Assembly: GCA_017410455.1 (NCBI GenBank)
Contig: JAFQQT010000066.1
Coordinates: 1 to 39,072 of the forward strand
Direction of reading: 5' to 3'
Length of the DNA stretch: 39,072 nt
Source of the DNA: Clostridia bacterium
GTDB lineage: Bacteria > Bacillota > Clostridia > Christensenellales > Aristaeellaceae
A model generated the notes under the pieces. That model was not told the DNA's origin and searched no databases. It worked only from the letters and a program-made list of their open reading frames with translations. Below are positions 1 to 39,072 of the stretch, one piece after another. The position numbers and the translations under genes are program-made. Each line of letters begins with the position of its first letter. The stretch's first letter is position 1.

Positions 1-480
1 GAAGTGCCCTCCGACGTGCGCTCCTTCGACGAGTGCCCCTGGATGAAGGCCACCGAGGTGACCGACCTGGTCATCGCTGCCCTGCAGAGCGGCAAGTACG
101 GCTTCATCCGCTGCAACTTCCCCAACGGCGACATGGTGGGCCACACCGGCTCCTGCCTGGCCACCGAGATCGCCGTGGAGACCGTTGACCTGTGCCTGGC
201 CCGCATCAAGAAGGTCGTCGATGAAGTCGGCGCCATCCTGTGCATCACCGCCGACCACGGCAACGCCGACCAGATGCTGGAGAAGGACAAGAAGGGCAAT
301 GTCGCCCCCCGTACCGCCCACAGCCTGAACCCCGTCCCCTTCATCGTGTACGATCCCAACGGCCGTCACGAGCTGAAGGCGGGCACCCACTTCGGCCTGG
401 CGAACGTCGCCCCCACCATCGTGGACCTGATGGGCCTGACCCCCTTCGCCAGCTGGGAAGAGTCCATGCTGCAGAAATAA
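1..480 (+). CDS. gpmI: 2,3-bisphosphoglycerate-independent phosphoglycerate mutase, C-terminal part
   Basis: Interconverts 3- and 2-phosphoglycerate in glycolysis in the cytoplasm, using two metal ions and a phosphoserine intermediate. Only the last 159 or so codons are present; the gene begins upstream of the window. Visible family motifs are NFPNGDMVGHTG, the metal-binding stretch CITADHGNAD, and the C-terminal block HSLNPVPFIVYD followed by GLANVAPTIVDLMG. The apparent GTG at position 4 is internal, not a start. The TAA at 478-480 is followed after four bases by two palindromic repeat units and then by a good hairpin terminator, so this is the last gene of its transcript. Family identity is established by conserved motifs; no oddity is seen in the visible part. 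Confidence 0.95.
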   Translation, partial: EVPSDVRSFDECPWMKATEVTDLVIAALQSGKYGFIRCNFPNGDMVGHTGSCLATEIAVETVDLCLARIKKVVDEVGAILCITADHGNADQMLEKDKKGNVAPRTAHSLNPVPFIVYDPNGRHELKAGTHFGLANVAPTIVDLMGLTPFASWEESMLQK

Positions 481-484
481 TCAC

Positions 485-692
485 TCCGGCCATCGCCGGG
501 GTCTGCGACCCGTTTCACTCCCGGCGCTGGCTACGCTCGGCGATTCCGAGGAATCGCTGTCGCTAATCGGGCTGCGCCCGATCTCGATTCCGGCCATCGC
601 CGGGGTCTGCGACCCGTTTCACTCCCGGCGCTGGCTACGCTCGGCGATTCCGAGGAATCGCTGTCGCTAATCGGGCTGCGCCCGATCTCGAT
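485..692 (+). repeat. Two tandem 104-bp three-hairpin palindromic elements
   Basis: Units at 485-588 and 589-692 are essentially identical. Each holds three hairpins: GGGTC/GACCC (499-511 in unit 1), GCGATTCC-GA-GGAATCGC (540-557) and ATCGGGC-TGC-GCCCGAT (566-582), joined by the linkers GCTGGCTACGCTCGG and TGTCGCTA. Relatives occur at about 11471-11560, 16925-17035, 29030-29116 and 29208-29292. No gene lies in 481-862; the rest of that gap holds a terminator (697-733), a small TTCTGCG/CGCAGAA inverted repeat near 763-785 and a weak promoter-like sequence (TGGTTT 792-797, TACAGT 815-820). Confidence 0.9.
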
Positions 693-696
693 ATCA

Positions 697-741
697 CAGA
701 GCCGGAGTCTGCCTGTATGGCGCTCCGGCTCTGATTGTTAT
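697..741 (+). terminator. Terminator-like hairpin after gpmI
   Basis: An 11-bp perfect stem, CAGAGCCGGAG (697-707) with CTCCGGCTCTG (723-733), has a 15-base loop and is followed by ATTGTTATG. The T-tract is weak. It lies behind gpmI and the two repeat units. Confidence 0.6.
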
Positions 742-862
742 GCGAAGTCCCCCGCTCTCACTTTCTGCGAGTCCTCACGCAGAATGCGCGCTGGTTTTTC
801 TGCCGGAAATGCTGTACAGTAAGCTCATAAAGCTTCAAATCCAATGACAGAGGAGAATCACC

Positions 863-1792
863 ATGAGCAACACCTTTTCCAGCAATCTCCGCAAGCTCCG
901 CCTCGACAGGCAGATGACCCAGGAGCAGGCCGCCGCGCAGCTGGGCGTGAGCGCCCAGGCCGTGTCCCGCTGGGAGACCAGCACCACCCTGCCCGACGTG
1001 CTGCTCCTGCCCTCAATCGCCCGGCTCTATGGCGTGCTGGTGGACGACCTGTTCCGCCCCTCCCCCAGGGGCTACAGCAACAACGCCCTGCGCCTGCTGG
1101 CGGTGTATGAGCGCACGGGCAAGCGGGAGGATTTCATCGCCGCGGCAGAGGAGTTCGACAAGCTCATTCGCTCCGGCGCCGCCACGGCGGACGACTGGCG
1201 CAGCAACGGCGTGCTCCACGAGTACATGGTCTACCACTGCATCCGCAAAGCCACGGAGTGTTACGACACGGCGATGGAAGCCTCCCGCACCGCCGATCCC
1301 GAGATGTATCACCGCATCCTCCGCCAGAAGATCCTTCTGCGCTGCCGCACCGGACAGGCTGACGCATGCATCGCCGAGCAGGAATCCACCCTGCACGCCG
1401 CCCCGGACGATGCGGACAGCTGGGTTGATCTCGCCCACGCGCAGTACACCACCGGCCGGCACGAAGCGGCCTTGCAGACCTGCACGGCCGCCCTTGAGCG
1501 CTTCCCGCAGGAGGGGCTGCTGCACCTGTACGCCGGGGACGCCTGCCGGAGCCTGCAGCGCTATGACGAGGCCTTCGCCCACTGGCAAGCCGCCGTCAGC
1601 ATCGACACGAAGTTCCTCGACGCGATGTACTCCATGGCCTTCTGCCACGAGGAGCTGGAGCAGTTCGCCCAGGCCTGCACCCTCTGGGAGGACATTGCCC
1701 GCAGGCTGGACGAGCGCGGCCTTGAGATCGAGGCCCAGTGGCCCCGGGAGATGGCGAAGAAGTGCCGCGCAAAGGCGGACAGCCTTTGCTGA
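863..1792 (+). CDS. XRE-family HTH regulator with TPR-like C-terminal part
   Basis: Probable cytoplasmic DNA-binding regulator of 309 aa. Residues about 6-65 form a Cro/C1-type HTH (LRKLRLDRQMTQEQAAAQLG, then VSAQAVSRWE, then LLLPSIARLYGV). The remaining 240 residues are helical with repeated TPR-like blocks, clearest at DSWVDLAHAQYTTGRHEAAL and LLHLYAGDACRSLQRYDEAF. The start is fixed by AGGAG at 851-855, seven bases before ATG. HTH plus TPR is the layout of peptide-responsive (RRNPP-like) regulators, but no pheromone gene is seen next to it, and many Clostridia genes of this type have no known ligand. It is 55 bases ahead of the kinase-like gene on the same strand and may be co-transcribed. 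The specific target is unknown. Confidence 0.85.
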   Translation: MSNTFSSNLRKLRLDRQMTQEQAAAQLGVSAQAVSRWETSTTLPDVLLLPSIARLYGVLVDDLFRPSPRGYSNNALRLLAVYERTGKREDFIAAAEEFDKLIRSGAATADDWRSNGVLHEYMVYHCIRKATECYDTAMEASRTADPEMYHRILRQKILLRCRTGQADACIAEQESTLHAAPDDADSWVDLAHAQYTTGRHEAALQTCTAALERFPQEGLLHLYAGDACRSLQRYDEAFAHWQAAVSIDTKFLDAMYSMAFCHEELEQFAQACTLWEDIARRLDERGLEIEAQWPREMAKKCRAKADSLC

Positions 1793-1847
1793 CATCCCCC
1801 GGCGGGCATGACCGTGCCGAGCGCACCTTCAGACAGGAGTTCTGCAT

Positions 1848-2354
1848 ATGAAGACCCTCTATTTCATCGGCGGCCCCATGGGCGTGGGCAAGACCGCCGT
1901 CAGCCGTGAGCTGCTCGCCCGGCTCCCCCGCTGCGCCATGCTCGACGGCGACTGGTGCTGGACGATGCAGCCCTTCATCGTCACCGACGAAACCAAGGCC
2001 ATGGTCACCGGCAACATCGTGCACATCCTCAGCAGCTTCCTGCACTGCAGCGAGTTTGATAACGTCGTGTTCTGCTGGGTGATGCACCAGCAGCAGATCA
2101 TCGACGGCCTGCTGGCCCGCCTGCCCATGGACGGTGTGCGCCTGGTGAACATCTCGCTGACATGCACCCCCGAGGCACTGGCTGCACGCATCCGCCGGGA
2201 CGTCGCAGCGGGCCTGCGGGATGCGGACTGCATCAATCGCGCCCTGGCCTACCTGCCACTCTACGACCACGTGCAGTCCGTCAAGGTGGATGCCACTGGC
2301 CTCCACCCCGCCGAAATCGCCGAACAAATCATTCACACAGGTGAGACCTTATGA
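1848..2354 (+). CDS. P-loop NTPase, small-molecule kinase-like
   Basis: A 168-aa cytoplasmic protein with a Walker A at the N terminus (IGGPMGVGKTAVS, residues 6-18) and a downstream DGDW, as in adenylate-kinase-fold small kinases. Length fits one P-loop domain. Substrate cannot be told from sequence. The ATG has AGGAG (1835-1839) at good spacing. Its TGA overlaps the ATG of the flippase gene (ATGA, 2351-2354), so the two are translationally coupled. Two other short P-loop kinases occur in the ABC-F operon at 7481-8095 and 9518-10252. They share only the fold and position of Walker A. Confidence 0.75.
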   Translation: MKTLYFIGGPMGVGKTAVSRELLARLPRCAMLDGDWCWTMQPFIVTDETKAMVTGNIVHILSSFLHCSEFDNVVFCWVMHQQQIIDGLLARLPMDGVRLVNISLTCTPEALAARIRRDVAAGLRDADCINRALAYLPLYDHVQSVKVDATGLHPAEIAEQIIHTGETL

Positions 2355-3790
2355 GCACCCGCAAAAACACGATCTACAACATGGCCTACCGCCTCTTCTC
2401 GATGCTGCTGCCCCTCATCACCGCGCCGTATCTGAGCCGCGTGGTGGGCACGGAGGGAGTGGGGCTGTACGGCTATGCCTGGGCCATCAGCTACACCTTT
2501 GGCCTGATCGGCCTGCTGGGCCTGGAGAACTACGGCCCCCGCGCCATCGCCCAGGCCCGGGATGACAAGTCCGCCCTGAACCGCGCTTTCTCCGGCATCT
2601 GGCAGATGCAGCTGCTGGTGGCAAGCCTGACGCTGCTGGTCTGGTGCGGGTATGTGGCCTTCGTCGCCGGGGCAGAGAAGCCCCTGGCGCTCGCCTTCAC
2701 GCTGGCCAGCATCTCCTGCCTGGTCAACGTGGACTGGTGCTTGATGGGCCTTGACCAGTTCCGGCCCATCGCCCTGCGAAACACGCTGGCAAAGCTGCTG
2801 GCGGCGGTGGCGGTGTTCGTTTTCGTCAGGGGGCCGGAGGACCTGTGGATCTACGCCTTCGCCTGGTCGGCGGCGACGCTGCTGGGCTGTGCCAGCTGCT
2901 TCCTGTCCCTGCGCGGGCAGGTGAAGTTTACCCCCGTCCCCTGGAAGGAGGCGCTGACTCACCTGAAGCCCTGCGCCATCCTCAGCATCTCCGTCATCGC
3001 CGTTTCTGTCTACCGGCAGATGGACAAGGTGATGATCGGCGCGCTCTCCGACATGCATCAGACGGGCCTGTACGAGAACGCGGAGAAGATCATCCTGTGC
3101 CTGGCGGGCTTCATCGCCGCCATCGGCACGGTGATGCTGCCCAAGATCAGCCACATGACCGCCAAAGGCCTGGTGGACGAGGTGAAGAAGCACATGGACG
3201 CCTCCATGGAGCTGGTGATGTGCATGGTCTGCGCATTGGGCTTCGGCCTGGCCGGCATCGCGCCGGAATTCGCCGTGCTCTTTTACGGCGAGGCCTTCGC
3301 CGATTCCGGGCTGCTGATGACCCTGCTGGCCTTCACGCTCCTGACCATCGGCTTTGCCAACGTCATCCGTACCCAGTGGGTGCTGCCGCAGAAGCGGGAC
3401 CACATCTTCATCAAATCCGTCCTGACCGGCGCGGCGGTGAATGTCGTGCTCAACGCGCTGCTCATCCCCTTCTTCGGGGCGAAGGGCGCAGTCGTCGCCA
3501 CCATGGCGGCGGAGCTGGCCGTACCGGTGGTGCAGTTCGTCATCCTGCGCCACGAGCTGCCCTTCCTGCGGTATGTGCGGTACGCGCTGACCTACTCGGC
3601 CATCGGCGGCGCGATGGCGCTCGTCGTGCGGCTGACGGCGCAGCTGCCCGTGGATGGCTGGGCCGGGCTGTTCCTGTGCGTGGCCGCGGGCGGCGCGACA
3701 TATCTGACGCTGTGCGCCCTGTGGTGGATGGCGACCCGCAACCGCCGCATCCTCTCCGTCCTGCGCAAATCGCCAAAGCCTGCCAAATAA
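2351..3790 (+). CDS. Oligosaccharide flippase (Wzx/MATE-like polysaccharide transporter)
   Basis: Integral membrane protein of 479 aa, rich in hydrophobic segments through its whole length (about 12-14 predicted). The N-terminal pattern (NMAYRLFSMLLPLITAPYLS, then RVVGTEGVGLYGYA) is typical of Wzx-type exporters of lipid-linked sugars, which move repeat units across the cytoplasmic membrane for capsule or wall polysaccharide. No glycosyltransferases or polymerase are beside it, so it is an orphan flippase here. Start overlaps the stop of the kinase-like gene by four bases. A short inverted repeat GTTCC/GGAAC follows, but no convincing terminator is seen before the lipoprotein gene. Confidence 0.85.
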   Translation: MSTRKNTIYNMAYRLFSMLLPLITAPYLSRVVGTEGVGLYGYAWAISYTFGLIGLLGLENYGPRAIAQARDDKSALNRAFSGIWQMQLLVASLTLLVWCGYVAFVAGAEKPLALAFTLASISCLVNVDWCLMGLDQFRPIALRNTLAKLLAAVAVFVFVRGPEDLWIYAFAWSAATLLGCASCFLSLRGQVKFTPVPWKEALTHLKPCAILSISVIAVSVYRQMDKVMIGALSDMHQTGLYENAEKIILCLAGFIAAIGTVMLPKISHMTAKGLVDEVKKHMDASMELVMCMVCALGFGLAGIAPEFAVLFYGEAFADSGLLMTLLAFTLLTIGFANVIRTQWVLPQKRDHIFIKSVLTGAAVNVVLNALLIPFFGAKGAVVATMAAELAVPVVQFVILRHELPFLRYVRYALTYSAIGGAMALVVRLTAQLPVDGWAGLFLCVAAGGATYLTLCALWWMATRNRRILSVLRKSPKPAK

Positions 3791-3856
3791 TCCTCCCCCG
3801 ACCCGCGCATGATACCCCTGAAAAGTTCCGGCCCACGGAACCCATCGGGAGGTATC

Positions 3857-5164
3857 ATGATGAAGAAAGCCCTTACCCTGCTGCTCGCCCTCAGCCTCGG
3901 GCTGATGGCCACAGCCTGTGTCAGCCGCAGCAATCAGCAGTACTACGAGCAGGCGCAGCTCTACCTGGGCAGCGGCGATCCTGCCACAGCAGCTGAACTG
4001 TTCAGCCAGCTGGGCGAATACGCCGACTCGGCGGACTACGCCCTGTATGCCACAGCCCTTGCGGCCCTTGACGCGGGCGACCTGACCCTCGCCCGTGCGA
4101 ACCTGCAGGCCATCGCGCCCTTCAAGAGCAGCGAGCGTTACCTGATGTACATCACCGCCCTGGAGGCCGAGATGGCCGGCGAGCTGGAGGCTGCCCTGTC
4201 CCTTTACGAACAGCTGGGCACCTTCCACAACGCCCATGAGGCCGTCGACGAGCTGCGCACCGCCATCCCCGAGGCCGTCATGCGCGAAGGCCGCGCCCTG
4301 ATGTCCAAGGGCGAATACGCCGCCGCCCGGGAGCTGTTCCTGTCCCTGGACGGCTACGGGCAGAGCGCCGCCCTGGCCGCCAACTGCACCACGGCCCTGA
4401 ACCGCGCCGCCTACACCGCTGCGGACGAGCTCTGCGACGCTGGCGATCACCTGGCCGCCATGCAGGCCTTCCTGGCCCTGGGGGACGTGCTGGACGCGCC
4501 CGACCGCGCCCAGCGCTGCCGTGCCGCGCTGACAGCTGCGCTTCAGGAGGCCAGCGCCGCCGCCACGCTGGATACCGCAGCCGACGTCATCGCTGCCTGC
4601 GAGGCCATCGGCGACGCGGAAGCCGAGGCCATGGCCGCCGCCCTCACCGAGCGCTTCGGCGTGAACCTGCAGCTCGTGGCCGCTGCAGACAGCCAGCCCT
4701 ATGTGCTGCTGGGCGAGTACCCCACGGGCGAAAGCGGCGTGGAGAGCGCGCTGCTCTGGCGGGTCATCCGCCTGGATGGCGCGGTGGTCACACTCCTGTG
4801 CGAGTCGGTCATCGACGCCTCCCCCATCGCCACCCCCACCGACCTCACCTTCACCGAGGGCGAGCAGTCCGCCGTCACCGGCGTGACCCTGCCCTCCGCC
4901 GCCGATCTGGCGAGCCTGACCGATCTGGGCACCCCCGCCACGCCCTACGCCGTGGCCCAGGGCGTGACGCATGCCGAAGGCCGCGCCGTCTACTGGCTGC
5001 GCGACAGCCTGGAGGGCGGCGTGCACCCGGTGGTGACTGCCAGCGGCAATCTGACCCTGCCCACAGACGGCGCCAACCCCGGCGTGCGCCCCGTGGTGAC
5101 CCTCTCGCTGGAGGAGTACGTCTTCACCGCCGGCGATGGCTCCCCCGAGAACCCCTTCCGCTGA
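3857..5164 (+). CDS. TPR-like lipoprotein with C-terminal DUF6273-like domain
   Basis: Predicted exported lipoprotein of about 435 aa. A signal peptide (MMKKALTLLLALSLGLMATAC) ends in a lipobox with Cys at residue 21. The middle part repeats helical pairs of the form SGDPATAAELFSQLGEYADS and KGEYAAARELFLSLDGYGQS, a TPR-like array common in surface lipoproteins of Clostridia. The last 150 residues (from about VLLGEYPTG through LLWRVIRLDG to PENPF) resemble the DUF6273 module, a beta-rich extracellular domain of unknown role. GGGAGG at 3847-3852 precedes ATG 3857 and ATG 3860; the second has better spacing (seven bases), so the true start may be 3860. Thirty bases separate it from the esterase gene, suggesting one transcript. 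Function unknown. Confidence 0.75.
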   Translation: MMKKALTLLLALSLGLMATACVSRSNQQYYEQAQLYLGSGDPATAAELFSQLGEYADSADYALYATALAALDAGDLTLARANLQAIAPFKSSERYLMYITALEAEMAGELEAALSLYEQLGTFHNAHEAVDELRTAIPEAVMREGRALMSKGEYAAARELFLSLDGYGQSAALAANCTTALNRAAYTAADELCDAGDHLAAMQAFLALGDVLDAPDRAQRCRAALTAALQEASAAATLDTAADVIAACEAIGDAEAEAMAAALTERFGVNLQLVAAADSQPYVLLGEYPTGESGVESALLWRVIRLDGAVVTLLCESVIDASPIATPTDLTFTEGEQSAVTGVTLPSAADLASLTDLGTPATPYAVAQGVTHAEGRAVYWLRDSLEGGVHPVVTASGNLTLPTDGANPGVRPVVTLSLEEYVFTAGDGSPENPFR

Positions 5165-5194
5165 CCCGACACAGCACGAAAGGATGATCCTGCC

Positions 5195-5989
5195 ATGATT
5201 CACCAGCGCATTCAGCTCCCCCATTGCCCCATGGACGCCTACATCCCCACCCTCAAAACGGCCCCGGGCGTGAAGCGCCCCAGCGTCGTCATCTGCCCCG
5301 GCGGCGGCTATGAGCACCTGTCCGACCGCGAGGCAGAGCCCATCGCGCTGGTCTTTGCCGCCATGGGCTTCAACGCCTTCGTGGTGTGGTACCGCATTGC
5401 GCCCCACCGGCACCCGGCCGCCCTGCAGGATGTGGCCTCCGCCGTGGCCTGGGTGCGCGCCCACGCCGAGGACTTCTCCGCAGAGGAGAACGCCATCGCC
5501 GTCATGGGCTTCTCCGCCGGTGGACACGCTGCGGGTCACCTGGGCGTCCGCTGGCAAAACGAGGCGCTCATGGCCCACCTGGGCTACACCTGCGAGGCCG
5601 TGCGCCCCAACGCCATGGTGCTGTGCTACCCGGTCATCACCGGCGGCGAATTTGCCCACCGGGGCAGCTTCCGGAACCTCACGGGCACGGATGACCTGGC
5701 CATCCACGAGGCGTACTCCCTCGACGCGCTGGTGAGCGATGAAACCCCGCCCGCCTTCCTCTGGCACACCTTCGAGGACGCCGCCGTGCCGGTGGAGAAC
5801 ACCCTCAATATGGCCTCCGCCCTGCGCCGCCACAAGGTGCTGACCGAGGTTCACATCTTCCCCCACGGCAGCCACGGCCTGGCCCTGGCCAATCCGCTGA
5901 CCAGCGTCTACCCCGGGCAGAACGTCCCCGAATGCGCCCAGTGGCCCGAGATGGCCGCGCGGTTCCTGCGGGGCGTCATGCTGAAATAA
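5195..5989 (+). CDS. Alpha/beta hydrolase, acetyl-esterase/lipase-like
   Basis: 264-aa cytoplasmic serine hydrolase with no signal peptide. The oxyanion motif CPGGGY is at residues 34-39, the nucleophile elbow GFSAGGH puts Ser at 107, the likely acid is Asp195 (HTFEDAAVP), and the likely catalytic His is 227 (HGSHGLAL). This pattern matches the BD-FAE/acetyl-xylan-esterase-like group often found in plant-fibre degraders, which remove acetyl groups from sugars or oligosaccharides; the real substrate is not shown. AAAGGA lies about ten bases upstream of ATG. Followed by a strong terminator at 6006-6037. Confidence 0.85.
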   Translation: MIHQRIQLPHCPMDAYIPTLKTAPGVKRPSVVICPGGGYEHLSDREAEPIALVFAAMGFNAFVVWYRIAPHRHPAALQDVASAVAWVRAHAEDFSAEENAIAVMGFSAGGHAAGHLGVRWQNEALMAHLGYTCEAVRPNAMVLCYPVITGGEFAHRGSFRNLTGTDDLAIHEAYSLDALVSDETPPAFLWHTFEDAAVPVENTLNMASALRRHKVLTEVHIFPHGSHGLALANPLTSVYPGQNVPECAQWPEMAARFLRGVMLK

Positions 5990-6005
5990 CCGTATACCGT
6001 ACCAT

Positions 6006-6037
6006 CCGGAGTGCACTTTTGCGCTCCGGGCTTTTTT
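6006..6037 (+). terminator. Rho-independent terminator
   Basis: Stem CCGGAGTGC (6006-6014) pairs with GCGCTCCGG (6021-6029) with one G-T pair, a six-base loop, then GCTTTTTT. It ends the lipoprotein-esterase transcript just ahead of the ECF promoter. Confidence 0.9.
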
Positions 6038-6046
6038 GCATTTTCC

Positions 6047-6073
6047 TGTAACGTTTTCCACCCTTCATCCGTC
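6047..6073 (+). promoter_or_regulatory. ECF-sigma-type promoter of the sigma/anti-sigma pair
   Basis: TGTAAC (6047-6052), a 17-base spacer and CGTC (6070-6073) fit the AAC...CGTC core recognised by many ECF sigma factors. It lies about 50 bases ahead of the sigma gene, which suggests autoregulation. No sigma-A-like -10 is evident in its place. Confidence 0.65.
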
Positions 6074-6120
6074 ATATAGGTGAAAGCGCTTTTCATCACA
6101 GCAAGAAAGGAGGCCGCGCC

Positions 6121-6609
6121 GTGGATGATTTTGAATCGGCTTACCGGGAGCATCAGCAGATGGTGTACCGTTTTCTGCTGCGGCTGTGCAGAAATCCGCA
6201 CCTCGCCGAGGAGCTGACGCAGGAAACCTTCACCCAGTCCCTGCAGCACTGGGATGATTTCCGCGGACAGGGCAGCCGCTCCACCTGGCTGTGCACCATC
6301 GCCAAACGGCAGCTTTACAGCGCCGTCCGCCGGAAGGAAGCCCTGCCCCTGGACGAAGCCGAGGCCCTCCCCGCCGAGGATGTAACCGACGCCCTGGTGC
6401 AGAGCGACCGCGTCATGGCCGCCCACCGCCTGGTACACCGCCTGCCCGAGCCGATGCGGGAGATCTTCACCCTGCGCACCTTCGGCGACCTCTCCCACGG
6501 GCAGATCGGCAGCCTGTTCGGCAAATCGGACAGCTGGGCCCGGGTCAATTATTACAGAGCAAGGCAGCTGCTGAGCCAGATGATCAAGGAGGAATGGATG
6601 GATGAATAA
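6121..6609 (+). CDS. ECF (group 4) RNA polymerase sigma factor
   Basis: 162-aa sigma-70 family member with only regions 2 and 4. Region 2 is at residues about 5-70 (EELTQETFTQSLQHWDDF, STWLCTIAKRQLYSAVRR) and region 4 at about 105-155 (LPEPMREIFTLRTFGDLS, then GQIGSLFGKSDSWARVNYYR). The start is GTG, supported by AAAGGAGG at 6106-6113 with seven-base spacing. It overlaps the anti-sigma gene by eight bases. The TGTAAC-N17-CGTC promoter just upstream is of the type such factors recognise, so self-activation after release from the anti-sigma is the likely mode. The inducing signal cannot be read from sequence. Confidence 0.92.
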   Translation: MDDFESAYREHQQMVYRFLLRLCRNPHLAEELTQETFTQSLQHWDDFRGQGSRSTWLCTIAKRQLYSAVRRKEALPLDEAEALPAEDVTDALVQSDRVMAAHRLVHRLPEPMREIFTLRTFGDLSHGQIGSLFGKSDSWARVNYYRARQLLSQMIKEEWMDE

Positions 6610-7426
6610 AAAGGAATGCCAGGTGATGCGCGACCTGATGCCCCTGTGCATTGACGGCGCAGCGTCCGAGGCCAGCCGGGAGCTGGTGGTGAAGCATGTG
6701 TGGGAATGCGAGGAGTGCGCGAAGGTATATGCGGAGATGCAGGGCCATCTGCTGACCCCGAAGGAAGCGCCGGACTACCTGGACGAGGCCGCCCGCAAGC
6801 TCCGGAAGCGCAGGAAGAACAAGCGCCGTCTGCTGGTAGCCCTCACCGCGCTGCTGACGGCGGTTCTGGTGATGGTCGGCGCCTTTGTCTGGCAGTATGC
6901 CTTCCATACCAGCCAGATTCCGCTGGGGCTGGATGAATACGACGCTGTGCTGACCCGCACGGAGGACGGGAATGTCCTGCTGAATCTCTACGCCCATGAC
7001 AGGACGCTGTGTTGTGGCGTCGGCAGCGGTATGGAGCCCCTGGAGGACGGCAGCTATATGCTGACGGTGATCCCCCATACCACGCTGGTACGGAAGTACC
7101 ATGATGAACCCGTGATCGGCATGAGCGACAACGATTTTGCCAACGCCTACTGGCAGGACGGGCTCATCTACTCAGACCGGTATGACCACGGCCACCTGCA
7201 GTATGAGGCGGAAACGCCTCATCAGATCAGCTGCATCCGCGTGGTCTGCGGCAAGGAGGAGCGCATTGTCTACCGGGCCGGGGACGACATTCCCTTCTGC
7301 TCGGAGGAAATGGCTGAATTCTACCGTGTCCAGGAGGAAATCGAGGCGCTTTACCACAATGAAGAGCTGGATGCGCTGGAGGAAGACATGATCCGCCTGC
7401 GTCAGCTTGTGCCGGAATGGAACTGA
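6602..7426 (+). CDS. Membrane anti-sigma factor with zinc-finger (zf-HC2) domain
   Basis: 274 aa. The N-terminal anti-sigma domain has the arrangement Cys6, His32, Cys36, Cys39 (KHVWECEECAKVY), in the DLMPLCIDGAASE context typical of Clostridia and Bacilli RsiW-like proteins. A basic stretch (RKRRKNKRRL) precedes one membrane segment at about residues 78-98, followed by an extracytoplasmic domain of about 175 residues with no recognised fold. Expected to hold the upstream sigma factor at the membrane until regulated proteolysis. Coupled to the sigma gene by an eight-base overlap. Followed by a bidirectional terminator shared with the convergent - strand operon. Confidence 0.85.
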   Translation: MNKKECQVMRDLMPLCIDGAASEASRELVVKHVWECEECAKVYAEMQGHLLTPKEAPDYLDEAARKLRKRRKNKRRLLVALTALLTAVLVMVGAFVWQYAFHTSQIPLGLDEYDAVLTRTEDGNVLLNLYAHDRTLCCGVGSGMEPLEDGSYMLTVIPHTTLVRKYHDEPVIGMSDNDFANAYWQDGLIYSDRYDHGHLQYEAETPHQISCIRVVCGKEERIVYRAGDDIPFCSEEMAEFYRVQEEIEALYHNEELDALEEDMIRLRQLVPEWN

Positions 7427-7439
7427 CCCGAAAGCAAAG

Positions 7440-7480
7440 GGAGACCGGAGCGCGATTCGTCTGCACCCCGGTCTCCTTCT
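7440..7480. terminator. Bidirectional terminator between convergent genes
   Basis: Perfect nine-bp stem GGAGACCGG (7440-7448) with CCGGTCTCC (7468-7476), followed on + by TTCTTCATTT. It lies between the ends of the anti-sigma gene (+) and the kinase-like gene (-). Confidence 0.75.
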
Positions 7481-8095
7481 TCATTTCGTCAGGCCGAAGT
7501 GGGCGGCAGCCTGCCTGAGCCGCTCCCCTACGCTCACGCTGCCGTCCGTCAGCAGCGACGCATAGCCCAGCTGACTGCACTGCCGCCGGACTTCCTCGGC
7601 AAACAGCGCGTCCCGCGCCATCCAGTTGGCAAAGGCCTGCGCGGGATCGCTGCAGCCCTCCAGCACATGCGGCACCCATGGCCGCCGGCTGTAATGGGCA
7701 ACCTGAAACGCCCTCTCCGGCGTGATGGCGATATACCTCTCCGGCAGAATGCTCCACGCCCTGACCACCTCCGGCAGAAAGGCCGCGCCCTCCGCCACGA
7801 CGCGCTCCGCCCGCAGGCCCTGCAGGTGCGCCCATACCATCGCGCTGATCTCCGCGTAGAAGGCCAGCTCCTCCCGGCACTGCTCCTGCGGGGTGCGCAT
7901 CCACGTTTCCTCCGCCGTCATGCGCCGGATGCGGCTGCACACCGGCAGTCCGGCCACCGCGCCACGGTCGGTAAAATCATCCAGATGATCATCCACCTTG
8001 AAGTACGTCAGGCCATACTGCGCCGCCAGCGCCTCTGCCACAGTGCTCTTACCACTGCAGGGCGAGCCGCCGATCAGGTAAAGCTCCATCCTCAT
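7481..8095 (-). CDS. P-loop NTPase, small-molecule kinase-like
   Basis: 204-aa protein with Walker A GGSPCSGKSTV at residues 9-19 and a following KVDDHLDDF, the layout of small kinases of the adenylate-kinase fold. Substrate not recognisable. It is the last gene of the ABC-F-led unit; its ATG overlaps the TGA of the C39-like gene (ATGA), so it is translationally coupled. A role in modifying a small molecule (for example phosphorylating an antibiotic or nucleoside) is only an inference from the ABC-F neighbour. ATG at residue 3 is a weaker alternative start. Confidence 0.75.
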   Translation of the reverse strand: MRMELYLIGGSPCSGKSTVAEALAAQYGLTYFKVDDHLDDFTDRGAVAGLPVCSRIRRMTAEETWMRTPQEQCREELAFYAEISAMVWAHLQGLRAERVVAEGAAFLPEVVRAWSILPERYIAITPERAFQVAHYSRRPWVPHVLEGCSDPAQAFANWMARDALFAEEVRRQCSQLGYASLLTDGSVSVGERLRQAAAHFGLTK

Positions 8096-8694
8096 TCGCC
8101 TCCCGTGTTCCGTCCCGCGCTGATCGCCATCGCGCCCAGGGGCGTGTCCATGGCCGCCAGCAGCTCCGCCTCCGTCAGGCGGATGCGTCCCTGCAGGGGA
8201 TCACAGGCCAGGAAAACGCCGTCCTCCGCGCCCGTGAGCAGGATGCCGTGCAGCACCTCGTCATGCATGCCGTCCGCATCTCCGGGGACAATGACCTCCA
8301 CGATGACCAGCCTCTCCCCGGCCAGCTCCGCCCGCAGCCAGTCCGCCGTGATGGGCTGACCAACCCGAAGGGTCAGGCGCGCGCCGGCCCGCTCAATGGC
8401 TTCCCGGTGCTCCGCGAGGATTTGGGCATGCAGCTCCGGCGGGTAATAGCCGCCCCGGTTGACCATCATCTCACGCTCGGCGTGGGCAAGGGTCACCTGT
8501 AAGCCATGGCGTGTCAGAAGCTGCGCCACACTGCCGCCCAGCGTTCCCGGCGTACACCGCGCCCTGAAGCGGCGATAGAGCGCCTGTTCCTTGCCAATGG
8601 TCGGGTAATCGACGCCAAAGGCATCCAGGATCATCAGCGCACAGGCAATGCCGCAGCTCTCCATGCTGTGCTGTTTCCAGAAGCGGACCTTCAT
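8092..8694 (-). CDS. C39-like cysteine peptidase domain protein
   Basis: 200-aa protein without a signal peptide. KQHSMESCGIACALMIL at residues 7-23 matches the catalytic-Cys region of C39-type peptidases (Cys14), and a later HGILLTG...LACDP supplies His149 and Asp165 at the expected places for a Cys-His-Asp triad. Free-standing C39-like proteins may cleave leader peptides or be inactive relatives (C39-like 2 families). The start is set at the ATG preceded by GGGAGG, which overlaps the end of the upstream gene; an open frame extends further upstream but inside that gene. The substrate is unknown, and no leader-peptide (GG) precursor gene is seen in the window. Confidence 0.7.
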   Translation of the reverse strand: MKVRFWKQHSMESCGIACALMILDAFGVDYPTIGKEQALYRRFRARCTPGTLGGSVAQLLTRHGLQVTLAHAEREMMVNRGGYYPPELHAQILAEHREAIERAGARLTLRVGQPITADWLRAELAGERLVIVEVIVPGDADGMHDEVLHGILLTGAEDGVFLACDPLQGRIRLTEAELLAAMDTPLGAMAISAGRNTGGE

Positions 8695-8708
8695 GTCCCC
8701 ACCTCCCA

Positions 8709-9449
8709 TCATGCCATCTGATGCCCATACCGCTCCATCAGCTGCTCGTACTCCTGCTTTTCCGTACACCAGAAGATGACATGGTACTTGTCGATTCCCA
8801 GCCGCTTGAACGCCTCCAGGCGGTGGTTGCCGTCGTTCATCTCGAATTCCCCGTCGGTTTTGCCCTCAGGAATCCAGTAGTGGACGATCAGCGGCGGCAG
8901 GTCAGCCCCGGCCCTGGCGGCGTCCATCAGCTGCCCGACGTGGATTTCAAACCATTCCGGGTGAATCTGCCAGCGCATTTCCGGCTCCGGGCCGGTGTTG
9001 CGCTTCAGCAGGTTCAGCGGGAAGCTCACCGGGGCATGGTAGATGCGGTCAAGCTCCCTGAGGCCGTCGGAAAAGGGCTTGTTATGCCCGTCGGAGAGCA
9101 GGTAGGTGTGAATCCATTCCTCGATCATGCCGTGCTGACCGCATTCGATGGCATTGGACAGCGTGCAGGCGTAATCCATGATGAAATCCTCCTTCTTTGA
9201 GTACACAATGCGGCGGATGGACTCCACCGACAGGCAGTACCGGTCCGCCAGCGAGTCGATGGAGCGCCCCTGGGCAAAGTCGCGGCGGATATCGCGGTTG
9301 CGGTCGCGCAGATACCGCCGGTAGCCGCTGGTCTCTCCCCATTTCCGGGGCTCCGGGGAGGGAATGTAGATGGCCTTGCCGGACACATAGCGCTGAATCT
9401 GCCGCAGCAGCTCCGGCGGAAAGATGTCCTTCGCGTTTTCGTACTTCAT
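8709..9449 (-). CDS. CD3324-type HTH fused to ParB-like (DGNHR) domain
   Basis: 246 aa. Residues 1-88 match the small CD3324/Mor-like HTH family (MKYENAKDIFPPELL, then QRYVSGKAIYIP, WGETSGYRRYL and LADRYCLSVESIRRIVYSKK), which normally forms a whole protein of about 90 aa. The remaining 158 residues end with GEFEMNDGNHRLEAFKRLG (about 200-218), the GxHR-type motif of ParB/sulfiredoxin-fold domains, which bind nucleotides or act as nucleases, CTPases or kinases in other proteins. The ATG was chosen because GGGAGGGGAG lies just upstream; the frame is open for another 29 codons. The 3' end holds the ribosome site for the C39-like gene, 14 bases on. Function unknown; a DNA-binding enzyme or regulator is possible. 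Confidence 0.7.
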   Translation of the reverse strand: MKYENAKDIFPPELLRQIQRYVSGKAIYIPSPEPRKWGETSGYRRYLRDRNRDIRRDFAQGRSIDSLADRYCLSVESIRRIVYSKKEDFIMDYACTLSNAIECGQHGMIEEWIHTYLLSDGHNKPFSDGLRELDRIYHAPVSFPLNLLKRNTGPEPEMRWQIHPEWFEIHVGQLMDAARAGADLPPLIVHYWIPEGKTDGEFEMNDGNHRLEAFKRLGIDKYHVIFWCTEKQEYEQLMERYGHQMA

Positions 9450-9505
9450 GAGGCTCCCCTCCCTTCTCCGCGTATGAGGATAACATGCCATGCCCGGAAA
9501 AGATA

Positions 9506-9525
9506 GCCCGCAAATGATTACGGGC
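9506..9525 (-). terminator. Weak hairpin at the end of the second kinase gene
   Basis: Read on the - strand, GCCCG-TAATCATTTG-CGGGC is followed by TATCTTTTCC. The stem overlaps the stop codon of the kinase-like gene and could partly end transcription before the HTH-ParB-like gene. Confidence 0.4.
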
Positions 9526-10252
9526 GTTCTTGACATAGCGTCGCCGACAGGGATGCCCGCGCCGCCGCCCAGTCCCGGTGGGCGTCGCGGAGCGTCACCG
9601 CCCGCAGGGGGAGCGACGCGAGGATGCGCTCCTCCCGCCGCTGCCTCTCCTGCAGGCAGGCAATATACCCCTCAAAGCCCGCCGCGCCGATGGAACGCCC
9701 GTAGCCGCCCTCCGCGTGGTACGGGATGACCGCCTCCAGCCAGCCGGGGCGCTCCTGTGCAGTCCGCTGCACCGTCTGGGCAACATCATCATTGTGCAGA
9801 TACACCACCACCGGCTCCATGGGCGCGATGATCTCCGCAATGGCCAGGATGTGGGCGGCGGAGGCTTCCTCGGGCATGCCGAAGCGCATCATCGTTTCGC
9901 ACATCGGGTTTTGCAGCAGCACGCAGTTGAAGACATACGCCGTGTCCGGATCGGCCTCCCGGACGAACCGCCGCCACTTGTCCAGCATCAGCGGGGCCTC
10001 CGTTTCCCATGGGAGACCATCGTAAATCTTGTATGGCAGCATCTCCGCCAGCTGCTGCGGCGGCACGGTGTTCAGCGGGACGATGTGCCCGTCCACCAGG
10101 GCGTGGAACTCATAATCCGCCGGGTGGTCGCCCGTGCCCTCGTCCACCAGCTTCACGCGCTTCCCCTGCATTTTCAGCACGTCCGCCAGATAGGCCGCCG
10201 TGCTGCTCTTGCCCGAACAGGGCAGCCCCTCGACGATATACAGTCTGCTCAT
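9518..10252 (-). CDS. P-loop NTPase, small-molecule kinase-like
   Basis: 244 aa with Walker A EGLPCSGKSSTA at residues 7-18, followed by KLVDEGTGDHP. The later part is alpha/beta with no further motif that names a substrate. It begins with ATG overlapping the TGA of the ABC-F gene (ATGA), so it is translationally coupled to a ribosome-protection type ATPase. Kinase-like P-loop genes in such positions can encode drug phosphotransferases, but nothing here proves it. The extra upstream codons in the frame lie within the ABC-F gene and lack a ribosome site. Confidence 0.75.
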   Translation of the reverse strand: MSRLYIVEGLPCSGKSSTAAYLADVLKMQGKRVKLVDEGTGDHPADYEFHALVDGHIVPLNTVPPQQLAEMLPYKIYDGLPWETEAPLMLDKWRRFVREADPDTAYVFNCVLLQNPMCETMMRFGMPEEASAAHILAIAEIIAPMEPVVVYLHNDDVAQTVQRTAQERPGWLEAVIPYHAEGGYGRSIGAAGFEGYIACLQERQRREERILASLPLRAVTLRDAHRDWAAARASLSATLCQERP

Positions 10253-11829
10253 GCGCCGCCTCCCAGGTCGATCACGCGGGTACACACCCTTTGCAGGAAC
10301 ACCGCGTCATGCTCCACCAGCAGGAGCGTGGGCGCGTATTCCAGCAGCAGCCCCTCCAGCTGCACGCGGGAGAGTACGTCGATGTAGTTCATCGGCTCGT
10401 CCCAGACGTAGAGGTGGGCCGGGATGCACAGGCTCCGGGCCAGCAGGAGCTTCTTCTTCTGCCCCTGGCTCATGTGGTGGATGGGCCGGTCAAAAAGGTC
10501 GCGGGTGAAGTCCATGTTGCGCAGGATCGCCTTGAACAACGTCTCGTCCACACCGCTTTTGCGGATAAATTCGCTGACAGAGCCCCGCAGGTCGTCCGTC
10601 TGCTGGGGGACATAGGAAACAATGAGGTTCGGCGCAATGCTGATGCTGCCCGTCAGCGAGCCGCCCGCGCCCACCAGCGCCTTGAGTACGCTGGATTTCC
10701 CGCAGCCGTTGGGGCCGCTGAGGGCAATGCGCTCCCCTCGCCGCAGGGTGAAGCTGATGCCCTCGCAGACGGCGCGGCCATCGTATGCCACGCGCCCATC
10801 GGCGACGGAGATCAGCACGTCCTTGGGGTGCTGCAGCACCGTCAGCTTCAGCTCGCCCACCTTTTCCACATTGTGCAGCAGGCCGCGCTTTTCCTCGATG
10901 GCGCGCTCCTTCCGGCGGACGGCGTTGGTGGCCTTCTTCATCACAGAGGCCGCCTTCGCACCCACGAAGCCACGATCCACCACGGCGGACACGCTCTCCG
11001 GCACATGGAACTTGCCGCGTTCCGCCTTCGCCGACCATTCGGCGGACCGCCGGGCGGACTCCTCCAAATGGCGGATGTCGCGTCTGAGTGCCTCGTTACG
11101 GCCCTGCTCGTATTCGTTCTGCTGGTTCAGGCGGGCCTCCCAGGTGTCGTAATTACCCTGCATGACCCACACATCGCTGCGGTTGAGGGACAGCACATGG
11201 TCGATGCAGCGGTTGAGGAAAGCGCGGTCGTGGCTGACCAGGAGGAAGCCGTCCTTGCGGCGGAGGTAGTCCGCCACCAGCTGGCGGCCGCGGGTATCCA
11301 GGTGGTTCGTCGGCTCGTCGATGAGGGGGTAGGCGTCCTCCCGGGCAAAGAGGGCGGCCAGCAGCACCTTGGTCTGCTCGCCCTTGGAAAGGGTGCAGAA
11401 GGGCCGGTCGAGGACGGAGTCGTCCACGTCCAGCTGGTTCAGCTCGCACACCAGCTGCCACTCCTCAACTCGGCCATCACCGCTGTAAGCGGCGCTGGCT
11501 ACGCTCGGCGATTGCAAGCAATCGCTGTCGCTAATCGGGCTGAAGCCCGATCTCGGGCCATCGTTGGCAGCCTGCAGCATCACCTCGCGGGTATTGGCCG
11601 ACGCATCCGCCACGGGGTACGGGAAGTACACCGGCGTGAGGGGCATGTCGATGCGGCCCTGGGGCTTCATTTCGCCCATCAGCAGCCGCAGCAGGGTGGT
11701 TTTGCCCTTGCCGTTGCGGCCGATCAGTCCCAGCCGCCAGGACGTATCGAAATTGAAGGACACATGCTCGAACACCGGCGTGTAGGAGCCGTCATAGGTG
11801 AAGGAAAGGTCACGGATGGATACCTGCAT
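10249..11829 (-). CDS. ABC-F ATPase, Lsa/Vga-like (ribosome protection type), with in-frame palindromic element
   Basis: 526-aa cytoplasmic protein with two ABC domains and no membrane segment. NBD1: Walker A GRNGKGKTT (about 37-45), signature LSKGEQTK (147-154), Walker B LIDEPTNHLD (169-178). A charged linker follows, then NBD2 with Walker A GPNGCGKSS, signature MSQGQKKK and WDEPMNYIDV, the last being typical of Lsa-type antibiotic-resistance ABC-F proteins that displace lincosamides, pleuromutilins or streptogramin A from the ribosome. Start is the ATG eight bases after AGGAGG; a nearer ATG is too close. Residues about 91-117 are encoded by a palindromic repeat element and look inserted between VMLQAAND and the helix VEEWQLVCEL. 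It heads the five-gene unit and has its own sigma-A promoter and about 240-base leader. Drug specificity is an inference. Confidence 0.88.
   Translation of the reverse strand: MQVSIRDLSFTYDGSYTPVFEHVSFNFDTSWRLGLIGRNGKGKTTLLRLLMGEMKPQGRIDMPLTPVYFPYPVADASANTREVMLQAANDGPRSGFSPISDSDCLQSPSVASAAYSGDGRVEEWQLVCELNQLDVDDSVLDRPFCTLSKGEQTKVLLAALFAREDAYPLIDEPTNHLDTRGRQLVADYLRRKDGFLLVSHDRAFLNRCIDHVLSLNRSDVWVMQGNYDTWEARLNQQNEYEQGRNEALRRDIRHLEESARRSAEWSAKAERGKFHVPESVSAVVDRGFVGAKAASVMKKATNAVRRKERAIEEKRGLLHNVEKVGELKLTVLQHPKDVLISVADGRVAYDGRAVCEGISFTLRRGERIALSGPNGCGKSSVLKALVGAGGSLTGSISIAPNLIVSYVPQQTDDLRGSVSEFIRKSGVDETLFKAILRNMDFTRDLFDRPIHHMSQGQKKKLLLARSLCIPAHLYVWDEPMNYIDVLSRVQLEGLLLEYAPTLLLVEHDAVFLQRVCTRVIDLGGGA
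11471..11560 (+). repeat. Three-hairpin palindromic element inside the ABC-F gene
   Basis: Hairpins CCGCT-GTA-AGCGG (11480-11492), GCGATTGC-AA-GCAATCGC (11508-11525) and ATCGGGCT-GA-AGCCCGAT (11534-11551) with the same linkers as the copies at 485-692. It lies antisense to the gene's reading direction yet keeps the frame open; the part 11479-11559 equals 27 codons. Confidence 0.88.
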
Positions 11830-12069
11830 AATCATCGCCTCCTGTTGATCTGGCTCCCTCCCCGAGGGAGCTGTCAGCAAAGCTGACTGAGGGAGTGAAG
11901 ACGGCAGCGATTCGGTTTTTGGCACGCAAAAAGGAGAGCCTGACACGAATATGGGTGTGACTGCCGCAGCAAACAAACCGTCACGAAAACGGCGTATATG
12001 CTCCCTGATGGGTTCATTGCAGCAGCTTACATCCGCATATCCGGGTCAGCCCTCCTTCATCATCACATT
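11830..12069 (-). promoter_or_regulatory. Long leader of the ABC-F operon with possible three-codon upstream ORF
   Basis: About 240 bases lie between the predicted transcription start and the ABC-F ATG, with no gene. On the - strand AAGGAGG (12057-12051) is followed 12 bases later by ATG CGG ATG TAA (12038-12027), a possible Met-Arg-Met uORF. Further down are CTGCTGCA/TGCGGCAG, TTTTTG/CAAAAA and the CTCCCTC/GAGGGAG repeat next to the ribosome site. Many ARE ABC-F genes are controlled by drug-sensing attenuation at short uORFs; that it applies here is inference. Confidence 0.5.
11852..11898. repeat. Palindromic repeat (CTCCCTC type) in ABC-F leader
   Basis: GCTCCCTC and GAGGGAGC form one hairpin and GTCAGC-AAA-GCTGAC a second; the outer GAGGGAG (about 11889-11895) can compete for the first stem. 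This two-hairpin form resembles dispersed intergenic repeats of gut Clostridia. It ends about ten bases from the ABC-F ribosome site. Confidence 0.7.
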
Positions 12070-12075
12070 GGGGAC

Positions 12076-12104
12076 ATTGTAGCACGGCGTGTCCGGCTTG
12101 TCAA
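12076..12104 (-). promoter_or_regulatory. Sigma-A promoter of the ABC-F operon
   Basis: On the - strand TTGACA (12104-12099), a 17-base spacer and TACAAT (12081-12076). Near-consensus. Confidence 0.85.
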
Positions 12105-12145
12105 GGGGCGGCCTGTGTCCTGTCAGGCGAATGCCGACGCAGAAA

Positions 12146-12169
12146 GGGAGGGGGAACGTTCCCCCTCCC
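12146..12169 (-). terminator. Perfect 24-bp palindrome after the exported-protein gene
   Basis: GGGAGGGGGAAC and its exact complement abut with no loop, then TTTCTGC on the - strand. It lies seven bases behind the stop at 12176 and is the likely terminator of that gene. On the + strand it faces the ABC-F promoter from behind. Confidence 0.7.
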
Positions 12170-12175
12170 GGCTGG

Positions 12176-14191
12176 TCATTGTCCGTCGACCTTCTTCACC
12201 TGGCGGTGCTCCGGCACGCGCACGTTGCCCTCCGCATCCACCTGCACATCGTAGTAGTTGACCTCCGTCACCACCTCGCCGTCATCCGTGACGACAAGGG
12301 TGAGCATGCGCACCGTTGCGCGCCCCTCCTGCAGGCCGGTGAAGGCAATATACGTTCCCGTTCCGTCCGCGTGCTCAAGCGCCACGCCCGCGCCCGGGAC
12401 ATCGGCGCTCTCCCCGACGCAGATGACCTCGTCACCCTCCACCACGCCGATGCGCCAGGTCTTCCCGCCGGCTCCGTTCGTCACCACGATTTCGCCGGTC
12501 ACGGGCAATTCCGCCGCCTCGCGCATCACCCAGTCGAACACCTCGCCGGTCAGCGCGTCCCAGCTGGCCTTCGCCTGCGCGACCCAGTCGTTCAGTTCCG
12601 CATTGCTCATGCCGCTGAGGGAAACCGCCTCGTGGCTGCACAGGCTGCCCTGCGGCGCACAGGTGTGCACCTCGCTGATCAGGGAGAGGAGCCGCTCGCC
12701 CTCCACCGAGACGCTGAAGCGCTCCGTGCCCGTCAGGTCCACGCCGTCGGTGGCGTAATCCATGCCGCACTGCATGTCCGTCAGGAGCCGGTCGCCCTCG
12801 CTGTACTGGAAGGCCAGGCCGATGGACACATCGTTCTCCGCGATGGCGACATTCAGCAGCAAATCCTGCCGGCTCTCCTCCACGTCGCCCCACTCCGCAT
12901 TGGCGGGCACGATGACGCTCAGCAGCGCCAGCGCCTCGGTCATGCCGGGGATGCTGCGGTTGGTCGCCGCACCCAGCACCACGCGGAGCACCTCCGTGCG
13001 CGCGCCTTCCGGATCGATATCGCCAACGGTCACCTCATATCCCCGGGCGTACGTGCCGTGGGGCTCCGTGACGGTGCAAATAACGTAGGCTTCCAGCATG
13101 TCGTCGCCGAAGAGCACCTCGTGGGTCACCGCGCCCTCCGCAGAAAGGCGGTTGTAGAGGCAGAAGAACACCGGCGCCAGCTCGTCACCGCTGGAATCCA
13201 CAACTTCCGCTTCCAGGCGCACCAGCGTACCCGTGCCGTCCTCATAGCCCCGCAGACCGATGGTGAAGAACGGGCTCATCTCCGCAGCCGTCAGTTCCTC
13301 GATGAGCGGGTTGATGAAGGCGTCGTTGAAGCTGACATTGCTTCCCGCCGCGTTGACGCTGCTGTAATCCATCAGCGCCGCCAGCTGCTCTCCCAGGGCG
13401 GGGTTGTCGCGGATGTCGGTGAGCCCGGCCACGGCCAGGTCGCGCACGTCGTCCTGCGTCACATACAGCGTCCACACCTGCGCGGCGGGGTCGCAGCCCT
13501 CCGGCTGGGCGTCGGGATCCGTCCCGCCGCCGGGGATGCGCTCATACTCCCGCCGCCCGAGGATGGCCTCCACCGCCGCGTCCCATGCGGTCGTTTCAAA
13601 GTCCGCCACGCCGGAGAGATCCTTCCCCAGCATCGACATCGGCCACGGCATGCCGCCGCCCAGCAGCATCATGTTGACCATCATCGCGTCGTCGCGGGTG
13701 ATCAGCCCGCCGGACTGCATCGCGCCGATCAGGCGCACGAGGGTGCCGGGCTGCGCCAGCTCCTCCGCGGTGAACTGCACGGCAGCGGGCGCAAGGCTGG
13801 TATCCAGCACATAGCCGCCCTCCTGTGCCGCCAGGGCGAAGGACAGCCAGTCCTCCCCGTCCAGCAGGATGCTCACCGCCTCGCCGTCCGCCCGGCTGCG
13901 GTTGACGATGGTCACCCGGGTCATGAACTCCGCCAGCAGCTGATCCATGTGGGGATCGCCGTTCAGCGCCCCGGTCTCAATCCTCACCGTGCGCACGACC
14001 TCCCGCCCGGCCTCCACGGCCGCCCGATCCGCAGAGAGTCGCGCGGCCTCCTCCGCCGTCAGCACGCCCCAGTCCGCCAGGAAGGACCAGTCGCTCGCCG
14101 CCCACATCGCGTCAAACACGGGATCCTCTGCCACAGATGCGCCCGGCACCAGCAGCAGCAGCGCCAGCAGGATGGAAAGCAGCTTTTTCAT
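12176..14191 (-). CDS. Large exported protein of unknown function
   Basis: 671 aa. The N-terminal signal peptide (MKKLLSILLALLLLVPGASVA, likely cleaved before EDPVF) has no lipobox Cys, so the protein is probably released or wall-associated. The rest is acidic, Ala/Glu/Asp/Val rich, with no membrane anchor, LPXTG or recognised enzymatic motif. The last 130 residues look beta-rich (EIVVTNGAGGKTWRIGVVEG, then TVRMLTLVVTDDGEVVTEVN). Start chosen at the ATG with GAGGAGG eight bases upstream; an earlier ATG in frame has no ribosome site. It has its own sigma-A promoter (14229-14257) and a palindromic terminator, so it is monocistronic and divergent from dnaE. Confidence 0.7.
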   Translation of the reverse strand: MKKLLSILLALLLLVPGASVAEDPVFDAMWAASDWSFLADWGVLTAEEAARLSADRAAVEAGREVVRTVRIETGALNGDPHMDQLLAEFMTRVTIVNRSRADGEAVSILLDGEDWLSFALAAQEGGYVLDTSLAPAAVQFTAEELAQPGTLVRLIGAMQSGGLITRDDAMMVNMMLLGGGMPWPMSMLGKDLSGVADFETTAWDAAVEAILGRREYERIPGGGTDPDAQPEGCDPAAQVWTLYVTQDDVRDLAVAGLTDIRDNPALGEQLAALMDYSSVNAAGSNVSFNDAFINPLIEELTAAEMSPFFTIGLRGYEDGTGTLVRLEAEVVDSSGDELAPVFFCLYNRLSAEGAVTHEVLFGDDMLEAYVICTVTEPHGTYARGYEVTVGDIDPEGARTEVLRVVLGAATNRSIPGMTEALALLSVIVPANAEWGDVEESRQDLLLNVAIAENDVSIGLAFQYSEGDRLLTDMQCGMDYATDGVDLTGTERFSVSVEGERLLSLISEVHTCAPQGSLCSHEAVSLSGMSNAELNDWVAQAKASWDALTGEVFDWVMREAAELPVTGEIVVTNGAGGKTWRIGVVEGDEVICVGESADVPGAGVALEHADGTGTYIAFTGLQEGRATVRMLTLVVTDDGEVVTEVNYYDVQVDAEGNVRVPEHRQVKKVDGQ

Positions 14192-14228
14192 ACAGGGCAC
14201 CTCCTCAGTCTTATCGTTTTGCAACATC

Positions 14229-14257
14229 AATATATCACACAACAGTTCATCTGTAAA
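14229..14257 (-). promoter_or_regulatory. Sigma-A promoter of the exported-protein gene
   Basis: TTTACA (14257-14252), 17-base spacer, TATATT (14234-14229) on the - strand, about 38 bases ahead of the ATG. Confidence 0.7.
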
Positions 14258-14391
14258 GGGTCTTCCGGATTTTGTTACAACTTTTCCGCTCCCTTCATCT
14301 GTATATACGCACCAGAACCCCCAAACGTTTCACCGCCTGCAGATTTTTTCCGGTCACCGCCGCCGTTCCCCTGTTCGACCTGCGCAAGTTG

Positions 14392-14400
14392 TGGTATAAT
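14392..14400 (+). promoter_or_regulatory. Extended -10 promoter of dnaE operon
   Basis: TGGTATAAT gives a consensus -10 (14395-14400) with a TGn extension; no good -35 is seen at 16-18 bases. It lies about 50 bases upstream of the dnaE ATG. Confidence 0.7.
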
Positions 14401-14449
14401 GTCAGCACAACAAACATCATTCCGAATTCGGCACACGGAGGTGTCCCCC

Positions 14450-17400
14450 ATGTCCTTCACCCATCTCCACCTGCACACCGAGTACTCCCTGCTGGACGGC
14501 GCATGCCGCATCCCGAAGCTGGTTCAGCGCGTCAAGGCGCTGGGCATGGATTCGTGTGCCATCACTGACCACGGCGTGATGTACGGCTGCATTGATTTCT
14601 ATCAGGCGATGAAGGCCGAGGGCATCAAGCCCGTCATCGGCTGCGAGGTCTACGTCTGCCGCGACCGCACGGACAAGACGACCGCCCAGCGCGAATACAG
14701 CCATCTCATCCTTCTGTGCGAGAACAACCGGGGCTACGAGAACCTGATGCACCTGGTCAGCGAGGGCTTCCTCACCGGCTATTACTACAAGCCCCGCATC
14801 GACTATGACCTCATCCGCCGGCACAGCGAGGGCCTCATCTGCCTGTCCGCCTGCCTGTCCGGCGATTTGCCCAAGCTCCTGCTGGACGAGCGGCACGAGG
14901 AGGCAGTTGCCTACGTCCGCGAAATGCAGGACATCTTCGGCAAGGAGAATTTCTTCATCGAGATCATGGATCACGGCATCCGCGAGGAGAAGCTGGTGCT
15001 GCCCCGCCTCATCGCCCTGGCGCGGGAGATGGACGTGAAGCTGGTGGCGACCAACGACTGCCACTATCTGGAGGAAAAGGACGCCGACGCCCAGGAAGTG
15101 CTCATGTGCATCCAGACCGGCAAAACCCTGGAAGACGAGCACCGCATGAAGATGGAGACCCGCCAGCTCTACGTCAAGTCCGAGGAGGAGATGCGCCAGC
15201 TGTTCCGCGCCTGCCCGGACGCGGTGGACAACACCACCCTCATTGCCGGACGCTGCAACGTGGAATTCGAGTTTGGCGTGACCCGCCTGCCCGCCTACCC
15301 TGTGGAGACGGGCGAGACCCCGCTGGAGATGCTCACCCGCCTGTGCCTTGCGGGTATCCGCCGCCTGTATCCCGACGCGAAGGCCCCCGAGGGCGATTTC
15401 CCCGGCGACGAGCCCTACACCCGCCTCTCCTACGAGCTGGGCGTGATCTCCGGCATGGGCTATGTGGATTACTTCCTCATCGTCTGGGACTTCATCAATT
15501 ATGCCAAACAGAACGGCATCATGGTCGGCCCGGGCCGCGGCTCCGGCGCAGGCTCCATCGTGGCGTACTCCCTGGGCATCACGATGCTCGACCCACTGAA
15601 GTACCAGCTGCTGTTCGAGCGCTTCCTGAACCCGGAGCGCGTGTCCATGCCCGATATCGACGTGGACTTCTGCTACGAGCGCCGCCAGGAGGTCATCGAC
15701 TACGTGGCCCGCAAATACGGCGCGGATCACGTCAGCCAGATCATCACCTTCGGCACCATGGCCGCCAAGGGCGTGGTGCGCGACGTGGGCCGCGTGCTGG
15801 GCATGTCCTACGCGGAGACGGACGCGGTGGCGAAGGCCATCCCCTTCGACCTGGGCATGACGCTGGAGAAGGCGCTGAAGCTCTCCCCCATGCTCAAAAG
15901 CATGTACGAGTCGGACGAGAGCGTCACCCGCCTCATCGACACCGCCATGACCCTGGAGGGCATGCCCCGCCATGCCTCCACCCACGCAGCGGGTGTGCTG
16001 ATCACCGGCAAGCCCGTGGTGGAGTTCGTGCCCCTGCAGCGCAATGACGAGGTCATCACCACGCAATATCCCATGGGCACCATCGAGCAGCTGGGTCTGC
16101 TGAAGATGGACTTCCTGGGCCTGCGGACGCTCACCGTCATCCGGGACGCGCTGGACATGATGCGCGAAATGGGGGTAGACATGACCCCCGAGGAGATCCC
16201 CATGGACGACGCGGCGGTGTACGAGATGATCTCCGCCGGCGATACCGACGGCGTGTTCCAGCTGGAAGGCGGCGGCATGCGCACCTTCCTGACCAACATG
16301 AAGCCCGGTAACTTCGAGGACATCATCGCCGCCATTTCCCTCTACCGCCCCGGCCCCATGGAATCCATTCCCCGCTACATCGAGGGCAAGCACAACCCTG
16401 CCTCCGTACATTATGAAACGGAGAAATTGAGGCCCATCCTGGACGTCACCTACGGCTGCATGGTGTACCAGGAGCAGGTGATGCAGATCGTGCGCGACCT
16501 GGCGGGCTATTCCTACGGCCGCAGCGACCTGGTGCGCCGCGCGATGGCGAAGAAGAAGCACAAGATCATGATGCAGGAGCGCGAGTACTTCGTCCACGGC
16601 AAGGTGAACGAGGACGGCTCCATCGACGTGCCCGGATGCGTGCGCAACGGCGTGCCGGAGGCCGTCGCCAACAAGATCTACGACGACATGACCGCCTTCG
16701 CGTCCTACGCGTTCAATAAATCCCACGCGGCGGCTTACGCCGTGGTCGCCGTGCAGACCGGCTGGCTCAAGAAGCACCATCCCGTGCCCTTCATGGCCGC
16801 CATCCTCAACTCCGTCTACGGCAACTCCGGCAAGATCGCCGGGTACATCCAGTACTGCCGCAGCCAGGGCATTCAGGTGCTGCCGCCGGACGTGAACCGC
16901 TCCGGCTGGAAGTTCACCGTTGTCTCGGCCAGCCCCGCTAAAAGCGGTGCTGGCTACGCGGCGTCTTCGCAAGCGAATACACCGCTAGTCGGCGCTGACA
17001 CGCCTCCCTCGGGCCGCGCACCCGCCACGGGCGGGCTGTGCATCCTCTTCGGCCTGGGCGCGGTGAAGGGTGTGGGCGCGGGCGCGGTGGACGCCATCAT
17101 GCGCGAGCGCGAGAACGGCCCCTTCAAGGACATCTTCGACTTCTGCTCCCGCATCGATACCGCCGAATGCAACAAGCGCGTGGTGGAAAGCCTCATCAAG
17201 GCCGGCGCCTTCGACTATACCGGCGCGAACCGCCCGCAGATGCTGGCTGTGTTCGAGTCCGCCATGGACGCGGCCATCAGCCGGCGCAAATCCAACGTGG
17301 ACGGACAGCTTTCCCTGTTCGACATGGCCTTCGGCGATTCCGCTCCCGTCATCGAAGAAACCCGTGAGCTGCCCCGCCTACCAGACTTCCCCTCCCGGCA

Positions 17401-18190
17401 GAAGCTGGCCATGGAGAAGGAGATTTCCGGCGTGTACATCACCGGTCACCCCCTGGACGATTACCGCGAGCTGCTGCGCAAATTCCCCTTCACCACCGCC
17501 CAGCTGGAGGGTCTGGAGGAGCGGGATGACCATGGCCTGGAAATGGACGGCATGTTTGTGGAGATGGCCGGTATCCTCACCGAGGTCAAGGGCAAGGCCA
17601 CCAAAAAGGGCGCCTACATGGGCTTCATCACCCTGGAAGACCTGACCGGCCAGATCGAGTGCCTGGTGTTTCCCAAGGTGTATGAGCGCTATCAGGGCAT
17701 GATGGCTCCGGACGACCTGGTCGTCCTCAGCGGCAAGCTCTCCATCCGCGAGGAGGAGGCCCCCAAGCTCCTGGTGGACCGCCTCACCCCCCTGGAAAGC
17801 TGGGAGGAGGAGAGCAAAAACGCCGCGAGCCACCCGTCCCGCATCGCCGTCCGTAACCGTGTCCCCGCTTCCGCGAGGGCCACTGACCAGATTCCAAATC
17901 CCCCCGTTCCTCACCGCCAGCCCGCCGCACCGCAGAAAACCGACGCGCAGCTGGCCAGCGAGGCCCCGCGCAAGCTCTTCATCCAGCTGGAGCGCCCCCG
18001 CATGGACGAGGCTGTCCATCACCTCTCCCTCCACCCGGGCAGCATCCCCGTGTACCTGCACGTCCCGGCAGAAAAGCTGACCTTCCTGCTGCCGCGCATC
18101 CAGTGGTGCGACGGAAGCGAGGGCTGCCTGTCCCGGCTTGTGAAGGCATTCGGCGAGGCCAATGTCAAAATCGTGGAAAAGAAGGCATAA
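14450..18190 (+). CDS. dnaE: DNA polymerase III alpha subunit (DnaE), with in-frame palindromic element
   Basis: Replicative or lesion-tolerant C-family polymerase, 1246 aa. N-terminal PHP domain (THLHLHTEYSLLDGACR, residues 4-20), palm aspartates in MPDIDVDF (about 400-407) and KMDFLGLRTL (about 552), fingers with YQEQVMQI and AFNKSHAAAYA, then an OB-fold (ITLEDLTGQIECLVFP, about 1062-1077) and a C-terminal tail. Start is ATG with GGAGG at 14437-14441; the frame is open far upstream only because of the antisense of the neighbour. Residues 826-862 come from a 111-bp palindromic element placed just before the conserved LFGLGAVKGVG block, where relatives have a short turn. A Pro/Ala-rich linker at about 1125-1165 also looks expanded. 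GtrA follows after one base. Confidence 0.95.
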   Translation: MSFTHLHLHTEYSLLDGACRIPKLVQRVKALGMDSCAITDHGVMYGCIDFYQAMKAEGIKPVIGCEVYVCRDRTDKTTAQREYSHLILLCENNRGYENLMHLVSEGFLTGYYYKPRIDYDLIRRHSEGLICLSACLSGDLPKLLLDERHEEAVAYVREMQDIFGKENFFIEIMDHGIREEKLVLPRLIALAREMDVKLVATNDCHYLEEKDADAQEVLMCIQTGKTLEDEHRMKMETRQLYVKSEEEMRQLFRACPDAVDNTTLIAGRCNVEFEFGVTRLPAYPVETGETPLEMLTRLCLAGIRRLYPDAKAPEGDFPGDEPYTRLSYELGVISGMGYVDYFLIVWDFINYAKQNGIMVGPGRGSGAGSIVAYSLGITMLDPLKYQLLFERFLNPERVSMPDIDVDFCYERRQEVIDYVARKYGADHVSQIITFGTMAAKGVVRDVGRVLGMSYAETDAVAKAIPFDLGMTLEKALKLSPMLKSMYESDESVTRLIDTAMTLEGMPRHASTHAAGVLITGKPVVEFVPLQRNDEVITTQYPMGTIEQLGLLKMDFLGLRTLTVIRDALDMMREMGVDMTPEEIPMDDAAVYEMISAGDTDGVFQLEGGGMRTFLTNMKPGNFEDIIAAISLYRPGPMESIPRYIEGKHNPASVHYETEKLRPILDVTYGCMVYQEQVMQIVRDLAGYSYGRSDLVRRAMAKKKHKIMMQEREYFVHGKVNEDGSIDVPGCVRNGVPEAVANKIYDDMTAFASYAFNKSHAAAYAVVAVQTGWLKKHHPVPFMAAILNSVYGNSGKIAGYIQYCRSQGIQVLPPDVNRSGWKFTVVSASPAKSGAGYAASSQANTPLVGADTPPSGRAPATGGLCILFGLGAVKGVGAGAVDAIMRERENGPFKDIFDFCSRIDTAECNKRVVESLIKAGAFDYTGANRPQMLAVFESAMDAAISRRKSNVDGQLSLFDMAFGDSAPVIEETRELPRLPDFPSRQKLAMEKEISGVYITGHPLDDYRELLRKFPFTTAQLEGLEERDDHGLEMDGMFVEMAGILTEVKGKATKKGAYMGFITLEDLTGQIECLVFPKVYERYQGMMAPDDLVVLSGKLSIREEEAPKLLVDRLTPLESWEEESKNAASHPSRIAVRNRVPASARATDQIPNPPVPHRQPAAPQKTDAQLASEAPRKLFIQLERPRMDEAVHHLSLHPGSIPVYLHVPAEKLTFLLPRIQWCDGSEGCLSRLVKAFGEANVKIVEKKA
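16925..17035 (+). repeat. Diverged three-hairpin palindromic element inside dnaE
   Basis: CCGCT-AAA-AGCGG (16935-16947), GTCTTCGC-AA-GCGAATAC (16963-16980, one mismatch) and GGCG...CGCC (16991-17004), plus CCCGCC-ACG-GGCGGG at 17021-17035. The linker GCTGGCTACGC and the later CCGCTAGTCGG match the other copies. Length is 111 bp, 37 codons, no stop in the dnaE frame. Confidence 0.8.
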
Positions 18191-18191
18191 T

Positions 18192-18620
18192 GTGAGCAAC
18201 CGACTGAAAGAGATCCTCCGCTTTATCCTCACCGGCGGCGTCTGTACCGTCATTGAGTACGCCGCGCTGTACGTCCTCAAAGCCTGGCTGGGCTGGGACG
18301 TGCTGATCGCGACGCCCATCTCCTTCCTCATCAGCGTCTTTTTCAACTACCTCCTGTGCGTCAAGTGGGTCTTTTCCGGCGCCAAGGAGGGTTCCCGCGC
18401 CGCGCAGCTGGGCTTTGTCGTCACCAGCGGCATGGGCTTCTTCCTCAACTGGGGCATCATGTGGGTGCTGACGGCCCTCTTCGGCGAGGACGCGGCCCTT
18501 GTGACCATCTTCGGCTTCACCCTGCAGGTGTGGATGGTCAACAAGGTCATCGCCACCGGCCTGGTGATGGTGTGGAACTACTTCACCAAGCGCTGGCTGC
18601 TCAAGGGGGACGCTGCATGA
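18192..18620 (+). CDS. GtrA-family membrane protein
   Basis: 142-aa protein with four membrane segments (about ILRFILTGGVCTVIEYAALY, LIATPISFLISVFFNYLL, LGFVVTSGMGFFLNWGIMWV, and IFGFTLQVWMVNKVIATGL). The FNY and RF..GG patterns match GtrA/DPMS-type proteins, thought to flip polyprenyl-linked sugars or anchor glycosyltransferases. The start is GTG one base after the dnaE stop, with GAAGG about nine bases upstream. It overlaps the following HAD gene by four bases. Linking to dnaE is positional; no shared function is evident. Confidence 0.85.
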   Translation: MSNRLKEILRFILTGGVCTVIEYAALYVLKAWLGWDVLIATPISFLISVFFNYLLCVKWVFSGAKEGSRAAQLGFVVTSGMGFFLNWGIMWVLTALFGEDAALVTIFGFTLQVWMVNKVIATGLVMVWNYFTKRWLLKGDAA

Positions 18621-19252
18621 AAAAGCCCGTCATCTTCTTCGACTGGGACGGCACCCTCTGCGACAGCATGGCGCTGTGCATCCACGAAAACCGCATGGCG
18701 CTGGAGCGCCTGGGCCTCCCCGCCGTGCCGGAAGCGACCCTGCGCGCCTGCAACGGCCCCACCTTTGAGGAAGCCGCGCCCATCCTGGGCGTCCCGGCAG
18801 ACCGCCTGACGGAGTACTGCCGCGTCCGTCTGGAATGCGCGCTGTCCCTGGTGCCGCAGGTCAACCGCCTCTTCCCCGGCGCAAAGGAGCTGCTGATGGC
18901 CCTTACGCCCCACGCGGAGATGTGCATCGTCTCCAACGGCACCGCGCCCTATTTGACCCTGTGCAAGGACGTTTTCGGCCTCCACGGCGTGTTCCTGCGC
19001 ACCGTCACCAGCCACCCGGAGCGCACGAAGACATCAAATTTAGCCCTGCTGCTGGCCGACCTGCAGCCCGAACGCGCCGTCATGGTGGGCGACCGCCTGG
19101 GCGACATCCGCGCCGGACGGGACAACAGTCTGCCGACCATCGCCGCCTGCTTCGGCTACGGCAGCGAGGATGAGTACGCCCAGGCCGACATGCGCGCCGG
19201 GAGCATGCAGGAGCTGCAGCAGATGCTGCTGGACTTCTGCCAAAGGAAATAA
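18617..19252 (+). CDS. HAD-family phosphatase (phosphoglycolate-phosphatase-like)
   Basis: 211-aa cytoplasmic hydrolase. Motif I is FFDWDGTLCDS (nucleophile Asp9, acid/base Asp11), motif II VSNGT, motif III Lys in the ERTKTSN stretch, motif IV VGDRLGDI. A helical cap follows motif I as in PGP/pyrophosphatase-type HADs. Substrate not assignable. The ATG overlaps the gtrA TGA (ATGA) and AAGGGGG is just upstream. Last gene of the dnaE unit; no strong terminator is visible before the next promoter. Confidence 0.85.
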   Translation: MKKPVIFFDWDGTLCDSMALCIHENRMALERLGLPAVPEATLRACNGPTFEEAAPILGVPADRLTEYCRVRLECALSLVPQVNRLFPGAKELLMALTPHAEMCIVSNGTAPYLTLCKDVFGLHGVFLRTVTSHPERTKTSNLALLLADLQPERAVMVGDRLGDIRAGRDNSLPTIAACFGYGSEDEYAQADMRAGSMQELQQMLLDFCQRK

Positions 19253-19254
19253 CC

Positions 19255-19283
19255 TTGCATTCCTGCCGCCGATCTGCTATAAT
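19255..19283 (+). promoter_or_regulatory. Sigma-A promoter of the two small genes
   Basis: TTGCAT (19255-19260), 17-base spacer, TATAAT (19278-19283). It begins three bases after the HAD stop. Confidence 0.8.
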
Positions 19284-19324
19284 CCGGATAGCAATCATCA
19301 GTTCTCGCACAGGAGGTAAACATC

Positions 19325-19618
19325 ATGAATCCAGGCTTTCTCCCCCTCCTTCTGATCGGTACTGCCATATACGCTGTGGTATACATCTTCGTCCGCAGGA
19401 AGCAGGAGTTCGGCTTCATCGCGAAGCTGGCCGCTGCTGCGATTGCCGGCGCACTCTGGTACTGCGTCGCCTACGCGGTCCTGGCTGACGTCAACGCAGT
19501 TACCATCATTCTGGGCGTCCTGCTCTCGGTGGTTCTGGCTTTTGCGGACGGCGTCCTCTGCCCCATCGTCCAGTACATCGGCAGGATGTTCCTCGATTAC
19601 TTCCGCACCGGCCGCTGA
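19325..19618 (+). CDS. Small membrane protein of unknown function
   Basis: 97 aa with three hydrophobic segments (about residues 4-23, 34-54 and 57-80) and a basic C terminus (DYFRTGR). AGGAGG lies six bases before ATG. No family recognised. It shares a promoter with the CFI-box gene 41 bases downstream. Confidence 0.65.
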   Translation: MNPGFLPLLLIGTAIYAVVYIFVRRKQEFGFIAKLAAAAIAGALWYCVAYAVLADVNAVTIILGVLLSVVLAFADGVLCPIVQYIGRMFLDYFRTGR

Positions 19619-19659
19619 TCACATTCCGATCACACATCATTGCAAAGGAGGATCCCCCC

Positions 19660-20139
19660 ATGAGCTGCCCCTACTACCACTGGGATCACGGTTACGCCTG
19701 CAAAAAGACGGGCAAGAACGTCAGTGACGACACCTACAACAAGTACTGCCGCTACGGCATCTACGATTACCAGGACTGCCCCGTTTACAAGCACGAAAAC
19801 GACGGCGGCGGCGCCAACTGCTTCCTGACCAGCGCCTGCGTGGAGGCCAGGGGCCTGCCGGATGACTGCCACGAGCTGACCACCCTGCGCCGCTTCCGCG
19901 ATGAGTGGCTGGCCCATGCCGAGTGCGGCCAGTGCACCATCGCCCGCTACTACGAGATCGCCCCCACCATCGTGGAGCAGATCAAGGCTCAGCCCGACGC
20001 GATGGCCATCTTCGAGCAGATCTACACCGACCTGGTGCTGCCCTGCGTCGCCCTGATCGAAAAGGGCGAGAACGAGGCCTGCCGCGCAATGTATCAGGCC
20101 TACGTGGAGATGCTGCAGCAGCAGTATCCGGGCGCATAA
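19660..20139 (+). CDS. Cys-rich protein with CFI-box-like motif
   Basis: 159-aa cytoplasmic protein. Residues 3-40 hold spaced cysteines (CPYYHWDHGYAC, YCRYGIYDYQDC) that could bind a metal. NCFLTSACVEARGLPDDCHE (about 53-72) followed by LTTLRRFRDEWLA matches the CFI-box pattern (Cys-hydrophobic pair, T-A-C, then a conserved L..LR.FRD), a C-terminal domain of unknown role found in stress and toxin-related proteins. AAGGAGG eight bases before ATG gives a strong ribosome site. A terminator follows. Function unknown. Confidence 0.75.
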   Translation: MSCPYYHWDHGYACKKTGKNVSDDTYNKYCRYGIYDYQDCPVYKHENDGGGANCFLTSACVEARGLPDDCHELTTLRRFRDEWLAHAECGQCTIARYYEIAPTIVEQIKAQPDAMAIFEQIYTDLVLPCVALIEKGENEACRAMYQAYVEMLQQQYPGA

Positions 20140-20151
20140 CCATCGCAACAC

Positions 20152-20197
20152 AAGAGCGACCCCGCCATTCCCGGCAGGGCCGCTCTCATTTGTTTTT
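20152..20197. terminator. Bidirectional terminator
   Basis: AGAGCG (20153-20158) pairs with CGCTCT (20181-20186) around an inner GC-rich stem, then CATTTGTTTTTT on +. It separates the CFI-box gene from the convergent lipoprotein gene. Confidence 0.8.
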
Positions 20198-20710
20198 TCA
20201 CCGACTGTATTCGTTGCACTCCCCGTGCAGCCAGACGTCGTTTTCCCTGATCTTAAGCATATACCATGTACCCACGGGGCCGCGGTTCATATCATAGTCC
20301 ACGCCATCCGTGCGTTCCCGGCGGGAAAAGCCTGCCAGCTCTGCCGCCAGCGCTGCATCCAGCTCCGCCAGCAATGCAGCCTTCTCCTCTGAAGCGAAGG
20401 TGATGGTGAATTCAATCAGCACCGTCCCGCGCCAGTCGGGCGCAAACTTCAGCCGGACAGCGGCCGGATGCCCCTGCACGTGGACGTTCTCATATGTCAG
20501 CCATGTGTAGGTCAGATCGTTCATGCCGGTAATCTGTTCTTCTCCATCTGGTTCTCCCAGCACAGCCTTTGCCTGCGCCGCAGACATGCCGAACTCAATG
20601 CCCGGCAGAAGCGCCGCAGATTCCCGGTAAACGCTGCAGGCCGTGCTGGCCAGGCCAACCGCCGCCAGCAGGGCGCACAACAGCAGCCTCCGGATCCATT
20701 TCACGCACAT
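20198..20710 (-). CDS. Small lipoprotein, BamE/SmpA-like pattern
   Basis: 170 aa with signal peptide and likely lipidated Cys25 (VGLASTACSVY). The mature part begins with GIEFGMSAAQAKAVLGEP, the GMS..QV...LG.P pattern seen in many BamE/SmpA-like surface lipoproteins, and continues as a beta-rich domain (TVLIEFTITFASEE). Function unknown. AAAGGAG is three bases before ATG but nine before an in-frame GTG at 20704 (MKWIRRLLL), which may be the real start. It lies behind the terminator of the next - strand gene, so it has its own promoter or read-through. Confidence 0.65.
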   Translation of the reverse strand: MCVKWIRRLLLCALLAAVGLASTACSVYRESAALLPGIEFGMSAAQAKAVLGEPDGEEQITGMNDLTYTWLTYENVHVQGHPAAVRLKFAPDWRGTVLIEFTITFASEEKAALLAELDAALAAELAGFSRRERTDGVDYDMNRGPVGTWYMLKIRENDVWLHGECNEYSR

Positions 20711-20770
20711 CAGCTCCTTTCACCGGTACATTTCGTGCCAGGAAAGGGCTTCTCCTGCTACCAAATGTAA

Positions 20771-20806
20771 CAAATGGCTGCCCGAAACAGACCGGACAGC
20801 CATTTG
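20771..20806 (-). terminator. Terminator of the exported-protein gene
   Basis: Perfect ten-bp stem CAAATGGCTG (20771-20780) with CAGCCATTTG (20797-20806); on the - strand followed by TTACATTT. Confidence 0.8.
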
Positions 20807-20820
20807 CTGCAATTCATCCA

Positions 20821-21480
20821 TCAGTCGTCGTAGCGGATGCCCTTTTGATGCAGCACGCGCTCCACATCGTCGTCGGTCACCACGTCGCCGTAGGTCTCGC
20901 GCATCTCCGCCTTGTAGGCGTGGTCGGCAAACAGCCAGCCGCTGCGGCCCTCGCGCCAGTCATCGACGTCGTCCCACTCTCCCTCGTGCCACTCATCGTC
21001 CAGCAGCAGCCAGGCAGCGAACCCGCCGGGCAGGCCATTCTCCTGGGCGATGCGGTGGACGTCCGCTTCCGTCAGGCCCCGGCGGATGGTGCGGCGCGCC
21101 TCATTGGCAGCCTTGTCCCGCCCGGTCTCCGGCATGGACAGGAAGAGGCTCAGGGTCGCATCATCCGTGCCCTGCAGGCGGAGGGCAGCGGCGATGGCCT
21201 CGTACCAGCCGTAGCGGGCCATGTCGATGGGCAGCTGATTCCCGTGGGCGAAGGCCATCAGCTCCTGCGCCGTCACGGCGGTCAGCTCCGCCAGCGGGAT
21301 CGCCTCGCCGTTCATCGCCCGGGCCAGGACGGAGCCGTCCTGCACGCCCACGATGCCCCAGTAGGCCTCCATCTCCAGCCGGTCCTCCTCGTCCGCCATC
21401 GCCGCGGCGGGGATCGTCAGCGCCAGCACCAGCAACGCCAGCACCAGCATGCGCACTTTGTTCATCAGCTTGTTCCTCAT
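20821..21480 (-). CDS. Exported protein of unknown function
   Basis: 219 aa. Signal peptide (MRNKLMNKVRMLVLALLVLA, then LTIPAAAMADEED) likely cleaved after AMA. The mature part is acidic and helical, with one repeated-looking theme (VTAQELMAFAHGNQLP; LTEADVHRIAQENGLP), suggesting two related 30-residue helical units. No enzymatic motif. AAAGGAG lies eight bases before ATG. A promoter (TATAAT, 21514-21509) and terminator frame it as a single-gene transcript divergent from the M16 peptidase. Confidence 0.65.
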   Translation of the reverse strand: MRNKLMNKVRMLVLALLVLALTIPAAAMADEEDRLEMEAYWGIVGVQDGSVLARAMNGEAIPLAELTAVTAQELMAFAHGNQLPIDMARYGWYEAIAAALRLQGTDDATLSLFLSMPETGRDKAANEARRTIRRGLTEADVHRIAQENGLPGGFAAWLLLDDEWHEGEWDDVDDWREGRSGWLFADHAYKAEMRETYGDVVTDDDVERVLHQKGIRYDD

Positions 21481-21508
21481 GGGGTCATCTCCTTTCTTTG
21501 CTGTCCTT

Positions 21509-21537
21509 ATTATAACACACTTTCCTACTATATAAAC
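21509..21537 (-). promoter_or_regulatory. Sigma-A promoter of the exported-protein gene
   Basis: TATAAT (21514-21509) with a weak GTTTAT (21537-21532) 17 bases upstream on the - strand. Confidence 0.6.
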
Positions 21538-21574
21538 ATGTTTTCTGTGACATATATGTAAATTCTCCGCCCTC

Positions 21575-21603
21575 TTGCAAGGCGGGGCAAAATCCTGTAT
21601 AAT
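21575..21603 (+). promoter_or_regulatory. Sigma-A promoter of the M16 peptidase gene
   Basis: TTGCAA (21575-21580), 17-base spacer, TATAAT (21598-21603). The start of transcription near 21610 makes the ATGs at 21615 and 21618 almost leaderless and favours ATG 21642. Confidence 0.8.
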
Positions 21604-21641
21604 AGAAGGAACGAATGATGACGATAAGGGAGATGACGTCC

Positions 21642-22925
21642 ATGTCCGCCATCCGCGAACACGAGCTGCAAAACGGAATGACGCTGCTGTGCTGGCAGCA
21701 GAAGCACCTGCATGGCATCTGCTTCGGCCTGTACCTCAAGGGCGGCCCCATCTATGAGACGGAGGAGTCCCAGGGCGTGAGCCACCTGCTGGAGCACCTG
21801 TGCTTCCGCGCGCTGGGTGGCCTGAGCCACGATGCGCTGCAGAAGGAGCTCAACCGCATGGGCACGGAGCTGGACGGCATGACCGCCGCCGAGGCCCTGG
21901 CCTTCCACATGACGGTGCTGCCCCGGCATTTCGACGCCGCGCTGGACCTGTTCACCCGCTTCTTTGCCCGCACGCCCTGGACGGCCGATCAGATCGCCCG
22001 GGAAAAGCAGGTGGTGCTGCGGCAGATCGAGCAGCAGGAGGCCGATTTCGACACTGCCGTGGACGAAAGCTGGCGCATGACGCCCGGCGGCGTGTTCCCC
22101 CGCATGGGCACGGCGGAAGCCATCGCCGCGATGGACGAATTCACCATCTTCAACTGGCAGCAGCTGATCTTCCAGCCGCAGAACGCCTGCCTGGTGCTGG
22201 CCGGCAACTTCTCCGACGGCATGGAGGACGCGGCCATCGAGGCCCTGTCCGAGCTGACCAACAGCAGCGACGAGCCGCCCTTTGAGCAGCCGGTGCCCCT
22301 GGGCTTCACCCTGCGCGACGCCGAAAGCGACCTCATCATGGACGAAGAGGGCGGACAGGCCTGCGTCCACCTCGCCTTCGACGTGGATAACGACGCCGTG
22401 CCGCTGCTCAGCGCGCAGGTGCTGGACATGGCCACCGGCGGCGGCTGCGACAGCCTGCTCTTCCAGGCTCTCCGGGAGGACGAGGCCCTCGTGGCGGAGA
22501 TCGAGAGCTTCCTGCAGGAAACCGGCGCATTCCGCCGCCTGGTGATCCGCTGGGACGTGCGCCAGGAGTACCTCATCGAGAGCCTGCGCAAGGTGTTCGC
22601 CTACCTGCGCCGCCTGACGGTCTACATCCGCCCCGCCCGCCTGGAGCAGGCCCGGGCGATGTTTGCCACGGCCAACACCCTCGTGCAGGACAGCGTCACT
22701 GAGCTCAACGAGCTGGCCGGATGGGCCTGGGTCAGCGGGGACGTATCCGCCGCCGACCCGGACGCGCAGAGCATCCAGCTGGCCGACATGACCCCCGAGG
22801 ACCTGCTGGACGCGGCACAGACCATCTTCAAGCCCGCCAACCTGACCATCTCCATCCAGCGGGATCCCGCCCTGGTCCCCGGCGACCTGCGCCCCCTGCT
22901 GGCCAGCCTGCGCGACGTGCTGTAA
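21642..22925 (+). CDS. M16-family zinc metallopeptidase-like protein
   Basis: 427 aa, cytoplasmic, no signal peptide. The inverted zinc motif HLLEH (in GVSHLLEHLCF) with a downstream acidic QQEADFDTAVDE gives the M16 (pitrilysin/processing peptidase) active site; the second half is the matching inactive-type domain. Start taken at ATG 21642, which has AAGGGAG nine bases upstream and lies a suitable distance from the promoter; earlier ATGs at 21615 and 21618 would add nine or eight residues. A second M16 peptidase is at 35181-36461 but sequence similarity is modest. Its peptide substrate is unknown. Terminator at 22935-22975. Confidence 0.85.
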   Translation: MSAIREHELQNGMTLLCWQQKHLHGICFGLYLKGGPIYETEESQGVSHLLEHLCFRALGGLSHDALQKELNRMGTELDGMTAAEALAFHMTVLPRHFDAALDLFTRFFARTPWTADQIAREKQVVLRQIEQQEADFDTAVDESWRMTPGGVFPRMGTAEAIAAMDEFTIFNWQQLIFQPQNACLVLAGNFSDGMEDAAIEALSELTNSSDEPPFEQPVPLGFTLRDAESDLIMDEEGGQACVHLAFDVDNDAVPLLSAQVLDMATGGGCDSLLFQALREDEALVAEIESFLQETGAFRRLVIRWDVRQEYLIESLRKVFAYLRRLTVYIRPARLEQARAMFATANTLVQDSVTELNELAGWAWVSGDVSAADPDAQSIQLADMTPEDLLDAAQTIFKPANLTISIQRDPALVPGDLRPLLASLRDVL

Positions 22926-22934
22926 CGCATTTTC

Positions 22935-22975
22935 CCGCCTCCTTCTGCCCCACAGCGCGGAGGGGGCGGTTTTCC
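22935..22975 (+). terminator. Terminator after the M16 gene
   Basis: CCGCCTCC pairs with GGAGG..GGCGG (small bulge) over a loop of about 16 bases, followed by TTTTCCTTCC. Confidence 0.7.
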
Positions 22976-23028
22976 TTCCCCATCGGTTGATCACGCGGCC
23001 TGCCCCGCAGCGCCAGAAAGGAGTCCCC

Positions 23029-23835
23029 ATGGCCCCGCTTGACTTCGAGATCCTCTCCAAGCTCATGCGCTACGTCTTCACCTTCCTGGGCGTGGTGATC
23101 GTCTGGCGATCCTACGCCTGGCTGCGCAAGGATCGCCGCGCCGCCACCAAACGCCTCAAAGGCCTGCCGGATGCCGGAACCATCGGCTTCCTGACGGTGC
23201 TCAAGGGCTCCAGCGAGCTCCGGGAGGGGGACATGATCCCCGTGCCCGGCGAGGGCGTGCTGGGCTTTGTGCGCACCTGCGATGTGGTGGTGCCCGTGAC
23301 GGACGTGGTGGCCCAGCACCTGGATTTCACCTTCCGCAACGGCAAGGGCCTGTACATCTACCCCCGCCGGGGCTGCCCCGCCGCCGTGGACGGCGTGACC
23401 ATCGACAGCCGCGCCGATTCCCGCCGCTACCCCATGCACCACGGCTCCATCCTGCAGGTGGGCGAGGCATTGCTGCAGCTGGGCGTGTTCGCCGGCCTGG
23501 ATGTCGAAGCTGCCCCCGGCGTATGGGAGGATCCCCCGCCCGACACGCCGCAGCCCGAGTATCCGCCCCAGCTGCCGCAGATGGACGCTTATCCGCAGCA
23601 ATCCCCTTATCCCCAGCAGGGCATGTATCCCCCGCAGGCGCAGCTGCCGCAGATGGACGCCTATCCCCAGCAATCCCCTTATCCCCAGCAGGGCATGTAT
23701 CCCCCGCAGGCGCAGCTGCCGCAGATGGGCGCCTATCCGCAGCAATCCCCTTATCCCCAGCAAGGCATGTATCCCCCGCCCTATGCCCCGCAGCCCCTGA
23801 CGCCACCCCAAAGGAGGCCGGATGATGAAGCTTAA
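23029..23835 (+). CDS. Membrane-anchored FHA-like protein with P/Q/Y-rich repeat tail
   Basis: 268 aa. One membrane helix (about 12-28), a basic stretch (WLRKDRRAATKR), then an FHA-like beta domain at about 62-158 in which VRTCDVVVPVTDVVAQH replaces the usual GR..D...d..vSr.H; the phosphothreonine-contacting Ser is not present (VAQH), so binding may be lost or altered. Residues 181 onward carry three 24-residue repeats with the unit QLPQMDAYPQQSPY plus PQQGMYPPQA. ATG is preceded by AAAGGAG. It overlaps the FtsW/RodA gene by 14 bases. FHA-SEDS-PBP order is known from cell-wall operons of Actinobacteria and some Bacillota, so a scaffold role in wall growth is likely. Confidence 0.8.
   Translation: MAPLDFEILSKLMRYVFTFLGVVIVWRSYAWLRKDRRAATKRLKGLPDAGTIGFLTVLKGSSELREGDMIPVPGEGVLGFVRTCDVVVPVTDVVAQHLDFTFRNGKGLYIYPRRGCPAAVDGVTIDSRADSRRYPMHHGSILQVGEALLQLGVFAGLDVEAAPGVWEDPPPDTPQPEYPPQLPQMDAYPQQSPYPQQGMYPPQAQLPQMDAYPQQSPYPQQGMYPPQAQLPQMGAYPQQSPYPQQGMYPPPYAPQPLTPPQRRPDDEA
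23569..23784 (+). repeat. Three in-frame 72-bp tandem repeats
   Basis: Units at 23569, 23641 and 23713 differ at few, mostly synonymous positions (GCT/GCC, CCG/CCC, GAC/GGC; the third ends differently). They encode the repeated P/Q/Y-rich tail of the FHA-like protein, a recent expansion likely to vary in copy number. Confidence 0.95.
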
Positions 23836-25084
23836 GCGTGACCCGGGCAAGCCCCTGTCCCGGGTGGTCACCGCCTTCTACTTTCTGGCGTTCCTGCTGC
23901 TGTTTGTCAGGGATTGCTTCCTGTACGGCGTGGGCGCGGCCTTCCTGGAGCACTGGCAGGGGCTGGCGCTGGCCTTCGCCGTGCCGCTGCTCAACACCGC
24001 CACCACCTGGTTGCTGCCGCGGCTCTTCCCGGCGGATCAGCTGCTGCTGTCGCTGACGAACTTCCTGTGCGCCCTGGGGCTGCTGATGCTCTACCGCACC
24101 AGCCCCGCCTACGCCTATCAGCAGGCGCTGTACTACTTCGTGGGCCTGGTGGCCATGGTCATCTGCATCTACCTGGTGCGCATCGTGCGCTCCTTCCGGC
24201 TGCTGGTGTGGCCGATGATGCTGCTCTCCCTGGGGCTGCTGGTGCTGCCGCTGCTCATCGGCGAGGAGATCTACGGCGCGACGAACTGGATCCGCGTTGG
24301 CGGCATGTCGCTGCAGCCCAGCGAAGTGGTCAAGCTCTGCCTGGTGATCGTCATCGCCCGGCTGATGGCGGATGGCCGCTTCCTGCCCTGGGTGCTCTAC
24401 GCGGGCGCATGCCTGGGCGTGCTCATGCTGCAGAAGGATCTGGGCACGGCGCTGCTCTACTTCGGCACCACGCTGATCATCTACTACGCCGCCTCCGGCA
24501 ACCTGTTCATCACCGGACTGGGCGCAGCGGCGGGCGCGGGCGCGGCCGTGGCGGGCTACAGCATGTTCAGCCATGTGCGACGGCGCGTGTCCGTCTGGCT
24601 CGACCCCTGGAAGGACTACAACGACGCCGGCTACCAGATCATCCAGAGCCTGATGGCCATCGCCTCCGGCGGCCTGTTCGGCGTGGGGCTCGGCCTGGGC
24701 AGCCCCACCAGCATCCCCGTGTACCACACGGACTTCATCTTCGCCGTCATCTGCGAGCAGTTCGGCCTGGTTTTCGGCCTGTGCGTGCTGTTGATCTATG
24801 TGGCGCTCGTCTGGCGCGGCGCAGCGGTGGCCATGGCGGCCCGCACCCGCTTCCACGCCCTGCTGGCCATGGGCTGCACGGTGCTGCTGGGCCTGCAGAC
24901 CTTCGTGATCATCGGCGGCGTACTCAAGCTGATTCCCCTTACCGGCGTGACGATGCCCTTCGTGTCCTACGGCGGCACGTCGCTGGTGTCCAGCCTCTGC
25001 CTGGTCGGACTGCTGCAGGGCGTTTCCAGCCTGAATGAGGATGGCGTTCGCGAGGACGCCCGCCTGGCCGGCTACTCCGACTGA
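23822..25084 (+). CDS. FtsW/RodA/SpoVE-family (SEDS) peptidoglycan polymerase
   Basis: 420 aa, about ten membrane segments. The SEDS signature is complete: GVGLGLGSPTSIPVYHTDFIF-type central block (about 282-302) and FVSYGGTS near the C terminus. SEDS proteins polymerise glycan strands from lipid II together with a class B PBP, here encoded just downstream. Whether it acts in elongation (RodA) or division (FtsW) cannot be said from sequence. AAAGGAGG sits four bases before ATG 23822 and seven before ATG 23825; the second may be used. Overlaps the FHA-like gene, so coupled. Confidence 0.92.
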   Translation: MMKLKRDPGKPLSRVVTAFYFLAFLLLFVRDCFLYGVGAAFLEHWQGLALAFAVPLLNTATTWLLPRLFPADQLLLSLTNFLCALGLLMLYRTSPAYAYQQALYYFVGLVAMVICIYLVRIVRSFRLLVWPMMLLSLGLLVLPLLIGEEIYGATNWIRVGGMSLQPSEVVKLCLVIVIARLMADGRFLPWVLYAGACLGVLMLQKDLGTALLYFGTTLIIYYAASGNLFITGLGAAAGAGAAVAGYSMFSHVRRRVSVWLDPWKDYNDAGYQIIQSLMAIASGGLFGVGLGLGSPTSIPVYHTDFIFAVICEQFGLVFGLCVLLIYVALVWRGAAVAMAARTRFHALLAMGCTVLLGLQTFVIIGGVLKLIPLTGVTMPFVSYGGTSLVSSLCLVGLLQGVSSLNEDGVREDARLAGYSD

Positions 25085-25123
25085 CCCATCCCCCGAACCT
25101 GACATGAAGGGAGGCGATCCCCC

Positions 25124-26560
25124 CTGAAGCAGCAACGCCTGCGCTTCCGCCTCGTCGCGCTGATCCTCCTGGGGCTCTTTGCGCTGCTGGCGGCTTATGG
25201 CCTGTACTCTATCAACGCCTACGGCAACCGCTGGTTCGCCTACAACCGCAACCCCCGCATCCGCGAGCAGAAGCAGAACGTGATCGCCGGGCGCATCCTG
25301 GACCGCAACGGCGTGGTGCTGGCGGAGACGGCTGAAGACGGCACGCGCGTCTACCAGGCCGACGAGACCGCACGACGCGCCGTCGTTCACCTGCTGGGCG
25401 ATCCGCAGGGACATGTCGCCAACGGCGTGGAGACCTTCCAGACCGGCTATCTTTACGGCTTCCACGCCACGCTCCCGGAGCTGCTCAGCATCCGCTTCAC
25501 TGGCGGCCAGCGCGTGGGCGATGATGTGACGCTCACCATCGACAGCCAGCTGTGCACCGCCATCTACAACGCCTTCCAGAGCTACTCCCTGACCCGCGGC
25601 CACAACGGCGCAGCGGTGGTGCTGAACTACCGCACGGGCGAGGTGGTGGGCATGGTGAGCCTGGGCACCTTCGACCCCATGGGCAGCATCGTATACGAAT
25701 CCGGCAGCAGCTACTACTGGAACCGCGCCACCCAGGGCCTCTATCCCCCGGGCAGCACCTTCAAGGTGATCACCACCGTGGCAGCGCTGGAGAACATTGA
25801 CGGCGCGGCCGAGGCCATCTACCAGTGCCTGGGCGGACTGGAGATCAGCACGCAGACCATCCACGATTTCGGCAGCGCCTCCCACGGCGAACTGACGCTG
25901 AAGCAGGCCTTCACCAAGTCCTGCAACATCACCTATGCCAAGCTGGCGCTGAACCTGCCCGATGGCGTGCTCCGCAAAACCGCGCAGAACTTCGGCTTCG
26001 GCGACAACTTCCTCTTCCGCGACATCGTGGTGGAGAACAGCTCCTTCGCCACGGCGGATGGCGGCAGATTCCATGTGGCGCTCAGCGGCTTCGGTCAGTC
26101 GGAGCTGCTGGCGACGCCCCTGCACATGTGCCTGGTGGCCGCCGGCATCGCCAACGACGGCCTCATCATGGAGCCCACCCTCCTCCGCCAGGTGACCAGC
26201 GGCGTTTCCGGCGCTGAGCGCGATGAATTCCTGCCCCGGGAGTACAAGCGCTGCACCACGCCGGAGACCGCCGCCATCCTGCAGGAGTACATGCGCGCCG
26301 TGTGCGTCAGCGGCACAGGCACCCGCGCCAATGTTTCCGGCATGACCATCTGCGGCAAGACCGGCTCCGCCGAGGCCGGCGCCAACGGCCTGACCCACGG
26401 CTGGTTCATCGGCTTCTGCGCGGACGAGGCATACCCCTTCGCCGTGTGCGTGCTGGTGGAGAACATCGGCGATGGCAATGGCGGCGGCTCCACCGCAGCC
26501 CCCATCGCGGGCGACATCTTCCGTTACCTGCGCGACAACCGCGACCGCGTCAGCGACTGA
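25124..26560 (+). CDS. Class B penicillin-binding protein (transpeptidase) with CTG start
   Basis: 478 aa. N-terminal membrane anchor (LVALILLGLFALLAAYGLY) and the conserved entry GRILDRNGVVLAET at about 55-68; transpeptidase motifs S211-T-F-K (YPPGSTFK), S266-C-N and K412-T-G. It crosslinks peptidoglycan as partner of the SEDS polymerase. No ATG, GTG or TTG lies between the in-frame stop at 25100 and the membrane anchor; the next GTG (25280) is inside the conserved domain and would drop the anchor. CTG at 25124 is nine bases after GGGAGG and is the best start. A seven-codon reading frame (ATG 25104, MKGGDPP) ends in a TGA overlapping this CTG. Length is typical of the short PbpA-type class B group. 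Confidence 0.88.
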   Translation: MKQQRLRFRLVALILLGLFALLAAYGLYSINAYGNRWFAYNRNPRIREQKQNVIAGRILDRNGVVLAETAEDGTRVYQADETARRAVVHLLGDPQGHVANGVETFQTGYLYGFHATLPELLSIRFTGGQRVGDDVTLTIDSQLCTAIYNAFQSYSLTRGHNGAAVVLNYRTGEVVGMVSLGTFDPMGSIVYESGSSYYWNRATQGLYPPGSTFKVITTVAALENIDGAAEAIYQCLGGLEISTQTIHDFGSASHGELTLKQAFTKSCNITYAKLALNLPDGVLRKTAQNFGFGDNFLFRDIVVENSSFATADGGRFHVALSGFGQSELLATPLHMCLVAAGIANDGLIMEPTLLRQVTSGVSGAERDEFLPREYKRCTTPETAAILQEYMRAVCVSGTGTRANVSGMTICGKTGSAEAGANGLTHGWFIGFCADEAYPFAVCVLVENIGDGNGGGSTAAPIAGDIFRYLRDNRDRVSD

Positions 26561-26604
26561 GGAGGCTGTGCATCAAATTTCACCAACTCGACCCATAATG
26601 AAAA

Positions 26605-26646
26605 AAGACGCGCCGGGCGACCACGAAAGTCGTCCGACGCGTTTTC
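26605..26646. terminator. Bidirectional terminator
   Basis: GACGCG...GGGCGAC pairs with GTCGTCC...CGCGT around CACGAAA, with AAAAAA on one side and TTTTCTT on the other. It ends the PBP operon (+) and the membrane-protein gene (-). Confidence 0.85.
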
Positions 26647-27294
26647 TTATTCACAATTCATATTCACGCCGCCTGCCGCGCTGCCTTTTTTCTCCGCGCG
26701 TATGGCGTTCTTTTCCTCCCGGACACGGATCCTCTTCCGAATTCGTGCAAGCTCTTCCCGATCCTTGCGACACCAGAAGGCAAAACCTAATCCTGCAGCC
26801 ACCGCACTCAGCCCCAGCCAGAGCAACACATGCCGCGGATAGCCAATCCTGTCCGAATACCACCGGGCCTCCATCTCATCGCGGTCGATGTATACCCGGC
26901 CCCCGGAGCTCAGCCCACATACTGAATGATACCACAATAGCTCCCGCAACGTGATTTCGCATACGGCGCCATAGGCAAGCTCCTCCTCCAGTGCCCTCGC
27001 CGCATCTTTATCGACCGTGTATTCACGGCCGTCCGTCGTCACCAGCACGTACCTGGAACTCACCGTACCTCGGACATAGGACTTCCGATAATCAATCCTG
27101 GCATAGCGCACATTTTCCGTCTGCCATGTCTCCGGCGCGCTTCCGGACAGCCAGATCATCCACAGCACAAAAACGAGGAGCGCGATCAGCAAGAACGGCA
27201 GCGCCACCACCAGGCTTTTGAGGGCCATCCATACCTTGCAGCAAGTATATTTTTGTTCAAGTTCCCGCAGGAACCCATCTTTACGTTCCTTCAC
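26647..27294 (-). CDS. Two-helix membrane protein of unknown function
   Basis: 215 aa. A short cytoplasmic N terminus, membrane segment ALPFLLIALLVFVLWMIWL (about 29-47), an outer loop of about 90 residues with beta-like pattern (YVRGTVSSRYVLVTTDGREY), a second segment (HVLLWLGLSAVAAGLGFAFW), and a highly basic C-terminal tail (RKRIRVREEKNAIRAEKK). No family recognised. The start is GTG overlapping the TGA of the upstream HAD gene (GTGA), with GGAGG seven bases before it; longer frames lie inside that gene. Coupled to the HAD fusion gene. Confidence 0.75.
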   Translation of the reverse strand: MKERKDGFLRELEQKYTCCKVWMALKSLVVALPFLLIALLVFVLWMIWLSGSAPETWQTENVRYARIDYRKSYVRGTVSSRYVLVTTDGREYTVDKDAARALEEELAYGAVCEITLRELLWYHSVCGLSSGGRVYIDRDEMEARWYSDRIGYPRHVLLWLGLSAVAAGLGFAFWCRKDREELARIRKRIRVREEKNAIRAEKKGSAAGGVNMNCE

Positions 27295-28313
27295 GGCAAC
27301 ACCTCCAGCAGTCCCCGCAGACCTTCCACCCGCACATCCGGGCGTTCCGCTTCCCTGCGCACGCTGTGCCACACCGCCGGCCCCTGGGGCAGCCACACGG
27401 TGCGCATGCCCACGGTCTTTGCGGGGGCGATGTCGTTGTCCAGGCGGTCGCCGATCATGACAGCCTCCGCCGCCGCACAGCCCGCCCGTTTCAGCGCAAG
27501 CCGGAAAATGGCCGGGTCCGGCTTCGCCACGCCCGCCTCCGCCGAGGCGATGACCAGGTCGATGTACTCAAGCAGCCCCCAGGCACGGAGCCTGTCCGCC
27601 GTGCCCGCCGCCTGGTTGGCGATCACGCCGATGCGGTAGCCGCGCCCGCGCAGGGCCCGTAGCACCTCCGCCGCTTCCGGGTAGGGGTGCTCATCCTCGT
27701 GATGCCACGGCGTTTTCGGCAGTCCAAAGAAGGCCGCAGCTTCCAGGTCGCCGCGCCTGTTCTGCCGGGCGAACGCCTCACGCTTGCGCTGGAACTGCTC
27801 GTAGCTTACGCCCGTCCCGGCGATCATCTCGCGGATGCGCCGGTCATAGGCGGCGGACTCGTCCACCAGCGTGGAGCCCACGTCGAAGAAGAGCCACCGC
27901 AGGGGCGCGTCCTCCCAAGTCAGCAGCACCCGGGCGCAAGTCAGCGTAGCCATCAGCGCCTCGTTCCCGATCAGATCAATGCTGATGACGCCGCTTTTCT
28001 CGCTCAGGTCGTAGATATAGCCGCTGTCCTGCTCGGGCAGCAGGGTCGGCAGCCACGCCTCCTGCGGCAGCTGCGTCGGCGGGCGGGACTCAATGATGTC
28101 GCCCTTCGCATCCCGCATCTCGCAGGCCGACAGCTCCACGCCCGTCAGGCAAGCGCCCAAGAAGCGCAGCGTCACCTCCGGCACGCTGAAGCCCGCGCCC
28201 ACCGGCGTTACGCCCCGCAGTGCCATCACCAGGTCGCCATCCTCCCAGCGGACGGCTTTCAGCCAGGCATCGTGATAGTGGAACTGCTCCAGCTGATCTG
28301 ACTCACAGCGCAT
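27291..28313 (-). CDS. HAD-family hydrolase fused to an N-terminal domain of unknown function
   Basis: 340 aa. Residues 1-140 form a beta-rich domain (starting QLEQFHYHDAWLKAVRWEDG) resembling small immunity-like or DUF modules with an FHD start; its role is unknown. Residues about 145-335 are a HAD hydrolase: motif I FFDVGSTLVDES, motif II VIANQ, motif III AKPDPAIF, motif IV MIGDRLDNDI. In motif I the second Asp (acid/base) is Gly, as in a known DVGxTL subgroup, which may slow or change the hydrolysis. A good promoter (28348-28376) supports the ATG at 28313 rather than the longer open frame, which runs into a tRNA gene. Coupled to the membrane-protein gene. Confidence 0.8.
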   Translation of the reverse strand: MRCESDQLEQFHYHDAWLKAVRWEDGDLVMALRGVTPVGAGFSVPEVTLRFLGACLTGVELSACEMRDAKGDIIESRPPTQLPQEAWLPTLLPEQDSGYIYDLSEKSGVISIDLIGNEALMATLTCARVLLTWEDAPLRWLFFDVGSTLVDESAAYDRRIREMIAGTGVSYEQFQRKREAFARQNRRGDLEAAAFFGLPKTPWHHEDEHPYPEAAEVLRALRGRGYRIGVIANQAAGTADRLRAWGLLEYIDLVIASAEAGVAKPDPAIFRLALKRAGCAAAEAVMIGDRLDNDIAPAKTVGMRTVWLPQGPAVWHSVRREAERPDVRVEGLRGLLEVLP

Positions 28314-28347
28314 TTCCCTGCCCCCCCTTCCGGTGAATTTCCCTCTC

Positions 28348-28376
28348 ATGATACCACGCCGCCCTGCCTTCCGCAA
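28348..28376 (-). promoter_or_regulatory. Promoter of the HAD fusion gene
   Basis: TTGCGG (28376-28371), 17-base spacer, TATCAT (28353-28348) with TGG before the -10, on the - strand. It excludes in-frame ATGs further upstream. Confidence 0.6.
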
Positions 28377-28390
28377 GGGAGCTGCGTTGC

Positions 28391-28426
28391 AAAAGCACAA
28401 AAATACGCCACCCATCCGGATGGCGT
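28391..28426 (-). terminator. Terminator of the tRNA operon
   Basis: On the - strand ACGCCA...TGGCGT (28426-28405) is followed by ATTTTTGTGCTTTT. It lies five bases after the last tRNA. Confidence 0.85.
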
Positions 28427-28430
28427 TGAG

Positions 28431-28503
28431 AGCGGTAGACGAGGCTCGGACTCGCGACCTCCACCTTGGCAAGGTGGCGCTCTACCAACTGAGCTACTAC
28501 CGC
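28431..28503 (-). tRNA. tRNA-Gly (GCC)
   Basis: Anticodon loop TTGCCAA within stem CCACC/GGTGG, acceptor GCGGTAG/CTACCGC, T discriminator. 3' CCA is not encoded. Identical in its 72-base body to the copy at 28640-28712. Confidence 0.97.
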
Positions 28504-28559
28504 ATCTGTGAGGGGCTTGCGCCCTTCTATGGAAAGAAGGCGAACCTTCGGGGTTTTGC

Positions 28560-28633
<74 letters not shown>

Positions 28634-28639
28634 AAAAAG

Positions 28640-28712
28640 AGCGGTAGACGAGGCTCGGACTCGCGACCTCCACCTTGGCAAGGTGGCGCTCTACCAACTG
28701 AGCTACTACCGC
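28640..28712 (-). tRNA. tRNA-Gly (GCC), second copy
   Basis: Same sequence as the tRNA at 28431-28503, lying on the other side of tRNA-Gly(TCC). A local duplication. Confidence 0.97.
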
Positions 28713-28732
28713 ATGTTGGGTGTGGGGAAAAG

Positions 28733-28811
28733 TGCGGGCGAAGAGACTCGAACTCTTACACCGAAGTACCAGATCCTAAGTCTGGCGCGTCTGCCATTCC
28801 GCCACGCCCGC
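28733..28811 (-). tRNA. tRNA-Leu (TAG)
   Basis: Anticodon loop CTTAGGA in stem CCAGA/TCTGG, acceptor GCGGGCG/CGCCCGC, A discriminator and a class II variable arm (TACTTCGGTG region), as expected for leucine. Confidence 0.95.
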
Positions 28812-28844
28812 ACGTGCAAGACCTGAGCCGAAGGCAGATGGGAA

Positions 28845-28917
28845 TGACCCATTGGAGATTCGAACTCCAGACACCTTGATTAAAAGTCAAGTGCTCTGCC
28901 GACTGAGCTAATGGGTC
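28845..28917 (-). tRNA. tRNA-Lys (TTT)
   Basis: Anticodon loop CTTTTAA in stem CTTGA/TCAAG, acceptor GACCCAT/ATGGGTC, A discriminator. Confidence 0.97.
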
Positions 28918-28923
28918 ATACAG

Positions 28924-28995
28924 CTGGGGTGGCAGGGCTCGAACCTGCGAATGCGGGAGTCAAAGTCCCGTGCCTTACCACTTGGCTACACCCCA
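28924..28995 (-). tRNA. tRNA-Gln (TTG)
   Basis: Anticodon loop CTTTGAC in stem CGGGA/TCCCG. Acceptor TGGGGTG/CACCCCA with G discriminator, the unusual U1-A72 pair typical of tRNA-Gln. Confidence 0.97.
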
Positions 28996-29029
28996 TCGCA
29001 GGTTGGCACTGCCGCGTGTGCAGCAGACC

Positions 29030-29116
29030 GATTCCGGCCATCCCGCGCAATGCGCGTGCTGGCTACGCTCGGCAATTGCAAGCAATTGCTGTCGCTAGTC
29101 AGGCTTCGCCCGACCT
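29030..29116 (+). repeat. Three-hairpin palindromic element in tRNA-His/Gln spacer
   Basis: CGCGC-AAT-GCGCG (29044-29056), GCAATTGC-AA-GCAATTGC (29072-29089) and GTCAGGC-TTC-GCCCGAC (29098-29114, one A-C mismatch). The left border GATTCCGGCCATC and both linkers match the 485-692 copies. Confidence 0.88.
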
Positions 29117-29133
29117 ACAGGAAGAAAAAGAAG

Positions 29134-29206
29134 GGAGAATAGTGGGGTTCGAACCCACGACATCCAGAGCCACAATCTGGCGCTCTACCACTGAACTATA
29201 TCCTCC
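29134..29206 (-). tRNA. tRNA-His (GTG)
   Basis: Anticodon loop TTGTGGC in stem CCAGA/TCTGG. The extra 5' G (G-1) opposite discriminator C73 is encoded, as usual in bacteria; acceptor GAGGATA/TATTCTC has one G-T pair. Confidence 0.96.
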
Positions 29207-29207
29207 A

Positions 29208-29292
29208 CATTCGGCCTGTATCTGCCTGGGGCAGCTTCAGGCTTCGCACAACGATTTTCCAAATCGTCGCGCTCGTCGGGCTACGCCCGACC
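29208..29292 (+). repeat. Diverged three-hairpin palindromic element in tRNA-Arg/His spacer
   Basis: CTGCC-TGG-GGCAG (29222-29234), ACGATTT-TCC-AAATCGT (29251-29267) and GTCGGGC-TAC-GCCCGAC (29275-29291). Linker sequence is diverged, but order, spacing and the ATTCGGCC left border fit the family. Confidence 0.75.
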
Positions 29293-29300
29293 TCATTATG

Positions 29301-29374
<74 letters not shown>

Positions 29375-29413
29375 AAGCCGGTGGCCAGGCTAAGCCCCGA
29401 GAGGCCATGGCGC

Positions 29414-29480
29414 TCAGCACACTACGAACCCGCTTTGTGCTGACTTAATGAAGTATATCAGAATTACCCCCGTTTGTCAA
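29414..29480 (-). promoter_or_regulatory. Strong sigma-A promoter and leader hairpin of the tRNA operon
   Basis: TTGACA (29480-29475), 17-base spacer, TATACT (29457-29452) on the - strand. The leader then contains the eight-bp stem TCAGCACA/TGTGCTGA (29443-29414) ahead of tRNA-Arg, probably removed with the 5' end. Confidence 0.9.
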
Positions 29481-29508
29481 CACCTTTTTGAAATTTTCTT
29501 TCCTGTGC

Positions 29509-30015
29509 TCACCATTTTTTCGGTTTCCAGAGGACCACCCGATCCTCCTGCATCGATCTGGCCACATCGATCAGCCGCTGATTCCGGCTGCCGCAGAAGT
29601 CCAGCTCCAGCGACCGTTCCGCCAGCACGAAGGGGCCGTCCACCAGCACATCCACCGCGCGCAGCAGCGCCATCCGCGCCGGATCCCGGTCGCCGATGAG
29701 GTACTCCCAGGTGAAGCCCGTGTAGCACCACACGTTCAGCCCGGCGGCCACGGCGGCTTCCGCCAGCTCCGTGCAGGCCTCCGGGGAGCACATCGGCTCG
29801 CCGCCCGAGAGCGTCAGGCCGTCCAGCAGGGGGTTGGCCTTCATCTGCTGGATGATCTCCTCCGTCGTCACCTCGTAGCCGCCGCGAAAATCGTGGCTCT
29901 CCGGGTTGTGGCAGCCCTCGCAATGATGCGGGCATCCCTGCACGAACACGGCATACCGGATCCCCGGGCCATCCACAACCGAATCATTCACCGTGCCGAA
30001 AATGCGGATCTCCAT
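29509..30015 (-). CDS. nrdG: Anaerobic ribonucleotide reductase activating protein (NrdG-like radical SAM)
   Basis: 168 aa. CPHHCEGC (Cys-x3-Cys-x2-Cys, about residues 28-35) binds the 4Fe-4S cluster, followed by LTLSGGEPM for SAM contact; N-terminal MEIRIFGTVNDSVVDGPGIR is typical of NrdG-type activases, which generate the glycyl radical on NrdD for dNTP synthesis without oxygen. No nrdD is in the window. ATG 30015 has GGGGGAG close by; an upstream GTG (30030) overlapping the stop of the DUF3048 gene lacks a ribosome site. Third gene after the deacetylase and DUF3048 genes; no terminator is seen between it and the tRNA promoter just downstream. Confidence 0.88.
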   Translation of the reverse strand: MEIRIFGTVNDSVVDGPGIRYAVFVQGCPHHCEGCHNPESHDFRGGYEVTTEEIIQQMKANPLLDGLTLSGGEPMCSPEACTELAEAAVAAGLNVWCYTGFTWEYLIGDRDPARMALLRAVDVLVDGPFVLAERSLELDFCGSRNQRLIDVARSMQEDRVVLWKPKKW

Positions 30016-30026
30016 CCTGCTCCCCC

Positions 30027-31163
30027 TCACTTGTAGGATACGCTCTTGCCGTCCTCCCCGTCATCCGGGAAGATGATGATCAGCGTGCGGCCGCGCTGCA
30101 GCTCGATCTCCTGGCCGTCGGGGCCGTAGTAGACCGTGCGGCTGGACATGCCGTCGCGCTTCCAGTAGCCGCTGACGTGCACGCCGCCCATGAAGAAGTC
30201 CGCATTGCCCTCCGCAGGCGCGCCATCCTCCCCGACGACATACACAATGGGCTCCAGCTTGTTGTTGTGGTTATACGCCACGCGGGTGAACTGCACGATC
30301 ACATTGGCAAAGGCGATGGCGCCCTCAGCGGCGTCGCGGTCCGCGTACCAGACGGAGCGGTCCTGCCCCACGTTGCGGATGTATCCGCCCCACTCCTCGC
30401 GGTAGACCAGGCGGCTGGCGTAGTTGGACGCGCCATCGCCCCAGTTGACGTAGACATAGTCCGCCGCGTCGCCCTCGGGCAGCACGTCGGTGAAGCGGAA
30501 GGCGTGGTTGGGCGCAACGTGGCTCTCGGGCACCATTTCGCTCATGGCGGCGACGTTCGCGTCCATGTTATAGGGGGATTTGAGGCGTTTGCGGGCGGTG
30601 TATAGGTGCTTCCAGGCGGTGCCGCCGGCGGTGCCGGAGAAGAGCACACCCTTGTCCACCGCGCCATACTTGCGGAATTCCGCCTTCACGTCGCTGCCCT
30701 CGACCTCCTGCTGACCGTAGTAGAGGAAGCCGCCGTCCCACTCCTCGCGGATCCACACATGCCCCACGCGGGCGGAGCGGACATAGCCCACCGAGTCCGG
30801 GATGAGGTCGGAAAACACAACGGTCATGCGGGTGGACTCATTGCGGGTCAGGGGCGTTTCGTAGAAGATGTCGCCATAGGTGACGCCCCAGGGGGCACGG
30901 TCGCCCACGCCGCCGGAGTCATTGCCGATCTGCACCAGCATGGGCAGGTACCGCCCGGTGATGGCCAGGCCCGCAAAGCCCTCAAACTTCGGCAGATACG
31001 CCAGCGTGCGACCGGTGGTCGGGCTGACGCCCTCGGGCGTTTCGTTCAGGCCGACTTCCTGCAGGACGATCCCGCGCTCCGCCCTGGGGTCGATCATCGT
31101 CTCCGCCTGCACAGAGGTCATCATCAGCAGCAGAATGAGTACAACAGCCGTCAGCTTGCGCAT
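30027..31163 (-). CDS. DUF3048-domain exported protein (YerB-like)
   Basis: 378 aa with signal peptide (MRKLTAVVLILLLMMTSVQA). The mature protein has the DUF3048 layout: LAITGRYLPMLVQIGNDSGG, then APWGVTYGDIFYETPL, SDLIPDSVGYVRSARVGHV, and a C-terminal part with MGGVHVSGYWKRDG and GRTLIIIFP, as in B. subtilis YerB. The usual lipobox Cys is absent, so it is probably secreted rather than lipidated. Role at the cell surface not known. AGGAGG lies six bases before ATG, and the deacetylase gene ends 26 bases upstream. Confidence 0.88.
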   Translation of the reverse strand: MRKLTAVVLILLLMMTSVQAETMIDPRAERGIVLQEVGLNETPEGVSPTTGRTLAYLPKFEGFAGLAITGRYLPMLVQIGNDSGGVGDRAPWGVTYGDIFYETPLTRNESTRMTVVFSDLIPDSVGYVRSARVGHVWIREEWDGGFLYYGQQEVEGSDVKAEFRKYGAVDKGVLFSGTAGGTAWKHLYTARKRLKSPYNMDANVAAMSEMVPESHVAPNHAFRFTDVLPEGDAADYVYVNWGDGASNYASRLVYREEWGGYIRNVGQDRSVWYADRDAAEGAIAFANVIVQFTRVAYNHNNKLEPIVYVVGEDGAPAEGNADFFMGGVHVSGYWKRDGMSSRTVYYGPDGQEIELQRGRTLIIIFPDDGEDGKSVSYK

Positions 31164-31189
31164 GGTATGCCTCCTGAGTCTTTCTTTGC

Positions 31190-32554
31190 TTACCGCTGCT
31201 TGATGCTGGTATCGCCGTCATCACAGTGGAAATAGACAACATTCTCCTGCAGCACCACGCCGTCCTTGGCAAACAGCTCGTCAATGGTGAGGATCATGTA
31301 GCCATTTTCCTGCAGCCAGCGGATCATGGTTTTCGCCGTGGTGGGCGTCTTGTCCTTGATGTCATGCATCAGCACAATGTCGCCATCGGTGAACTGCTTG
31401 CGTACATTGTTCATGATGGTATTGGTGCTGCGGCCCTTCCAGTCGTAGGTGTCCACGGACCACTGGATCAGCGCCACACCGGCATTGTTGTCGATCATCT
31501 GGTTATACAGGCCGTAGGGCACGCGGGCGTAGCGGGCGGTGATGCCGATGACCGGGATGCAGGCCGCATCGAACTTGGTCTTCTGCGCCCGGATGGCCGT
31601 GCCGCTCATCCTCGACACGTCGCCGTGGGTATAGTTATGGCTGGCCACGGCATGGCCCTCGTCATGCTCGCGCTGGATGAGGTCGGCGTACTCCCTGATG
31701 CGGTTGCCCAGCACGAAGAAGGTGGCGCGCTCGCCCACCTCCAGCAGGTTGTTGAGCAGGATGGTGGTGTTGGTGCGGTTGGGACCGTCATCAAAGGTGA
31801 GGGCCACGGTGCGGTAGTAGGTCAGGTTATCCGTTTCCACCTGCGCCTTTTCCGTCATGTGGGGGCGGATGTCCGGGTAATACAGCGGCACCTCGATCAG
31901 CGTGTGGAGCCCCAGCTGCGGGTACATGCTGCTGGCGGGGATGTGGATGACCATGCTCAGCCCGTGCAGGGTGAAGTCCAGCTGGCGCAGCCCCTCGTCG
32001 GTCAGCAGGGCCGCCAGGGCCGCCTCGTCCGGCTCAGCGTCCGGGAAATAGAAGTGAACCGTATCACTCACCACCGCGCGCAGCATCTCCCAACCCTCGT
32101 CGGTGGCAATGATATCCCCCAGGAAGATGCGCTCGCCGGTAACCATATCGAAAGTGCGGCTGGTGATCTCCTGGCCAATGAGGTCGCGGTGATAGGTCAT
32201 GCGCGCCTGGCAGAGGAAGCTCATCCAGGTCAGGCCCGTGCGGGAATAGCGGATTTCCACGTCAAGGCGGCTGTTGCGGCTGGTGCTGTTGCCCGCCTTC
32301 TGCAGCGTGGGGCCCAGGCGCTCCACATACTCGGCGGTGATGGCCGCCAGCTCGGCGTCCACGGCGTCGCAGGCAGTATCCAGCGTCCACAGGCGAATGA
32401 CGCTGCTGTTCTTCTGCTTCGTGTCCTTTTTGGTTGCCGTCACCTTGTGGCATTCCTGCAGGGGCAGGCCGGGCTCTGCTTCCCGGGCGCACGCGCTGCT
32501 CATGAAGCATACGCACAGCACGCAAACCATCAGCAGACTCCACAATCTCTTCAT
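31190..32554 (-). CDS. Polysaccharide deacetylase with N-terminal DUF3298-like domain (PdaC-like)
   Basis: 454-aa exported enzyme; signal peptide ends at MSSAC, so Cys22 may be lipidated. Residues about 60-230 resemble the DUF3298/RsiV-like module (SRTFDMVTGERIFLGDII, LIEVPLYYPDIRP). The NodB domain has TFDDGPN (253-259), SHNYTH (305-310, metal His pair), ARVPYG, VDTYDW and LMHDI, all motifs intact. It should remove acetyl groups from peptidoglycan or other GlcNAc polymers, giving lysozyme resistance. GGAGGA precedes ATG; a near-consensus promoter lies at 32591-32620. First gene of deacetylase-DUF3048-nrdG. Tandem paralogue of the next gene. Confidence 0.9.
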   Translation of the reverse strand: MKRLWSLLMVCVLCVCFMSSACAREAEPGLPLQECHKVTATKKDTKQKNSSVIRLWTLDTACDAVDAELAAITAEYVERLGPTLQKAGNSTSRNSRLDVEIRYSRTGLTWMSFLCQARMTYHRDLIGQEITSRTFDMVTGERIFLGDIIATDEGWEMLRAVVSDTVHFYFPDAEPDEAALAALLTDEGLRQLDFTLHGLSMVIHIPASSMYPQLGLHTLIEVPLYYPDIRPHMTEKAQVETDNLTYYRTVALTFDDGPNRTNTTILLNNLLEVGERATFFVLGNRIREYADLIQREHDEGHAVASHNYTHGDVSRMSGTAIRAQKTKFDAACIPVIGITARYARVPYGLYNQMIDNNAGVALIQWSVDTYDWKGRSTNTIMNNVRKQFTDGDIVLMHDIKDKTPTTAKTMIRWLQENGYMILTIDELFAKDGVVLQENVVYFHCDDGDTSIKQR

Positions 32555-32590
32555 CTTTCTTCCTCCGTACAGTTGCTTACCAACCTGTTT

Positions 32591-32620
32591 ATTATACTCC
32601 ACTGCTGCAGCACGTGTCAA
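32591..32620 (-). promoter_or_regulatory. Sigma-A promoter of the deacetylase-DUF3048-nrdG unit
   Basis: TTGACA (32620-32615), 18-base spacer, TATAAT (32596-32591), both hexamers perfect. Confidence 0.88.
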
Positions 32621-32679
32621 CCGAAACCGCTCCGCCTGCCCCTGGCGCAGCTCATCCAGGCGAAGCGCCCTCAACGGAA

Positions 32680-32719
32680 AGCAAAATCTCCCGGCTGGCC
32701 ATACCGCCATCCAGGAGAT
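32680..32719 (-). terminator. Terminator after the upstream deacetylase gene
   Basis: On the - strand ATCTCCTGG...CCAG..GGAGAT is followed by TTTGCTTTCC. It separates the two deacetylase transcripts. Confidence 0.65.
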
Positions 32720-32731
32720 CGTGCTGATGTG

Positions 32732-34090
32732 TCAGGGCTGTGCAGGCAGTTCCTTCAGCGTATACCCGTCCGTGCAGCGCCAGTAGGGCGTATCCGCCTC
32801 CAGGGCGACGCCGTCCATGGCAAAGAGCTCGTCCACCGTCAGGAACATGTAGCCCCGCTCCTGCAGCTCGGCCAGGATCATCTCCACCGCCTTGGGGGAA
32901 TTGCGCTTCAGGTCGTGCATGAGGATAATGCCGCCATCATCGGTGCCGAAGACGATGTTGCCGGAGGTCTGACGGGGGTCAGGGCCGTCCTCGCCCTCCC
33001 AGTCGGCGGCTTCCACCGTCCACTGGATCAGCGGCCAGCCCATCTGCGCCTTGGCCATGTTCTCCCACTGGCCGCCGGGGGCGCGGGCGAAGGGCACGGG
33101 CAGGCCGATGGCCGTGATGTGCGCCGCGTCCGCCTTGGCGGGCATGGCCTGCAGGGTGCTGATGGCCGTGCTGTTGGCGTAAACGTGCTGGTAGTTGTGG
33201 CTGGCGATGCGGTTGCCCTCGTCATGCTCGCGCTGCACGAGGTACTGCTGCTGCACCACCCGCTCGCCCACCAGGAAGAACGTGGCGCGCTCGCCCGCCT
33301 TCATCAGCGCCAGCAGCGTCTGATCGGTACACCAGCCGTTGGGGCCATCGTCGAAGGTCAGGGCGACCATGTAGTACAGGTTCGCGTTGTCCGTTTCCTG
33401 CCGGGCACGCTCGGTCATCATCGGGCGGACGTCCGGGTAGTACAGCGTCACCTCGATGAGCTGCTGCTTGCCGGGGTAGAAGTCCCCCGCATGCAGGTGC
33501 AGCACCAGGGACATGCCGTGCAGGGTGAACTCGGCGTTCTCCAGCGCCTCGCGGGTCGTGGCGGCAGCCAGGGCCTCCGCATCCGGCGCGGTATCGGGCC
33601 AGTAGGCGTTCACGCTGGCTTCCACGGCGTCGGCAAGGTACTCCCAGGCCGCGCTGTCCGCCGGAAAGACATCCGTCAGGCGGACCGGCTCGCCGGTGGT
33701 CATGTCGTAGGTGCGGGTGGTGAAACGCACCTCCCGCGTCTGCGTGTTGACGATGGTGCGGGCCTGCAGCATGAAGCTCATCCAGGTCAGGCCCGTCCGG
33801 CTGGGCTTGATGATGCAGTTGACGCGGCTGTTGCTGGAGCCGGGAGCAGGCAGCGTGGGGCCGATCTCATCCGCCCAGGCGCTGGCGATGGCGTTGAGCT
33901 CCTCGTCCACCGATGCCTGCACGGTGCTGATCTGCCAAAGGGACACGATCGCCCCGTTGCGTTGCTTCGTCTGGGTCTCCGTCAGCGTCTGCCGGTGGCA
34001 ATCCTGCATGGCATATGCGGGCTGCTCCCCCGCAGCCAGGGCCGGGACGAGCAGCAGCAGGCACAGCAGCGCAGCCAGAATACGCTTCAC
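32732..34090 (-). CDS. Polysaccharide deacetylase paralogue, PdaC-like, with diverged motifs
   Basis: 452 aa with signal peptide (MKRILAALLCLLLLVPALAA, no lipobox Cys) and the same DUF3298-like plus NodB layout as the neighbour. TFDDGPN (245-251), SHNYQH (297-302) and LMHDL are present. The RxPxG segment reads ARAPGG instead of ARVPYG, and the VDTYDW block is VEAADW, so substrate fit or activity may differ. Start is GTG (GAGG about ten bases upstream). Last gene of the M16-ruvX-DUF1292-DUF1292-deacetylase unit, 21 bases after the second DUF1292 gene. Confidence 0.85.
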   Translation of the reverse strand: MKRILAALLCLLLLVPALAAGEQPAYAMQDCHRQTLTETQTKQRNGAIVSLWQISTVQASVDEELNAIASAWADEIGPTLPAPGSSNSRVNCIIKPSRTGLTWMSFMLQARTIVNTQTREVRFTTRTYDMTTGEPVRLTDVFPADSAAWEYLADAVEASVNAYWPDTAPDAEALAAATTREALENAEFTLHGMSLVLHLHAGDFYPGKQQLIEVTLYYPDVRPMMTERARQETDNANLYYMVALTFDDGPNGWCTDQTLLALMKAGERATFFLVGERVVQQQYLVQREHDEGNRIASHNYQHVYANSTAISTLQAMPAKADAAHITAIGLPVPFARAPGGQWENMAKAQMGWPLIQWTVEAADWEGEDGPDPRQTSGNIVFGTDDGGIILMHDLKRNSPKAVEMILAELQERGYMFLTVDELFAMDGVALEADTPYWRCTDGYTLKELPAQP

Positions 34091-34111
34091 AGTCTCACAT
34101 CCTCTGTATCG

Positions 34112-34432
34112 TCATTCCGCGTCGGACACGCCCTCCAGGCCTGCCTGCACGCTCATCTTCAGGTACTTGTCGAACACAGTCCGGATGACGTCCTCCTCCT
34201 GGGCCACGATGAACTCCAGGTTGCCGTCCTCCGCCTTTTCCACGCGGGTGATGAGCACCTGTTCCTCCCCTTCCGGGGTGTCCTCCAGCTCGATGAGCAC
34301 GGCGTACTCCTCCCCCGCATAGGGCACCATCGCGCCAAAGCGGAAACGGTAGACCTGTCCGTCCGGGCCGTTCAGCTCCACCAGCGGGATGCCATCCTCA
34401 GGTGCAAAGGGCTCCATCGGGCGCTCACTCAT
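34112..34432 (-). CDS. DUF1292 domain protein (second of a pair)
   Basis: 106 aa. The DUF1292 core is clear (FRFGAMVPYAGEEYAVLIEL, GEEQVLITRVEK, and a C-terminal VFDKYLK), a small acidic cytoplasmic family common near ruvX in Clostridia; molecular role unknown. The ATG lies within the end of the preceding DUF1292 gene (eight-base overlap), so translation is coupled. This copy has a longer N-terminal lead and C-terminal tail than its partner. Confidence 0.88.
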   Translation of the reverse strand: MSERPMEPFAPEDGIPLVELNGPDGQVYRFRFGAMVPYAGEEYAVLIELEDTPEGEEQVLITRVEKAEDGNLEFIVAQEEDVIRTVFDKYLKMSVQAGLEGVSDAE

Positions 34433-34712
34433 CGTCCTCGCCCTCTTCGTCCATCATGGTGAGGAACTTGTTGAACACAGCCTCCTGCACCGCCTCGTCC
34501 TCCACCATCTCGTAGGTGGCGTCGTCGCCTTCGCCATCCACCAGCAGGATGAACACGTTGCACTCGCCCTCGTCGTCGTCGCTCAGGTCGTCCGTCACGG
34601 CGATGTACTGCGCATCCTGGTACTCGATGCCGGCCAGCAGACGGAACTGCACCGTCTCGCCCGCCTCGTCGATCAGTTCAATGATCTCCATGTTCTCTTC
34701 GTTGCGCTCCAT
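34425..34712 (-). CDS. DUF1292 domain protein (first of a pair)
   Basis: 95 aa, very acidic (ends MMDEEGEDDE). Contains the DUF1292 pattern VQFRLLAGIEYQDAQYIAVT, then VFILLVDGEGDDATYEMVED. It lies 15 bases after ruvX, the usual genomic setting of this family in Bacillota, with a ribosome site AGGAGG before ATG. Partner of the following overlapping DUF1292 gene; tandem copies suggest they may form a complex or have split roles. Confidence 0.9.
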   Translation of the reverse strand: MERNEENMEIIELIDEAGETVQFRLLAGIEYQDAQYIAVTDDLSDDDEGECNVFILLVDGEGDDATYEMVEDEAVQEAVFNKFLTMMDEEGEDDE

Positions 34713-34727
34713 GTTGATTTCCTCCTG

Positions 34728-35153
34728 TTACTCTCGGGTGTTGCGCTGCGTGTCCAGCCACTGCTGGAGGATGACCGCAGCGGCCACCTTGTCCACATTG
34801 TGCTTGCGCTCGGCGCGGTGCATGTTCCCCTCGATGAGCGCGTGGGTCGCGGTGACGGTGGTCAGCCGCTCATCCTGATAATACACCGTCAGGCCGGCTT
34901 TTTCAAGCTGTTCGCAGAACTTTCTGACCTTTTCGGACTGGAAGCCCGCCGTGCCGTCCATGTTCAGCGGCCAGCCGGAAAGCACCAGGGTCGTTTCATA
35001 CTGCTCGCAGATGGCCACGATCTTCTTCACATCCGGGCCCCAGCCCACGCGGTAGATGGTGTCGATGGGCGTAGCAATCAGCCGGGACGCGTCCGAGACC
35101 GCCACGCCAATGCGCGCGTCTCCGATATCCAGGCACACAATTCGTTCGTTCAT
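34728..35153 (-). CDS. ruvX: Putative pre-16S rRNA nuclease / Holliday junction resolvase-like RuvX
   Basis: 141 aa. YqgF/RuvX-type RNase-H fold: CLDIGDARIGVAVSD (catalytic Asp near residue 8), LSGWPLNMDGTAG, YQDERLTTVTA (Glu), and HNVDKVAAAVILQ (Asp), all acidic residues in place. It trims the 5' end of pre-16S rRNA. Start is ATG with AAGGA seven bases ahead; a codon-5 upstream ATG contains that site itself. Sits between the M16 peptidase (27 bases) and DUF1292 genes. Confidence 0.92.
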   Translation of the reverse strand: MNERIVCLDIGDARIGVAVSDASRLIATPIDTIYRVGWGPDVKKIVAICEQYETTLVLSGWPLNMDGTAGFQSEKVRKFCEQLEKAGLTVYYQDERLTTVTATHALIEGNMHRAERKHNVDKVAAAVILQQWLDTQRNTRE

Positions 35154-35180
35154 GTTTCTTTCCTTCATTCGTTGCAGCCG

Positions 35181-36461
35181 TTACAGCTTCAGTGCTTCAG
35201 TGCCCTTGCCCACAATGGCGATGCAGGGCTTCTGCCCCAGGGCATGGCGCGCGGCGGCCATGACATTCTCCGCCGTCAGACCCTCGATGCGGGCAATGGT
35301 CTCCTCGTGGGTGGTGGGTCTGCCGCGCAGAAGGGTGGAGCGGCCCATGCCCTGCATGCGGCTGCCGGGGCTTTCAAGGCCCATGAGGTAGCCGGCACGC
35401 AGCTGCGTCACGCTGTCGTGGAACTCCTTGTCCGTCAGGCCGTCCCGCAGGAACCTGTCCAGCTCCGTGCGGATCTCCTCCAGCACCAGCTGCGCATTCT
35501 TCGGGTTCACGCCCGCGTAAATGCCGAAGGTTCCCACGCCCTGGTAGGTGTTGGGGTAGGAGTAGACCGAGTACGCCAGGCCCAGATCCTCGCGGATGCG
35601 CTGGAACAGCCGGCTGGACATCGCCCCGCCCAGCACGCCGGATACCACCGCCAGCGGGTACACACCCTCGCTGCCGAAAGCCATGCCCGGGAAGCCCAGG
35701 CAGATGTGCATCTGCTCGGTGTCCTTCTCGCGCAGGTTGTCAACGCCCGTGTGGAGCGTCCACTGCGGCAGCACAACGGGGTTGACCTCGTTGCTCCAGG
35801 CGCCGAAGTGCTCCTCCACCAGGGCCTGTACGCGCTGGGGATCGTAGTTGCCCGCCAGGGCGATAACCGTCTCCCGGGGGCCGTAATGCCTGCGGCGGAA
35901 GGCCAGCAGGTCATCCCTCGTGTAGGCGGAAACCAGCTCCGCCGGGCCGAGGATGGGCCTGCCGGGAGCCTGAGAACCGAACTGCGCCTCAGAAAGCAGG
36001 TCGTGTACGAGATCCTCCGGGGAATCCTCGTCCATGGCGATCTCCTCCAGGATCACGCCGCGCTCCTTGGCCAGCTCCTGCTCGTCGATGGTCGCGCCGG
36101 TCACCAGATCCGCCAGGATATCCACCGCAAGGGGCAGATCCTCGTCGATGACCTTGGCGTAGTAGCAGGTGCAGTCCCGCCCGGTGAAGGCGTTGAGCTG
36201 ACCGCCCACAGCGTCCATCTCCTCGGCAATCTGCCGGGCTGTGCGCTTCACGGTGCCCTTGAAGACCATGTGCTCCAGGAAGTGGCTCAGGCCGCTCTCC
36301 TGCGCCTCCTCCATCATGGATCCGACGTGAACCCACGCGCCGATGGAAACCGAGCGCAGGAAGGGCAGCCGCTCGCCGACCACCCGCAAGCCATTGGGAA
36401 GAACCCATTCGTCACGCATGCGTCCATTCGCTCCCATGCTGTTTTTCTCTATCATTTCCAT
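35181..36461 (-). CDS. M16-family zinc peptidase (processing-peptidase-like)
   Basis: 426 aa, cytoplasmic. The inverted zinc motif HFLEH (GLSHFLEHMVFKGT) with E in ILEEIAMDEDSPEDLVHD, and R/Y in the C-terminal half (SSRLFQRIREDLGLAYSVYS), make a complete active M16B peptidase of the YmxG/mitochondrial-processing-like type, which in Bacillota is typically near pnp, as here. Its natural target is not known. ATG 36461 has AAAGGG just upstream; later ATGs at codons 9 and 15 are possible. A strong hairpin ends only about 22 bases before the start, leaving no room for a promoter between. Confidence 0.92.
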   Translation of the reverse strand: MEMIEKNSMGANGRMRDEWVLPNGLRVVGERLPFLRSVSIGAWVHVGSMMEEAQESGLSHFLEHMVFKGTVKRTARQIAEEMDAVGGQLNAFTGRDCTCYYAKVIDEDLPLAVDILADLVTGATIDEQELAKERGVILEEIAMDEDSPEDLVHDLLSEAQFGSQAPGRPILGPAELVSAYTRDDLLAFRRRHYGPRETVIALAGNYDPQRVQALVEEHFGAWSNEVNPVVLPQWTLHTGVDNLREKDTEQMHICLGFPGMAFGSEGVYPLAVVSGVLGGAMSSRLFQRIREDLGLAYSVYSYPNTYQGVGTFGIYAGVNPKNAQLVLEEIRTELDRFLRDGLTDKEFHDSVTQLRAGYLMGLESPGSRMQGMGRSTLLRGRPTTHEETIARIEGLTAENVMAAARHALGQKPCIAIVGKGTEALKL

Positions 36462-36484
36462 CCGTGCCCTTTCTCATGCCTGTA

Positions 36485-36525
36485 AAAGAAATTCGCAAAA
36501 GCCCCGCATGTGGACTTTTGCGAAT
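36485..36525. terminator. Bidirectional terminator or attenuator before the M16 gene
   Basis: Perfect 11-bp stem ATTCGCAAAAG (36491-36501) with CTTTTGCGAAT (36515-36525); on the - strand followed by TTCTTTTAC, on + by GTTTTGC. It lies 23 bases ahead of the M16 ATG. Confidence 0.8.
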
Positions 36526-36578
36526 GTTTTGCTTGTCGGGAAATCCGCCGGGTTGACCTTGCCGGAGACATCACATCC

Positions 36579-36900
36579 GTCGCCCCGGGCGACAGCTTCC
36601 CCTCAAGGGGACGTGCTGCTTGACTATTCCGGCGCTTTCCACCTCATCAGTCGCCCAGGGCGACAGCTTCCCCTCAAGGGGACGTGCTGCTTAACTGTTC
36701 CGGTGCTTTCCACCTCATCAGTCGCCCAGGGCGACAGCTTCCCCTCAAGGGGGACATGCTGCTTGACTGTTCCGATGCTTTCCACCTCATCAGTCGCCCA
36801 AGGCGACAGCTTCCCCTCAAGGGGGACATGCTGCTTGACTGTTCCGGTGCTTTCCACCTCATCAGTCGCCCAGGGCGACAGCTTCCCCTCAAGGGGAAGC
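36579..36900. repeat. Five tandem palindromic 71-72-bp repeats
   Basis: Units begin at 36579, 36650, 36721, 36793 and 36865 (last one truncated). Each has GTCGCCC-AGG-GCGAC and CTTCCCCTCAAGGGG hairpins and a variable middle (GACATGCTGCTTGACTGTTC type). No gene lies in 36462-37134 (673 bases); the rest holds the hairpin at 36491-36525, CGGCTCG/CGAGCCG (36951-36971), CGATGCAC/GTGCATCG (36980-37000), and the pnp terminator region. Confidence 0.92.
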
Positions 36901-36950
36901 CGGGGGGGTGCGCGACAGCGCTCCCATTCCGGTACAGGTCAACTCCAGCG

Positions 36951-37000
36951 CGGCTCGCCCTCCGCGAGCCGTGCCCGCGCGATGCACCCTTTGTGCATCG
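36951..37000. repeat. Two adjacent inverted repeats
   Basis: CGGCTCG/CGAGCCG (7 bp, 36951-36971) and CGATGCAC/GTGCATCG (8 bp, 36980-37000). They continue the hairpin-dense run behind pnp. No promoter or gene is seen. Confidence 0.7.
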
Positions 37001-37070
37001 TGCGACGCGCAACCATGCCACAGCAGCACGGCGTACAACTCACAAGGAACCCTGCATAAACACCCGAGAA

Positions 37071-37128
37071 AGGGAGTCCAGAGGGTCGAAGGACCCTCTG
37101 GCAGGGTCAAGGGGCAGAGCCCCTTGGG
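37071..37128 (-). terminator. Double hairpin behind pnp
   Basis: On the - strand CAAGGGGC-TCT-GCCCCTTG (37126-37108) and then CCAGAGGGTC-CTTC-GACCCTCTGG (37101-37078), followed by ACTCCCTTTCTC. The second stem is ten perfect pairs. Likely stabiliser or terminator of the pnp message; the same two-hairpin form is a dispersed repeat type in Clostridia. Confidence 0.75.
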
Positions 37129-37134
37129 TTCTCC

Positions 37135-39072
37135 TTAGTTGCGGCCGTCGCGGCGGGGGGGACGGTTGCCGCGGAAGCCCTCGGAGCGGCGGGGCTCCTC
37201 GGAGCGGGCGGTGTACTCGATGTCGTTGCGGATCAGGTTCACGCGGCCCTGGGCGTCGATCTCGTGCACGCGCACCTCGATCTCGTCACCGATGTTGACC
37301 ACGTCCTCCACCTTCTCCACGCGGTGGTTGGCCAGCTTGGAGATGTGGATCATGCCGTCCTTGCCGGGCAGGAGCTCGACGAAGGCGCCGAAGTTCATGA
37401 TGCGCACAACCTTGCCGGTGTACACCTCGCCGACCTCGATGTCCTTGGCGATGCCCATGATGATGGACTTGGCCTTGGCGGCAGCATCGGCGTCGGGGGT
37501 GGAAATGAACACGCGGCCGTCGTCCTCGATGTCGATCTTCACGCCGGTCTCGGCAATGATCTTGTTGATCATCTTGCCGCCGGGTCCGATGACCTCGCGG
37601 ATCTTCTCGGGGTTGATGGTGAACTGGCTGATCTTGGGAGCCCACTGGTTGACCTCCGCACGGGGGGCCTCCAGGCACTCCAGCATCTTGCCCAGGATGA
37701 ACAGGCGGCCCTGCAGCGCCTGGTGCAGCGCGGTGCGCAGGATGTCGCGGTCGATGCCGGCGATCTTGATGTCCATCTGGATGGCGGTGATGCCGTTCAT
37801 GGAGCCGGCGACCTTGAAGTCCATGTCGCCCAGGAAGTCTTCCAGGCCCTGGATGTCGGTCAGCACAACGACCTTGTCGGACTCGGTGTCCTTGATCAGG
37901 CCCATGGCCACACCGGCAACGGGAGCGGTGATCGGCACACCGGCGTCCATCAGGGACAGGGTGGAGCCGCACACGGAGGCCATGGAGGAGGAGCCGTTGG
38001 AGGACAGGATCTCGCTCACCAGGCGCAGCGCGTAGGGGAACTCGGACTCAGCGGGGATCACGGGCAGCAGCGCGCGCTCCGCCAGAGCGCCGTGGCCGAT
38101 CTCGCGGCGGCCGGGGCTCTTCATGCGGCCCGCCTCGCCGGTGGCGTAGGGGGGCATGTTGTAGTGGTGGATGTAGCGCTTGAAGTCCTCGTTGGACAGG
38201 CCATCCAGGATCTGGCCCTCGGACACGGAGCCCAGGGTGGTCACGGTCAGGGCCTGGGTCTGGCCGCGGGTGAACACGGCAGAGCCATGGGTGCGGGGCA
38301 GCACGCCGACCTCGCACCAGATGGGGCGGATGTCGGTGACGCCGCGGCCGTCGGGACGGATGCCGTTATCGAGGATCTTACGGCGCATGATCTCCTTGTT
38401 CAGGTAGTACAGGGCGTCCGCGATCTCGCTCTCGCGGCCCTCGAACTGAGCGCCCAGAGCCTCCAGGGTCTCGGCCTTGACCTGCGCCTCGCGGGCCTGA
38501 CGCTCCTCGCGCACGGTGGTGTCGAACACCCACTGGCACTTCTCGTAGGCAAAGGCGCGCACGGCGGCCTTGATGTCGTCGCCGGTGGTGACCAGGTTGA
38601 CCTGAGCCTTCTCCTTGCCGATCTCGGCAATGATGGTATCCTGGAAGGCGATCAGCTTCTTGATCCACTCGTGGCCGAACATGATGGCCTCGAGCATGAC
38701 CTCCTCGGACACCTCGTGGGCGCCGGCCTCAACCATCAGCACCGCGTCGCGGGTACCGGCGACGGTCAGGTGCATCTGGGACTTCTGCATCTGCTCATCG
38801 GTGGGGCAGCAGACGAACTCGCCGTCGATCAGGCCGACCACGACGGAGCCGGTGGGGCCATTCCACGGAATGTCGGACACCGCCAGGGCGATGGAAGAGC
38901 CGATCATGGCGGGGATCTCCGGGGGGATGTTCTTGTCAACGCTCAGGATGGTGGCAACCACCTGCACGTCGTTGCGCATGCCCTTGGGGAACAGGGGGCG
39001 CAGGGGGCGGTCGATCAGGCGGCAGGTCAGGGTCGCCTTCTCGGTGGGACGGCCCTCGCGCTTGATGAAGCC
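37135..39072 (-). CDS. pnp: Polyribonucleotide nucleotidyltransferase, C-terminal 646 codons
   Basis: 3'-to-5' phosphorolytic exoribonuclease of the degradosome and competence/cold pathways. The gene's 5' end is outside the window; the frame is open to the edge (GFIKREGRP...[10 protein letters not shown] before the internal ATG at 38979). First core end, helical linker (about [15 protein letters not shown]), second RNase PH core with [15 protein letters not shown] and DIKIAGI, then KH ([18 protein letters not shown]) and S1 ([20 protein letters not shown]) domains, ending in a basic tail ([14 protein letters not shown]). All as expected; nothing odd except its repeat-rich downstream gap. Confidence 0.96.

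Follow-up and report, generated by a model that had tools for sequence, protein, structure and literature searches.

A three-hairpin palindromic repeat family in a genus of gut Clostridia, probably non-autonomous and moved as single-stranded DNA

Is the pairing of small palindromic repeats kept for the host (as RNA) or for movement (as single-stranded DNA)? A data set for this long-standing question is offered by the repeat family described here: the window (the whole analysed stretch of DNA, 39,072 nucleotides) contains six copies of a repeat of about 88 letters (range about 84–101 bp, mostly 84–90), each copy consisting of three hairpins in a row. Eleven copies, five from the window, went into a covariance model (R1), which matched all six copies claimed in a first-pass annotation (E 1.2e-17 to 8.1e-11; next match E 0.49) and placed them at the positions collected in Table 1. 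The 15-mer GCTGGCTACGCTCGG is exact in four of the six; searched bare at up to three mismatches, it gave 7 matches where 3.1 are expected, a count that 2 of 100 shuffles also attain and that is mildly beyond chance, and the case therefore rests on structure and genome-wide recurrence. Copies 1 and 2 form a tandem pair of 104-bp direct repeats, 100% identical, and thus count as one observation, not two. The dnaE product carrying copy 4 scored 1637 bits with DnaE NF005298; HHH_6 was located at aa 1594–1717.

Table 1: Element copies and adjoining features in the window.
Feature	Position	Strand	Evidence or remark
Independent phosphoglycerate mutase ORF, 3' end just upstream of copy 1	4-480, cut by window start		TIGR01307 E 1.1e-39, below curated cut-off
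Element copy 1 (tandem unit, 104-bp period)	486..586	+	R1 84.4 bits, E 3.4e-16
Element copy 2 (second tandem unit, identical to copy 1)	590..690	+	R1 84.4 bits
ABC-F ATPase ORF holding copy 3	10249-11976	minus	open; NF000355 425 bits
Pyrimidine tract CTCCT at -9..-5 of copy 3	11461..11465	+	also in unoccupied site
Element copy 3, within and antisense to ABC-F ATPase ORF, frame open	11470..11555	+	R1 89.8 bits
Element copy 4, in-frame in DNA polymerase III alpha (HHH_6 domain)	16925..17008	+	R1 58.6 bits
Element copy 5, between tRNA-Gln and tRNA-His genes	29034..29118	+	R1 91.4 bits
Hairpin 1 of copy 5: outer stem GGCCA/TGGCT, mismatches, variable inner stem-loop	29036..29064	+	fold, family pair counts
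GTAG tetranucleotide, overlaps hairpin 1 base of copy 5, REP-like tag	29063..29066	-	sequence
Hairpin 2 of copy 5: GC..GC outer pairs, GCAATTGC-AA-GCAATTGC	29067..29095	+	fold, pair counts
Hairpin 3 of copy 5: GTCAGGC-TTC-GCCCGAC, one mismatch, then CT-containing right end	29098..29114	+	fold, pair counts
Pyrimidine tract of copy 6, overlaps 5' end of tRNA-His (29133-29205)	29202-29206		sequence
Element copy 6, variant core CAGGCTTCGC, between tRNA-His and tRNA-Arg genes	29211..29295	+	R1 64.0 bits

A genome-wide search confined to these six copies had been named beforehand as the result that would speak against a family; the R1 search returned 29 copies in the host MAG at E ≤ 2.3e-6 (32 matches at E ≤ 0.1) and many more in sibling MAGs. 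The element was detected in 14 of 17 sibling species, with 1 to at least 73 copies each (lower bounds, 73 candidates being scored per genome) and 0 in the other three; among other genomes sampled from the class it was found in 0 of 290 (15 candidates scored per genome). The three-hairpin repeat, with its many copies in one gut Clostridia genus, is a real family. The fetched copies were taken in order of score and do not form a random sample; 160 distinct copies remained after removal of identical rows. A pattern match on a Betaproteobacteria contig (L063) was not confirmed by the covariance model and was discarded. One copy (window 29035–29119) gave no match in the search for phage or plasmid carriers, and an exact pattern had no match in viral contigs. 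In Rfam, only tRNAs (8) reached the gathering score in the window; at four loci, matches at E ≤ 1 comprised tRNAs and one weak YrlA match over tRNA genes, with nothing at element positions. The family, described as unnamed at first pass, accordingly has no curated Rfam match at the element. In open-access full text, the 13-mer GCTGGCTACGCTC turned up in one paper, on eEF1A in neurodevelopment, and among the titles listed for related repeats in the open-access literature none concerns such an element in Clostridia. The three-hairpin palindromic family appears to be new, with copies almost only in one genus of gut Clostridia known from MAGs.

Occupancy differs between siblings: 10 of 11 own-genome sites inspected lack the element in at least one of them, the dnaE, uvrC, queA and FGAM-synthase genes included; several of the unoccupied-site alignments are blurred by diverged flanks, and exact insertion borders are not claimed. 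The site of copy 3 is unoccupied in sibling G010; that of copy 4 (dnaE) is unoccupied in G010 and G017 and occupied in G002; the position of copy 5 is also occupied in G011 and G016. Loss of the element also occurs among siblings, so absence at a site is no proof of later gain; the differences would mostly reflect gain.

Pair counts and coupling analysis were carried out on 126 distinct of 132 rows. Double-changed cells numbered 494 (123 ± 8 in shuffles) and were seen in 28 of 30 pairs; 93.9% of cells were paired vs 78.2% shuffled and 18–40% in slid registers; the top 11 APC-corrected couplings are all stem pairs. An alignment-free arm test (114 of 116 distinct hairpin-1 inserts; both anchors in 144 of 160 copies) gave 6.52 vs 4.18 ± 0.10 pairs. 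Mismatches covary as well (A-C 54/C-T 43; A-A 90/T-C 19 among 126 copies). The first-pass reading, that structure is kept while sequence drifts, is thus borne out by covariation far beyond shuffled and slid controls; the arms of hairpin 2 change together as had been listed, with one mismatch in the dnaE copy (by eye). Hairpin 1, held to be almost unrelated between copies, does vary in its inner stem-loop, but this sits on a nearly invariant GGCCA/TGGCT stem with internal mismatches that had been overlooked. The constant 5-bp stem and 3-base loop ascribed to it had to be given up: both lengths differ from copy to copy, and a longer insert is present at 486 and 590.

The share of pyrimidines at -9..-5 was 0.91 with a Shine-Dalgarno sequence (n = 43) and 0.71 without (n = 71), background 0.50–0.52; the 114 flanks were meant to be non-tandem, two L105 rows of the 71 being tandem joints. 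Information in the left flank begins sharply at -9 (124 left flanks). A pyrimidine tract tends to precede a copy by four bases, which often brings the copy next to a Shine-Dalgarno site: the left end abuts a Shine-Dalgarno sequence and ORF in 41 of 159 copies, the right end in 5. Between co-directional predicted genes (GC3-based calls), the antisense orientation prevails 57 to 22. Of 192 entries (184 distinct sequences, some copies being fetched twice), 25 fall within ORFs that have coding-like GC3 and are not interrupted; 7 of 10 scanned element-bearing ORFs matched Pfam families, and NCBIfam names were DnaE, UvrC, QueA, FGAM synthase and ABC-F. A MITE of a DDE insertion sequence would be marked by terminal inverted repeats plus a target site duplication; the outer ends of the element have only a few letters in common (by eye); at the right end CT prevails (C 0.88, T 0.83 of 136 rows, the end being located partly by such letters). 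A long target duplication was considered and rejected: shared flank words of ≥5 nt were found in 19 of 103 singles vs 11.2 ± 3.0 (2 of 500 shuffles reach 19), a small excess (154 of 160 copies, then 136 with distinct left flanks, then the 103 singles); the all-offset test was marginal (best z 4.0 vs permutation 95% 3.8; 109 rows), and no consistent duplication emerged. Should the pyrimidine bias be a true target preference, it would supply a mechanical reason why small repeats gather at ribosome-binding sites.

The nearest alternative is REP/BIME proper, in which the element would be a REP family with a GTAG tag, mobilised by a RAYT that these genomes encode; it is conceivable but on the whole unlikely. 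Of 126 distinct copies, at least 100 have a minus-strand GTAG at the foot of hairpin 1. A tag of the REP superfamily would be unpaired and stand at one end of a 20–40 bp palindrome; here the tetranucleotide runs into the pairs that close the stem, and the palindrome is one of three in the unit. In-stem mismatches and the right-end CT agree with what excerpts of PMC8266576 state for TnpA-REP. Genes for a candidate enzyme exist: PF01797 matches were obtained in 6 of 18 genus genomes, matches to a 165-aa RAYT-like protein in 5 of 18 (E ≤ 0.01) and NF047646 matches in 7 of 18 (E ≤ 0.001, none above the curated cut-off); RAYT-like genes are near full length in 3 of 18 (G000, G006, G017), in pieces in G010 and as weak fragments in G012. 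Against this, the element was absent (E ≤ 1) from all 22 loci fetched around PF01797, RAYT-protein and NF047646 matches, and the RAYT genes carry another GTAG repeat; the genomes richest in copies, G016 (MAG 84% complete) and G002 (MAG 88% complete), yielded no RAYT, G002 having an IS200-type PF01797 match with a stop; and three different hairpins replace inverted REPs. RAYT as mobiliser was not borne out at the 22 loci, none with the element beside it; a REP-type transposase in this role is plausible.

Same-site copies in two species were compared (16 comparisons, hand-listed from 82 flank-matching pairs plus the dnaE pair): of 43 changed pairs, 24 were one-sided and 19 double, and double changes hence do arise in place. 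In random copy pairs the one-sided share was 26% at similar distance, 29% overall and 33% among the rows used. A smaller set of 9 comparisons gave 20 one-sided vs 12 double, the contrast with 16 being weaker; the set is small, its cells are non-independent, L010, L095 and L021 recur, three comparisons (L021 group) show no change, and part of the same-site copies may have inserted independently. Pairing seems to be enforced during movement and relaxed in place. Rapid in-place hairpin replacement, suggested by L107 vs L149 (flanks 97–98% identical), was rejected because those flanks are conserved coding sequence; the adjoining non-coding stretch differs. The G-T wobble accounts for 0.7% of element pairs vs 6.2% in tRNAs from the same loci, i.e., is about eight times rarer (element: 25 G-T and 58 A-C among 3369 cells; tRNA: 40 G-T of 643 pairs); pairs 3-56, 64-105 and 62-106 were omitted here and from the same-site and other-copy comparisons. 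Double changes were of transversion type in 312 cases vs 174 of transition type, and the loops of hairpins 1 and 2 are A-rich on one strand. With G-T rare and double changes mostly of transversion type, the constraint resembles one acting on DNA, not on RNA; together, the same-site contrast and the wobble scarcity point to movement.

Low wobble and many transversion-type double changes would also fit single-event rewriting, as in mutational palindrome repair, where template switching from arm to arm (mechanism in PMC8794818, in excerpt) rewrites both arms and no selection on structure is needed; the 19 double changes in place are in keeping with it. Such repair should act equally in same-site copies, yet one-sided changes are commoner there; the strand asymmetry of the loops of hairpins 1 and 2 speaks against inter-strand switching, intra-strand switching being compatible with it, and the covarying mismatches are left unexplained. 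This origin of the pairing is considered improbable.

Still less probable is an RNA element, with hairpins kept for a role in the leaders of mRNAs, be it in stability, attenuation or translation, and the antisense strand as the functional RNA. The prevailing antisense orientation and the excess of left over right ends at Shine-Dalgarno sites are as such an element would have them, and the A-C excess over G-T (58:25) could be wobble tolerance in the antisense transcript, hence some RNA-level constraint. The overall scarcity of wobble, the looser pairing of same-site copies and the copies inside ORFs and in the tRNA cluster argue otherwise, as does the pyrimidine bias, which persists without Shine-Dalgarno sequences and can therefore explain the antisense orientation. 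Chance similarity or an assembly artefact, to which the near-chance count of the bare 15-mer and the many G002 copies near contig ends might be attributed, can practically be dismissed in view of the 32 own-genome matches, the copies in separately assembled MAGs, the unoccupied sites and the empty class control.

The repeat is thus best regarded as a non-autonomous mobile palindromic element family of REP/RPE/BOX-like kind, probably moved as single-stranded DNA. The element would move folded, with recognition by hairpin shape (fixed mismatches and A-rich loops included), not by stem sequence, and would insert, in a single orientation, some four bases 3' of a pyrimidine tract. Copies often land beside opposite-strand start codons because CTCC is the complement of the Shine-Dalgarno core. 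The right end (hairpin 3, then CTC) may resemble the pyrimidine target, which would explain head-to-tail arrays; insertions in ORFs would survive where the frame stays open. We infer the single-strand intermediate and a trans-acting transposase, for which a Y1 (HUH) enzyme of TnpA-REP type would be the leading candidate. A bolder version is tentative and rather doubtful: a single-strand transposon family with its own machinery, identified by hairpin shape and covarying mismatches in place of stem sequence, steered to the complement of ribosome-binding sites and thereby threading systematically into mRNA leaders.

The early comparison with REP/BIME or Rickettsia palindromic elements (RPE) has held up, given the many family matches, the covariation and the in-frame insertions; the unoccupied sibling sites, the bias of insertion sites, the DNA-like pairing and the looser pairing of same-site copies go beyond it. 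Excerpts of PMC3733652 describe for REP/BIME/RAYT GTAG palindromes, clusters, copies within genes of repair and replication, a REP element inside the R. conorii dnaE gene, and (2013 survey) GTAG repeats from Proteobacteria, Cyanobacteria, Chloroflexi and PVC; for E. coli TnpA-REP, a need for in-stem mismatches and cleavage at CT are given in part of PMC8266576. REP/BIME and REPtrons are alike in short palindromes, GTAG at one foot (here overlapping the closing pairs), an in-stem mismatch, CT near the border, high, variable copy number, clusters and occasional copies in repair or replication genes. The present element differs in joining three different hairpins in one unit of ~88 bp, with stems hypervariable within a genome, in having no RAYT found beside it and in its Clostridia host. 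Elements of IS200/IS605 type insert in one orientation 3' of a motif. They are hairpin-recognised single-strand elements with cleavage sites set by short motifs (PMC8266576, in excerpt); the present element differs in having no internal transposase gene, a loose pyrimidine-tract target ~4 nt away and no guide match shown. RPE (105–146 bp, in-frame in conserved proteins, long stem-loops with terminal inverted repeats; PMC2229807, in excerpt) are alike in a size of ~100 bp, folding and in-frame insertion in conserved proteins; three separate hairpins set the element apart, judged by the RPE description. The pneumococcal BOX elements are alike in modular hairpins, tandem growth, insertion in transcribed regions and frames open on both strands (PMC3049150, in excerpt), but BOX grows by repeating its middle module, whereas here whole three-hairpin units are repeated. 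With this family, REP/RPE-like mobile palindromes are extended to a Clostridia genus, at up to at least 73 copies per genome.

Copies and covariance models: The element, a palindromic repeat of about 88 bp with three hairpins, is a real and new family, nearly restricted to one genus and of a kind already known. The covariance model R1 was built from 11 copies, 5 of them from the window, and was run on the whole host MAG (3.30 Mb, 93 contigs, 92% complete; the window is contig 55). All six window copies were recovered (E 1.2e-17 to 8.1e-11; following match, E 0.49). The genome-wide search that the first-pass annotation had set as a test gave at least 32 matches at E ≤ 0.1, at least 29 of them at E ≤ 2.3e-6 (from 150 of 3390 candidates), and a second model (R2, from 132 copies) gave 30 matches in this genome at E ≤ 1.8e-6. 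Copies 1 and 2 represent a single exact duplication of 104 bp. Copies 5 and 6, in the tRNA cluster, look like old insertions, since the same positions are occupied in the sibling genome G011 and, for copy 5, also in G016.

Features of the window and related loci
Feature	Position	Remarks
Element copy 1	486-586	
Element copy 2	590-690	
Element copy 3	11470-11555	
Element copy 4	16925-17008	
Element copy 5	29034-29118	tRNA cluster
Element copy 6	29211-29295	tRNA cluster
dnaE ORF	12089-18190	open for 2033 aa
tRNA-Gly(gcc) genes	28430-28503; 28639-28712	inside an identical 77-bp repeat; cluster of eight tRNAs
Palindromic repeat, 71-72 bp	36536-36897	five tandem copies; GTCGCCCAGGGCGAC, then TTCCCCTCAAGGGGA; family distinct from the element
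Composite repeat (several genomes)	L047, L057, L058, L135, L136, L138, L141, L162, L239, L245	element in loop of larger hairpin (GTTTTCGGC ... GCCGAAAAC and variants)

Anatomy: On the read strand the element runs, left to right, TCGGCCATC, hairpin 1, GCTGGCTACGC, hairpin 2, GCTA, hairpin 3 (GTCGGGC..GCCCGAC), CTC. Hairpin 1 has a near-invariant basal stem, GGCCA/TGGCT, separated by mismatches from an inner stem that is hypervariable: the 144 copies with both anchors have 116 different inserts. The window copies differ in sequence as first described; the fixed geometry ascribed to hairpin 1 did not hold, its stem and loop lengths being variable. Head-to-tail arrays reach nine units, and at one locus hairpins 2 and 3 match those of the neighbouring unit and hairpin 1 is different, which suggests an exchange of modules.

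Covariation of the arms: The joint change of both arms was borne out. Standard pairs made up 93.9% of the 3740 cells in 126 distinct rows (shuffled: 78.2 ± 0.4%; slid registers: 18-40% paired), and both sides of a pair had changed in 494 cells (shuffled: 123 ± 8). As this alignment had itself been fitted to the structure, two further checks were made. Without alignment, hairpin-1 arms gave 6.52 Watson-Crick pairs per nine positions (4.18 ± 0.10 with arms swapped between copies); APC-corrected mutual information, which is blind to pairs but uses the same fitted alignment, placed predicted pairs as its top 11 couplings. The next coupling was at a site within hairpin 1 where one mismatch changes to another, A-C (54) or C-T (43), and which is Watson-Crick in 9 of 126 rows (G-C 6, A-T 3); lower in the ranking came a coupling at the foot of hairpin 2, with A-A (90) or T-C (19).

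Level of pairing: Over 27 pairs (3369 cells) 3218 were Watson-Crick, 25 G-T, 58 A-C and 68 other; 30 tRNAs from the fetched loci had 40 G-T in 643 predicted pairs, a rough control in which mismatches were uncounted and the molecules far less variable. Double changes were of transversion type in 312 cells and of transition type in 174, a spectrum unlike stepwise RNA compensation via G-U. The excess of A-C over G-T, which would be wobble on the opposite strand, counts against a DNA-level reading. One strand is preferred, since read-strand loops of hairpins 1 (A 0.43, T 0.17) and 2 (A 0.76, T 0.07) are A-rich; hairpin 3 is not (A 0.33, T 0.38). Overall there is good evidence for maintenance of hairpin pairing at the level of DNA.

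Insertion sites: For 12 own-genome copies the two flanks were joined and searched against 18 genomes of the genus; alignments were made for 11 of the sites, and at 10 the element was absent from at least one sibling, with borders blurred by flank divergence. At the eleventh (L015), G009 has a solo hairpin 1 and G010 a hairpin-3 remnant, so loss also occurs. The dnaE site is occupied in G002 and the queA site in G016; the uvrC copy is degenerate in G002. In left flanks (n = 124) the information content rises abruptly from 0.11 bits at −10 to 0.54 bits at −9 (G 3%), and the −9 to −5 tract is 91% pyrimidine in 43 copies adjoining a Shine-Dalgarno sequence and 71% in 71 others (background 50-52%). 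Such a sequence with its ORF adjoins the left end in 41 of 159 copies and the right end in 5, related copies not being independent; the pyrimidine preference can explain this without selection for function. Beside one copy (L033, right flank) lies a different repeat, about 165 bp long, with 96-98% identity on G000 contigs 27, 30, 86 and 87.

Same-site copies: Sixteen between-species comparisons gave 24 one-sided and 19 double changes (56% one-sided); with L107/L149 left out, a pair that may have inserted independently, the counts are 24 and 13. One-sided changes made up 29% in random copy pairs, 26% at similar distance (Fisher p 7e-5, a guide only, cells being non-independent) and 33% over all pairs of the rows used. 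Such an excess would follow if the structure were tested during movement of the element and less once it has settled, so that pairing would relax in place; double changes in place lie outside the reach of this account. The evidence linking pairing to movement is suggestive.

Distribution: The element occurs in 15 of 18 genus genomes, its own included (0 to at least 73 copies), and as a single copy in 2 of 18 genomes from other genera of the family. None of 24 genomes from elsewhere in the order contains it, nor does any of 290 further class genomes (15 candidates scored per genome). A scan of named genomes found 40 stretches: 21 with ruminant sample names (goat, sheep, roe deer, water deer), 15 from SIG355/SIG357 Clostridiales MAGs with titles naming no host, and 4 from other sources, among them a Betaproteobacteria contig that the covariance model did not confirm.

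Copies in genes: In 25 of 192 entries the element lies within a coding-like ORF whose frame remains open, in antisense orientation in 15 and in sense orientation in 10; one frame, judged by eye, recurs in 12 and 9 of these, respectively. Pfam matches were found in 7 of 10 element-bearing ORFs scanned and none in L008, L009 and L147; NCBIfam names were DnaE, ABC-F ATPase, FGAM synthase, QueA and UvrC. A 2013 survey includes REPs in replication and repair genes, with dnaE of R. conorii among its cases (PMC3733652). In the dnaE ORF of the window, DnaE homology begins at about residue 788; the first ~780 codons form an open upstream frame without family match.

Candidate enzyme: Searches of the 18 genus genomes detected Y1 transposases in 6 and nearly full-length RAYT-like ones in 3; none of 22 loci around such matches contains the element. 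The RAYT-like genes L167, L168 and L172 have their own GTAG repeat of the CCGTAGGGGCGACCATTGGTCGCCC type, translated inside the protein, with an additional copy adjoining the gene in L168 and L172. The leading guess, a tentative one and somewhat on the doubtful side, is still a REP-type enzyme that acts in trans, because the element's REP-like tag, its mismatches and its CT border are compatible with TnpA-REP biochemistry as given in PMC8266576.
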